This document shows, piece after piece, positions 1-41,983 of a stretch of DNA of 41,983 nt. This DNA comes from an uncultured Lachnospiraceae bacterium (GTDB lineage: Bacteria; Bacillota; Clostridia; Lachnospirales; Lachnospiraceae): NCBI GenBank assembly GCA_947588845.1, contig CANQAR010000024.1, positions 1 through 41,983 on the forward strand, given 5' to 3'. The notes below the pieces were generated by a model that saw only the letters and a program-made list of their open reading frames with translations, was not told where the DNA came from and did no database searches. The first letter of the stretch is position 1. Each line of letters begins with the position of its first letter. The translations under genes and the position numbers were made by a program.

Positions 1-45
1 CAATGCACGGAGCTGACTGCTACTAATAGGTCGCAGGCTTGTCCC
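1..45 (+). rRNA. 23S rRNA, 3' end (partial)
   Basis: The first bases carry the conserved 3'-terminal 23S segment (GCTGACT..TACTAATAGGTCG, then AGGCTTG), which closes the outermost helix of the large subunit RNA. The gene begins upstream of the window. The exact 3' end is uncertain by a few bases. It is followed by a 115-bp spacer and a tRNA cluster rather than by 5S rRNA. Confidence 0.85.
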
Positions 46-160
46 GAACGGACGGGTTTGGGAAAAGGGAAGGGAAAAGAGTCCTGAAAAAAGGGCTTGA
101 AAAGCTGAGGCGGATGTGTTATTCTGTATGTGGTTTTGAAGGTATGTGTATAAGCAACAT

Positions 161-234
161 GGCCCAGTAGCTCAGTTGGTTAGAGCGCCGCCCTGTCACG
201 GCGGAGGTCGTGAGTTCGAGCCTCATCTGGGTCG
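161..234 (+). tRNA. tRNA-Asp (GTC)
   Basis: The cloverleaf is complete: acceptor GGCCCAG pairs with CTGGGTC, the anticodon GTC is at 195-197, the T-loop GTTCGAG is present, and G is the discriminator. CCA is not encoded. It is the first of seven tRNAs that follow the 23S gene, probably in the same transcript. Confidence 0.97.
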
Positions 235-247
235 TTTTTGGAAATAA

Positions 248-320
248 GGGGTCTTAGCTCAGCTGGGAGAGCATCTGCCTTACAAGCAGAGGGTCACAGG
301 TTCGAGCCCTGTAGGCCCCA
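248..320 (+). tRNA. tRNA-Val (TAC)
   Basis: Acceptor GGGGTCT pairs with AGGCCCC (one T-G pair). The anticodon TAC is at 281-283 in a CTGCC/AGCAG-type stem. The discriminator is A and no CCA is encoded. Confidence 0.97.
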
Positions 321-338
321 TTACTCCAGAAAACTTGT

Positions 339-411
339 GCCGATGTGGCTCAATTGGCAGAGCAGCTGATTTGTAATCAGCAGGTTATCGGTTCGAGTCC
401 GATCATCGGCT
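339..411 (+). tRNA. tRNA-Thr (TGT)
   Basis: Acceptor GCCGATG pairs with CATCGGC. The anticodon loop TTTGTAA places TGT at 372-374. The discriminator is T and no CCA is encoded. Confidence 0.97.
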
Positions 412-467
412 TGCTTTTAAAATTTATAGGAAGCACGATTAAGGACTTTCTGTAATAAATATTATAT

Positions 468-549
468 GGGTGGGTTCCCGAGCGGCCAAAGGGGGCAGAC
501 TGTAAATCTGTTGTCGACGACTTCGAAGGTTCGAATCCTTCCCCACCCA
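468..549 (+). tRNA. tRNA-Tyr (GTA)
   Basis: This is a class II tRNA with a long variable arm (TTGTCGACGACTTCGAA region). Acceptor GGGTGGG pairs with CCCACCC, the anticodon GTA is at 502-504, and the discriminator is A. CCA is not encoded. Confidence 0.96.
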
Positions 550-564
550 CTTTCAACTAAATAT

Positions 565-638
<74 letters not shown>

Positions 639-669
639 CTCGCACAGGACTTATGGTACTGTGTCAAAT

Positions 670-742
<73 letters not shown>

Positions 743-789
743 TGCTGTTTATTCCTGTGATAAATATTGCAGGAATCAGAATAACAGAT

Positions 790-862
790 GGGATATTAGC
801 TCAGTCGGTAGAGCACTTGACTTTTAATCAAGTTGTCCGGGGTTCGAATCCCCGATGTCTCA
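790..862 (+). tRNA. tRNA-Lys (TTT)
   Basis: Acceptor GGGATAT pairs with ATGTCTC (two G-T pairs). The anticodon TTT is at 823-825 in loop CTTTTAA. The discriminator is A and no CCA is encoded. It is the last tRNA of the cluster and is followed at once by a terminator. Confidence 0.97.
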
Positions 863-864
863 TG

Positions 865-898
865 AAAAAGACGCTGAAGTTTATTCAGCGTCTTTTTT
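865..898 (+). terminator. intrinsic terminator of the rRNA/tRNA operon
   Basis: A perfect stem (A-rich AGACGCTGAA against TTCAGCGTCT) with a 5-nt loop runs into six T residues, three bases after tRNA-Lys. It ends the rRNA-tRNA transcript. Confidence 0.9.
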
Positions 899-922
899 GC
901 ACTTAAAAATAAGGAGAAATGA

Positions 923-1759
923 ATGAACGTTTTTATGAAGAAAAAATTTAATGGAGATGGAACCTGCAGACAGTTCCTGCTTTTGGCAGGATATGTTGTA
1001 AAAAGAAGAATTTTGCCCATTATTCTGGCGGCTGGTATTGGAGCGGCCTGGATGGAGATTCAAAGCTGTGCGGAAACGCAAAAGGACAGGGAGATTCAGA
1101 CCTGTACGGAAATCCAGGAAAATATAAAGACGATCGCGGAAAATGAAGACCTTTCAGAAAATTTTTATATCACGGAAATCCACGAGGGAGATGAGATTTT
1201 TGAGCGGATCAATAGGCGTTCCTACCAGGAAAATGATAATATTTCCCTGGATGAGCTGCGTTATCTGAAAATACAGCACTATGATTTTGAGCATGAGATA
1301 CAGGAAGGGGAACTGATTGTAAATGAGGCAATTGCAGAGGATTGCCTTGATATCTTCAAACAGCTGTTTGAGGCGGAATATGAAATAGCGTCTGTCAGGC
1401 TGATTGATGAATACTGGACCGGCGACGGAGACACGACAGACACGGCGTCCATTGAAGAAAACAATACGTCGGCTTTCTGCTATCGAACGGTGACAGGAGG
1501 GGGAAATCTGTCAAATCATGCGCTTGGACTTGCAATTGACATCAATCCCAGGCAGAATCCCTATTTTTCCTATTCGACGGGAGAACCGGTCTGGTATCAT
1601 GAGGGAGACGAAATATATCTGGACCGGGATGCGGGAATGGAACATGTCATCACAGAGGAGGATCTCTGCTATAAATTATTTACGGAATATGGATTTACAT
1701 GGGGAGGCAGCTGGAACAATCCGAAGGACTACCAGCACTTTGAAAGAAAAGGACAATAA
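923..1759 (+). CDS. M15-family D,D-carboxypeptidase/endopeptidase-like protein
   Basis: The 278-residue protein has a basic N-terminus and one membrane/signal segment at about residues 28-45 (LPIILAAGIGAAW), so it is exported or membrane-tethered. The C-terminal 120 residues carry the peptidase M15 zinc signature: SNHALGLAID supplies H199 and D206, and DYQHFE near the end supplies H272. The VanY/Ply-type families cleave peptidoglycan stem peptides; wall remodelling is therefore inferred. The region 46-130 is acidic and unassigned. The start is fixed by AAGGAG at 911-916, 6 bp before the ATG. It stands alone between the tRNA operon and a TetR gene, with no resistance genes nearby, so a vancomycin role is not implied. 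Confidence 0.85.
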   Translation: MNVFMKKKFNGDGTCRQFLLLAGYVVKRRILPIILAAGIGAAWMEIQSCAETQKDREIQTCTEIQENIKTIAENEDLSENFYITEIHEGDEIFERINRRSYQENDNISLDELRYLKIQHYDFEHEIQEGELIVNEAIAEDCLDIFKQLFEAEYEIASVRLIDEYWTGDGDTTDTASIEENNTSAFCYRTVTGGGNLSNHALGLAIDINPRQNPYFSYSTGEPVWYHEGDEIYLDRDAGMEHVITEEDLCYKLFTEYGFTWGGSWNNPKDYQHFERKGQ

Positions 1760-1793
1760 AAAATAAAAAAATCGGAAAAAACAGATCTGCCTG

Positions 1794-1822
1794 TTGACAG
1801 TTTATATACCGAACGGTATAAT
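1794..1822 (+). promoter_or_regulatory. sigma-A promoter of the TetR gene
   Basis: A perfect -35 TTGACA (1794-1799) and perfect -10 TATAAT (1817-1822) are separated by 17 bp. They lie just upstream of the TetR-family gene and overlap the palindrome at 1805-1820. Confidence 0.9.
1805..1820. promoter_or_regulatory. TetR-type operator
   Basis: The palindrome TATACCGAACGGTATA has 7-bp perfect arms around a 2-bp centre. It fills the spacer and overlaps the -10 box, which is the usual arrangement for autorepression by a TetR-family dimer. Binding is inferred. Confidence 0.8.
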
Positions 1823-1853
1823 AGGAGTCATGAAAAATTTCGGAGGGACTTTT

Positions 1854-2432
1854 ATGGAAAACAGGACGCTTTTGCTTCAGTGTGCGAAAGAGTTGTTTTA
1901 TGCAAAGGGATACGACGCGGTAGGTGTGCAGGAGATCGTTGAAAAGGCAGGGCTTACAAAACCGACTCTGTATTATTATTTTGGAAGCAAGATTGGTATT
2001 TTGCGGACGCTGATTGAGACGAAATTTGAGGAATTAAGAATTTCTGTCCAGAAAGCGCTCGACTCGGAAGGAGATATCCGGATCCATCTGTATCATCTGG
2101 CTGAGGCTTACTGCTATTGTTTTGAGCGTGACAGAGAGTTTTATATGCTGATGATGGCCCTTTTCTATTCGGCAAGGGAAAATGAGGCATATAAAGCCAT
2201 CAGGCCGTATGTTACAGAATTTTATGAGACAGTCGTGAAGGTATTTGAGAATGCGTCCGGGGAACTGGGAAATATGAATGGCAGACAGCGGCAGTTTGCC
2301 GTGGGGTTTATCGGGACAGTCAATCATTACCTTCTTGTGCATTGTGAGCTTGATCCGGAGCAGAAGGAGGAGATCAGCAGGGAGCAGATCAATTCTCTGG
2401 TAAATCAGTTTATGTACGGAATCTTTTCGTAA
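1854..2432 (+). CDS. TetR/AcrR-family transcriptional regulator
   Basis: The 192-residue protein has an N-terminal TetR helix-turn-helix: AKELFYAKGYDAVGVQEIV, then AGLTKPTLYYYFGSK (about residues 8-47). The C-terminal ligand/dimer domain is not assignable to a ligand. The ATG at 1854 is preferred over an in-frame ATG upstream, because CGGAGGGA lies 5-8 bp before it and the upstream start falls at the promoter. It is transcribed from a near-perfect promoter containing a palindromic operator, so it probably represses itself. No divergent or downstream transporter is adjacent, and its other targets are unknown. Confidence 0.88.
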   Translation: MENRTLLLQCAKELFYAKGYDAVGVQEIVEKAGLTKPTLYYYFGSKIGILRTLIETKFEELRISVQKALDSEGDIRIHLYHLAEAYCYCFERDREFYMLMMALFYSARENEAYKAIRPYVTEFYETVVKVFENASGELGNMNGRQRQFAVGFIGTVNHYLLVHCELDPEQKEEISREQINSLVNQFMYGIFS

Positions 2433-2485
2433 ACATCCCTGTCAATGTCAGTCCGTTACAGTTCACACCACACTGAGCTCGAGGT

Positions 2486-2742
2486 GATTTCCGCACATTT
2501 TTTGCGGAAATCCCGAGGTCTGAGGCGCAGACCATGGAATTCTCTTTGTTCATTCCATGGTTGACCACGGCGTTCGCTGACAGACATACAGGTATGTCTT
2601 ACAGCTCACTTCCCACGCAAAATGCCACGGAAGTGGCATTTCTGTGTGTCAGTCCAGAAAGTCCAGGCGGAAAATTTGGGAAAGTCTTGAAGCTCGCAGC
2701 ATTTGTCGGACAAATGCGGGTATGCGGCGGTTTACCGCCCGC
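2486..2742. repeat. array of seven consecutive short stem-loops
   Basis: The 342-bp gap between the TetR and GH13 genes holds seven adjacent perfect or near-perfect hairpins: 2486-2512 (GATTTCCGCA arms), 2517-2533 (GGTCTG arms), 2532-2560 (CCATGGAAT arms), 2582-2599 (AGACATAC arms), 2620-2641 (AAATGCCAC arms), 2699-2717 (GCATTTGTC arms) and 2716-2742 (GGCGGT inside GCGGG). The arms are unrelated to each other. No convincing protein is encoded. It could be an interspersed structured element or an RNA; function is unknown. Confidence 0.75.
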
Positions 2743-2774
2743 AGAAAAAATTAAAAAACAATGGAGGGATCAGA

Positions 2775-4130
2775 ATGGGAAACTGGTACGACAATACAGT
2801 ATTTTATCATATGTATCCGCTGGGAATGAGCGGAGCGCCGTTTGAAAACAGAAATCCGGAGATTACGCACAGATTTGATGAACTGAAAGAGTGGCTTCCG
2901 CATATCAGGGGACTTGGCTGCGGAGCTGTTTATATCGGACCATTGTTTGAGTCGACGACACATGGATATGACACACGGGATTATTACAAGGTGGACCGCA
3001 GGCTGGGGGATAATCAGGATTTTAAGGAGTTTGTGCGCATGGCGCATGAGCTTGGCCTGAAAATCGTGGTAGACGGTGTGTTTAATCATACGGGAAGAGA
3101 ATTTTTCGCGTTTCAGGATATCCAGAGGAACCGGGAAGGATCGCGGTACTGCGGCTGGTACAAGGGGATCAATTTTGGATGGAACAATCCGTATAATGAC
3201 GGATTCGGATATGAGGCGTGGAGGAACTGTTTTGAGCTGGTGAATCTGAATCTCAGAAATCCGGAAGTAAAAAATTATTTGCTCGATGTGATCCGGTTCT
3301 GGATCCGGGAATTTGATATCGACGGAATACGGCTGGACTGCGCGGACTGTCTGGATTTTGATTTCATGAAGGAAATGCGCTGGGTGACCGGAAATGAGAA
3401 GAGGGATTTCTGGCTGATGGGAGAGGTGATCCACGGAGATTATTCCCGCTGGGCCAATCAGGAAATGCTGCATTCTGTGACAAACTATGAGCTGCACAAA
3501 GGCCTGTATTCCGGACATAACGACCACAATTATTTCGAGATCGCGCACACGATCCGCAGACAGTTTGACGAGAATGGCGGAATTTACAGGGGAAGAGTGC
3601 TGTACTCGTTTGTGGATAACCATGACGTGGACAGGATCACAGAGAAGCTGAACGACAAGCGCCACTTAAAGCCTGTGTACACTCTTTTGTATACGCTTCC
3701 GGGAGTGCCTTCCATTTATTACGGATCGGAGTGGGGAATCGGCGGACGCAAAGCGAACGGAGGGGATCCGGCGCTTCGTCCGAGACTGGTACTGAAGGAA
3801 ATGCAGCAGAATCCTCCGGTTCCATGGCTGCCGGATTATCTGAGATTTCTTGGAAAATGCAGGGAGGAGCATCCGGTGATCGGGACCGGCCGGTACAGGG
3901 AACTGCTTCTGACGAACCGTCAGTATGCGTTTGCGAGGATCGGGGACGGAGAAGCGGTTATTGTCGCGGTAAACAATGACGATAAAGAGGCGTATATGTC
4001 AGTGCCGCTTCCGATTCACGCGTCAAGTCTGACCAGCCTTGAGACGGGAGAGAAGCTTGCGGCGGAGAATGGAAGAATAAATCTTGCGCTTGCGGCAGGA
4101 GGAAGTATGCTGATTGATGTGCGGAGCTGA
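2775..4130 (+). CDS. GH13 alpha-amylase-family glycoside hydrolase
   Basis: The 451-residue protein has no signal peptide and is likely cytoplasmic. It shows the GH13 barrel motifs in order: DGVFNH (about 100-105), GIRLDCAD with nucleophile D188, MGEVIHG with acid/base E217, and FVDNHD with D284. It would hydrolyse or rearrange alpha-glucans or maltodextrins; exact specificity cannot be read. The start is ATG 2775 with GGAGGG 7 bp upstream; a longer frame from 2703 runs into the hairpin array and lacks a ribosome binding site. It is followed by glgB after its own promoter, so both genes probably serve alpha-glucan storage or use. Confidence 0.9.
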   Translation: MGNWYDNTVFYHMYPLGMSGAPFENRNPEITHRFDELKEWLPHIRGLGCGAVYIGPLFESTTHGYDTRDYYKVDRRLGDNQDFKEFVRMAHELGLKIVVDGVFNHTGREFFAFQDIQRNREGSRYCGWYKGINFGWNNPYNDGFGYEAWRNCFELVNLNLRNPEVKNYLLDVIRFWIREFDIDGIRLDCADCLDFDFMKEMRWVTGNEKRDFWLMGEVIHGDYSRWANQEMLHSVTNYELHKGLYSGHNDHNYFEIAHTIRRQFDENGGIYRGRVLYSFVDNHDVDRITEKLNDKRHLKPVYTLLYTLPGVPSIYYGSEWGIGGRKANGGDPALRPRLVLKEMQQNPPVPWLPDYLRFLGKCREEHPVIGTGRYRELLLTNRQYAFARIGDGEAVIVAVNNDDKEAYMSVPLPIHASSLTSLETGEKLAAENGRINLALAAGGSMLIDVRS

Positions 4131-4178
4131 GCCAGTAAAACTAAAAACTTCATTTCTCACAAAATTAGTCGGAAAATA

Positions 4179-4207
4179 TTGAAAAATATGGTAAAAATAG
4201 ATATAGT
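4179..4207 (+). promoter_or_regulatory. sigma-A promoter of glgB
   Basis: TTGAAA at 4179-4184 and TATAGT at 4202-4207 are separated by exactly 17 bp, about 150 bp before the glgB start. Confidence 0.65.
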
Positions 4208-4354
4208 AGAGTATACTGAACAATAAGAGGGGAACGTGGAAGTAAGAAAACAAAGATCGGGAGATGGCAAAATGAAAATCAGGCAGTGCCTGATAATAAC
4301 CGGAACCGGATCAACAGCAACATCAAAAGTAATTGGAACAGGGAGAGACGAAAC

Positions 4355-6340
4355 ATGGCAGGAAAAAAGAAAACAGAAGAAGTAACAGATGCAATGAAAG
4401 CTGCGGAAAAACCGGCAGCGCGCAAACGGAGAGCAGTTTCCAAAGCACCGGAATTTATCACAGAGCTTGATCAGTATCTGTTCGGACAGGGTACACATTA
4501 TGATATTTACAAAAAACTGGGGGCTCATCCATCCGTCGTGAGAAAAGCGGAGGGCATGCATTTTGCGGTCTGGGCGCCGAATGCCGAATCGGTTCATCTG
4601 GTAGGAAATTTCAATGGATGGGATGAGGAATCCAACCCGATGGAGAGACTGGAGCCTCTTGGTATTTATGAGACTTTTATCAAGGGAATGGGGACTGGCG
4701 AGGTCTATAAATATCTGATCACCACAAAGGATGGAAGAAAGCTCTATAAAGCGGATCCGTTCGGCAATTCAGCGGAATTCAGGCCGGGAACGGCGTCTGT
4801 GACGGCAGATATCTCAAATTTTAAGTGGAGCGACCAGGTATGGATGCAGAAACGTGCATCTTTTGATCAGGATAAGAATCCGGTTTCGATCTATGAAGTA
4901 CATCCGGGAAGCTGGAGAAAGCATCCGCATGAGGAGAGTGAGCCAGGATATTATAATTATCGGGAATTTGCAAAAGAACTCGCTGCATATGTAAAGAAGA
5001 TGGGATATACCCATGTCGAGCTGATGGGAATCGCGGAGCATCCGTTTGACGGTTCCTGGGGTTATCAGGTAACCGGTTATTTTGCTCCTACTTCGCGTTA
5101 TGGAACGCCGGGAGACTTCGCGTACTTTATGAATTACATGCATCGAAGCGGGATCGGTGTGATTCTGGACTGGGTGCCGGCTCATTTCCCGAGAGATGAG
5201 CAGGGACTTTCCGAATTTGACGGTACCTGTCTGTATGAGTATGCGGATTCCAGAAAGGGAGAGCATCCGGACTGGGGCACAAAGGTTTTCGATTACGGCA
5301 AGAGTGAGGTCAAGAATTTTCTGATTGCGAACGCGATTTTCTGGCTTGAGCAGTTCCATGTGGACGGACTGCGCGTGGACGCGGTGGCCTCGATGCTGTA
5401 TCTGGATTACGGAAGAAGAGACGGGCAGTGGGTGCCGAATATCTACGGCGGAAATAAAAATCTTGAGGCGATTGAATTCTTCAAGCATCTGAACAGTGTG
5501 CTGACAGGCCGGCTTCCGGGAATCATGATGATCGCGGAAGAGTCTACGGCATGGCCGAAGGTGACAGGGAAGCCGGAGGACGACGGACTTGGATTTACCA
5601 TGAAGTGGAATATGGGATGGATGCACGATTTCCTTGAATATATGAAGCTGGATCCGTATTTCAGACAGTACAACCACAACAAGATGACGTTTGCGATGAC
5701 GTACGCCTATTCCGAGAAGTATATTCTGGTGCTTTCCCACGATGAGGTTGTGCATCTGAAATGTTCCATGATCAATAAGATGCCTGGACTTTACGATGAC
5801 AAATTCGCAAATCTGAAAGCCGGCTATTCCTTTATGTTCGGACATCCGGGCAAGAAACTGATCTTCATGGGACAGGATTTTGCCCAGTTCCAGGAGTGGA
5901 GTGAGGCAAGAGAGCTTGACTGGTATCTGCTGGATGAGGAAAAACATCAGCAGATGCAGAATTATGTGGCGGCCCTGCTTCATCTTTATAAGAGGACGCC
6001 TGCGCTGTACAGTGCGGACTGTCAGCCTGAAGGTTTTGAGTGGATCAATGCGGACGATAATTCCCGCAGTATATTCAGTTTTGTGAGACATTCTGCGGAC
6101 GGAAAGAGCAACCTGCTGTTTGTGATAAATTTCACACCGGTGGCGAGACCGGATTACAGGGTCGGCGTGCCGAGGAAAAAACAGTACAGGCTGGTTCTGA
6201 ACAGTGACGCGAAGGAATATGGCGGAAGCGGAAAAGAGCAGCCGCTCGTCTATAAGGCGGAAAAGAGCGAGTGCGACGGAAGACCGTATTCGTTTGCCTA
6301 TGACCTTCCGGCCTATGGAGTCGCGGTATTTAAATTCTGA
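4355..6340 (+). CDS. glgB: 1,4-alpha-glucan branching enzyme
   Basis: The 661-residue GlgB transfers segments of alpha-1,4-glucan to create alpha-1,6 branches in glycogen. An N-terminal basic tail (residues 1-30, KRRAVSK) precedes a CBM48 module (about 60-150, FAVWAPNAESVHLVGNFNGW). The GH13 barrel follows, with YEVHPGSW, LDWVPAHFP, GLRVDAVAS (nucleophile D342), IAEEST (E395) and LSHDEVVH (D463), then a C-terminal beta domain. After HDEVVH, many GlgBs read GKGSM; here it is LKCSM. The start is ATG 4355 behind GGGAGAG rather than the upstream in-frame ATG 4286. It follows the GH13 gene on the same strand. Confidence 0.95.
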   Translation: MAGKKKTEEVTDAMKAAEKPAARKRRAVSKAPEFITELDQYLFGQGTHYDIYKKLGAHPSVVRKAEGMHFAVWAPNAESVHLVGNFNGWDEESNPMERLEPLGIYETFIKGMGTGEVYKYLITTKDGRKLYKADPFGNSAEFRPGTASVTADISNFKWSDQVWMQKRASFDQDKNPVSIYEVHPGSWRKHPHEESEPGYYNYREFAKELAAYVKKMGYTHVELMGIAEHPFDGSWGYQVTGYFAPTSRYGTPGDFAYFMNYMHRSGIGVILDWVPAHFPRDEQGLSEFDGTCLYEYADSRKGEHPDWGTKVFDYGKSEVKNFLIANAIFWLEQFHVDGLRVDAVASMLYLDYGRRDGQWVPNIYGGNKNLEAIEFFKHLNSVLTGRLPGIMMIAEESTAWPKVTGKPEDDGLGFTMKWNMGWMHDFLEYMKLDPYFRQYNHNKMTFAMTYAYSEKYILVLSHDEVVHLKCSMINKMPGLYDDKFANLKAGYSFMFGHPGKKLIFMGQDFAQFQEWSEARELDWYLLDEEKHQQMQNYVAALLHLYKRTPALYSADCQPEGFEWINADDNSRSIFSFVRHSADGKSNLLFVINFTPVARPDYRVGVPRKKQYRLVLNSDAKEYGGSGKEQPLVYKAEKSECDGRPYSFAYDLPAYGVAVFKF

Positions 6341-6349
6341 AAAATGGCG

Positions 6350-6378
6350 TTGCACTTTTTGAAAAAATAAATTATGAT
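6350..6378 (+). promoter_or_regulatory. sigma-A promoter of the CdaR-like gene
   Basis: TTGCAC (6350-6355) and TATGAT (6373-6378) have a 17-bp spacer, 50 bp before the start codon. Confidence 0.7.
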
Positions 6379-6428
6379 AGACATGCGAAACTTTTGAGTC
6401 TATTTTTCAGAGAGAGAGGGAAAAACTT

Positions 6429-7517
6429 ATGATTTCCAGCCAGATTTTACAGAACACGATCGATGAACTTCACAGTATTACAAGAATTGATTTTTCTGTA
6501 ATGGATGTGGAGGGGAACGAGATTGCCACAACAATACCGACGGATTATCTGCTGCCGCAGGCGATCGTACAGTTTGCAAATTCTCCGGCGGACAGTCAGG
6601 TTGTTCAAAACGCTCATTTTTTTAAGATATATGATGAAAAAACGCTGGAATACATTCTGATTTCCAAAGGTTCCAGCGAAGATGCCTATATGATCGGACG
6701 GGTCGCGGTCAGCCAGATTCAGAATCTGATCATTGCGTACAAGGAACGGTATGACAGAAATAATTTTATCCAGAATCTGATTCTCGACAACATGCTGCTG
6801 ATCGATATCTACAATCGTGCCAAGAAGCTCCATATAGAGACGGAAGTGCGCAGGATTGTCTATATCATCGAGACAAAAAACGAGAAAGACAGCGCCGCTG
6901 TCGAGATCGTGAAAGGGCTGTTCAGCAACAGAACCAGGGACTTTATTACGGAGGTCGATGAGAAGAGCATCATTCTGGTGCAGGAACTCAGGGAACAGGA
7001 CAACTATGAGATGGTCGAGGAGACAGCGAGGATGCTGCGCGACATGCTGAATTCAGAAGCGATGATGAACGTCAGAATCGCGTACGGCACGATTGTGGAT
7101 GAGATCCGCCAGGTATCGCGTTCCTACAAGGAAGCCAAGATGGCGCTTGATGTCGGCAAGATTTTCTATATAGAGAAGTCGATCATTGCATATAATACGC
7201 TTGGCATCGGCCGTCTGATCTATCAGCTGCCGATACCGCTGTGTCAGATGTTCATGAAAGAGGTATTCACGGAGAAAATGCCGGATTCCTTTGACGAGGA
7301 GACGCTGACAACCATCAATAAATTTTTCGAGAATAATCTGAATGTCTCGGAGACGGCGCGGCAGCTCTATATACATAGAAATACGCTGGTTTACCGTCTT
7401 GAGAAACTCCAGAAAAGTACGGGACTTGACATCCGCGCGTTTGACGACGCTCTGACATTCAAGATTGCGATGATGGTGGTAAGTTATATGAAGTATATGG
7501 AGCAGTCGATGCAGTAG
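6429..7517 (+). CDS. CdaR/PucR-family transcriptional regulator
   Basis: The 362-residue protein has an N-terminal putative sugar-diacid recognition domain (about 1-130), a middle GGDEF-like CdaR region (about 135-260) and a C-terminal PucR-type helix-turn-helix, NLNVSETARQLYIHRNTLVYRL (from about residue 308). Such proteins usually activate carboxylate or sugar-acid use genes. Here there is no such pathway next door; the neighbours are glycogen genes upstream and the pilus locus downstream, so the effector and target are unknown. A GAGAGAGGG ribosome binding site precedes ATG 6429. It has its own promoter and a strong terminator. Confidence 0.85.
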   Translation: MISSQILQNTIDELHSITRIDFSVMDVEGNEIATTIPTDYLLPQAIVQFANSPADSQVVQNAHFFKIYDEKTLEYILISKGSSEDAYMIGRVAVSQIQNLIIAYKERYDRNNFIQNLILDNMLLIDIYNRAKKLHIETEVRRIVYIIETKNEKDSAAVEIVKGLFSNRTRDFITEVDEKSIILVQELREQDNYEMVEETARMLRDMLNSEAMMNVRIAYGTIVDEIRQVSRSYKEAKMALDVGKIFYIEKSIIAYNTLGIGRLIYQLPIPLCQMFMKEVFTEKMPDSFDEETLTTINKFFENNLNVSETARQLYIHRNTLVYRLEKLQKSTGLDIRAFDDALTFKIAMMVVSYMKYMEQSMQ

Positions 7518-7526
7518 ATTGGGAGG

Positions 7527-7559
7527 GCTGCAGGAATCATTCTGATTTCTGCAGCTTTT
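7527..7559 (+). terminator. intrinsic terminator after the CdaR-like gene
   Basis: A 13-bp stem (GCTGCAGGAATCA against TGATTTCTGCAGC, one G-T pair) has a 3-nt loop and is followed by TTTT. It starts 10 bp after the stop codon. Confidence 0.85.
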
Positions 7560-7596
7560 CTGTGTCACAGGGAAATTCGTCCTGTGACACAAAAAG

Positions 7597-7660
7597 CCTC
7601 CGGCGGATGCGCACGAGCGCGTGCATGGAAAATGCTGCTTTGCAGCCGCGCTCGGCGCGA
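7597..7660 (+). repeat. structured interspersed repeat, divergent copy A'
   Basis: A stem GAGCGCG against CGCGCTC encloses TGCATGGAAAAT and an inner hairpin GCTGC-TTT-GCAGC. It is followed by GGCGCGAG. This is the same layout as copy A immediately downstream, with different but still complementary stem bases. Confidence 0.6.
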
Positions 7661-7774
7661 GAATGTGCCAAAGGCACATTCTTTATTTTGCGCAGGCCCG
7701 CACATGGAAATCAGCTGCTGCCGCAGCATGCGGGCCGCGCGGCGAGCAGGAGGGAAGAAATGCCTCCTGCTCGA
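7661..7774 (+). repeat. structured interspersed repeat, copy A
   Basis: It starts with a hairpin, GAATGTGCC-AAA-GGCACATTC, and a T-rich run. It then has GCGCAGGCCCGCA, CATGGAAATCA, an inner GCTGC/GCAGC hairpin, TGCGGGCCGCGC closing the outer stem, and a second hairpin GAGCAGGAGG against CCTCCTGCTC. It lies downstream of the CdaR-like gene in the same orientation. Related copies are at 21557, 27088, 32310 and 41833. Confidence 0.8.
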
Positions 7775-7900
7775 TTTGCAGGAAAATTCGTCCTGTGACA
7801 CAAAAAGTCATATCTTAGTAATACATTACAAAAAATATCAAATAAACAGTGCAAATAATTGTAAGATATACACAAAAATATAAAAATTAATAAAAAGCTA

Positions 7901-7928
7901 TTTACAAACTGGAAATAAGTGTTATAAT
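7901..7928 (+). promoter_or_regulatory. probable sigma-A promoter of the tad locus
   Basis: TTTACA (7901-7906) and TATAAT (7923-7928) have a 16-bp spacer in an AT-rich stretch. The leader to the first pilus gene would be about 150 nt. The rest of 7808-8070 is AT-rich with no other feature seen. Confidence 0.65.
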
Positions 7929-8088
7929 GTAACCACTTTAAAACATTTCAAAATTCTTTAAATCTAAAATTCAAAAGTTCTATGTCAGTTTTGACAGGAA
8001 TCCAATGAGAGAGCATTTGATTATAAGAGAGACAGAAGCAGATTTTCGGGTAGTTTCTGACAGGAGGGATGTGTATGAATCATTGAAA

Positions 8089-8595
8089 ATGATACAGGTA
8101 TTATCGCTTTTGCTGGTTATTCAGGCAGCGGTACTGTACGATCTGGACAGGGGAAAGATTCCAAATGCACTGATCCTGGCCGGTCTGGGGATGGGTTTTA
8201 TCTTCCAGTCTGTGTCGGGTGGATTTACAGGGGTTGTGCTGTTTCTGGGAGGAATTTTTCTGCCGGTTCTGATATTTGGACCGTTGTATTATTTCCGCAT
8301 GATTGGAGCGGGAGATATTAAGCTGATGAGCGTTGTGGGGGCGTTTATGGGTCCCGCGGCCTGCTTTTCCTGCATGCTGTGGTCGGTTCTGACGGGAGGA
8401 GTTCTGTCCTTTGCGCTGGTCCTGCATCACCGCAGTCTGTTTTCACGGCTGCTCTGTCTTGCGGATTATGTAAGAGAGTACAGACAGACAGGGGTGTGGA
8501 AACCATACCTGGAGCAGGCGGATGAACACGCGAAATTCTGCTTCTCCATCCCTGTTCTGATCAGTGTACTTGGCTGTATAGGGGGGATTTTTTGA
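8089..8595 (+). CDS. A24 prepilin peptidase (TadV/CpaA-like)
   Basis: The 168-residue multi-pass membrane protein has the two aspartate motifs of A24 peptidases: YDLDRGKIPN near residue 18 and GAGDIKLM near residue 68. It would cut the leader of Flp and pseudopilins at the membrane. The start is uncertain. AGGAGG at 8062-8067 is best spaced for ATG 8075, which is out of frame and reads only three codons (ATG AAT CAT TGA). ATG 8089 lies two bases after that stop and fits the usual N-terminus; GTG 8071 and ATG 8005 are in-frame alternatives. It is the first gene of the Tad locus and overlaps the next by 4 bases. Confidence 0.85.
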   Translation: MIQVLSLLLVIQAAVLYDLDRGKIPNALILAGLGMGFIFQSVSGGFTGVVLFLGGIFLPVLIFGPLYYFRMIGAGDIKLMSVVGAFMGPAACFSCMLWSVLTGGVLSFALVLHHRSLFSRLLCLADYVREYRQTGVWKPYLEQADEHAKFCFSIPVLISVLGCIGGIF

Positions 8596-9611
8596 GAAAA
8601 AACAAATTTGCGGTCTGCGATCTGGAAGCGTCGTATGCCTGCAGTCTTATGGATTATCTGAATGAGAAGAAAAATACGCCTTTTGAGGTGCAGGCTTTCA
8701 CAAGCGTGGAGAGTCTGATCGATTTTGCGAAGGATAATCCGCTGGAGATTCTTCTGATTTCCACAAAGGCAATGTGCAGCGAGATCAGAGAGCTGCCGGT
8801 CGGGAGAATCATCATACTTTCGGAAGGAGAGAGTCTGAAGGATCTGGAAGAGTATCCGTTTGTATATAAATATCAGTCTTCAGACAGCCTGATCGCGGAA
8901 GTGATGGAACACTACGCCGTCGGCAGTCCGCAGCTTCAGCTGATGCCTTCGGCTCTGAAAAAGACGCAGGTCTACGGGATCTATTCTCCCATCGGCCGGT
9001 CGGGAAAGACTTCATTTGCGCTGACTCTGGGAGAAATTTTGGCGGAGAAAAAGCAGGTTTTGTATATAAACCTGGAGGAATATTCCGGATTTGATGAACT
9101 GTTCGGGGAGACAGGCAGGACGGATTTGTCCGATCTGATCTACTTTGCAAGACAGAAAGAAGGCAATCTGGTCTACAAGCTGAATGCCGTGATCCAGAAT
9201 TTTCATGAGCTTTCCTACATACCTCCGGCGCTGTCCCCGATGGATGTCCGGGATGTCACGGGAGAAGAGTGGCTGTCGTTTCTGCAGGAGATCATCAATT
9301 ACTGTGAATATGATGTGATTCTGCTGGATCTTGGAGGACATGTGGATGAACTGTTTCAGATCCTGAAATGCTGTGACAAAGTTTACATGCCGGTGTTTGA
9401 TGACATTTTTTCCGAGGCGAAGGTGAGACAGTTTGAGAAGCTGCTTCAGATTCTTGACTGCGGGGAAGTCATGAACAAGACCAGGAAGATTACTCTTCCG
9501 ATGCAGATTCCGTCAAAAAGCGGGAGAGATATGATACAGCAGCTGGTATGGGGTGAGATGGGCAGTTTTGTCCGAATGCTTCTGTGGGAGGAAGAAGGCG
9601 GCGATGGATAA
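8592..9611 (+). CDS. tadZ: TadZ/CpaE-like ParA-family ATPase
   Basis: The 339-residue protein has an N-terminal receiver-like domain (about 5-110) without an evident full set of phosphorylation residues. A MinD/ParA-type domain follows, with a deviant Walker A SPIGRSGKTS near residue 132 and YDVILLDLGG as Walker B. TadZ proteins place the pilus machine at a cell site. It starts with TTG at 8592, overlapping the TadV stop (TTGA) after a GGGGGGA site, so the two are translationally coupled. It overlaps tadA by 8 bases. Confidence 0.85.
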   Translation: MRKNKFAVCDLEASYACSLMDYLNEKKNTPFEVQAFTSVESLIDFAKDNPLEILLISTKAMCSEIRELPVGRIIILSEGESLKDLEEYPFVYKYQSSDSLIAEVMEHYAVGSPQLQLMPSALKKTQVYGIYSPIGRSGKTSFALTLGEILAEKKQVLYINLEEYSGFDELFGETGRTDLSDLIYFARQKEGNLVYKLNAVIQNFHELSYIPPALSPMDVRDVTGEEWLSFLQEIINYCEYDVILLDLGGHVDELFQILKCCDKVYMPVFDDIFSEAKVRQFEKLLQILDCGEVMNKTRKITLPMQIPSKSGRDMIQQLVWGEMGSFVRMLLWEEEGGDG

Positions 9612-10845
9612 AGACAGGCTCGGCGACAAAGAGCGATTTTCTCTGATGCGGGGAAAGCTGATGGGACAGCTGGACAATCTGCGAGAGATTGAGGACGAGG
9701 AAATCTACCGGAAGATCGATGAGATCATTCTGGAGGCGGGACAGGAATCCCATATCCGGCTGTCAAAAAGAAACATGCTGAGAAATGAACTGTTTAATTC
9801 GGTGCGGCGTCTGGATATTCTGCAGGACCTCATCGATGACAACAGTGTCACGGAGATCATGGTGAACGGTCCGGATTCGGTTTTTATCGAGCGGGAAGGG
9901 CGACTGATGCAGTGGGACCGCAGCTTTGCCTCCGGGAGCAAACTGGAGGATATCGTGCAGCAGATCGTTGCCAAATGCAACCGGATTGTGAATGAGTCGA
10001 CGCCGATTGTGGATGCCAGGCTTGAGAATGGGGCGCGTGTCAATATTGTGATGCCCCCGGTGGCGCTGAATGGTCCCGTAATCACGATCCGCCGTTTTCC
10101 GGACAAACCGATCACAATCGATCAGCTGATCCGCTGGGGGGCTGTCTCCGCGGAGGCTGTGGAATTTCTGAAAAAGCTGGTGAAGTCAGGCTATAATATC
10201 TTCATTTCGGGGGGAACCGGATCTGGAAAGACGACGTTTATGAACGCACTTTCCTCATTTATCCCGACGGATGAGCGTATCATCACGATCGAAGACAATG
10301 CGGAGCTGCAGATCCAGGGCGTGAAAAATCTCGTCAGGATGGAGGCCCGCAATGCAAATTCTGAGGGAGGAATGGCGGTCACAATCCGCGATCTGATTAA
10401 GTCGAGTCTCAGGATGAGGCCGGACAGAATTCTGATTGGCGAGGTGCGCGGAAGCGAAGTCATTGACCTGCTGCAGGCGCTCAATACGGGACATGACGGA
10501 TCCATCTCCACTGGGCATGCCAACAGTCCGGAGGATATGCTTCTGAGGCTTGAGACGATGGTGCTGATGGGGATGGAACTGCCTCTTCCGGCGGTGCGCA
10601 GACAGATTGCCTCCGGGATCGATGTTATCGTGCATCTGGGGAGGCTCAGGGACAGAAGCAGGAAGGTGCTTGAGATCATCGAAATTCTTGGATATGACAA
10701 TCTTACACAGGAGATCACAACAAAAGTATTGTATGAATTTGAGGAGGAGGGGACAAATGAATGCGGGACCATCCGGGGAGGATTAAAAAAACGGGCGGAT
10801 CTGCGGGACACGCAGAAGCTCAGAAGAGCGGGATATCAGGAATAA
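9604..10845 (+). CDS. tadA: TadA/CpaF-family secretion ATPase
   Basis: The 413-residue hexameric type II/IV-type ATPase powers Flp pilus assembly from the cytoplasmic face. It shows IMVNGPDSVFIE, Walker A SGGTGSGKTT, Asp box ITIEDNAELQ, the VRMEARN arginine segment, Walker B RILIGEVRG and the His box STGHANS, in CpaF order. The start is ATG 9604, inside the 3' end of tadZ, preceded by GGAGGAAG; a longer frame from 9553 is less likely. The last 85 bases also encode the start of tadB. Confidence 0.95.
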   Translation: MDKDRLGDKERFSLMRGKLMGQLDNLREIEDEEIYRKIDEIILEAGQESHIRLSKRNMLRNELFNSVRRLDILQDLIDDNSVTEIMVNGPDSVFIEREGRLMQWDRSFASGSKLEDIVQQIVAKCNRIVNESTPIVDARLENGARVNIVMPPVALNGPVITIRRFPDKPITIDQLIRWGAVSAEAVEFLKKLVKSGYNIFISGGTGSGKTTFMNALSSFIPTDERIITIEDNAELQIQGVKNLVRMEARNANSEGGMAVTIRDLIKSSLRMRPDRILIGEVRGSEVIDLLQALNTGHDGSISTGHANSPEDMLLRLETMVLMGMELPLPAVRRQIASGIDVIVHLGRLRDRSRKVLEIIEILGYDNLTQEITTKVLYEFEEEGTNECGTIRGGLKKRADLRDTQKLRRAGYQE

Positions 10846-11585
10846 GGCAGGATTACACAAAATACAGATTCTCAGCAAAAGAATGGATGCAGTGCGCGCT
10901 TCTCTACGCAGGTCTGGACGCCGCGGTCAGCTATCTGTTTTTCAATTCATTTATCATTTTTCTTGTTTTGTCTCCAGGATTTCTGCTGTTTCAAAAAGAA
11001 TACCGGGCTGGTTTGAAAAAGAAACGCGCGGATCAGATGCGCAGGGAGTTTCTTGACGGGATACAGATGACGGCTGCCTCGCTTCAGGCAGGATATTCTC
11101 TGGAAAACGCTTTTCGGGAATCATTAAAGGAGCTGAGGAAAATTTATTCGCAGGATTCGTTTATCATGAGAGAGTTTCAGCTGTTGTCAGCGCAGGTGGC
11201 CATGAACCGGAATGTGGAAGATCTGCTGGCGGATATGGGAAGGAGGAGTGGAATTGACGATATCCGGAGTCTTGGCGAAATTGTGGAAACCGCAAAACGG
11301 GCAGGCGGGGATCTGATCATGATCTTCCGAAATACGATATCCTGTATGCGGCAGCGGCAGGAGACACTCGCGGAGATAGAGACATGTCTTGCGGGAAAAG
11401 TCATGGAACAGAATGTGATGAGTATGGTGCCAATCCTGATTCTTGCGTATGTCAGGCTGACTTCGCCTGAATTTCTGGAAAGCATGTATGGAAATACGGT
11501 GGGAATCACAGTTATGGCCTGCTGCTTTGCCGTCTATATCGCGGCCGTTCTGTGGGGGCGCAGTATTATTCAGATTGAGGTGTAA
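10761..11585 (+). CDS. tadB: TadB-like type II secretion F domain membrane protein
   Basis: The 274-residue protein has a membrane pair at about 43-75 and a C-terminal pair at about 215-265. Between them is a GspF-type cytoplasmic domain (FLDGIQMTAASLQAGYSLENAF...). It forms the inner-membrane platform with TadC. A strong GGAGGAGGGG at 10742-10751, within tadA, is well spaced for ATG 10761, supporting an 85-base overlap with tadA. The N-terminal 30 residues are basic and poorly conserved in appearance, so a later start cannot be excluded. Confidence 0.88.
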   Translation: MRDHPGRIKKTGGSAGHAEAQKSGISGIRQDYTKYRFSAKEWMQCALLYAGLDAAVSYLFFNSFIIFLVLSPGFLLFQKEYRAGLKKKRADQMRREFLDGIQMTAASLQAGYSLENAFRESLKELRKIYSQDSFIMREFQLLSAQVAMNRNVEDLLADMGRRSGIDDIRSLGEIVETAKRAGGDLIMIFRNTISCMRQRQETLAEIETCLAGKVMEQNVMSMVPILILAYVRLTSPEFLESMYGNTVGITVMACCFAVYIAAVLWGRSIIQIEV

Positions 11586-11588
11586 AAG

Positions 11589-12947
11589 TTGAAAAAATTA
11601 AGGAATCCTTTTCGAAGAATAGGAGTGTTCCTGGTTGACAGGCTGGAACTTGGAAAACCGGGAAAGGGAAATCAGGAACTTTATCAGGAACTGGTCTCGC
11701 TGTCTATGGGAAAGCAGTCTGCCGTCAGGGAATACTATATCAAAAAGATAGAATTTGCGGTAACAGCTGTGGCGGTCGGCGTTTTTGCGGCAGGCATATG
11801 CTTTTTTACAGAAGCGGGCGCTGAGCGCAGGCTCAGGGATCAGATGCTGGAACGGCCTGATTATGGGGAGGGAGACAGAAATGAGGAGCTGGATGTGAGA
11901 ATGGAAGGAGAAGAGGAAGTACATTCTCTGGAGATCACCGTGCAGGAAAGAAAGTACACGGACAAAAAGAAAGACGAGCTGTTTGCGCAGGCGGTGAAAG
12001 AGCTGGAAGAAATCCTCCCCGGCGAGAACAAATCTCTGGATGAGGTCAGGCAGCCTCTTGTGCTCCCGAAAACGCTTCAGGGAGGCGCGGTCGCGGCGGA
12101 CTGGGTCACGGTTCCCTATGGCATCGTGGATGACGATGGAAGTATTGTCGGAAACGTGCAGGAGAACGGGACTCTGGTGGAACTGCAGGCAGTTCTGACC
12201 TGCGGGGAGAAAGAATATGAGTACATGGTTTATGCCAAAGTGTTTCCTCCGGAGATTCCGGCGGAAGAGAGACTGCTGCAGTCGATCCAAAAGGAAGCAA
12301 AAGCGGCGGATGAGCGGGACAAATATAAAGAGACTGTCCGCTTGCCGGATGAGATAGACGGAACGGAAATTATCTGGGAAAGACCGTCGGAGAATCTGGC
12401 GCAGACAATTCTGGCTCTTGTGATTCTTGCCGCAGCCTGCATTATCGTGGGCAGTGACCGGATGGTGCATCAGAAAGCGGAAGAACGAAGAAATCAGCTG
12501 ATGATAGCTTATCCGGATCTGATGTGGAAAATGGCGATGCTCATTGGCGCCGGACTGACAATCCGGGCGGCTTTCACCAGGGTTGCGTTTCAGAATCAGA
12601 AGGAACAGGGAGCAAAGACAGGGTATGCCTATAAAGAGATGGCAGGAGCCTGTTACGAAATGGAAAGCGGCATACCGGAGGCGGAGGCGTATGAGCGGTT
12701 CGGCCGCAGATGCCAGCTTCCCGAATATATACGGCTCGGTTCTTATCTGTCCCAGAATCTGAAAAAAGGTTCGCGCGGGCTTGCGGAATTTCTGGAAAAG
12801 GAGGCGGCTTCTTCTCTGGAAGAACGGAAAAACAATGCCAGAAAAATGGGAGAGAAGGCAGGGACCAAACTCTTGTTTCCGATGATGCTGATGCTCGGTA
12901 TTGTACTTGTGGTCCTGATAGTTCCTGCATTTTTGTCAATATACTAA
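11589..12947 (+). CDS. tadC: TadC-like platform protein with a large Ig-like insert
   Basis: The 452-residue protein is much longer than typical TadC (about 300). A first membrane segment (about 58-75) is followed by about 200 extracytoplasmic residues, then a membrane segment (about 277-293), a GspF-like domain (AYPDLMWKMAMLIGAGLTIRAAF) and a last membrane segment. The insert contains a pattern like atrophied bacterial Ig domains (LPKTLQGG.V.ADWVT ... G.I.GNVQENGTLVELQAVLTCG). It could contact the wall or pilin outside the cell. It starts with TTG 11589, three bases after tadB, behind GAGGTG. A hairpin with a T tract follows. Confidence 0.82.
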   Translation: MKKLRNPFRRIGVFLVDRLELGKPGKGNQELYQELVSLSMGKQSAVREYYIKKIEFAVTAVAVGVFAAGICFFTEAGAERRLRDQMLERPDYGEGDRNEELDVRMEGEEEVHSLEITVQERKYTDKKKDELFAQAVKELEEILPGENKSLDEVRQPLVLPKTLQGGAVAADWVTVPYGIVDDDGSIVGNVQENGTLVELQAVLTCGEKEYEYMVYAKVFPPEIPAEERLLQSIQKEAKAADERDKYKETVRLPDEIDGTEIIWERPSENLAQTILALVILAAACIIVGSDRMVHQKAEERRNQLMIAYPDLMWKMAMLIGAGLTIRAAFTRVAFQNQKEQGAKTGYAYKEMAGACYEMESGIPEAEAYERFGRRCQLPEYIRLGSYLSQNLKKGSRGLAEFLEKEAASSLEERKNNARKMGEKAGTKLLFPMMLMLGIVLVVLIVPAFLSIY

Positions 12948-12985
12948 GAAAGCCCTGTCTCTATGCAAAGCACGAAGCAATTCGT

Positions 12986-13016
12986 GGGTTTTCTTTCAAA
13001 GAAAAACCCTGTTTTT
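12986..13016 (+). terminator. terminator-like hairpin between tadC and flp
   Basis: Arms GGGTTTTCTTT and AAAGAAAAACCC (one bulged A) are followed by TGTTTTTATG. A small hairpin, CACGAA-GCAA-TTCGTG (12971-12986), lies directly before it. The sequence CCCTGTCTCTATGCAAAG (from 12953) recurs as CCCTGTTTTTATGCGAAG (from 13007), a short direct repeat around the hairpin. It may partly end transcription before the pilin gene or stabilise the pilin mRNA 5' end. Confidence 0.55.
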
Positions 13017-13059
13017 ATGCGAAGGCAGGAGGCAAATTTGTGAAGAAAGGAGGGAATTC

Positions 13060-13227
13060 ATGAATCATCTCAAAGCATTTCTTTATGAGGATGATGGTGT
13101 TGGAGTGGTTGAGATCATTTTGATCCTCGTTGTCCTTATCAGTTTGGTACTGATTTTTAAGAAGCAGCTTACCAGTCTGGTCAATAATATTCTCAGCAAG
13201 ATTGTCAGCCAGAGCAACAGCGTATAA
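13060..13227 (+). CDS. flp: Flp-family pilin
   Basis: The 55-residue protein starts MNHLKAFLYEDDG and continues VGVVEIILILVVLI into one hydrophobic helix, ending QSNSV. It fits an Flp prepilin: a short leader ending in Gly, cleavage before VGVVE, and Glu at mature position +5. It would be the major pilus subunit, matured by the A24 peptidases of this locus. AAAGGAGGG lies 5-8 bp before ATG 13060, the strongest ribosome binding site in the locus, which suits an abundant subunit. It is separated from tadC by 112 bp with a terminator-like hairpin. Confidence 0.88.
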   Translation: MNHLKAFLYEDDGVGVVEIILILVVLISLVLIFKKQLTSLVNNILSKIVSQSNSV

Positions 13228-13286
13228 GGAAACATAAGAAACTGTCGGGCGGACCGCCGCAGCATTAAAAATGATAAGGAGGAAGT

Positions 13287-14813
13287 ATGGGCGGAAAGAG
13301 AGAGAAAGGATCAATCACTGTTTTTCTGAGCCTGATCTGTATATTGTTCCTGGCTCTGATCTGTACCGCCGTGGAGTCAGCCAGAGTACAGGGGGCAAGA
13401 GCACAGACGGCAAATATTACGGGTATGGGAAATTTTTCGGTGCTTGGAGAATTTGAAAAGGAGCTGCTGGATGATTATGAGATATTTTCACTGGATGGTT
13501 CCTACGGGAAAGGATCTTTTTCCGTGGACGAGGTAAACAGTCATCTGAAAACATTTCTGACGTGCAATACCGACCCCAAAGAAGGAATCTTTTCTGCCGC
13601 GTGCTTTGACCCCTGGAAGCTGCAGCTGGACGACAGCAGCGTAAAAAAATACGCGCTGCTGACGGATGACAGCGGAGAACCTTTTTATCAGCAGGCAGTA
13701 GCGTATATGAAGGCAAATCTTGGGGTGGAGGCAGCAGGCATGCTTCTGCATTACAAGGAAGACGCGGACAAGGTTACAAAGCGTCAGGATGAATATGAAA
13801 GAAGAAAACAGGAAAATGAGTCGGCGCTGGCAGACGCGGAAAGGGCGCGGGATGAAAAACTCAAACAGCTGGAATCTGAGGCGGAAGCAGCAGGCGCAGA
13901 GGCTGTCCTGCCGCAGCCGGCGGTCAGCTCCAATCCGCTCAAAGAGATTGCAAAACTGCGCAGAAGGAGCCTTCTGGACATTGTTACAGGAAATAAAGCG
14001 GTATCGGGGAAATCCGTATTCACATGGTCTTTGCCGTCTCACGCATGGAACAGAAAAGGTACGATGAAAATCAGAAGAGAAAACAGCGGGGGTACAGCTG
14101 ATTTGATGTTTCGGGAATATCTGCTGAACTATTTTCCGAATTATACGGATGAAAGCAGGGAAGGGAAGCTTGCGTATCAGCTGGAATACATACTTGGAGG
14201 AAAGGACAGCGATAAGAGCAATCTGAAATATACGGTCAACCGCCTGCTGCTGATCAGGGAAGGCATGAATTATCTCTACTGTTCCGGGGATGTCACGATG
14301 AACAGTCAGGCAGGGTCGCTTGCTTTTGCCATGACAGGATTTCTCGGGATACCGGCTCTGACAGAGGCGACAAAGCATGCGCTTCTTCTGGCATGGGCCT
14401 ACGGGGAAAGTCTGATCGATCTCAGAATTCTTCTGAATAAGGGGAAGGTGCCGTTGTCAAAAACGGCCGCGTCATGGGTGCTGACACTGGAAAATCTGGG
14501 GTATCTCTCCGATATTCTGACAAGAGGAGTAAGCGGGAGCGGAAGCGGACTTGAATACAGAGATTATCTCAGGATTCTTTTGAATCTGGGAGGAACAGGA
14601 AAACAGAAAATGCGGGCTCTGGACATGATACAGGCAAATCTCAGAGAAAAAGGGGTTACATCGAAATTCAAGGCGGAAAATTGTATTGTCGGGATTGAGA
14701 CAGAGACAAAGTGGACGATAAAACCTGTATTTTTCAGTCTGGCTCAGGCTGTCATGAGGATTCGCGGGGAGAATGTCAGAGTGACGCAGACAGGAAGCAT
14801 GGTGTATGAATAA
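13287..14813 (+). CDS. DUF5702-type pilus-associated pseudopilin
   Basis: The 508-residue protein has an N-terminal KGSITVFLSLICILFLALIC hydrophobic segment preceded by Gly, like a prepilin-type leader, and a long extracytoplasmic region. A charged coiled-coil-like stretch occupies about 155-205 (rich in E, K, R, A). The overall form matches the DUF5702 proteins found in Firmicute Tad loci; family assignment is from memory of these loci. AAGGAGG precedes ATG 13287. It probably forms part of the pilus tip or base, but its precise role is unknown. Confidence 0.75.
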   Translation: MGGKREKGSITVFLSLICILFLALICTAVESARVQGARAQTANITGMGNFSVLGEFEKELLDDYEIFSLDGSYGKGSFSVDEVNSHLKTFLTCNTDPKEGIFSAACFDPWKLQLDDSSVKKYALLTDDSGEPFYQQAVAYMKANLGVEAAGMLLHYKEDADKVTKRQDEYERRKQENESALADAERARDEKLKQLESEAEAAGAEAVLPQPAVSSNPLKEIAKLRRRSLLDIVTGNKAVSGKSVFTWSLPSHAWNRKGTMKIRRENSGGTADLMFREYLLNYFPNYTDESREGKLAYQLEYILGGKDSDKSNLKYTVNRLLLIREGMNYLYCSGDVTMNSQAGSLAFAMTGFLGIPALTEATKHALLLAWAYGESLIDLRILLNKGKVPLSKTAASWVLTLENLGYLSDILTRGVSGSGSGLEYRDYLRILLNLGGTGKQKMRALDMIQANLREKGVTSKFKAENCIVGIETETKWTIKPVFFSLAQAVMRIRGENVRVTQTGSMVYE

Positions 14814-14875
14814 AAATATTTTTGATCTGAATATCAAGAACGAATGAGAAGAAAAAAGAAGCGGGGTGAAAACGG

Positions 14876-15829
14876 ATGTTTCTGATGCGCAGAAATAAAA
14901 AATGGAGTTTTGCACTGGCTCCGAAAAAAAACAATACTCACATATCTATATATCCCGGAAAATCTGAAAAGTGTCTTGTAAGAAAGGATTTGCTCTCTCC
15001 CTTACTTTGTATCTGGAAAAAGCTGTGCAGATCAGGAACATCCTTTTTTGCTCCGCTTCGGGGAGCGCTTACCGTGGAGGCGGCGATGGTGCTTCCGCTG
15101 TTTCTCTTCTGCATGATCACGGCCATGCAGTACTGCAAAGCCATGGATACGGCGGTCAGACTGGCGGGAAGTCTGACTGATACGGGAAAGCTGATGGCGG
15201 CGGCAGCTTATCTGTATGAATATCCTGAGGATGCGGAACAGTCGCCCGGAATAGCGGTCACTGCCCTTTCTTCTGCCTGGGCTCACAGTCATGTCATGAG
15301 TCTGGCGGGAAATACCTCGGATATCAAAAACGCGAATCTGGCATTGTCTTCCTTTCTGTCAGATGGACAGATGATAGATCTGGTGATGACCTATCAGATC
15401 AGATCGCCGTTTCAGATTGTCAGGCTGCCCGGATATTTTTTCCTGCAGAGAGCCAATGTACGCGCATGGACAGGAAGACTTGCCGGTCAGGGCGGAGCGG
15501 ACGGCGAGGGGAAACGTTCAGGCGGAGAAATTGTATATGTCACGGAGACAGGCAGTGTTTATCATGAAAATCCGGAATGTACACATCTGAAATTATCGAT
15601 CCGGGAGGTGGACCGGGATATGCTTGAGAGACTCCGGAATAACGGAGGAGGAAAGTATCATGCATGTGAAAGATGCGGAGGAGGTACCGGAAGCAGTGTC
15701 TATATCACAAATGAGGGCAACAGGTATCATTCTTCTCTGACCTGCAGCGGATTGAAGAGGACGGTCCGGGAAATGACCAGGGAAGAAGCGGGCCATCTGA
15801 GAGCGTGTTCAAAGTGCGGAGGTACATAA
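14876..15829 (+). CDS. TadE-like pseudopilin with two C-terminal Cys-rich modules
   Basis: The 317-residue protein has a TadE-type segment RGALTVEAAMVLPLFLF (about 62-80), giving cleavage before ALTVE with the expected Glu. After an extracytoplasmic middle come two similar modules (about 215-317). Each reads VY(V/I)T..G..YH....C..LK..VRE, then a pair of Cys as HACERC and RACSKC. The C/H spacing suggests a metal site or disulfides; this is inference. GGGGTG precedes ATG 14876. The stop touches the next start (TAAATG). Confidence 0.8.
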   Translation: MFLMRRNKKWSFALAPKKNNTHISIYPGKSEKCLVRKDLLSPLLCIWKKLCRSGTSFFAPLRGALTVEAAMVLPLFLFCMITAMQYCKAMDTAVRLAGSLTDTGKLMAAAAYLYEYPEDAEQSPGIAVTALSSAWAHSHVMSLAGNTSDIKNANLALSSFLSDGQMIDLVMTYQIRSPFQIVRLPGYFFLQRANVRAWTGRLAGQGGADGEGKRSGGEIVYVTETGSVYHENPECTHLKLSIREVDRDMLERLRNNGGGKYHACERCGGGTGSSVYITNEGNRYHSSLTCSGLKRTVREMTREEAGHLRACSKCGGT

Positions 15830-16258
15830 ATGTATCAAAAAATTATTACAGGAATTTTTCTTCTTCTGTGTACCTGTACAGATCTGAAAAGTCATTGCAT
15901 TTACCGCAGGGCGGCCGCGGCTGCGGCAGTCCTTGCGGCAGCAGGTCATCTGGTTTTGAAGGATACGGGAATCATGAATTGTCTGCTGTCTTTGCTGCCC
16001 GGAGCCGGCTGCTTAATGATCTCCCTGGCGACGCGGGAACAGCTGGGATATGGGGACAGCCTGGTAATTGCAATATGCGGTTTTTCGCTGGGGATGGAAC
16101 AGGTGATGGGACTGCTGATGACAGGATTTTTTCTGGCAGCTTTGTGGGCTGTGGGGTTGTGTGTTTTCCGCAGAGCGGACCGCGGGAAAGAAATTCCGCT
16201 AATGCCGTTTCTGTCGGCTGCATTTCTGATACAGATTTGCGTAAATTTCGGTGAATGA
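15830..16258 (+). CDS. second A24 prepilin peptidase-like protein
   Basis: The 142-residue hydrophobic protein has CTDLKSHCI (first Asp) and GYGDSLVI (second Asp in a GxGD motif). These are the two catalytic aspartates of A24 peptidases. It is shorter than the peptidase at 8089 and is the second one in the locus. The start ATG 15830 directly abuts the stop of the TadE-like gene, indicating translational coupling. It may be specialised for the pseudopilins on either side. Confidence 0.78.
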   Translation: MYQKIITGIFLLLCTCTDLKSHCIYRRAAAAAAVLAAAGHLVLKDTGIMNCLLSLLPGAGCLMISLATREQLGYGDSLVIAICGFSLGMEQVMGLLMTGFFLAALWAVGLCVFRRADRGKEIPLMPFLSAAFLIQICVNFGE

Positions 16259-16345
16259 ATGTGACGGATAGTTCTGTCAGGACAGAGGCGGAGGAAGAGA
16301 GTGGATCTTGTCTTCATTTTGGAAGAAAGGAAGGGGGATGACATT

Positions 16346-16855
16346 ATGGAACGGAAAAAAATTCCTGAGAAACGGAGAAAGCTTCAGGTTCAGGCGAAAA
16401 AACAAAAGGGAGTAATGCGTCCGTTAAAAGCGTCGTATACAGTGGAGGCATCCTTTTTGATGTCGATTACCCTTTTTGTACTTGCGGCTTTGATGATCTG
16501 CACATTTTATCTGCACGACAAGGCGGTTATGCAGGCGGTTGTCTGCGAGATTGCGTCTGCGGGCAGCAATATGGCGACAGAAGAAGAACAGAGACAGGTG
16601 ACTTCTGACTTAAAAAAGAATTTGACACAGAAAAGGCTGCTGGGGAGCAGAAATCTTTCAGGCCAGGTGAGTACGGGAAAGAAGGTCAGCGCAGACTGGA
16701 GCGGAAGTTATCTGGTGCCGGGACTGGCAATGGAATATTTTGCAGATAATAATCTGCCGATCCGGGTATCCTGGAGCAGCGAGAAGCTTCGGCCCGCGGA
16801 TATGATCCGGAAAATCAGAGGAGTCAGAAAACTGATCAGCGGAGGTACCGAGTGA
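16346..16855 (+). CDS. TadE-like pseudopilin
   Basis: The 169-residue protein has a basic N-terminus and KASYTVEASFLMSITLFVLAAL (about 33-55). This is a TadE-type prepilin segment with cleavage before SYTVE-like sequence, though the residue before the cut is Ala rather than Gly. The rest is extracytoplasmic. ATG 16346 is chosen because AAGGGGGA lies 7 bp upstream; the frame remains open back to 16301. The stop overlaps the GTG start of the FHA gene. Confidence 0.75.
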   Translation: MERKKIPEKRRKLQVQAKKQKGVMRPLKASYTVEASFLMSITLFVLAALMICTFYLHDKAVMQAVVCEIASAGSNMATEEEQRQVTSDLKKNLTQKRLLGSRNLSGQVSTGKKVSADWSGSYLVPGLAMEYFADNNLPIRVSWSSEKLRPADMIRKIRGVRKLISGGTE

Positions 16856-18564
16856 AGACAGAATATAAATCAGATTTGAAAAAAAATTATCTGGTCGTGG
16901 AACCTGAAGAGGAAGTAAATTCCGAGGATTATGACGTGCGCATGATGGAACAGAATCAGATCCAGGGATTCCTTCCCATGCAGGTGCGGAGGCTGGACGG
17001 AAGCTGTTATCTGTACTATGAAATTACATCCATGCAGCAGGTCGATCTTGTATATGGAAAAAGGCAGCTGCAGAATGATGATATTCGTCATATCTTTTCC
17101 GGCGTTAAGGATATACTGGAATCCGCCCGGAAATTTCTTCTCCGGCCTGGTCAGATTCTGCTTGATCCGCAGTACATGTATATGGAGATGCAGACCGGAA
17201 AGATCAGTGTCTGCTATCTGCCGGTGAAAGAGAACCGATTTTCTGTCCTTCCTCTTGCGGAATTTATATTGAAAAAGCTGAATCATGAAGATTCGGAGGC
17301 GGTTTCTCTGGGATATGACTTTTATCAGAAAGCAACCCAGCCCAATTTCAGCCTTTCCGATACGCTTCATGAGATGCTTGCCGGAGTATACCGCAAAGGA
17401 CAGGAAAATGGAACTGCATCCGGTTATGGAAAAGAGGAATACAGGAAAGAAGGGTACGGAAAAGAAGGGTACGAAGGGGAAGGATACAGAGAAGCAGGAC
17501 GTGGGAAGACGGGAAGCGCCGCCGGATATCACAGAGAAGAAGTCTGTGAAGCCATGAGAAATACCGGCGAAGAGGATGTCTATGAGGTATATCACAAAGA
17601 GAGGAGAAACACAGAGTCCAGGAAAAAGGGCGGCGGAAAAAAGAACAGAATATTTCAGGCGGTACATCCGGCAATTCTGATCCTGACGATTCTTTTATCG
17701 GCGGTTCTGGGAATTCTCCTGTATTTTCAGTGGCTTGGATTTACAGAAACGGGAGGTCTTTTTTTTATACTTTTGTCGGTATCGATTCTTGCAAACCGAT
17801 TCTGGAAAACCTGGATGGAAAAGAAACAGAAGAACAAAGACGGAAAAAGAAACGGCAGGGAAAAGAGAAAGCAAGTTCCGGAGTGGGAGAGGGATTCGTT
17901 TGAAGAAGCTTCTTATATGGAAGAAATGCAGAGACTGCGGGAAGAACTGTATGGATCCGAAAAGAAGGATGGACTGCGGGCGGAGGATAAATATGCGGAA
18001 GACGGCATGCCGCCGATGAAAACCGGATATGCGGAGGAAGAAAGAATACAGACAAAAACCAGGTATGCGCAGGAAACGGAAATACGGGCAAAAACAGAAC
18101 AGGCTGAAAAAGGAATACCTGTTGGAATGAAAGAAAAAAGGGGCAGCGAAGTTCCGAAAAAGAACTGGAGTACACAGGAAAAAAACAGCGGCTGCGGAGA
18201 AAGAACACAGTATCTTGGCGATGCGGAAACCTTTTCCGGATTATGTCTGGTCAGCGAATGGCCGGAGAAATATCCGCAGATTTTTATAAAAGACAAGATC
18301 CTGATCGTCGGAAAAAAGAGAAATCAGGCGGATATTATCCTGAACGAGGCGGCGGTCAGCAGGATACACGCGAGGCTGGAATATCACCAGGGCGGGTATT
18401 ATATAATGGATCTGGACAGCAGAAACGGCACGTATCTGAACGGCCTGCGGCTGATTCCGCGGGAACAGGTACGGATCAGAAACGGGGACAGGGTTGCATT
18501 TGCAAACATCAGCTATAGAGCGGTTGCGGAAGAAGAATCCGAGATGACACAACTATTGAGATAA
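16852..18564 (+). CDS. DUF6382-like membrane protein with C-terminal FHA domain
   Basis: The 570-residue protein has an N-terminal globular region (about 1-175, resembling DUF6382) and a Gly/Tyr/Glu-rich linker with GYGKEGYEGEGY repeats. Two membrane segments lie at about 275-320, then a long charged linker (about 320-440) and an FHA domain (about 470-560) with ILIVGKKRNQADI, SRIHARLE and DLDSRNGTYLNG. FHA domains bind phospho-threonine, so it may tie pilus assembly to Ser/Thr kinase signalling. It starts with GTG 16852 overlapping the previous stop, behind GGAGG. It appears to be the last gene of the Tad operon. Confidence 0.82.
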   Translation: MKTEYKSDLKKNYLVVEPEEEVNSEDYDVRMMEQNQIQGFLPMQVRRLDGSCYLYYEITSMQQVDLVYGKRQLQNDDIRHIFSGVKDILESARKFLLRPGQILLDPQYMYMEMQTGKISVCYLPVKENRFSVLPLAEFILKKLNHEDSEAVSLGYDFYQKATQPNFSLSDTLHEMLAGVYRKGQENGTASGYGKEEYRKEGYGKEGYEGEGYREAGRGKTGSAAGYHREEVCEAMRNTGEEDVYEVYHKERRNTESRKKGGGKKNRIFQAVHPAILILTILLSAVLGILLYFQWLGFTETGGLFFILLSVSILANRFWKTWMEKKQKNKDGKRNGREKRKQVPEWERDSFEEASYMEEMQRLREELYGSEKKDGLRAEDKYAEDGMPPMKTGYAEEERIQTKTRYAQETEIRAKTEQAEKGIPVGMKEKRGSEVPKKNWSTQEKNSGCGERTQYLGDAETFSGLCLVSEWPEKYPQIFIKDKILIVGKKRNQADIILNEAAVSRIHARLEYHQGGYYIMDLDSRNGTYLNGLRLIPREQVRIRNGDRVAFANISYRAVAEEESEMTQLLR

Positions 18565-18654
18565 ATAAAAAAATGTGTTAGAATCTGTTTCGTACAAAAC
18601 AATAATGGCATTGACAGATCTGTGCGTTGGGAAGGGAAGTCTGATGGAAAAGTT

Positions 18655-19269
18655 ATGGAAGAACTGAAGCGTTTTCTGAGAGCAAGGCAGCCGTTTAATC
18701 TTATGATTGTAATGATCAACATTGCAGTCCTCCTGATCCTGAGTTTTATGGGCAATGTAGAGAGCGCGGACTTTATGCTGGAGCATGGAGCGAATTATGC
18801 GCCTTTTGTCATAGAAAGACAGGAGTACTACAGACTGGTGACAAGTATGTTTCTTCATTTTGGACTGGATCACCTGATTAATAATATGCTGATCCTGATA
18901 TTTCTGGGCGATATGCTTGAACAGCTGGCAGGCAGGTTCAGGTATCTTCTGATTTATCTTGGGGGCGGAATTGCCGGAAATATACTTTCTGTAATATGGG
19001 ATATGAGGACCGGCAGCTTTGCGGTCTCAGCGGGAGCTTCCGGGGCTGTGTTTGCTGTAATCGGAGCTTTGATCTTTGTCGTTCTGCGCAGCCGGGGCCG
19101 GGTTGAGGGACTGACAGGACGGCGTCTGATCTTTATGGCGGCGCTGAGTGTTCTGGAAGGACTGACTTCTTCCGGAGTTGATAACAGCGCGCATATAGGA
19201 GGTCTGGCAGCAGGATTTCTGCTGGCGCTGCTTACCAATACGGGACGGAAGGAAAAAGTCCGTTTGTGA
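18655..19269 (+). CDS. rhomboid-family intramembrane serine protease
   Basis: The 204-residue protein has about six membrane helices. It shows the rhomboid motifs HFGLDHLINN, GASGAVFA (catalytic Ser) and NSAHIGGLAAG (catalytic His). It would cleave membrane proteins within the bilayer. The start is uncertain: ATG 18655 is used, while GTG 18622 is an in-frame alternative, and neither has a strong ribosome binding site. It lies 90 bp after the Tad locus on the same strand; a role in pilus processing is possible but not shown. Confidence 0.85.
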   Translation: MEELKRFLRARQPFNLMIVMINIAVLLILSFMGNVESADFMLEHGANYAPFVIERQEYYRLVTSMFLHFGLDHLINNMLILIFLGDMLEQLAGRFRYLLIYLGGGIAGNILSVIWDMRTGSFAVSAGASGAVFAVIGALIFVVLRSRGRVEGLTGRRLIFMAALSVLEGLTSSGVDNSAHIGGLAAGFLLALLTNTGRKEKVRL

Positions 19270-19388
19270 AAACTGCGGCCGGACAGGGACAGGCGCAGTC
19301 TGCGAAAGAATCCCTGCGAGTCCGGGAGATGTCAGAAATTTTGTGCAGAAAGTCTGTACAAAGAAAAGCAGGCGGAGATCTTCCGGGG

Positions 19389-20186
19389 TCAGTTCTCTGC
19401 TGCCGCGGCAGAGAGAGGCAGGGATATGCAGACGTCTGTGTATGTGTCAGGAGGAAGGGTATTTGTGGAAATGGTCACGTTTCCGCCGTGCCGCCTGGCG
19501 ATGTTCCTGACAATGCTCAGTCCAAGCCCTGTTCCGGAAGGCTTGTGTGTGACAAATGGGTCATAAATATCGGCAAGATATTCAGAAGGAATGCCGGGAC
19601 CGTTGTCACGGACATGCAGGAAGATAAAACCGTCAGAATATTCTGCAGAAATACAGATTTTTTTGCGGAAACCCGTATCTGTACCGACGAATTTCCCGTC
19701 AGAACTGTCGGTGCGGGACATCGATCGGGATTCTCCGCACAGAGCTTCCTGCGCGTTGCGCAGCAGATTCATCAGTGCTTCTTTCAGTTTTATTGCATCC
19801 GCCGGTACGGCCGGCAGACCTTCCGGTATTTCGAGGGAAAGCAGTATTCCATGTGATTCGATGGAAGGGCGGCACGCAGCGGCTATTGAAGCCAGAAAAT
19901 CGGCAGGGTTAAGCATTGCCAGCTTCAATACAGAACTGTTATTGAAGGAGGAAAGATCATTCAGGAGAAAGATTATATCCTGAACATCCTGCTTTATCTG
20001 TCCCCAAAGATTGCTGTCGGGAAGTTCCGGGTAACTTTTCTCAATAAGCTGAAGAGAACTGTATACGAGAGTCAGAGGATTTCTGATTTCGTGGGAAATC
20101 TTTGATACAAAATAATGATAGTAATGGTTCAGATCTTTGATGGCACTGCAGTCGGACCTGCAGGAAACGGAAGTTTGTTCTTTCAT
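19389..20186 (-). CDS. soluble orphan histidine kinase
   Basis: The 265-residue protein has the HisKA H-box SKISHEIRNPLT (about 28-40), N-box NLLRNAQEAL, G1 DNGPGIP and G2 GTGLGLSI. There is no membrane segment and almost no N-terminal sensor (about 25 residues), so it resembles NtrB-like or sporulation-type cytoplasmic kinases. No response regulator is adjacent. It converges with the rhomboid gene and diverges from the HIT gene. Confidence 0.85.
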   Translation of the reverse strand: MKEQTSVSCRSDCSAIKDLNHYYHYFVSKISHEIRNPLTLVYSSLQLIEKSYPELPDSNLWGQIKQDVQDIIFLLNDLSSFNNSSVLKLAMLNPADFLASIAAACRPSIESHGILLSLEIPEGLPAVPADAIKLKEALMNLLRNAQEALCGESRSMSRTDSSDGKFVGTDTGFRKKICISAEYSDGFIFLHVRDNGPGIPSEYLADIYDPFVTHKPSGTGLGLSIVRNIARRHGGNVTISTNTLPPDTYTDVCISLPLSAAAAEN

Positions 20187-20247
20187 GGAATCTCTCTTTT
20201 CTTTCTGGTAAATTTAACAGCTGCGTCTGGTGCATGCTGACAAAAAT

Positions 20248-20265
20248 AACTTTAGCATTAAAGTT
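20248..20265. promoter_or_regulatory. inverted repeat near the kinase transcription start
   Basis: AACTTTA-GCAT-TAAAGTT is a perfect 7-bp inverted repeat placed just downstream of the kinase's predicted -10 box. Its position fits an operator; no binding protein is known. Confidence 0.5.
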
Positions 20266-20267
20266 GT

Positions 20268-20294
20268 ATTATATCAATGATAATTTGTTGACAA
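20268..20294 (-). promoter_or_regulatory. probable promoter of the histidine kinase gene
   Basis: On the minus strand, TTGTCA (plus 20289-20294) and a perfect TATAAT (plus 20268-20273) have a 15-bp spacer. The -35 overlaps the -35 of the divergent HIT promoter, so the two may compete for polymerase. Confidence 0.55.
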
Positions 20295-20316
20295 TTTGCG
20301 ACAATATTTTTAATAT
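20288..20316 (+). promoter_or_regulatory. sigma-A promoter of the HIT gene
   Basis: A perfect TTGACA (20288-20293) and TAATAT (20311-20316) are separated by 17 bp, about 80 bp before the HIT start codon. Confidence 0.75.
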
Positions 20317-20397
20317 AGAGGGGACAGCATGTAGTTAAAGTTAAAGAAGTAAGGAGAGGAAAAGAGAGAAAAAAGAACAGAGAGGAGAGAAAACAAA

Positions 20398-20799
20398 ATG
20401 GAGAACAATTGTATTTTTTGTAAAATAGCAAACGGAGAAATCCCGTCTGCGACTTTGTACGAGGATGAAGAATTTCGTGTTATTCTGGATCTTGGCCCTG
20501 CATCCAAAGGACACGCTTTGATTCTTCCGAAGAAGCACGCTGCGGATTTATTCGAACTGCCGGACGAGACGGCGGGAAAAGCCATGGCGCTGGCAAAGAA
20601 GATCGCGGGCACCCTGAAGGAGGGACTGAAAGCAGACGGCATCAATGTTGTTCAGAACAATGGAGCCGCGGCAGGTCAGACAGTTTTTCATTTTCACATG
20701 CATTTGATTCCGAGATATCAGGGAGATACCGTTCAGGTGACCTGGACGCCGGGGACTTTGTCGGAAGAAGATAAGAATGAAATACTGAGTCTTTTCTGA
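20398..20799 (+). CDS. HIT-family nucleotide hydrolase/transferase
   Basis: The 133-residue protein starts CIFCKIANGEIPS and has the histidine triad HFHMHL near residue 100. These are hallmarks of Hint/HIT purine nucleoside phosphoramidases acting on AMP-linked substrates in the cytoplasm. Its length is normal for the family. GAGAGGAGAG lies before ATG 20398. A sigma factor gene follows 39 bp later on the same strand. Confidence 0.93.
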   Translation: MENNCIFCKIANGEIPSATLYEDEEFRVILDLGPASKGHALILPKKHAADLFELPDETAGKAMALAKKIAGTLKEGLKADGINVVQNNGAAAGQTVFHFHMHLIPRYQGDTVQVTWTPGTLSEEDKNEILSLF

Positions 20800-20838
20800 T
20801 TTTCTAAAAGACAACTACAAAAGAGGAAGGTTAACATA

Positions 20839-21369
20839 ATGGATAACAAGAATACAGTGTTTGAAACGTATTTCAGAAGATATAAGGATCTGGTCATACG
20901 TGCCGTAATGAGGAAATCGCAGGATTATCAGCTGGCACAGGAAATATGTCAGCAGGTATTCTGTTCGTTTTACTTTCATCTTGATGAGATCGATGAGGAT
21001 CTTGTCAAAGTATGGCTGTTAAAAACTACCAGGAATGCACTGGTGGATTATCTGAGAAAACCGAGTACGAGAAATGAAGTGGTACTCATGAACGATCTGC
21101 AGGAAAACGGGAATACGCTCACATATGCGGTTGTTGATTACTGTGAAGACAAGGTAATCAATCAGGATCTGACGGGAAGAATCCTGAGAGAAGTGAAAGC
21201 GGCAAATGAACTGTGGTATGAAGTGCTTCTCCTGATCTGCGTTTATGGGATGTCGCGTGAGGAAGCGGCGAAAAAGCTGCAGATATCCGATCAGGTGCTC
21301 AGAGCCAGATTGTACCGGGCCAGAAAATTCGTCAGAGAAAGGTTTGGAGACGAATACTGGAATAATTAA
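20839..21369 (+). CDS. ECF-type sigma-70 family factor
   Basis: The 176-residue protein has a sigma region 2 (FRRYKDLVIRAVMRKSQDYQLAQEICQQVF...VWLLKTTRNALVDYLRK) and a region 4 helix-turn-helix (YGMSREEAAKKLQISDQVLRARLYRARKFV). It lacks regions 1 and 3, as ECF factors do. GAGGAAGG precedes the ATG. No anti-sigma gene directly follows; a membrane protein of anti-sigma type is at 23007, beyond the opposite-strand murG. HIT and sigma probably share a transcript. Confidence 0.85.
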   Translation: MDNKNTVFETYFRRYKDLVIRAVMRKSQDYQLAQEICQQVFCSFYFHLDEIDEDLVKVWLLKTTRNALVDYLRKPSTRNEVVLMNDLQENGNTLTYAVVDYCEDKVINQDLTGRILREVKAANELWYEVLLLICVYGMSREEAAKKLQISDQVLRARLYRARKFVRERFGDEYWNN

Positions 21370-21556
21370 AACCTCTTTTTTGAAAGAAGGCAGCGGACAT
21401 GTCCTGAACGATTCAGGGTGGTCATTAACATATGCAATGAGGAATGTGAAACTATTAAAACAGCGATTTATGTAAGTCCATGATTCAGTATCTCATAAAG
21501 TGTTGGTGATCATTACACGAACAGGGCCCTGCCGACGGCTGATCTTCTGAATATGA

Positions 21557-21717
21557 TCGAGTAGGAGGCGGTTTTCTCTCCTGCTCGTCCGCGCGGCCCG
21601 GGTGCTGCGCCAGCAGCAATTTTCCCTTCCCGGGCCTGCGCATAAAGATAAGGGCAGGAACATCTGAACAGGCTGTTTCGTCTGTGTACAGGCGAAACAA
21701 TGCAGAATGTTCCTGCC
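21557..21717 (-). repeat. structured interspersed repeat, copy B, with murG terminator hairpin
   Basis: Read on the minus strand, just after murG, there is a long hairpin (GGCAGGAACAT against ATGTTCCTGCC, with an inner TGTTTCG/CGAAACA stem; plus 21652-21717). It is followed by CTTATCTTTAT and then the repeat body: GCGCAGGCCCGGG, an inner GCTGC/GCAGC stem, CCCGGGCCGCGC and a second hairpin around GAGCAGGAGAG and CCTCCTACTC. The rest of 21370-21556, between the convergent sigma and murG genes, shows no other gene. Confidence 0.8.
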
Positions 21718-21727
21718 AAACCTCTTT

Positions 21728-22792
21728 TTATCCGGTTATCTGAACGATGAGAGATATAATTGTGTTAACAGCATCGCTTACGTCACTTTTTTCCATTGCC
21801 CTGATATACTTTCCGCGGTTTTTATACAGATCCAGAATCGAGGAGAGAAGAAGATCAGGCGTAATGTTTTCTTCCTCAAGCATTTCACAGAACCCTTGTT
21901 TCCTGAAAGAGCGGGCATTTAATATCTGATCTCCACGGCTGGCTGCGGCAGAGAGAGGAATCAGGAGCATCGGCTTACGCAGGTCGAGCAGTTCGCAGAT
22001 TGCATTGGCGCCTGCACGGGAGACAACAACATCGGCCAGTGAAAAAAGATCGGCCAGTTCCTCCTGAATATATTCATACTGTACATAACCGGGAGTGCCT
22101 GTCAGCGTCTCATCCAGATTGCCCTTTCCGCACAGATGGACGATCTGGAAAGATTTCAGAAGCTCCGGGAGAATTCCGCGGATCGCGTTGTTTACGGCGA
22201 CAGATCCAAGACTGCCTCCGATGACGAGCAGAACAGGCTTCTGGGCGGTAAAGCCGCAGAAATTCAGCGCGCGGAGACGGTTCCCGCGGTGGAGCTGTTC
22301 CCGGATCGGGGATCCGGTAAGGACCGCCTTTCCTTTGGGGAGACAAGACACCGTCTCGGGGAAATTGCAGCACACCTTTGTCGCGGCAGGAATGGCAAGC
22401 CTGTTTGCCAGACCGGGCGTCATATCGGATTCATGAATGATGACCGGGATATGTAGTCTTTTCGCTGCCTGCACGACGGGGACAGTCACAAAACCGCCTT
22501 TGGAAAAGATAATATCGGGCTTCAGTTCCCTGAGAAGCTTTTTTGCCTGAAAGTATCCATTTATGACCCGAAACGGGTCTGAAAAATTTTTAAGATCAAA
22601 ATACCGGCGAAGTTTGCCGGAGGCGATTCCATGATAGGGAATGCCAAGTTCTTCAATCAGTTTTTTTTCGATACCATCGTAAGAACCGATGTACTGGATT
22701 TCATAGCCCTGCTGAACCAGACTTGGGATCAGGGCGATATTCGGGGTGACATGACCGGCGGTACCACCGCCTGTTAGAACAATACGTTTCAT
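21728..22792 (-). CDS. murG: UDP-GlcNAc:lipid-I GlcNAc transferase
   Basis: The 354-residue MurG turns lipid I into lipid II on the inner membrane face, the last cytoplasmic step of peptidoglycan precursor synthesis. It shows the N-terminal GGGTAGHVTPNIAL loop, GGFVTVPV, IIHESDMTPGLANR, a second G-loop VIGGSLGS, and SRAGANAICELL..PMLLIPLS for UDP-GlcNAc binding. Its length matches the family. It is isolated here, away from other mur/fts genes. Its 3' end is followed by a terminator hairpin and a structured repeat. Confidence 0.95.
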   Translation of the reverse strand: MKRIVLTGGGTAGHVTPNIALIPSLVQQGYEIQYIGSYDGIEKKLIEELGIPYHGIASGKLRRYFDLKNFSDPFRVINGYFQAKKLLRELKPDIIFSKGGFVTVPVVQAAKRLHIPVIIHESDMTPGLANRLAIPAATKVCCNFPETVSCLPKGKAVLTGSPIREQLHRGNRLRALNFCGFTAQKPVLLVIGGSLGSVAVNNAIRGILPELLKSFQIVHLCGKGNLDETLTGTPGYVQYEYIQEELADLFSLADVVVSRAGANAICELLDLRKPMLLIPLSAAASRGDQILNARSFRKQGFCEMLEEENITPDLLLSSILDLYKNRGKYIRAMEKSDVSDAVNTIISLIVQITG

Positions 22793-23006
22793 ACGTGACC
22801 TCCGGAATCAGAGTAATGTTGGAATCAGGCTGCCGCGGCAGCTTAAGATAAATGTGATACACACTGAGTGAATTCGACCGCACTGCAAGTGAATTTTAGA
22901 CTGTGCAGTTCTGAAAATATGTGCAGAGTCAGCGGGCGTCCACAGAGCGGGCATCATAGGTATAGTTTAACTGTAAACAGAAAAATGTCAAGAAGGGACT
23001 TAAAAA

Positions 23007-24095
23007 ATGAAAAAGACAGATAAAGCAGACCGCAGAAAAAATGATAAGATAGAGCCCTTTCACATCACGGATGAAATGCTTCTTGACCGCGAGATGGATG
23101 AGTTCCTGCGTCAGAGTATGATCGAGGAGGCAGACAGACTGGAAGAGGAGCTGAATTCGGATCCTGAGCTGATGGGGATCGGCGCGTCAGACGATCTGTT
23201 TTTGAAGATAAAAGCTCGGCTGCAGGAGATGGGTGCATGGGAAGAGGAAGAAGATAAGGAACAGGAAGACAGAGAAAGGAAAGAAAAAGAAGAAGCGGAG
23301 ACGGTGGAACCGGAAAATACAGAGGGTGTGGGAGAGAAGGCAGAGAAACCGGGAAATACAGAGGGTGAGAGAGAGAAGACGGCGGAACCGGAAAATACAG
23401 AGGATGTGAAAGAAAAGAAAAAGCAGGAGAATGTCTACCAGCTTCTCTCAGAAGAAGACAGGGAGGCCTTGGAGATCGGAAGGAAGGTCCGGACGCGGCG
23501 GAAGAAAAAGGGGAGATACTGGAAGCGGGCGGCGGTAGCTGTTGTCGTTCTTGCGGCGCTCCTTGCAGTGGGGATACAGGGAGGTGCGGACAGGAACTGG
23601 ATTCTGGGGGCGCTGGACAGGTTTATAACGGTTACAGGAAACAGACTTCGAATAGATTATCAGGATGATCAGGAGAATATGGAATTAAATGAAGCGGAAG
23701 AGAGGGAAGCATGGGAAAAGATTAAGAAGGAACTGAATATACCGGTGATTGAGTTTTTTTATAAGCCGGACGATATGATATTTAACAAAGTTTATATCTC
23801 GAAAAAAACAGGAGAGGCTAGAATGTTTTATTGGTATAGAGAGACTGTTGTACAAATTTATCTTGAGCCTAGAGGAAAAAATTCTTCAGTTTCTTTTATA
23901 TCGGAAGAAGACGCCTTTCTGCAGGATGTGATTATTAATAATCAGGAAATTGAGATAAAAATCTGGAATACAACGACGAAATCAGCGGAATCCTATGAGG
24001 CCTCTTTTGAATACCAGGATGCTCTGTATTTTATTAGCGGGCAGCTTCCTTTTGAGGAAATGGAAAAAATGATGGGCCTCATCTATCTGTATTAA
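23007..24095 (+). CDS. single-pass membrane protein, anti-sigma-like
   Basis: The 362-residue protein has an acidic cytoplasmic N-terminus (about 1-155) with an imperfect repeat at about 98-135 (ENTEGVGEKAE, NTEGEREKTAE, ENTEDVKEK). A basic stretch RTRRKKKGRYWKR precedes one membrane helix (about 172-190). An extracytoplasmic domain ends FEEMEKMMGLIYLY, which resembles DUF4367-type domains. Such proteins in Clostridia often act as anti-sigma or sensor proteins, but no zinc anti-sigma motif is visible. AAGGGA precedes ATG 23007. The ECF sigma gene is 1.6 kb away. Confidence 0.6.
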   Translation: MKKTDKADRRKNDKIEPFHITDEMLLDREMDEFLRQSMIEEADRLEEELNSDPELMGIGASDDLFLKIKARLQEMGAWEEEEDKEQEDRERKEKEEAETVEPENTEGVGEKAEKPGNTEGEREKTAEPENTEDVKEKKKQENVYQLLSEEDREALEIGRKVRTRRKKKGRYWKRAAVAVVVLAALLAVGIQGGADRNWILGALDRFITVTGNRLRIDYQDDQENMELNEAEEREAWEKIKKELNIPVIEFFYKPDDMIFNKVYISKKTGEARMFYWYRETVVQIYLEPRGKNSSVSFISEEDAFLQDVIINNQEIEIKIWNTTTKSAESYEASFEYQDALYFISGQLPFEEMEKMMGLIYLY

Positions 24096-24173
24096 AAAAA
24101 TATGAAAAAACAGCGTAACAAAAAAGGAAGTATTACGTTTATATAATTGTAACGCAAAAGAAAGGAGAAAGAG

Positions 24174-24662
24174 GTGAGAATAAAAAAATTAAAAACACTG
24201 TTATCTGTGCTGATGCTGTTCTGTATGCTGCTCAATTGTATGAATGTGATGGCTGCCGACGAACATCTCGGGGAAATTGTGGATGGCTCCGTATTGACAG
24301 ATGACCAAAAGGCGGAATCGACGGTGGATTCCCGTCTGCGCGGGGTTTTCCTTGCGCATGGGATGTGCGGAATCCAAAATGACGGAAATCACAAGATCAC
24401 GGTCAATGGAAGCACTGATTGCTATGTGACCTGCGACAAGGTGAAACTTACCTTGGGTGTGGAGCGGCTGGTTGACGGTTCCTGGAAATCCTACAAGATC
24501 ATTGGAACTAAGACTGCGTACAACAATTACACGGTATCGAAGGTAAAGCAGCTGACGGTGGAGGGCGGCTACTACTACCGGGTAAAAAGCGCTCATGTCG
24601 CGATCGAGGGCGATACAGTGGAGACACTTGGAGGAGAAACTAATGGCATCTGGGTCAATTAG
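24174..24662 (+). CDS. small secreted protein of unknown function (DUF6147-like)
   Basis: The 162-residue protein starts with GTG 24174 behind AAAGGAGA. It has a clear signal peptide (VRIKKLKTLLSVLMLFCMLLNCMNVMAA) with a likely cut after MAA. The mature part is about 135 residues and looks like a beta-rich fold, with paired Cys in DCYVTCDK. It resembles short secreted Lachnospiraceae proteins sometimes labelled DUF6147; this label is a recollection, not a search result. The gap from 24663 to 25038 follows it. Confidence 0.7.
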   Translation: MRIKKLKTLLSVLMLFCMLLNCMNVMAADEHLGEIVDGSVLTDDQKAESTVDSRLRGVFLAHGMCGIQNDGNHKITVNGSTDCYVTCDKVKLTLGVERLVDGSWKSYKIIGTKTAYNNYTVSKVKQLTVEGGYYYRVKSAHVAIEGDTVETLGGETNGIWVN

Positions 24663-25038
24663 CGGCTGCTGCGTGATCCGCGCTTCTACCTGTAGGGAAG
24701 AGTCTGCTCAGCTTTTAATCTGAGAAGTGGAGAACTGAAACTCTTTGCCCGCGGGACAGGGAGACTGTGAAGTTTCTGCCTGGCGGCAGGGGACCGCGCG
24801 CTCCGTCCGAAACGGAGATTTACAATTGAATATCGCCGCCATGTTTTCTTAGGTTACTTATGGAAAATGTGGCATAACAGGGGATGAGGGTAATTAAGAG
24901 AACAGGACTTTAATTACATGCTGAACCTCTTCCTCTGTGCAAGATCCTGGGAGTTATTTGCTATTGCTGTGGAGTATGGCGCCGGAACCAGGGCCTCCAG
25001 CGCTGTATGAGGCAGAAATTGATTTGGGGAGAAGTACA
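24663..25038 (+). other. intergenic stretch without a recognisable gene
   Basis: Only small structures are visible: a hairpin CTCCGT-CCGA-ACGGAG near 24800-24820, and an 8-bp inverted repeat GTAATTAA (24890-24897) against TTAATTAC (24910-24917). The upstream extension of the next reading frame, from 24937, lacks a ribosome binding site and is not counted as coding. Confidence 0.5.
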
Positions 25039-25968
25039 ATGAAAATAAAATACTTTCGTTTTCTGTATTATGGGAGGAACGACTGTCTTCTGCATCTTGG
25101 AGAGATCGAGGATGCGGGAAAAAGTGAAGGTGTAGTGTTTTTGTATATTGGCGGAGAGACAGGCGCCGGGGATTGCATCAAAGACCCGGGACGGGAGATT
25201 TCCCTGCCGGAACAATTCGATTACCTCATCATGGGGGAAATCTCGGACGGCACGAAGGAGATTCTCAGGGAAGTGCTGACAAAGGCCAGGGTGGATACTC
25301 TGGTGTTCCCGGAGACCGGAGGCGGAAGAGATTTCCTTCCCGAAGGATATGAGGTCAGACAGGTAATCGGGCTGACGGAGGAGAGAGGACACTGTGAATT
25401 CCGAAGGGATACGGCAGGCTGGCGGCTGCAGGCCGCATGTCTCGAAAAGGGGTCTGTGGTTCTGCTTCATGGACTTGCGGAGACAGGGGTGCTGTATAAT
25501 GACTGTGTGATGAATGTAAGCTTTATCGACGGTCTGAGATACAGCGGCTGGTGGAAGGAAATCGACGGTTTTGCGGCTGCGATGAGATGCACGGTGCGTC
25601 ATGATTATGACGTGTGCAAATATCAGAATGCCGGGAATCAGCGTGACTACAGAATGGAAACTCTGCTGTATGGAAAGACGCACCTGAGAAGATGCCTGAA
25701 CTGGATGGGAACTTTTAAGGACTCATACAGTCTGGGAAAAAGGCTTCGCTTTATCGAGATTCCAGTGCAGTGGCAGGAAGAATTGTGGGACAGCAGGATA
25801 CTGGATGAAATTCCGGATGGACATAAGTGCTATCATGTGTGCGCGCCGGGGTTTCCCGCAAATTCGGCGGTAAACCGGATCTGCAGAAAAAATCCGTATC
25901 AGGTTCTGAGCGTTACAGGTGAAGGAACCGGAGTGAGCTGTGCCGGATTCCTGAAGTATACAGATTGA
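25039..25968 (+). CDS. unrecognised protein, possibly a degenerate metallo-beta-lactamase-like fold
   Basis: The 309-residue protein has no signal peptide or membrane helix and is Cys-rich (at least ten). The start is ATG 25039 with GGGGAGAA upstream. The alternation of strands and turns (FDYLIMGEISDGTKEILREVL..ARVDTLVFPETGG, and later VVLLHGL...YNDCVMNVSF) resembles metallo-beta-lactamase-type hydrolases. The usual HxHxDH zinc motif is replaced by MGEISDG, so it would be non-catalytic if related. This comparison is weak, and no function is assigned. Confidence 0.5.
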   Translation: MKIKYFRFLYYGRNDCLLHLGEIEDAGKSEGVVFLYIGGETGAGDCIKDPGREISLPEQFDYLIMGEISDGTKEILREVLTKARVDTLVFPETGGGRDFLPEGYEVRQVIGLTEERGHCEFRRDTAGWRLQAACLEKGSVVLLHGLAETGVLYNDCVMNVSFIDGLRYSGWWKEIDGFAAAMRCTVRHDYDVCKYQNAGNQRDYRMETLLYGKTHLRRCLNWMGTFKDSYSLGKRLRFIEIPVQWQEELWDSRILDEIPDGHKCYHVCAPGFPANSAVNRICRKNPYQVLSVTGEGTGVSCAGFLKYTD

Positions 25969-26119
25969 AAGTAGCCTGTGCAGTTGAAGGGGTGACGGCC
26001 AGGACAGCGTGCGGCTGTAACAGGGCTGGTATGGAGCCGGTTCGTCAAGGGATGTGCAGGCAAAGTGGAAGTAAAAAGCAACAGGATAAAAAAATATTAA
26101 TATTTGCGTTACAAAAGAA

Positions 26120-26249
26120 AAACTGTATTTCTGTTTTGCGCGGAGCTGAGGGGCGGCCTCCGGAAGGCTGGCCTGATTGCCGGAGACAGGCCGCGAGGTA
26201 CTGTCCAGAGGAACAACTTTGTGAAAAAACAGAAATACAGTTTATTTTT
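26120..26249 (+). ncRNA. candidate structured RNA or composite terminator
   Basis: An 18-bp perfect outer stem (AAACTGTATTTCTGTTTT at 26120-26137 against 26226-26243) is followed by ATTTTTT. It encloses an inner stem GCGGCCT/AGGCCGC with CCGG/CCGG inside, plus further unpaired bases. The gap 25969-26350 holds no gene. It could end transcription of the upstream gene, lead into the MerR gene, or be an independent small RNA. Confidence 0.6.
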
Positions 26250-26350
26250 TGTTCTATTTTTCCGCGTGTATGCATAACATATTTACAGGAACTGCTGCGC
26301 ATAAACGGGACTGGAGAGCGGTTGACACAGAGCGGAAGGGGGACAAGTAC

Positions 26351-27001
26351 ATGGAGAAGAAGGAATACTCAGTTTCGGAAGCGGTGCGGCTCATCGGTGT
26401 CGAGTCGCATGTTTTGCGTTACTGGGAGGAAGAACTGCAGGTGAAGATCAGGCGGACAAGCCAGGGACACAGAGTCTACAGTCAGGAAAATATTGATACT
26501 TTCTGTAAGGTGCGGGAACTGAAGGAACATGGCCTGCAGCTGAAGGCAATTCGTTATCTTCTCGATAAGACAGAAGGAAACAAGGCAAAAGCTGAACTGA
26601 CAGAACAGATTTTTGAGATCGGAAATGACAGAGAAGGTCCTGATGAGCAGGAGGAAGAAGCTGACCGGGACAACGAAGAAGAGGAAGAAGAAAATGAGGA
26701 AGATGAGTCTCCGGCTGCGGAAAATGACAGCGATTTTGTCTACGACGTTGCGATCACGCCTGTTCCGGAGGATGATTTTGATAAGTTCAGACAGTTTGAG
26801 GAGATTCTGAAAAGAATCATGGGGGAACTCATAGAGGAAAAGAATGAGAAAATGGAGCAGTCTCTGCGCAGAATGGTGCGGGATGAGCTTGACCAGTTCT
26901 TCCTGCTGTATCAGGATATCGCGTCGGAGGCGGCTGCAGAAAGAGAATCCGCGGCAAAAAAGGGATTTTTCAGAAGTCTGATGGATTTTCTGAGAAGATA
27001 G
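26351..27001 (+). CDS. MerR-family regulator with acidic linker
   Basis: The 216-residue protein has an N-terminal MerR helix-turn-helix and wing: YSVSEAVRLIGVESHVLRYWEEEL, then RTSQGHRVYSQENIDTF (about 5-50). A very acidic linker (about 100-135) and a C-terminal alpha-helical part ending GFFRSLMDFLRR follow. No metal-binding Cys pattern is seen. The form resembles MerR/RacA-like chromosome or developmental regulators rather than metal sensors. AAGGGGGA precedes ATG 26351; the frame extends upstream to 26249 but into the structured RNA tail. An inverted repeat and structured repeat C follow the stop. Confidence 0.82.
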   Translation: MEKKEYSVSEAVRLIGVESHVLRYWEEELQVKIRRTSQGHRVYSQENIDTFCKVRELKEHGLQLKAIRYLLDKTEGNKAKAELTEQIFEIGNDREGPDEQEEEADRDNEEEEEENEEDESPAAENDSDFVYDVAITPVPEDDFDKFRQFEEILKRIMGELIEEKNEKMEQSLRRMVRDELDQFFLLYQDIASEAAAERESAAKKGFFRSLMDFLRR

Positions 27002-27002
27002 A

Positions 27003-27044
27003 GTTACAGTTCACGACCTGCAAGGGAATGAACTGAACTGTAAC
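27003..27044. repeat. inverted repeat after the MerR gene
   Basis: GTTACAGTTCA (27003-27013) and TGAACTGTAAC (27034-27044) are perfect 11-bp arms with a 20-nt loop, immediately after the stop codon. There is no T tract, so it may protect the mRNA end rather than terminate. The sequence GTTACAGTTCAC also occurs near 2455, just before the hairpin array. Confidence 0.6.
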
Positions 27045-27087
27045 AAGACAGAGGCGGGAACTGCAGAATTCAAAAAAGAGACAACAT

Positions 27088-27202
27088 AAAAAGAGGACGC
27101 ATGGGCATCCTCTTTTATAATATGCGCAGCTTCGCATATGAAAACTGCTGACGCAGCATGCGGACTACGCAGCGAGCAGAAGGAAAACCGCCTCCTGCTC
27201 GA
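27088..27202 (+). repeat. structured interspersed repeat, copy C
   Basis: It starts with a terminator-like hairpin, AAAAGAGGA...TCCTCTTTT, then ATAATA and TGCGCAG. The outer stem is CGCAT/ATGCG, the inner part is CTGCTGACGCAGC, then GCGAGCAG, and a second hairpin AAGG/CCTCCTGCTC follows. The stem bases differ from copies A, B and D, but pairing is kept. It lies between the convergent MerR and ferredoxin genes, in MerR orientation. Confidence 0.75.
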
Positions 27203-27216
27203 TTTTGTATCGTGAA

Positions 27217-27387
27217 TTATTCAGCTGATACAGCGCCATTCGGACAGACACCTTCACATGTGCCGCAGTCGAGGCAGGCATCCGGATCGATAACATACTT
27301 TCCATCGCCTTCGCTGATAGCTTCTGCCGGACATTCGTCTGCGCAGGTACCGCAAGCTACACACTCGTCAGAAATTACATATGCCAT
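27217..27387 (-). CDS. 2[4Fe-4S] ferredoxin
   Basis: The 56-residue protein is encoded on the minus strand, starting MAYVISDECVACGTCADECP and ending NGAVSAE. Two CxxCxxCxxxCP clusters are present (CVACGTCADECP and CLDCGTCEGVCP), the signature of clostridial-type ferredoxins that carry electrons at low potential. AAGGAGGA precedes the ATG at a good distance. Its length is normal for the family. It is a single gene with no redox partner next to it. Confidence 0.95.
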   Translation of the reverse strand: MAYVISDECVACGTCADECPAEAISEGDGKYVIDPDACLDCGTCEGVCPNGAVSAE

Positions 27388-27566
27388 AATGAGTTCCTCC
27401 TTCTTATATAGTTTTCTGCGGTCCCTCTCGGAACCTTCTGCCCTATTTTAATACAGAACGACTAATTATGCAAGGATATTTTTCAAATGGAATCATATAA
27501 CAGCAAAGCGGAAAAATGAATGGCAGCGAAGCGGAAACTCGGCGGAAATCGGGAATGATTGCCGTC

Positions 27567-27595
27567 TTGCAATATAATATGAATCGTATTATAAT
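27567..27595 (+). promoter_or_regulatory. sigma-A promoter of the DUF1858 gene
   Basis: TTGCAA (27567-27572) and a perfect TATAAT (27590-27595) have a 17-bp spacer, 33 bp before the start codon. Confidence 0.8.
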
Positions 27596-27628
27596 AGCGG
27601 GAGAATAAATAAAGGAGGTAATTTTCCT

Positions 27629-27841
27629 ATGGCAACAAAAATCACAAAAGATATGCTGATCGGTCAGATTCTTCAGATTAATCCGGGACTTGCTCCTGTT
27701 TTGATGGCGGGCGGAATGCATTGTGTCGGATGTCCGTCTTCTCAGATGGAATCTCTGGAAGAGGCAGCCATGGTACATGGGATTGATGTCGATGTGCTTC
27801 TTGCCAGGCTGAACGCATTCCTTGAAGCGCTCGAGGCGTAA
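27629..27841 (+). CDS. DUF1858-domain protein
   Basis: The 70-residue cytoplasmic protein has the pattern [34 protein letters not shown], typical of DUF1858 proteins, with a CxxC pair (CVGC). The family often sits near hybrid-cluster or redox proteins; here it is a single gene near a ferredoxin on the other strand. A redox or metal role is possible but unproven. AAAGGAGG precedes ATG 27629. Confidence 0.9.
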
Positions 27842-27960
27842 ATGTAAATGTACTGTGAAGGAATTTATGTGAAGCATTGCGGGGTTTCGCCTGGCACTGC
27901 GGCGCAGTGTATAGATAGAGATATATGCTGCAAATGGTAAACTGAAGACTGATAAAGTAC

Positions 27961-27994
27961 AAAAGCCGTGATCTGAAAAAGGTCACGGTTTTTT
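27961..27994 (+). terminator. intrinsic terminator
   Basis: CCGTGA against TCACGG, with flanking A and T runs (six T), lies 120 bp after the DUF1858 gene. Confidence 0.75.
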
Positions 27995-28011
27995 GTGTCA
28001 TAAATTGGTTA

Positions 28012-28040
28012 TTGAAAAATTCCTGTTCCTGTGCTATGAT
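28012..28040 (+). promoter_or_regulatory. sigma-A promoter of the DNA-repair gene pair
   Basis: TTGAAA (28012-28017) and TATGAT (28035-28040) have a 17-bp spacer. The LexA-type box at 28050-28061 starts 9 bp after the -10. Confidence 0.75.
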
Positions 28041-28047
28041 GAAAAAA

Positions 28048-28063
28048 TAGAACATATGTTCGA
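28048..28063. promoter_or_regulatory. LexA (DinR)-type SOS box
   Basis: The core GAACATATGTTC (28050-28061) is a perfect palindrome. On the minus strand it reads CGAACATATGTTCT, matching the Gram-positive LexA consensus CGAACRNRYGTTYC at all but the last base. It overlaps the expected transcription start, so LexA would block the repair gene pair until DNA damage. Confidence 0.82.
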
Positions 28064-28089
28064 TTATTTATGAAAAAGGCGGGATCCGA

Positions 28090-29397
28090 ATGAATTTATA
28101 TCAGAAACTCATGATTCTGTCAGATGCGGCGAAATATGACGTGGCCTGCACCTCGAGCGGCGTGAACAGGTCAGGGAGCGGGCGTGGTATGGGGAACTGC
28201 ATGGCTCCCGGTATCTGCCATAGTTTTTCGACGGATGGCCGCTGTATCTCGCTTCTGAAGATTTTATTTACAAACGAGTGCGTGTTTGACTGCCGATACT
28301 GTCTGAACCGCAGTTCCAATGATATCGTCCGCGCTTCGTTTACGCCGGATGAGGTCTGCCGCCTTACGATCGAATTTTACCGGCGGAATTATATTGAAGG
28401 GCTTTTTTTGAGCTCCGGGATCCTGAAGAATCCGAATTATACGATGGAGCTGCTTTACCAGACGCTGTATCAGCTGCGAAATCAGTATCATTTTGAGGGG
28501 TATATCCATGTTAAGGCGATACCGGGAGCCGCGCAGGAGCTGATTGAGAAGACAGGTTTTCTTGCGGACCGTATGAGTGTGAATCTGGAGCTGCCGACGG
28601 CGGAGAGTCTTCGGCGCCTTGCCCCGCACAAGACCCGGAAAAAGATCCTTGCGCCGATGCGGCAGGTACAGCTTCGTAGAAAAGAGAATAAAGAGGAGCT
28701 TGTTTTGTACCGGAACGCTCCCCGGTTTGTCCCGGGCGGACAAAGTACGCAGATGATTATCGGAGCGACGCCGGAGAGCGATTTTCAGATTCTTTCCGTA
28801 GCGGAGTCCTTGTACCGCAATTTTGATCTGAAGCGGGTGTTTTTCTCCGCGTTTGTTCAGGTAAATCAGGATGCGCTTCTGCCTGCGCTGCCGGGCGGTC
28901 CTCCCCTTCTGCGTGAGCATCGTCTGTATCAGGCGGACTGGCTGCTTCGGTTTTATGGATTTACCGCGGGAGAGCTGCTGAGCGAAGATCATCCGAATTT
29001 CAATGCCGCGCTTGACCCGAAATGTGACTGGGCTCTGTCTCATCTGGAAGAGTTTCCGGTGGAGGTGAATCAGGCGGATTATTACACGCTTCTGCGTGTG
29101 CCGGGGATCGGACCGAAGTCGGCGCGCCGCATTGTGAAGGCGAGGCGTCACGGCTCGCTGGATTTTCCGGCTTTGAAGAAAGCGGGAGTTGTGCTGAAGC
29201 GGGCAGTTTATTTTATCACCTGCGGCGGCAGGCAGATGTATCCTCTGCGGATCGAGGAGGATTTTATTTTGAGAAATCTGCTTCAGGTCTGCGGACACCG
29301 TCCGGAGGAACCTGTGACGTACCGGCAGCTTTCTCTGTTTGACGATGGTCAGATGCTGGGGGAAGTGCCTCAGGAGCTGAAGCTGACAGGAATGTAG
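28090..29397 (+). CDS. radical SAM putative DNA modification/repair protein (TIGR03916-like)
   Basis: The 435-residue protein has a radical-SAM cluster motif, CVFDCRYC (about residue 65), and an early MGNCMAPGICHSF segment. A C-terminal helix-hairpin-helix, LLRVPGIGPKSARRIVKAR (about 337-355), probably binds DNA. This matches the family named putative DNA modification/repair radical SAM protein, usually paired with the next gene's family. The substrate is not known. The SOS box upstream supports a DNA damage role. Confidence 0.88.
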   Translation: MNLYQKLMILSDAAKYDVACTSSGVNRSGSGRGMGNCMAPGICHSFSTDGRCISLLKILFTNECVFDCRYCLNRSSNDIVRASFTPDEVCRLTIEFYRRNYIEGLFLSSGILKNPNYTMELLYQTLYQLRNQYHFEGYIHVKAIPGAAQELIEKTGFLADRMSVNLELPTAESLRRLAPHKTRKKILAPMRQVQLRRKENKEELVLYRNAPRFVPGGQSTQMIIGATPESDFQILSVAESLYRNFDLKRVFFSAFVQVNQDALLPALPGGPPLLREHRLYQADWLLRFYGFTAGELLSEDHPNFNAALDPKCDWALSHLEEFPVEVNQADYYTLLRVPGIGPKSARRIVKARRHGSLDFPALKKAGVVLKRAVYFITCGGRQMYPLRIEEDFILRNLLQVCGHRPEEPVTYRQLSLFDDGQMLGEVPQELKLTGM

Positions 29398-29566
29398 AAG
29401 AGGGAACCAGGCCCACAGAAGAGAGAAAAAGAACTGGAAAGAGAGGCCCATCGGGTCTGACGGAGAACGCAGAGGAAGAGACGGGATGGAGGATCCGTCA
29501 GGAGAGAGAAAAAGAACCGGAAAGAGAGGATAAATGTATTTGGAACAGAAAGCAGGAGGAACAGAG

Positions 29567-30835
29567 ATGACGATTTATGTATGTGAGGATTGTGTGGATG
29601 GAATTTTTACCGGGGTGTACAACGCGTGGGCGAGCCGTCTCGGTCACGCGAATGTTGCGCTGCGTGTAGCAGGTCCGGCGGATCTGGAGCTGTTTGCCGA
29701 GTACAGAAATGTGGAGACAGACGCGCAGAAGGCGCAGAAAGTAGCTGATACGATACGGCGCAGGATGGGCGGGAATTCTTATGAGATGATTTATCGGGCG
29801 GCGCTGGCGAATGCTCCGGAAAAAGCAGACTGTATTTACCGTGTGCTCACGGTTGGACTGTCCTGCCGCACAGATTCCCGTACTGCGAGTCATCTGATTG
29901 AGAAACTGCAGGATGTCAATGCCTGCCGGGTTTTTGAATTTTCGCGGAAGGTACAGAATGAGGCTCACAGATATGAGGGATTTGTGCGGTTCCGGGAGCT
30001 GGATGGAGGTATTCTGTTTTCCGAGATCGAGGCGGAGAATCAGGTGCTTCCGCTGATCGGAGAGCATTTTTCCAACCGTTTTCCGAATGAGCATTTTCTG
30101 ATTTTTGATCATCATTCGGGAGACTGTCTGGTTCATGCGGCGCGGCGGCAATGGTTTATCTGGAGGGGAGCCGGGAAAGAACTGTCAGTGCGGCTGGAAG
30201 ACCGAAGTGAGCCTTTTGGAAGGATGGAGAAGGAAGGCATGTCGGAGAGGCCGGAAGACAGAAGTGCGTCTTTCGACAGGATGAAAAAGGAAGGCATGCC
30301 GGAGAGGCTGGAAGACCAGAATGAGCCTTTCAGCAGGATGGAAAAGAGAGGCATGTCGGAGAGACCGGGAGACCAGAATGAGCCTTTTGGCAGGATGAAA
30401 AAGGAAGGCATGTCGAAGAGGCCGGAAGACCAGAATGAGCCTTTTGGAAAGATGAAGAAGAAAGGGATGTCAGAGAGGCCGGAAGACCAGAGGGAGCCTT
30501 TTGGAAGGATAGGAAAAGGAGAGAATTGGGAAGCTGGTGATGCGGAAGGCGGAAGCAGAAATGTCCATGAGGAAGAGGCAAAAAAGGAAAGCCAAAAGCC
30601 GGGCGGCGCAGGAAAGAAACCTGAAAAACTGCCTGTTGGAAAGGCAGCGGAGATAAAAGATTCAGTGGTCAGCGGATCGGCGCTGACTACAGATGAGGAG
30701 GAGATCCAGCGTCTCTGGCGGGGCTTTTGCTCCAGTATTTCCATTCAGGAGCGGGAGAATCTGCACCTGCAGAGGCAGTTCTGGCCGCTGAAATTCAGAA
30801 AATGGATGACGGAAGGGGTCGGTCAGCAGGAATGA
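29567..30835 (+). CDS. TIGR03915/DUF4130-like DNA metabolism protein with inserted tandem repeat
   Basis: The 422-residue protein has a conserved front (MTIYVCEDCVDGIFTGVYNAW ... FSNRFPNEHFLIFDHHSGDCLVH...W, about 1-205). Its end, IQRLWRGFCSSISIQERENLHLQRQFWPLKFRKWMTE, is conserved too. Members are usually about 250-280 residues. Here about 160 extra residues separate the two parts, including six tandem 19-residue repeats (about 209-322). ATG 29567 is chosen with AGGAGGA 6 bp upstream; ATG 29534 is the alternative. It forms a pair with the radical SAM gene; 170 bp between them contain a 26-bp direct repeat (about 29420 and 29504). Confidence 0.82.
   Translation: MTIYVCEDCVDGIFTGVYNAWASRLGHANVALRVAGPADLELFAEYRNVETDAQKAQKVADTIRRRMGGNSYEMIYRAALANAPEKADCIYRVLTVGLSCRTDSRTASHLIEKLQDVNACRVFEFSRKVQNEAHRYEGFVRFRELDGGILFSEIEAENQVLPLIGEHFSNRFPNEHFLIFDHHSGDCLVHAARRQWFIWRGAGKELSVRLEDRSEPFGRMEKEGMSERPEDRSASFDRMKKEGMPERLEDQNEPFSRMEKRGMSERPGDQNEPFGRMKKEGMSKRPEDQNEPFGKMKKKGMSERPEDQREPFGRIGKGENWEAGDAEGGSRNVHEEEAKKESQKPGGAGKKPEKLPVGKAAEIKDSVVSGSALTTDEEEIQRLWRGFCSSISIQERENLHLQRQFWPLKFRKWMTEGVGQQE
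30191..30532 (+). repeat. six-copy 57-bp coding minisatellite
   Basis: Six in-frame units of 57 bp encode variants of RPEDQNEPFGRMKKEGMSE. Copies 1 (RLEDRSEPFGRMEKEGMSE), 2 and 6 are the most diverged; copies 3-5 are closest to each other. The repeat lies inside the TIGR03915-like gene and keeps its frame. Confidence 0.9.
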
Positions 30836-30960
30836 TTTTTTCTTCCAGTCCTGTATATTTTCTGTAAATCTGTTGATAATATCTGTAAAAATTAATTTCC
30901 GCGGATAATGGTACGCCACAGACCGGCGGGAGATGCGGTTGAGACAGAGGAGACAGAAGT

Positions 30961-31188
30961 ATGCTGGAGAAGAAGATCAGATTAAAGGCCGTGGATGAAG
31001 TATGTGAATTTGTAAGGGCCGCCGAGAAATGTGATTTTGATATCGATATATTTTATAACAGGACAGTAGTCGATGCAAAATCAATTCTCGGTGTTATGAG
31101 TATGGATCTGACAAAAGATCTTACTGTGAAATATGGAACGCAGGACGGCGCGTTTGAAAAAGTACTGAACAAATTTTCGGCGATGTGA
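30961..31188 (+). CDS. HPr-like protein lacking the active-site histidine
   Basis: The 75-residue protein has the HPr fold pattern around regulatory serine 46 (VVDAKSILGVMSMDL). The phospho-accepting GLHARPA motif is replaced by RLKAVDEVCEF. It therefore cannot carry PTS phosphate from PEP but could still be phosphorylated on Ser by HPr kinase, like Crh of Bacillus, which acts with CcpA in catabolite control. The length is slightly short for HPr (about 85-88). GAGGAGA precedes ATG 30961. No PTS genes are adjacent. Confidence 0.8.
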   Translation: MLEKKIRLKAVDEVCEFVRAAEKCDFDIDIFYNRTVVDAKSILGVMSMDLTKDLTVKYGTQDGAFEKVLNKFSAM

Positions 31189-31319
31189 ATCAGGAGCGCC
31201 TAAAGTTGTTTAAATTGTCCAAATTTTCTGAATTATATAAATTATTCAAAAAATTTATAGATGAATATTGGAGAAATTTTTTAGAAAATAAATAATTTCA
31301 GGAAAATTTAAAAAAAGTG

Positions 31320-31348
31320 TTGACAAATGAGAAGCCATCTGCTATCAT
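31320..31348 (+). promoter_or_regulatory. strong sigma-A promoter of an orphan transcript
   Basis: A perfect TTGACA (31320-31325) and TATCAT (31343-31348) have a 17-bp spacer. An inverted repeat, CAACAAA-CACA-TTTGTTG, follows at about 31358-31375, over the transcription start region, as an operator would. Confidence 0.75.
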
Positions 31349-31427
31349 ACAACCATCAACAAACACATTTGTTGTTCCTATAGATCACCTATAGACAATG
31401 AATAGAGGAGACAGGAGGTCGATTCCC

Positions 31428-31508
31428 ATGGACACAGAGGTACGAGCTTTTGCCGTTACATGTGGAAGGATAAATGAATCCTGCAGAAAAGACCTTTATC
31501 AGAACTGA
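31428..31508 (+). CDS. 26-residue small ORF downstream of the orphan promoter
   Basis: ATG 31428 follows AGGAGG (31413-31418) at 9 bp, 80 bp after a strong promoter. The frame encodes MDTEVRAFAVTCGRINESCR and six more residues, then TGA. It matches no family I recognise. It could be a leader peptide, a small protein, or the frameshifted start of a decayed gene. It overlaps the next frame. Confidence 0.4.
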   Translation: MDTEVRAFAVTCGRINESCRKDLYQN

Positions 31509-31659
31509 TTCAAGTGATCGTATGAAAACGATAATCGGAGAGAGCAGAGAATCTGATGATAAGGTGCATTTATCCTTATTTGGAAGAGCAGCATGGAAGA
31601 AGAAGCTGCTGTCGGATAGAGGTTATGCGATGCGCATACCAGTCAGAGAATCCGAGTGA
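31474..31659 (+). CDS. 61-residue hypothetical ORF
   Basis: The basic, Ser/Arg-rich frame starts MNPAEKTFIRTDSSDRMKT with GGAAGG a few bases before ATG 31474. No family is recognised. It overlaps the 26-residue ORF by 35 bases. It may be part of a decayed gene. Confidence 0.25.
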   Translation: MNPAEKTFIRTDSSDRMKTIIGESRESDDKVHLSLFGRAAWKKKLLSDRGYAMRIPVRESE

Positions 31660-32309
31660 TGTGGACAGGCATATGGAGCTGTTAAGGAAACAGTCAGATG
31701 AGAGGACGATTTCCGGGAGAACAGCCAGGTGAGGTTGTCAGAGGACAACCGGGAAAAGAGCGGCTGTCAGAGGAACAGTCGGATGAGAAGGTTGCCGCAA
31801 GAGCAGTCAGATAAAACAAAGGACTGCCGGAAAAGAGAAGGACAGATTTCAAAACGGAAAACTGTCAGAAGAACAGCCAGAGTGAGGAAGCTATTCCAAC
31901 AGGAAAATACTCAGAAGATGAGATCCGGATGAAGGATTTGAAGAGAAACGGGCTGTCAAAGAGCAACCATGACTCCATAAAACAGGAAGGAGCCAGAGAG
32001 CTGCCAGTGTATCCTGTATAAGACGACGATGGAGCGAAGAGCTGCCAGGGAAGCAGCGGATGTACCGTCAGAGAAGACGGACAGATTATTCACACCGAAA
32101 GAGATTGTGAATGCAGAGGATCTGCCGGAAGATGCAGATGATGAGACCTGTCAGATATCCACATGGCATAAAAAATAAAATAATTATATCACGAATCAAA
32201 CGGGCGGAATGTGGACAGCACATATCGTGGTATGAATAATAGAAAGCAGGAACAATGCCCTCCGATCTATACAATTGAATATGGAAAATACAATTGAATA
32301 ATTAATATA

Positions 32310-32580
32310 AAAAGAGGATGTCATGGAGAACATCCTCTTTTACTTTTCGTGCGCAGGCCCGGGAATGGAAATCAGCTGCTGGCGCAGCACCCGGGCCGCG
32401 CGGCGAGCAGGGAGGAAAACCGCCTCCTGCTTGATCACAGGCTGGGAATGGAAACCAGCTGCTGGCGCAGCACCTGGGCCGCGCGGCGAGCAGGGAGGAA
32501 AAAACAGCCTCCTGCTTGATCACAGGCCGGGAATGGAAATCAGCTGCTGACGCAGCACCCGGGCCGCGCGGGCGGGCAGG
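32310..32580 (+). repeat. structured interspersed repeat, copy D (three tandem units)
   Basis: A terminator-type hairpin, AAAAGAGGATGT against ACATCCTCTTTT (32310-32341), is followed by three tandem units of about 88 bp: 32350-32436, 32438-32523 and 32524-32580, the last truncated. Each unit reads roughly GGCCCGGGAATGGAAATCAG, CTGCTGGCGCAGCA, CCCGGGCCGCGCGGCGAG, then hairpin CAGGGAGG/CCTCCTG. The array stops 3 bp before the stop codon of the minus-strand kinase gene. Confidence 0.88.
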
Positions 32581-32583
32581 AAA

Positions 32584-34782
32584 TTAGTCAGTAATCAGTT
32601 TGAATGTCCGCTCCGGATAGTGTTTTTCCAGCATTTCGTGAATTGCCTGATTGCAGTATACCTGTTTCAGCGAAAGGAGTTTATCGAGATTCTGACAGTC
32701 CAGCATATGCTTAGAGACGTCGTCACCTACGAAAACAAGATCTTCCAGATGTTCCAGTGAGGACAGGCACTCAAAATCTCTGTAATAGTAACCGCTCAAT
32801 GTCAGCTTCCTCAGGTTTGGAAGATCAGATGGAGATTCATCATCCAGGAAAAATACTGGTTTATCCGACAACATAAGGGAAACTTCTTCGAGAGATGTAC
32901 ATCCGGACAATTTACTCAGCGGCGGGGAAAGCTGGCTGTAGGAATCCCAGAGAGTCAGATTTTTGACGTCGGTTTTTCTGAGAGCTTCGACGAGGTCATC
33001 CGGAAGGTCGGAAACCGTCAGATTTTGCAGTACAGGCATTTGGGCAAGAAAATCATAGCCATTATCAAACAGAATATTGCATATATTCAGGCTGGATAAT
33101 TTCTGCATTTCAGGAAGGAAGGGAAGGTCAAAATGCAGATTTCCTTCTTTTGGTATAATAACCAGATTTTCCAGATCTGTCTGTGTGGAAACCACCTCAA
33201 AGTCCGAGAGTCCGGTGCCTGTGAGAGCCAGCGAGGTCAGATGGAGCTGGTTAAGTCCTTCCAGACTGTCGAGAGAAATATTGCAGAGAGACAGTTCACG
33301 GAGATTTGGCATGGCGGCAAGATCTTCCAGTGTCGATAATTTGTTTGGAAGAACGTTATCCGGGTCAAAAATATCGTCCGGGCTGAGGTAAGGAAGGGCT
33401 CTGCGATAAAGTACCTCATCGAAATAAGAAAGAATTTTATTTTCATAGAGGCCGATAAAAACAATTCCGCTCAGATCGCGTACAGTCACGGGTTCTCCGT
33501 CTTCTTTGTTCAGGCAGACACGGGCAGCCCTTTCGATCAAAGGTTCCTTAAATGTGTAGATTTTATCCTGATTTTCCAGATTCGACGCAGCCGTCTCCCC
33601 GGTCTGAATTTCTGATGTGTCTGGCACAGTCGCTTCCCCGCTTTGGTTTTCTGATGTGTCTGGCACAGCTGCTTCCCCACTTTGGTTTTCCGCCGTGTCT
33701 GGCACAGCTGCTTCCTCGCTTTGGTTTTCTGATGCGTTCGGCACGGCCACCTTCCCGGTTTGAATTTTTTCTGGTTTTTCAGAAAATCCGTTTTCCGCCG
33801 TCTGGTTTTTTGATTTTTCGGACATCGGGCTGTTAAAGGACAGCATGCCGGAGGAAAAAAGCAGAAAAGCAGACAGAGACAGTGCGGCTGTGAGACCGGC
33901 GCCGCAGAGCGCTCCCCGGAAGAACCATCTTTTTTTCTGCATGCGGAGAGGATGTCTGCCGAGGTTTTCCAGATCCCGGCGCAGTTCTGACGAATTCTGG
34001 TAACGATCCTCAGGTGCAAAACACATGCATTTTCGTATGATTTTTTTGAAGTCGTCAGAAATGCCGGAGTAGTTCAGCTTGTTTATTTCATATTCGCAGG
34101 TGGCTCCATACAGCAGCAGAGCGCCGAGAGAGTAGATATCGGTACGGGCGTCGGTCTGAGAGTAGCCGAACTGCTCAGGGGCCGCAAAGTATTCGCTTCC
34201 CATGCTGGTTGTGTCGCTGTTCCCGTTTTTCCGGTAAAGGCGCGCAATGCCGAAATCGATCAGCCTGAAATGACCGTACTGGTCGATGATAATATTGTCG
34301 GGCTTGATGTCGCGATGAATAACGGGAGGATTCTGTGCATGAAGAAAACCAAGCGCTTCGCAGAGCTGCAGGGCGCATGTTTTCAGCTGGTCTTCCGAGA
34401 GCTGGTCGTCCGGAGAGTTTTCCACAAAGTCGCGGAAAGAATGCCCGTACAGATAATCCCGGATCAGGCAAGCTGTGCCGTCCTCTTCAAAATAGTCCAT
34501 GAATGAGGGAATATAGATGCTTTGCGGGACGTCCAGGCTTTCAAGATGCTTCAGCATTTTGTATTCCCGGAAGGTCGTGTTCTGAGAATTTGTGTACGAG
34601 CATTTCAAAATAAAAAGACGTCCGTCTTTTTTGGCGCTGATAAAGCAGGTGCAGCCGCTTTCCGATTCCTTAAAAACAGACAGAATCAGATATTCAGAAG
34701 TGATTCTGTCCGGCAGAGGAAACGGGACACAGAGATCGGACTGCCAGTTTTTCAGAAATTGATTTTTCTCTTCTTCGCTCAT
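32584..34782 (-). CDS. membrane Ser/Thr protein kinase with LRR ectodomain
   Basis: The 732-residue protein has an N-terminal eukaryotic-type kinase (about 28-275) with ATP-site K60, HRDIKPDN (H156-D158), DFG (176-178) and APE (201-203). It has one membrane helix (about 285-311) and a spacer of four 13-residue repeats of the type AAVPDTSENQSGE (about 345-395). An extracellular leucine-rich-repeat region (about 470-715, MPNLRELSLCNISLDSLEGL...) follows instead of the usual PASTA domains. It probably senses a protein or wall ligand outside and phosphorylates inside. It follows the HTH gene by 89 bp; AAAGGT precedes the ATG. Confidence 0.9.
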   Translation of the reverse strand: MSEEEKNQFLKNWQSDLCVPFPLPDRITSEYLILSVFKESESGCTCFISAKKDGRLFILKCSYTNSQNTTFREYKMLKHLESLDVPQSIYIPSFMDYFEEDGTACLIRDYLYGHSFRDFVENSPDDQLSEDQLKTCALQLCEALGFLHAQNPPVIHRDIKPDNIIIDQYGHFRLIDFGIARLYRKNGNSDTTSMGSEYFAAPEQFGYSQTDARTDIYSLGALLLYGATCEYEINKLNYSGISDDFKKIIRKCMCFAPEDRYQNSSELRRDLENLGRHPLRMQKKRWFFRGALCGAGLTAALSLSAFLLFSSGMLSFNSPMSEKSKNQTAENGFSEKPEKIQTGKVAVPNASENQSEEAAVPDTAENQSGEAAVPDTSENQSGEATVPDTSEIQTGETAASNLENQDKIYTFKEPLIERAARVCLNKEDGEPVTVRDLSGIVFIGLYENKILSYFDEVLYRRALPYLSPDDIFDPDNVLPNKLSTLEDLAAMPNLRELSLCNISLDSLEGLNQLHLTSLALTGTGLSDFEVVSTQTDLENLVIIPKEGNLHFDLPFLPEMQKLSSLNICNILFDNGYDFLAQMPVLQNLTVSDLPDDLVEALRKTDVKNLTLWDSYSQLSPPLSKLSGCTSLEEVSLMLSDKPVFFLDDESPSDLPNLRKLTLSGYYYRDFECLSSLEHLEDLVFVGDDVSKHMLDCQNLDKLLSLKQVYCNQAIHEMLEKHYPERTFKLITD

Positions 34783-34871
34783 ATCGGTTGACCTTTCTTT
34801 TATCTGTGATATGATAATATCATCATAACATTATCCCGCAGCGCAGGACATGAAAACCTGATATCGGATCG

Positions 34872-35309
34872 TCAGTTTTTCCCGAGAGGGGGATAGCCGA
34901 GTGAGCAGAGAAGCTCGTTTGTCTCCGTCAGAGATTTTTTCTTATAAATACAGAAAATGACGGCGGCGTCCTGCCTGCATCGGGGATAGAGGACCGGACG
35001 GTCGGCAAGGCGCAGCAGAAGCTGCACCTGCTCCAGATTAAGGCGCAGGACGAAAGAGATTACCAGTACGGTGCTTCTGCCCGGCTTGCGTTTTCCGGAC
35101 ATGATATGATAGATGTAGGAGCGGTCGATCGAGGCCTTTTCCACAAGCTCGGCCGGAATCATTTTTCGTTCTTCCAGCAGGCGGTACAGGTAATCGGAAA
35201 ATCTCATATTTATAAAAAAATCGGCATTTTCCTGCGAAAAAGTTTCAAAATTGTCGGAGCGCCGGATCATAGTGTTCATTTGTCCGGTTGTTTTAGTGTT
35301 CTGCCGCAT
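34872..35309 (-). CDS. helix-turn-helix regulator of the kinase operon
   Basis: The 145-residue protein has an XRE-like helix-turn-helix at about 38-85 (FSDYLYRLLEERKMIPAELV, then KASIDRSYIYHIMSGKRKPGRSTVL). A C-terminal helical part ends LGYPPLGKN. AAGGAGA lies before the ATG. It is the first gene of a two-gene minus-strand operon with the LRR kinase. Two copies of a 17-bp repeat flank its promoter and are candidate binding sites for it. It could be a phosphorylation target of the kinase; that is inference. Confidence 0.82.
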   Translation of the reverse strand: MRQNTKTTGQMNTMIRRSDNFETFSQENADFFINMRFSDYLYRLLEERKMIPAELVEKASIDRSYIYHIMSGKRKPGRSTVLVISFVLRLNLEQVQLLLRLADRPVLYPRCRQDAAVIFCIYKKKSLTETNELLCSLGYPPLGKN

Positions 35310-35359
35310 GACGCTTAATTCTCCTTTTTGTGACCGGCGGGTCCTGGATTTGCCGGTGA

Positions 35360-35376
35360 AGTCTACAAATAGTCAT
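35360..35376. promoter_or_regulatory. operator candidate 1 of the HTH/kinase operon
   Basis: AGTCTACAAATAGTCAT lies about 10 bp downstream of the predicted -10 of the minus-strand promoter. It matches the second copy at 35439-35455 at 16 of 17 positions, in the same orientation. Confidence 0.7.
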
Positions 35377-35386
35377 TTTTTACAGG

Positions 35387-35415
35387 ATTATAGCATATTG
35401 TCGGGTTTTGTTGAA
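35387..35415 (-). promoter_or_regulatory. promoter of the HTH/kinase operon
   Basis: On the minus strand, TTCAAC (plus 35410-35415) and a perfect TATAAT (plus 35387-35392) have a 17-bp spacer, with TGC directly before the -10 (extended -10 type). Direct repeats lie on both sides. Confidence 0.7.
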
Positions 35416-35438
35416 GTAAATTTTTGATCAATGGTAAA

Positions 35439-35455
35439 AGTCTACAAAAAGTCAT
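35439..35455. promoter_or_regulatory. operator candidate 2 of the HTH/kinase operon
   Basis: AGTCTACAAAAAGTCAT lies about 23 bp upstream of the -35 box. It is a direct repeat of the site at 35360-35376, 79 bp apart, compatible with looping around the promoter. Confidence 0.7.
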
Positions 35456-35500
35456 CCTAAATATTTATAGCAGGGTGTAAAATTTTAATTATTTACTCAT

Positions 35501-35987
35501 ACTTCCCATACCCAAAATGGGATCTGTATCTTGAAAAGTCAATATTTTAGCTTATAGAACAACAGTCAGGCAGCAGCAGAAAGCAGGGTCGTAAAACGCA
35601 GCCAGTTGGTTTTTGTGTTGTTAAGGAAACGGTAAACGGTATTTTTAGAGAACCCTCCGGTAAAGGTTCCCGTTTTTCTCTGTATATACATGCTTCGTCC
35701 GGAGAAAATGAGGCAGAGCAGGTAACGGAATATATCCATGACTGGGATCCCTTTCATTTTTCCGGCATTGCACTGGAAAAGGAGTTTTCCAACATGAAAC
35801 TCTTTGAGGAAATCTGTGACAGAATCAAAAATTCTGCATTGCGTGGTATACTGGACATGGCATAAACCTCCTGCTGTGTGATTGTTTTTGGCGATTCAAT
35901 TATACCACCAGGTACAGGGTTTGTGCCATTTTTACAGGCTAAAATATTGATTTTTCAAGGTTCACCACACCAAATGATGTGGGAAGT
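35501..35987 (-). mobile_element. internally deleted insertion sequence with both ends kept
   Basis: The core ends match: CTTGAAAAGTCAATATTTTAGC-type sequence at about 35531-35552 and its inverted counterpart (core TCAATATTTTAGC) ending at about 35961. Outside each lies a weaker matching ACTTCCCA about 29 bp further out (35501 and 35987). Between them is only a broken transposase N-terminus. The original element would have been over 1.3 kb for an IS4-like transposase. No target duplication is evident. Confidence 0.75.
35566..35858 (-). pseudogene. IS4-like transposase, truncated and frameshifted
   Basis: Reading minus from 35858, a frame starts MSSIPRNAEFLILSQIS and ends at a stop. After a frameshift, the frame from 35757 continues MKGIPVMDIFRYLLCLIFSG, YIQRKTGTFTGGFSKNTVYR, FLNNTKTNWLRFTTLLS. 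These are typical of the N-terminus of IS4-superfamily transposases. The catalytic DDE domain is deleted. Confidence 0.78.
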
Positions 35988-36035
35988 TTGAGCTGTTTAT
36001 ATATTCACTTTTTTTGGTGGGACAGGAGGGAACTT

Positions 36036-39000
36036 ATGCGAAAATTAAAAAACAGAACAAAGAGCGCACTGGCGCTGCTGCTGTCGGCAGCAATGACTGT
36101 GGGCACAATGTCTGTAGGATGGGCCGCCGAAGAAGAGGTCGTAGTTGTTGATGATGTTGAAATTACCGGACAGAGCGAGACGATCCCTGCTTTGGAAGAT
36201 CTGCTTTCCGGGATTTCTCAGAATGAACTGTCTGTGGAGAAGATGATTGTAGAGGAAGAAAAATTATCTGCGGAGAGTGCGTCGGAGCCGGTTCAGCCTG
36301 AAGTGCCGGAGGCTTCAGAGCTGGAAATTCCTAAGGAGGAAAAAGAGCCGGAAATAGAAATTTTGGGGACGGGAGAAAAATCAGAAGTTTCAGGGACAGA
36401 AACATCTGAGGTATCAGGAGAGGAATCTCTTTGGCCCAAAGAGACGGAAATACCGGAAATGGAGAAGTCACCGGAAACGCCGGAGCCATCAGAAACGGAA
36501 CAGACTCAGCCGGAGGCAGAGGAGGATACGGAGAAACCGGAAACGGAACCAATTCAGCCGGAGGCAGAGAAAGAACCGGAAACACCGGAGACAGAAGAAG
36601 GGCAGGAAGAGGAAAATCAGTCCGAAAAGGCAAAAGAGCAGCTGGAAGAAGTCAGATCAGACACAGATCCGGAGACTTTGGAGCAGACGGAGACAGTGGG
36701 GGAAGATTCGGAGATTAAGATGTCGGATGACGGGGAGACCGCGGCAGCAGCTGAAAGTGAGGATAATTACCGGATCAATCTCTGGGACGGAAACAACAGT
36801 GTATATGAACTTTTGCCTGGAGAGCAGATGGATCTGTTTGTGGAAGTCTGGAAGGATGGGGAGGAAAATCCGCTGGATCCTTCCGAGTATAAACTGACCT
36901 GGAAAAGTTCAAATAAAGAAGCTGCGACAATTAAACCGGATAAAGACCATGCTGGCCTGGAATCCGGGCAGCAGTGCGCTACTGTAACCGCCGCGGAAAA
37001 TTTGGATCAGAGTAAAGAAAATAAAACGGTGATTACGGTGAAAGCTGTGATCGGATCGGTCACAAAGACAGAGACGCGGGATATCTATGTGCATGACGGC
37101 ATCTGGGTCATTACCCCGAGAGATGATTATGGCATCCGGTTATATCCGGGGCAGAGCTGGAAATCCGGGAAGCCGAAGATGACATATTATGAGCTGGGAA
37201 AAGAGCCACAGGTAAAAGATAATATCAAGTTCGAATGGGTGTACAACCCGGATGAGAACGGGAAAGATACCTATGGGGAGGAAGAGCCGGTTTCTCTGAA
37301 ACGCGGGAAAAACGGGGGACTGACTGTTACAGCAGAAGAGTTTAACGGAAAGAACGGGGAGTGCGGTCATATAGACCTTGTGGCGACCGACCCGGAGAAT
37401 CCGGATTTCCGGGTATCCGGCGGATTTGAGTTTGAAGTAATGTATTACAATGAAAAAAATCTGCAGAACAATATAGAAGGCCCTCTCTATGTGGGAGACA
37501 GTGCAGCTTTTACCGTCAATCCGGACCTGGTCGACGGACGACTGACAGAAAGCAGTCCGACCGTGGAGTGGGAAGTTCTGGAATATGACGAAGCCTCGGA
37601 TAAGAATAAACCTTCAGACAACGCATCTGTCAAACCAGTGTCTGGAAACAAATACAAGGCAAAGGTCACTTACAAAAAAGCGGGAAGTTACGCGGTATGC
37701 GCGAAGCTGAAGATCGACGGCAAAACCGCGGGAGAAGTATGGAGCGGCAATTATGAGGTGCGAGGCGAAACAAAGGAATACAGACAGCGGTATGCAAACG
37801 ACATGATTCCGGGGTATACGATCTGTCTGGAGGACCAGAGCAGATATTACGTGGACAATGCGGACAATCCTGACATGGAATATATGCTTCAGTATCAGGG
37901 TATCAAAAGCAGCGATCCGTATGTAGTCAGCGTACGGACAGAGAATGACGGAAAGACAATTCTCCAGGCAGAAAATAAAGGTACGGCAAAAATTACCGGA
38001 ACCATGATCTGGGTGGACAGCAAAGGAAAAAGTCATGAGGAAGATTTCGAAGTGACTTTGTATGTATCGGATGAGGTTTACAGAGCAGATCTTTATGTGA
38101 AGTCCGGAGGAGAAAGAATGTTTCCGGAAGACACGCGTCAGCTTGTGCTGGATGTCTGGAAAGAAGAGATGGGAAGTACTAAAAAACTGGGCGCGAAGAA
38201 ATATACGGTCGAGTGGAAAAATTACGACAAGAATGTCCTGAAAGTCGGCAGCAAGGGGAAAGTCACCGCGAAGAAATACGGAGAAACCAATGTCACGGCA
38301 GAAATTACAATTAAGAAATCCGGATATAAATTCCAGGCCGACTGCTGGTTTGGCGTGACGGACGGATACTTTAACATGGTTCCGAAGAGTATAGAAAAGA
38401 ATCTGTATCCGGGGGATGTCGTTTCCCTTGAGACTCCGTCCGTGTACTGGTACGAGCAGGGCAAGGATCCTGTCGTCAGGAAAGATGTGGAGTTTGAGTG
38501 GCGGCTGAATCCGGATGAAAATAGAGCATGGAATGATCTGGATACAAATATTTACAGTCTTGAGTCTGATGAGGACCATAATATCAGGAGCGTCACTGTC
38601 AATAGAATGCCAACTCAGAGAGAATATGAGGCAGGGAAAAATAATCTCCATATCGAAGTACACGCAAAGAACTCAGAAAAAAGCTTTGAGATGACCAGCG
38701 AAGAGTTTGATTTCCGGGTAAATTATGTGGACGGCCGGATTGAAAGCGAGGATCAGGAGAATTTTACGGGCGGCGAACAGAAACTGACCTGGAATGGAGA
38801 TTTCCAGGGGGATTCCGGGGATCTGAAGATTAAATGGAACATCCGCGGGCAGGTATGGGATGATGAAAAAGGAGACTTTGTGGATGCCGGGGAAGATTCT
38901 GCCGCGTCGGTCAGCGCGGAAGGAAAAGGAAAGACAGCGACTCTGAAATTTATCAAGAGCGGGGATGGAAAAGGAAGAGTCTTCGTGTCAGCGACGGCGC

Positions 39001-39977
39001 TGTACAAAGGAACAGAAATTGGAAGCACTGACGAGAGAGAGTATTATTTCAGGGATCAGTGGCAGGGCTGGGAGCGCAGATTCCCTGTTGTATTTCCGGA
39101 AAAAGAATATATTCTGAATGAAGAAGTCGTCTATAGAATTGAAAATGAGACGTATCCGATGGGACAGGCGTTCCCTGTGACGGAAATTAAAAACGCGGAG
39201 ATTGTGCAGCAGGAGGCGGCCGACCCGGCCAAGGAAAATGAAGTTCTGAAGCTGACTGAGAAGGCGGACGGAAAGATTGCGCTGGAAGGACTTAATTCGG
39301 GACGAGCGCTGGTCAGAGGAGAGTTTACCGCAAAAATTGGCGAAGAAACGGTAAAAGAGATATATGAAGACTGGTACTATGTTGAGTCCGTGACTTATGA
39401 CTGGAGACTGGTCAATGACAAGGGATCATATAATGCGCTCCCCGGAAGCAGCCTGAAGTTTTCCGTGAACTTCTGGAAGCAGACAGCGGCGGGAAGCAGC
39501 CTGCTGGGTAAGAACAAGTATACATGTACCTGGGAACTCAGAGAAGGCGTGGATATCGCGGATCTTTCCGGAAAAGGAAAGCTGAAAATTCATAAGGACG
39601 CGAAAGAAGGCAGTTACATCAATGTGTATGTGAAATTTGAATTGAAGAGTGATAAAAACGTGTGGGGAGAAGAGAGCTTCGATGTGCGGGTCACAAACAC
39701 ATATGATAATATTGAAGTGAGCGATATCACGGTGCGCGAGGGAGAGACCGCTGCCGTGAAACCTGTGCTGAAGTGGTACAACGAGGATTATCCGGACGGA
39801 TATACTGAGAAAGACGCGAAATTTACGTATAAGGCGGATCCGTCAGTTGTGCAGAGGATAAAGGTGAAAGGAAAGAAAATCACCGGCCTGAAGGCGGGAA
39901 CCCAGGATCTGATCATTTCCACGGAGAAGAATGGACAGAAGATTGAGAAGAGGTGTACGGTTACAGTCAACCCGTGA
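36036..39977 (+). CDS. large secreted protein with Ig-like repeats
   Basis: The 1313-residue protein has a signal peptide (MRKLKNRTKSALALLLSAAM, then TVGTMSVGWAA). A Glu/Pro/Thr-rich spacer occupies about 60-230 with ETEQTQPEAEEDTEKPE-type repeats. About 1080 residues with several bacterial Ig-like (Big) units follow, for example YKLTWKSSNKEAATIKPD, YTVEWKNYDKNVLKVGSKGK and TGLKAGTQDLIISTE at the C-terminus. Two long internal segments resemble each other (about 375-430 and 795-860: LYPG..W..G.P...YYE.GKEPQVKDNIKFEW). No LPxTG anchor or membrane helix is at the end. AGGAGGG precedes ATG 36036. It is divergent from the kinase operon and directly beside the insertion remnant. Confidence 0.85.
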   Translation: MRKLKNRTKSALALLLSAAMTVGTMSVGWAAEEEVVVVDDVEITGQSETIPALEDLLSGISQNELSVEKMIVEEEKLSAESASEPVQPEVPEASELEIPKEEKEPEIEILGTGEKSEVSGTETSEVSGEESLWPKETEIPEMEKSPETPEPSETEQTQPEAEEDTEKPETEPIQPEAEKEPETPETEEGQEEENQSEKAKEQLEEVRSDTDPETLEQTETVGEDSEIKMSDDGETAAAAESEDNYRINLWDGNNSVYELLPGEQMDLFVEVWKDGEENPLDPSEYKLTWKSSNKEAATIKPDKDHAGLESGQQCATVTAAENLDQSKENKTVITVKAVIGSVTKTETRDIYVHDGIWVITPRDDYGIRLYPGQSWKSGKPKMTYYELGKEPQVKDNIKFEWVYNPDENGKDTYGEEEPVSLKRGKNGGLTVTAEEFNGKNGECGHIDLVATDPENPDFRVSGGFEFEVMYYNEKNLQNNIEGPLYVGDSAAFTVNPDLVDGRLTESSPTVEWEVLEYDEASDKNKPSDNASVKPVSGNKYKAKVTYKKAGSYAVCAKLKIDGKTAGEVWSGNYEVRGETKEYRQRYANDMIPGYTICLEDQSRYYVDNADNPDMEYMLQYQGIKSSDPYVVSVRTENDGKTILQAENKGTAKITGTMIWVDSKGKSHEEDFEVTLYVSDEVYRADLYVKSGGERMFPEDTRQLVLDVWKEEMGSTKKLGAKKYTVEWKNYDKNVLKVGSKGKVTAKKYGETNVTAEITIKKSGYKFQADCWFGVTDGYFNMVPKSIEKNLYPGDVVSLETPSVYWYEQGKDPVVRKDVEFEWRLNPDENRAWNDLDTNIYSLESDEDHNIRSVTVNRMPTQREYEAGKNNLHIEVHAKNSEKSFEMTSEEFDFRVNYVDGRIESEDQENFTGGEQKLTWNGDFQGDSGDLKIKWNIRGQVWDDEKGDFVDAGEDSAASVSAEGKGKTATLKFIKSGDGKGRVFVSATALYKGTEIGSTDEREYYFRDQWQGWERRFPVVFPEKEYILNEEVVYRIENETYPMGQAFPVTEIKNAEIVQQEAADPAKENEVLKLTEKADGKIALEGLNSGRALVRGEFTAKIGEETVKEIYEDWYYVESVTYDWRLVNDKGSYNALPGSSLKFSVNFWKQTAAGSSLLGKNKYTCTWELREGVDIADLSGKGKLKIHKDAKEGSYINVYVKFELKSDKNVWGEESFDVRVTNTYDNIEVSDITVREGETAAVKPVLKWYNEDYPDGYTEKDAKFTYKADPSVVQRIKVKGKKITGLKAGTQDLIISTEKNGQKIEKRCTVTVNP

Positions 39978-40104
39978 CGATGTGAGATTTCGAAAAATGA
40001 GGTGTACTACTCGAAGTGGAGCAAAATACAGAAGATTCAAGTGAAATATTCCTGACGAAATGTCCGGAGAACGTGGTAAGATAATCAAAAGCGAGGGAAA
40101 GCGC

Positions 40105-41727
40105 ATGGGAATTTATTTAAACAGCCGGACAGCATACACGTTATATAAAAGCGAAACAGAGAAACCTTATTTTGTAGATAAATCCAGGATGCTGGAGGAA
40201 TTATTTCCGCTGGTACAGACTGGCAACAACCATATCTGTATTACAAGACCGAGACGTTTTGGAAAAACAGTGATGGCAAATATGATTGCATCCTTTTTTT
40301 CAAAGGTGTGTGATTCACAGCCGGTTTTTCAGAAGCTTCAGATTGCCGATGCAGAGGATTACGAGAGATATCGAAATCAGTTTTTGGTTATTCACATTTC
40401 ATTTAACGAATTGGGCGGAAGATGTGTCTCTTACGGAGATTATATCGATCGGATTGAGAGAAAACTGATCAGGGACTTGAAAAAGGAATTTCCGAAAGCA
40501 GATATCGATGAGTCGGAAAGCGCGTCGGATGTTCTCCTTGAATTATACGCGCAGGATGATGCGGCACGGTTTATCTTTGTACTGGATGAATGGGATTTTA
40601 TTTTTCACCAGGATTTTATTACAGAAAAGGATAAGAGAGAATATCTGCTGTTCCTGCGGAATCTGCTGAAGGACAGGCCTTATGTGCTGCTTGCCTATAT
40701 GACAGGTATTCTGCCGATTGCCAAATATTCCAGCGGATCTGAACTGAATATGTTCAGTGAGTTCACGCTGGCGACAGAGGAACGGTTTTCTGAATATTTT
40801 GGGTTTACGGGAAAAGAAGTGGATCTGTTGTTTGAGCGCTATCAAAAGAGAAGTGGTTCCTCCGGAAAAGTCACGCGGGAAGGACTGCAGGACTGGTATG
40901 ACGGGTATCATACGAAAGCAGGGGAGAGATTATATAATCCGCGTTCCGTGGTTATGTCCCTGACAAATAATAATCTGGGAAATTACTGGACCAGCTCCGG
41001 GCCGTATGACGAAATTTTTTACTATATAAAGAATAATGTGGATGCCGTGAGAGATAATCTCGCGCTTATGGTGTCCGGAAACAGCGTTCCGGGAAAAATT
41101 TGTGAGTATGCCGCAACTTCTCAGGAATTGAGAACAAAAGAAGAAATCTTGTCTGCGATGGTGGTGTATGGATTTTTAAGTTACGAAAATGGAATGGTTT
41201 CGATTCCCAACAGAGAATTGATGAATCAGTTTTCGAATATGCTGAGACGGGAAACGTCGCTTGGATATGTCTATCGTCTGGCGAAGGAATCTGAAAAAAT
41301 GCTGAGGGCTACTCTTGCAGGAGACAACGGTGCAATGGAACAGATTCTGGAACTGACTCATGACGTGGAAAGCCCGATCCTTTCCTATAATCATGAGACA
41401 GAACTGAGCGCTGTGGTTAATCTGGTATACCTGTCTGCGAGGGATATTTATCGGGTAGAACGGGAAGAGAAAGCAGGAAAGGGATTTGTTGATTTCATTT
41501 TCTATCCGGAACTGCCTCCGGCAGCGGATGGAATTATCCTGGAATTGAAGATGGATTGTTCACCTGAGGATGCCATCGACCAGATTAAGAAAAAGAATTA
41601 TGCGCTTCGTTTCACGGAAACTGCGGGACGGAAAGGAAAAATGCCGCATCGGATTCTTCTTGTCGGGATTGGGTATGACAAGAAAACGAAAAAACATCGC
41701 TGCAAAGTGGAAGAAATGAAATTTTAA
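40105..41727 (+). CDS. AAA-ATPase-like protein with PD-(D/E)XK nuclease-like C-terminus
   Basis: The 540-residue protein has an N-terminal AAA-ATPase-like domain: YFVDKSRMLEELF, the family's unusual Walker A RPRRFGKTV, and Walker B FIFVLDEWDF. At the C-terminus, GFVDFIFYP...IILELKMD gives the D...ExK pattern of PD-(D/E)XK nucleases (PF09820/PF08011-type architecture, DUF1703). These genes are numerous in gut bacteria and their role is unproven. ATG 40105 with GCGAGGGA upstream is chosen over 40060. It follows the Ig-like protein after 127 bp. Confidence 0.88.
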   Translation: MGIYLNSRTAYTLYKSETEKPYFVDKSRMLEELFPLVQTGNNHICITRPRRFGKTVMANMIASFFSKVCDSQPVFQKLQIADAEDYERYRNQFLVIHISFNELGGRCVSYGDYIDRIERKLIRDLKKEFPKADIDESESASDVLLELYAQDDAARFIFVLDEWDFIFHQDFITEKDKREYLLFLRNLLKDRPYVLLAYMTGILPIAKYSSGSELNMFSEFTLATEERFSEYFGFTGKEVDLLFERYQKRSGSSGKVTREGLQDWYDGYHTKAGERLYNPRSVVMSLTNNNLGNYWTSSGPYDEIFYYIKNNVDAVRDNLALMVSGNSVPGKICEYAATSQELRTKEEILSAMVVYGFLSYENGMVSIPNRELMNQFSNMLRRETSLGYVYRLAKESEKMLRATLAGDNGAMEQILELTHDVESPILSYNHETELSAVVNLVYLSARDIYRVEREEKAGKGFVDFIFYPELPPAADGIILELKMDCSPEDAIDQIKKKNYALRFTETAGRKGKMPHRILLVGIGYDKKTKKHRCKVEEMKF

Positions 41728-41748
41728 ACGAATGGGGCTGTCGGTGTT

Positions 41749-41832
41749 ATATCAGATGGGGATGACTTCCGCCTCTTCAGGCGGTGAGTGATAAACCCGT
41801 ATCAGTGGCGGGATTCAATCCCCATCTGATAT
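41749..41832 (+). ncRNA. 84-nt three-way-junction structured element
   Basis: A perfect 15-bp closing stem (ATATCAGATGGGGAT against ATCCCCATCTGATAT) encloses two hairpins: CCGCCT-CTTC-AGGCGG (41769-41784) and CCCG/CGGG (41796-41812). The form and the bases around TGAGTGATAAACCCG resemble 3' ends of IS200/IS605-type elements and their guide RNAs. No TnpA or TnpB gene is present, so a lone remnant or an independent RNA is possible. Confidence 0.6.
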
Positions 41833-41873
41833 GCGGGCCGCGCAGGCGGGCAGGAGGAAAAACCGCCTCCTAC
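41833..41873 (+). repeat. structured interspersed repeat, copy E (partial)
   Basis: GCGGGCCGCGCAGGCGGGCAG and the hairpin AGGAGG-AAAAACC-GCCTCCT match the distal half of copies A-D. The proximal half is replaced by the three-way-junction element ending at 41832. It lies after the AAA-ATPase gene in the same orientation. The remaining bases to 41983 hold a small AAGCCAG/CTGGCTT hairpin and no gene. Confidence 0.7.
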
Positions 41874-41983
41874 TATCTTGTAAATTTCTGTGTTCCTATG
41901 TTAATACTTGAGAGTTAAAAGTTTGCATCATTAAGAAGCCAGTGAATCCTCACGGACCTCTGGCTTATCCTCCTGCTGTTCCT

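Follow-up and report, generated by a model that had tools for sequence, protein, structure and literature searches.

A terminator-associated repeat of gut Lachnospiraceae ends in a group IIC intron-like domain VI and is a candidate miniature non-autonomous retroelement

The window analysed here, a stretch of 41,983 nucleotides from an uncultured Lachnospiraceae bacterium, contains several copies of a short repeat made up of a 5' UGCGC, a left hairpin and, at the 3' end, a domain VI-like (D6-like) right hairpin. Comparison of its copies and of their sites makes it likely that this element is a miniature non-autonomous retroelement, one that either descends from a bacterial group IIC intron or imitates its ends. 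The match of its right hairpin to domain VI of these introns, its placement behind terminators and the compensatory evolution of its stems are the main lines of evidence considered below.

Results

Architecture and spread of the element

The two-hairpin repeat measures 82-90 nt in the 90 copies measured, about 86 nt being typical. Its left hairpin occurs in a few recurrent variants within one architecture common to the copies, and tandem arrays and subfamilies are present. Searching the window's genome and its relatives with the R1 model returned at least 150 matches in the former and matches in 34 of the 47 genomes of its genus. Numbers of R1 matches per genome range from 0 to at least 95 across one genus, and four genomes hold between 95 and at least 150 copies each. 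Judged from these copies, the element multiplies as a unit. Neither a phage collection nor a set of viral contigs yielded any match, while a plasmid search gave four weak ones, all from Roseomonas; in an Rfam scan of the window tRNAs alone reached gathering scores. No copy was found with a gene between its two hairpins, and about 7 of the 37 candidates listed looked, by eye, like left-only, truncated copies. A literature search, with most subscription journals outside its coverage, found neither a report of such an element nor a bacterial precedent of comparably small size.

An initial annotation of the window had described a family of structured repeats at five loci, all of which carry the element (Table 1; the R1 matches at the D array together span 32350-32604). 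It had also counted as a copy the unit upstream of copy A, termed A', which does have the left hairpin of the element (TGCGCA..GGAAA..GCTGC/GCAGC..GCGC) but differs in its 3' part and is a related, distinct element.

Table 1. Element copies and associated features in the window
Feature	Positions	Strand	Basis
Element-2 (A'), related, same left-hairpin architecture, different 3' part	7608..7686	+	R1 39.1 bits, E 3.7e-5
Stem-loop and T-run immediately 5' of copy A (3' part of A')	7660..7688	+	sequence
Copy A, full element, left hairpin and D6-like right hairpin, 3' end CTGCTCGAT	7689..7775	+	R1 101.3 bits
Copy B, full element, 3' end CCTACTCGAT	21556..21642	-	R1 104.2 bits
Terminator-like stem-loop preceding copy B	21652..21717	-	sequence
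Intrinsic terminator AAAAAGAGGACG..ATCCTCTTTT preceding copy C	27088..27122	+	sequence
Copy C, full element, diverged	27123..27203	+	R1 64.6 bits
Intrinsic terminator preceding the D array	32309..32349	+	sequence
Copy D1, full element	32350..32435	+	R1 103.7 bits
Copy D2, tandem unit, head-to-tail	32436..32520	+	R1 70.7 bits (match span 32434-32520); repeats
Copy D3, third tandem unit, most of right hairpin gone	32521..32582	+	R1 54.6 bits (match span 32519-32604)
Terminator-like stem TATCAGATGGGGAT..ATCCCCATCTGATA preceding copy E	41750..41829	+	sequence
Copy E, lacking the left half	41830..41876	+	R1 27.1 bits, weak, E 0.0065

The base changes quoted earlier for the outer stem are present in the copies, and the covariation proposed from them held strongly in an alignment of 74 copies from several species. 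Both bases vary in 17 of the 28 pairs, compared with 11.4 after shuffling and 9 in the best slid register; the number of double-change cells is 252, against 98 and 37, respectively. These counts show that the structure of the element is conserved by compensatory change.

The element follows terminators

Of 100 distinct element sites, 90 have a stem-loop on the 5' side, compared with 112 of 600 control TTTTA sites. With a stem score of at least 20 the figures are 83/100 for distinct element sites, 30/600 for control TTTTA[TC] sites (sampled out of 1,567) and 1/100 for shuffles; a cruder terminator test, now superseded, had given 49/100 against 7/300 shuffles. Placement is not random, and the selected structure and terminator linkage suggested initially are both supported, the covariation test not having refuted them. 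The left junction reads TTTTA/TGCGCAG, the base preceding TGCGC being A, not G, at 88 of 100 sites; the 3' end finishes in ..CGAT, followed mostly by a pyrimidine at +1, position -1 being mostly A.

Four of the window's five loci bear out the claim that every copy is co-oriented with the gene before it; the exception is locus D (32350), where no co-oriented ORF of at least 80 aa was found within 1.5 kb upstream. Among 48 copies drawn from 61 R1 matches by removing repeats and most weak ones, a crude ORF caller placed the upstream ORF in the same orientation in 37 cases and in the opposite one in 7, and called none in 4. The terminator itself is a tighter placement rule than gene orientation.

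Target duplications of 1-7 nt never exceeded the highest shuffle among 76 non-tandem copies, and a TTA duplication suspected at one site (L041 compared with L215 and L225) was not upheld over this set. Orthologous sites differ in occupancy, that of copy C being devoid of the element in genome G006, and the unoccupied ones leave the exact insertion point unfixed. Truncation at the 5' end was not taken to indicate target-primed reverse transcription, because deletion between short direct repeats explains both cases seen; the loss of the left half of copy E would be explained by deletion between two ATGCG repeats. Taken across sites, the element keeps one orientation relative to the stem-loop and T-run that precede it, without target duplication.

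The right hairpin matches domain VI of group IIC introns

A covariance model (R3) was built from 16 group IIC intron domain VI sequences alone. In 730,638 bases it gave 26 matches at E<=1, all 26 on right ends of elements and in the 3' register (24 assigned by script and two, diverged tandem units, by eye). All 26 matches in a further 133,790 bases also fell on elements (25 by script, L018 by eye), compared with three matches, best E 0.32, in a control set of 183,476 bases. Within the window, R3 matches copy A at 7742-7775 (E 0.52). The 16 bases of the intron 3' end, CCGCCTCCTACTCGAT, are identical in 10 of 90 readable element ends, and an exact intron 9-mer is present in 36 of the 90. Two D6 forms, GAG..CTC and GGA..TCC, occur in elements and introns alike. 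Model and motif matches together identify the right hairpin as domain VI of group IIC introns, a correspondence that went unseen in the initial annotation, which proved partly right overall. This identity accounts for the terminator target too, class C introns being described as targeting terminators in PMC8919778, PMC4424553 and PMC10190682.

At the other end, the 5' TGCGC of the element resembles the GTGCGC of the introns, whose 5' ends form GTGCGCC..GCGCAC hairpins. All eight intron 5' flanks read have a stem score of at least 20, and a pyrimidine occupies +1 at 29 of 34 intron ends (the spurious L309 left out); A stands at -1 in three of eight introns, compared with mostly A for elements. 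Beyond UGCGC, the left hairpin of the element has no clear intron counterpart. A reading of this hairpin as domain V (D5) was dropped, one weak R2 match to the D5-D6 of L263 (16.1 bits) having found no further support. The D5 motif of these IIC introns is present in none of 101 element copies. No element matched the Rfam D5-D6 model (RF00029), which is weak evidence since, of the 16 IIC intron loci to which it was applied, the same model matches just one. A further R2 match, weak and partial, was obtained in L279 (24.4 bits). The element is without D1-D4 and too short for an RT; the absence of D1-D4 means that it would not reverse splice by self-catalysis. Complementarity of at least 5 nt between its internal loop and the T-run was found in 84 of 100 cases, compared with 47% for shuffled loops.

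Group IIC introns as candidate helpers

The intron-encoded protein is a group II RT/maturase with no endonuclease match. The window's genome contains at least four IIC introns, interrupted by contig ends. The D6 of these resident introns is of the GGA form and their +1 base is G or A, whereas most elements of that genome are of the GAG form with a +1 pyrimidine. Elements follow an intron immediately in L256 and at a short distance in L348. Genomes G002, G016, G018 and G023 have IIC introns and no element matches, while elements are present and RT matches absent in G006, G011, G012, G020, G047 and G053. PF00078 has a single match in the window's genome, to a DGR-like RT (type assigned by eye), to which a protein search adds a fragment of a IIC RT where a contig ends. 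The RT of L278 was set aside as a partner, since by eye its surroundings are phage-like and include adjacent DGR-like repeats.

Discussion

We propose that the element has kept UGCGC at its 5' end, one hairpin on the left and the 3' domain VI, and would have lost recognisable D1-D5 and the RT gene. Its RNA may be taken up through domain VI by the RT/maturase of a IIC intron, or by the whole RNP; insertion into terminator DNA in its single-stranded form, and copying, would follow. The element would thereby parasitise the IIC intron as SINEs parasitise LINEs and is probably mobilised in trans by a candidate IIC helper. More speculatively, the purine-rich internal loop (GGAAA) may pair with the T-run and guide the element in the manner of EBS1. 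Weighing against this reading are the left hairpin, the first base other than G, the D6 form and +1 base of the resident introns, and the genomes that have IIC introns but no element matches, or elements but no RT match.

Mobility had been suggested before in the form of a REP-like unit; mobility itself holds by inference, whereas a REP-like unit in the RAYT sense is not supported, since a GT[AG]G foot is absent and the element bounds no Y1-transposase gene. A Y1 transposase (IS200/IS605 or RAYT) that recognises the hairpins and moves a MITE- or REP-like DNA element in single-stranded form would fit the two terminal hairpins, the lack of target duplication, the fixed strand and the intergenic sites. 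The evidence from loci, flanks and genome distribution nonetheless led us to reject this partner: two of the seven Y1 loci searched in the window's genome (L022, L023) have an element 1.2-1.4 kb from a Y1 piece, which does not bound the gene; R1 matches are absent from all 26 Y1 loci in other genomes; 17 Y1 genes whose flanks were inspected by eye bear other hairpins; genomes G003, G006, G012, G015 and G045 carry the element with no Y1 match, and Y1 occurs without any element match in G017, G019, G021, G023 and G024. As no guide tetranucleotide was seen and the domain VI match is left unexplained, this reading is very unlikely.

An immobile 3' UTR element selected gene by gene, be it an mRNA 3'-end protector, a backup terminator or an RNA sponge, would sit behind terminators and evolve by strong compensation as observed, but the variation in matches among species of one genus, the differing occupancy of orthologous sites, the tandem arrays and subfamilies, and the unexplained intron-like end make it highly improbable. 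The 3' end and kind of target shared with introns would equally be expected of genomic fossils of full IIC introns that lost their middles independently; covarying subfamilies would not, and the single architecture, narrow size range and recurrent left-hairpin variants leave this explanation scarcely probable. Finally, an unrecognised class of element, dependent on another RT or a recombinase, may have acquired through recombination both a IIC domain VI and the targeting of terminators. The left hairpin favours such capture of the 3' end alone, in that it resembles introns only in UGCGC; yet the 5' UGCGC, the stem-loop target and the +1 pyrimidine jointly agree with introns, and the RTs matched in the window's genome are the DGR-like one and the IIC fragment, so that we give capture very little credence.

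We lean, by a small degree, towards the broader proposition that bacteria contain ultra-miniature group II intron derivatives. These would be RNAs of about 86 nt with a UGCGC end, a hairpin that bears the guide, and domain VI; in function they would correspond to a bacterial SINE and in structure to Euglena group III introns. IIC machinery would spread them in trans to more than 100 terminators per genome, and their internal loop would be a minimal EBS1 that recognises the T-run. If true, they would provide a tractable bacterial system for the way in which ribozyme introns lose their core and become dependent on factors supplied in trans, as has been proposed for group III introns, and would reveal the minimum that the machinery of a IIC intron requires of it. 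Terminators across these gut Lachnospiraceae would then be marked by a mobile RNA structure.

Comparison with known systems

Target-site duplication, the hallmark of DDE-transposon MITEs, was not found at the 76 non-tandem copies. Integron attC ends carry GTTRRRY and RYYYAAC boxes, both absent from the A3 consensus ends of the element. In eukaryotic SINE-LINE pairs a non-autonomous element shares its 3' end with an autonomous retroelement; the present element differs in being bacterial and in its group II machinery and DNA stem-loop target. Group IIC (bacterial-C) introns have in common with it the sequence and fold of domain VI, a 3' AY end, a 5' UGYG and a stem-loop or terminator target in a single orientation, but they are about 1.9 kb long (L254, L298), whereas the element has about 86 nt, no RT, no recognisable D1-D5, a first base other than G and, in four genomes, 95 to at least 150 copies. 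REP/RAYT sequences are likewise short, palindromic, intergenic and multicopy and are presented as thought mobile in trans (PMC6006769); the element departs from them in its lack of a GT[AG]G foot, in the RAYT partner not found and in its intron-like end and target. The ORF-less TeI3 group II introns of Thermosynechococcus are described as non-autonomous, mobilised in trans and in need of another intron's protein after loss of their ORF, yet still as intron ribozymes (PMC2882425), unlike the element, which is without a ribozyme core. Closest in size are the group III introns of Euglena chloroplasts, given as about 90-120 nt with DVI kept and no DV, and as numbering, together with degenerate group II copies, more than 150 (PMC4424553); at 82-90 nt the element is slightly shorter, with DVI present and the DV motif absent. 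The Euglena introns are reported to be spliced and to lie inside organelle genes (PMC4424553), whereas the element sits behind bacterial terminators.

Layout, fold and distribution of the element

Reading the sequence at each of the five loci listed by the initial annotation bore out the shared layout described there. The unit runs [stem-loop + T-run]TTTTA/TGCGC-A-GGCCCGGG-internal loop (..GGAAA..)-GCTGC TGRC GCAGC-A-CCCGGGCC-GCGC-gg-CGAGCAGGAGG-loop-CCTCCTGCTCGAT/Y (slashes mark the element's ends), and in the window it is present as copies A, B and C, as three tandem copies (D1-D3) and as half a copy (E), alongside one related element (A'). The tandem units, separated by small spacers, look like local duplications. 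Ahead of locus D, 1.4 kb (30919-32309) lacks any ORF of at least 80 aa and carries several short overlapping frames resembling decayed coding sequence.

The compensatory stem changes proposed by the same annotation held up over 74 copies: 17 of 28 pairs displayed double-sided change, against 11.4 after shuffling and no more than 9 after sliding; a covariation score of 0.318 compares with 0.152 and no more than 0.096, respectively; and 95.2% of cells paired (shuffled, 85.7%), the slid control being the safer one as related copies inflate the shuffle tests. Among 80 distinct sequences of the gapless 52-nt left hairpin, the top three corrected mutual-information values fell on stem pairs and the fourth did not, only free positions counting since the collecting pattern fixed some stem positions. 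An initial set of 28 copies, all taken from the window's genome, gave a less clear picture by two measures: its count of double-change pairs was equalled or exceeded in 62 of 500 shuffles, and that of further pair types in 437 of 500.

A covariance model built on 28 copies (R1) matched the window's genome (5.06 Mb, 280 contigs) at least 150 times and was positive in 16 of 41 genomes, one of them (G031) from outside the genus, in another family of the same order, with two matches (best E 7.8e-6). Of 47 genomes of the genus, 34 (including that of the window) had matches to a broader model of 74 copies (R2), at least 95 in each of four genomes; the other 13 had zero. A degenerate element pattern matched at least 100 times over GTDB contigs; the 80 records among the matches listed come from MAGs labelled Lachnospiraceae, Clostridiales, Eubacterium, Roseburia, Clostridiaceae or simply 'bacterium'.

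Target site and insertion

The 100 distinct 5' flanks are T-rich at -6 to -2 (71-87%), with A at -1 in 88%. A stem-loop scoring at least 16 precedes the element at 90 of 100 sites (controls: 112 of 600 TTTTA[TC] sites, 17 of 100 shuffles), and one scoring at least 20 at 83 (controls: 30 of 600 and 1 of 100). In 76 non-tandem copies, retained from 143 after dropping those followed by a tandem unit, the +1 base is T (68%) or C (26%), and no target duplication of 1-7 nt rose above shuffles. Orthologous sites in relatives are both occupied and unoccupied, as exemplified by copy C against G006 and L041 against G006 and G045; in most of the 42 aligned pairs, strong divergence, remnants or additional repeats prevent exact placement of the junction. 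As judged from sequence, the element multiplies as a unit, without target duplication and with a conserved fold.

A right end matching group IIC domain VI

Group II introns of the same genus and family that match RF02001 (D1-D4-3) and carry a reverse transcriptase (RT) in a 485-aa frame end in ..GTGAGAGGACGGCGGCTAATCACCGCCTCCTACTCGAT/ or ..GTGGAAGGGGGACTAATCATCCCCCTATCCGAT/, and elements in ..CCGCCTCCTACTCGAT or ..CCCTATCCGAT. In one intron (L254) the encoded protein combines RT and maturase domains and belongs with the group II RT family by its matches, among which no endonuclease domain is listed. From this protein and from the stem-loop sites of the introns (8 of 8 flanks) we infer that these are group IIC introns, in agreement with passages of PMC4424553. 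Their 5' ends form GTGCGCC(C)GGCGG(G)CGCAC hairpins that may be set beside the TGCGC..GCGC hairpin of the element, the pattern that located them having itself demanded TGCG. The right end was readable in 90 of 101 element copies, 36 of which carry an exact intron 9-mer, the final bases being biased by a search that demanded C[CT][CT]GAT or CGAT.

An independent test was provided by R3, a covariance model of 16 distinct intron domain VI (D6) sequences and zero elements (17 found, L288 omitted; several introns known by their 3' part only). Over the window and 99 of 100 pattern loci (L213 omitted), all 26 matches at E<=1 lay on element right ends, tandem copies included; 51 more loci again gave 26 of 26, and 59 loci chosen as controls, whose screening for elements was incomplete, yielded three (best E 0.32). 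Individual matches are mostly weak (best E 0.00019), and the weight of the test is in their position rather than in single scores. At L256 (905-987, minus) an element adjoins a group IIC intron 3' end (CCGAT/TGCGCACGG..), like element-element abutment in arrays.

Candidate helper introns and other repeats

Four exact copies of the IIC domain V motif occur in the window's genome, none more than 52 bases from a contig end, and a further contig end holds a 27-aa RT fragment (81% identical). This genome therefore appears to hold several IIC introns, which probably broke the assembly. An element copy sits just behind the intron 3' end at L348. Speaking against a simple helper story, the D6 of these introns is of the GGA form and is followed by G, A, G and G, unlike most elements there; four genomes (G002, G016, G018, G023) have IIC introns and no element matches, and six element-bearing ones (G006, G011, G012, G020, G047, G053) gave no RT match. 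Introns absent from element-bearing genomes may be unassembled or lost. A further RT of 411 aa (L278, G000:C92) neighbours variable-repeat-like frames within a phage-like region and is, by eye, probably a diversity-generating retroelement.

A second repeat family comprises a CACAGGAAATTTCGTCCTGTGACAC hairpin, GCCTCCGGC, a TGCGCA..GGAAA..GCNGC..GCGC left hairpin of the element's design and a variable terminator-like hairpin. It often has element copies before or after it and is possibly another intron-derived family; its 3' end differs from CGAT.

Coordinates of intron ends and additional repeats
Feature	Location	Context
Second repeat family	window 7568-7686; L012 about 430-566; L023 about 2280-2650	
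Five in-register copies, 57-nt spacing	window 30126-30521	inside DUF4130 gene
Four copies, 39-nt spacing	window 33588-33782	in protein-kinase-domain gene 32584-34782 (minus)
35-nt inverted repeat, 83% complementary, 370 nt apart	window 35525-35559 and 35930-35964	upstream of 1332-aa ORF
Group IIC intron 3' ends	G000 contigs C30, C130, C153, C234 (L348-L351)	contig ends

Mechanism and relation to known systems

At the sequence level, domain VI and the kind of target are common to the element and IIC introns. IIC machinery would recognise the element RNA via domain VI and insert it at terminators in single-stranded DNA; terminator targeting finds support in parts of PMC8919778, PMC4424553 and PMC10190682. 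More speculatively, the GG(A)-rich internal loop would pair with the T-run: at least five contiguous pairs form in 84 of 100 copies, versus 47% with shuffled loops, a figure that hints only weakly at a guide loop because any purine-rich loop easily matches a T-run. Our literature search found no report of such an element. Lacking domain V and any recognised D1-D4, it does not qualify as a group II intron but has the 3' end and target of one; among known systems it comes nearest to ORF-less introns mobilised in trans and to the group III introns of Euglena.
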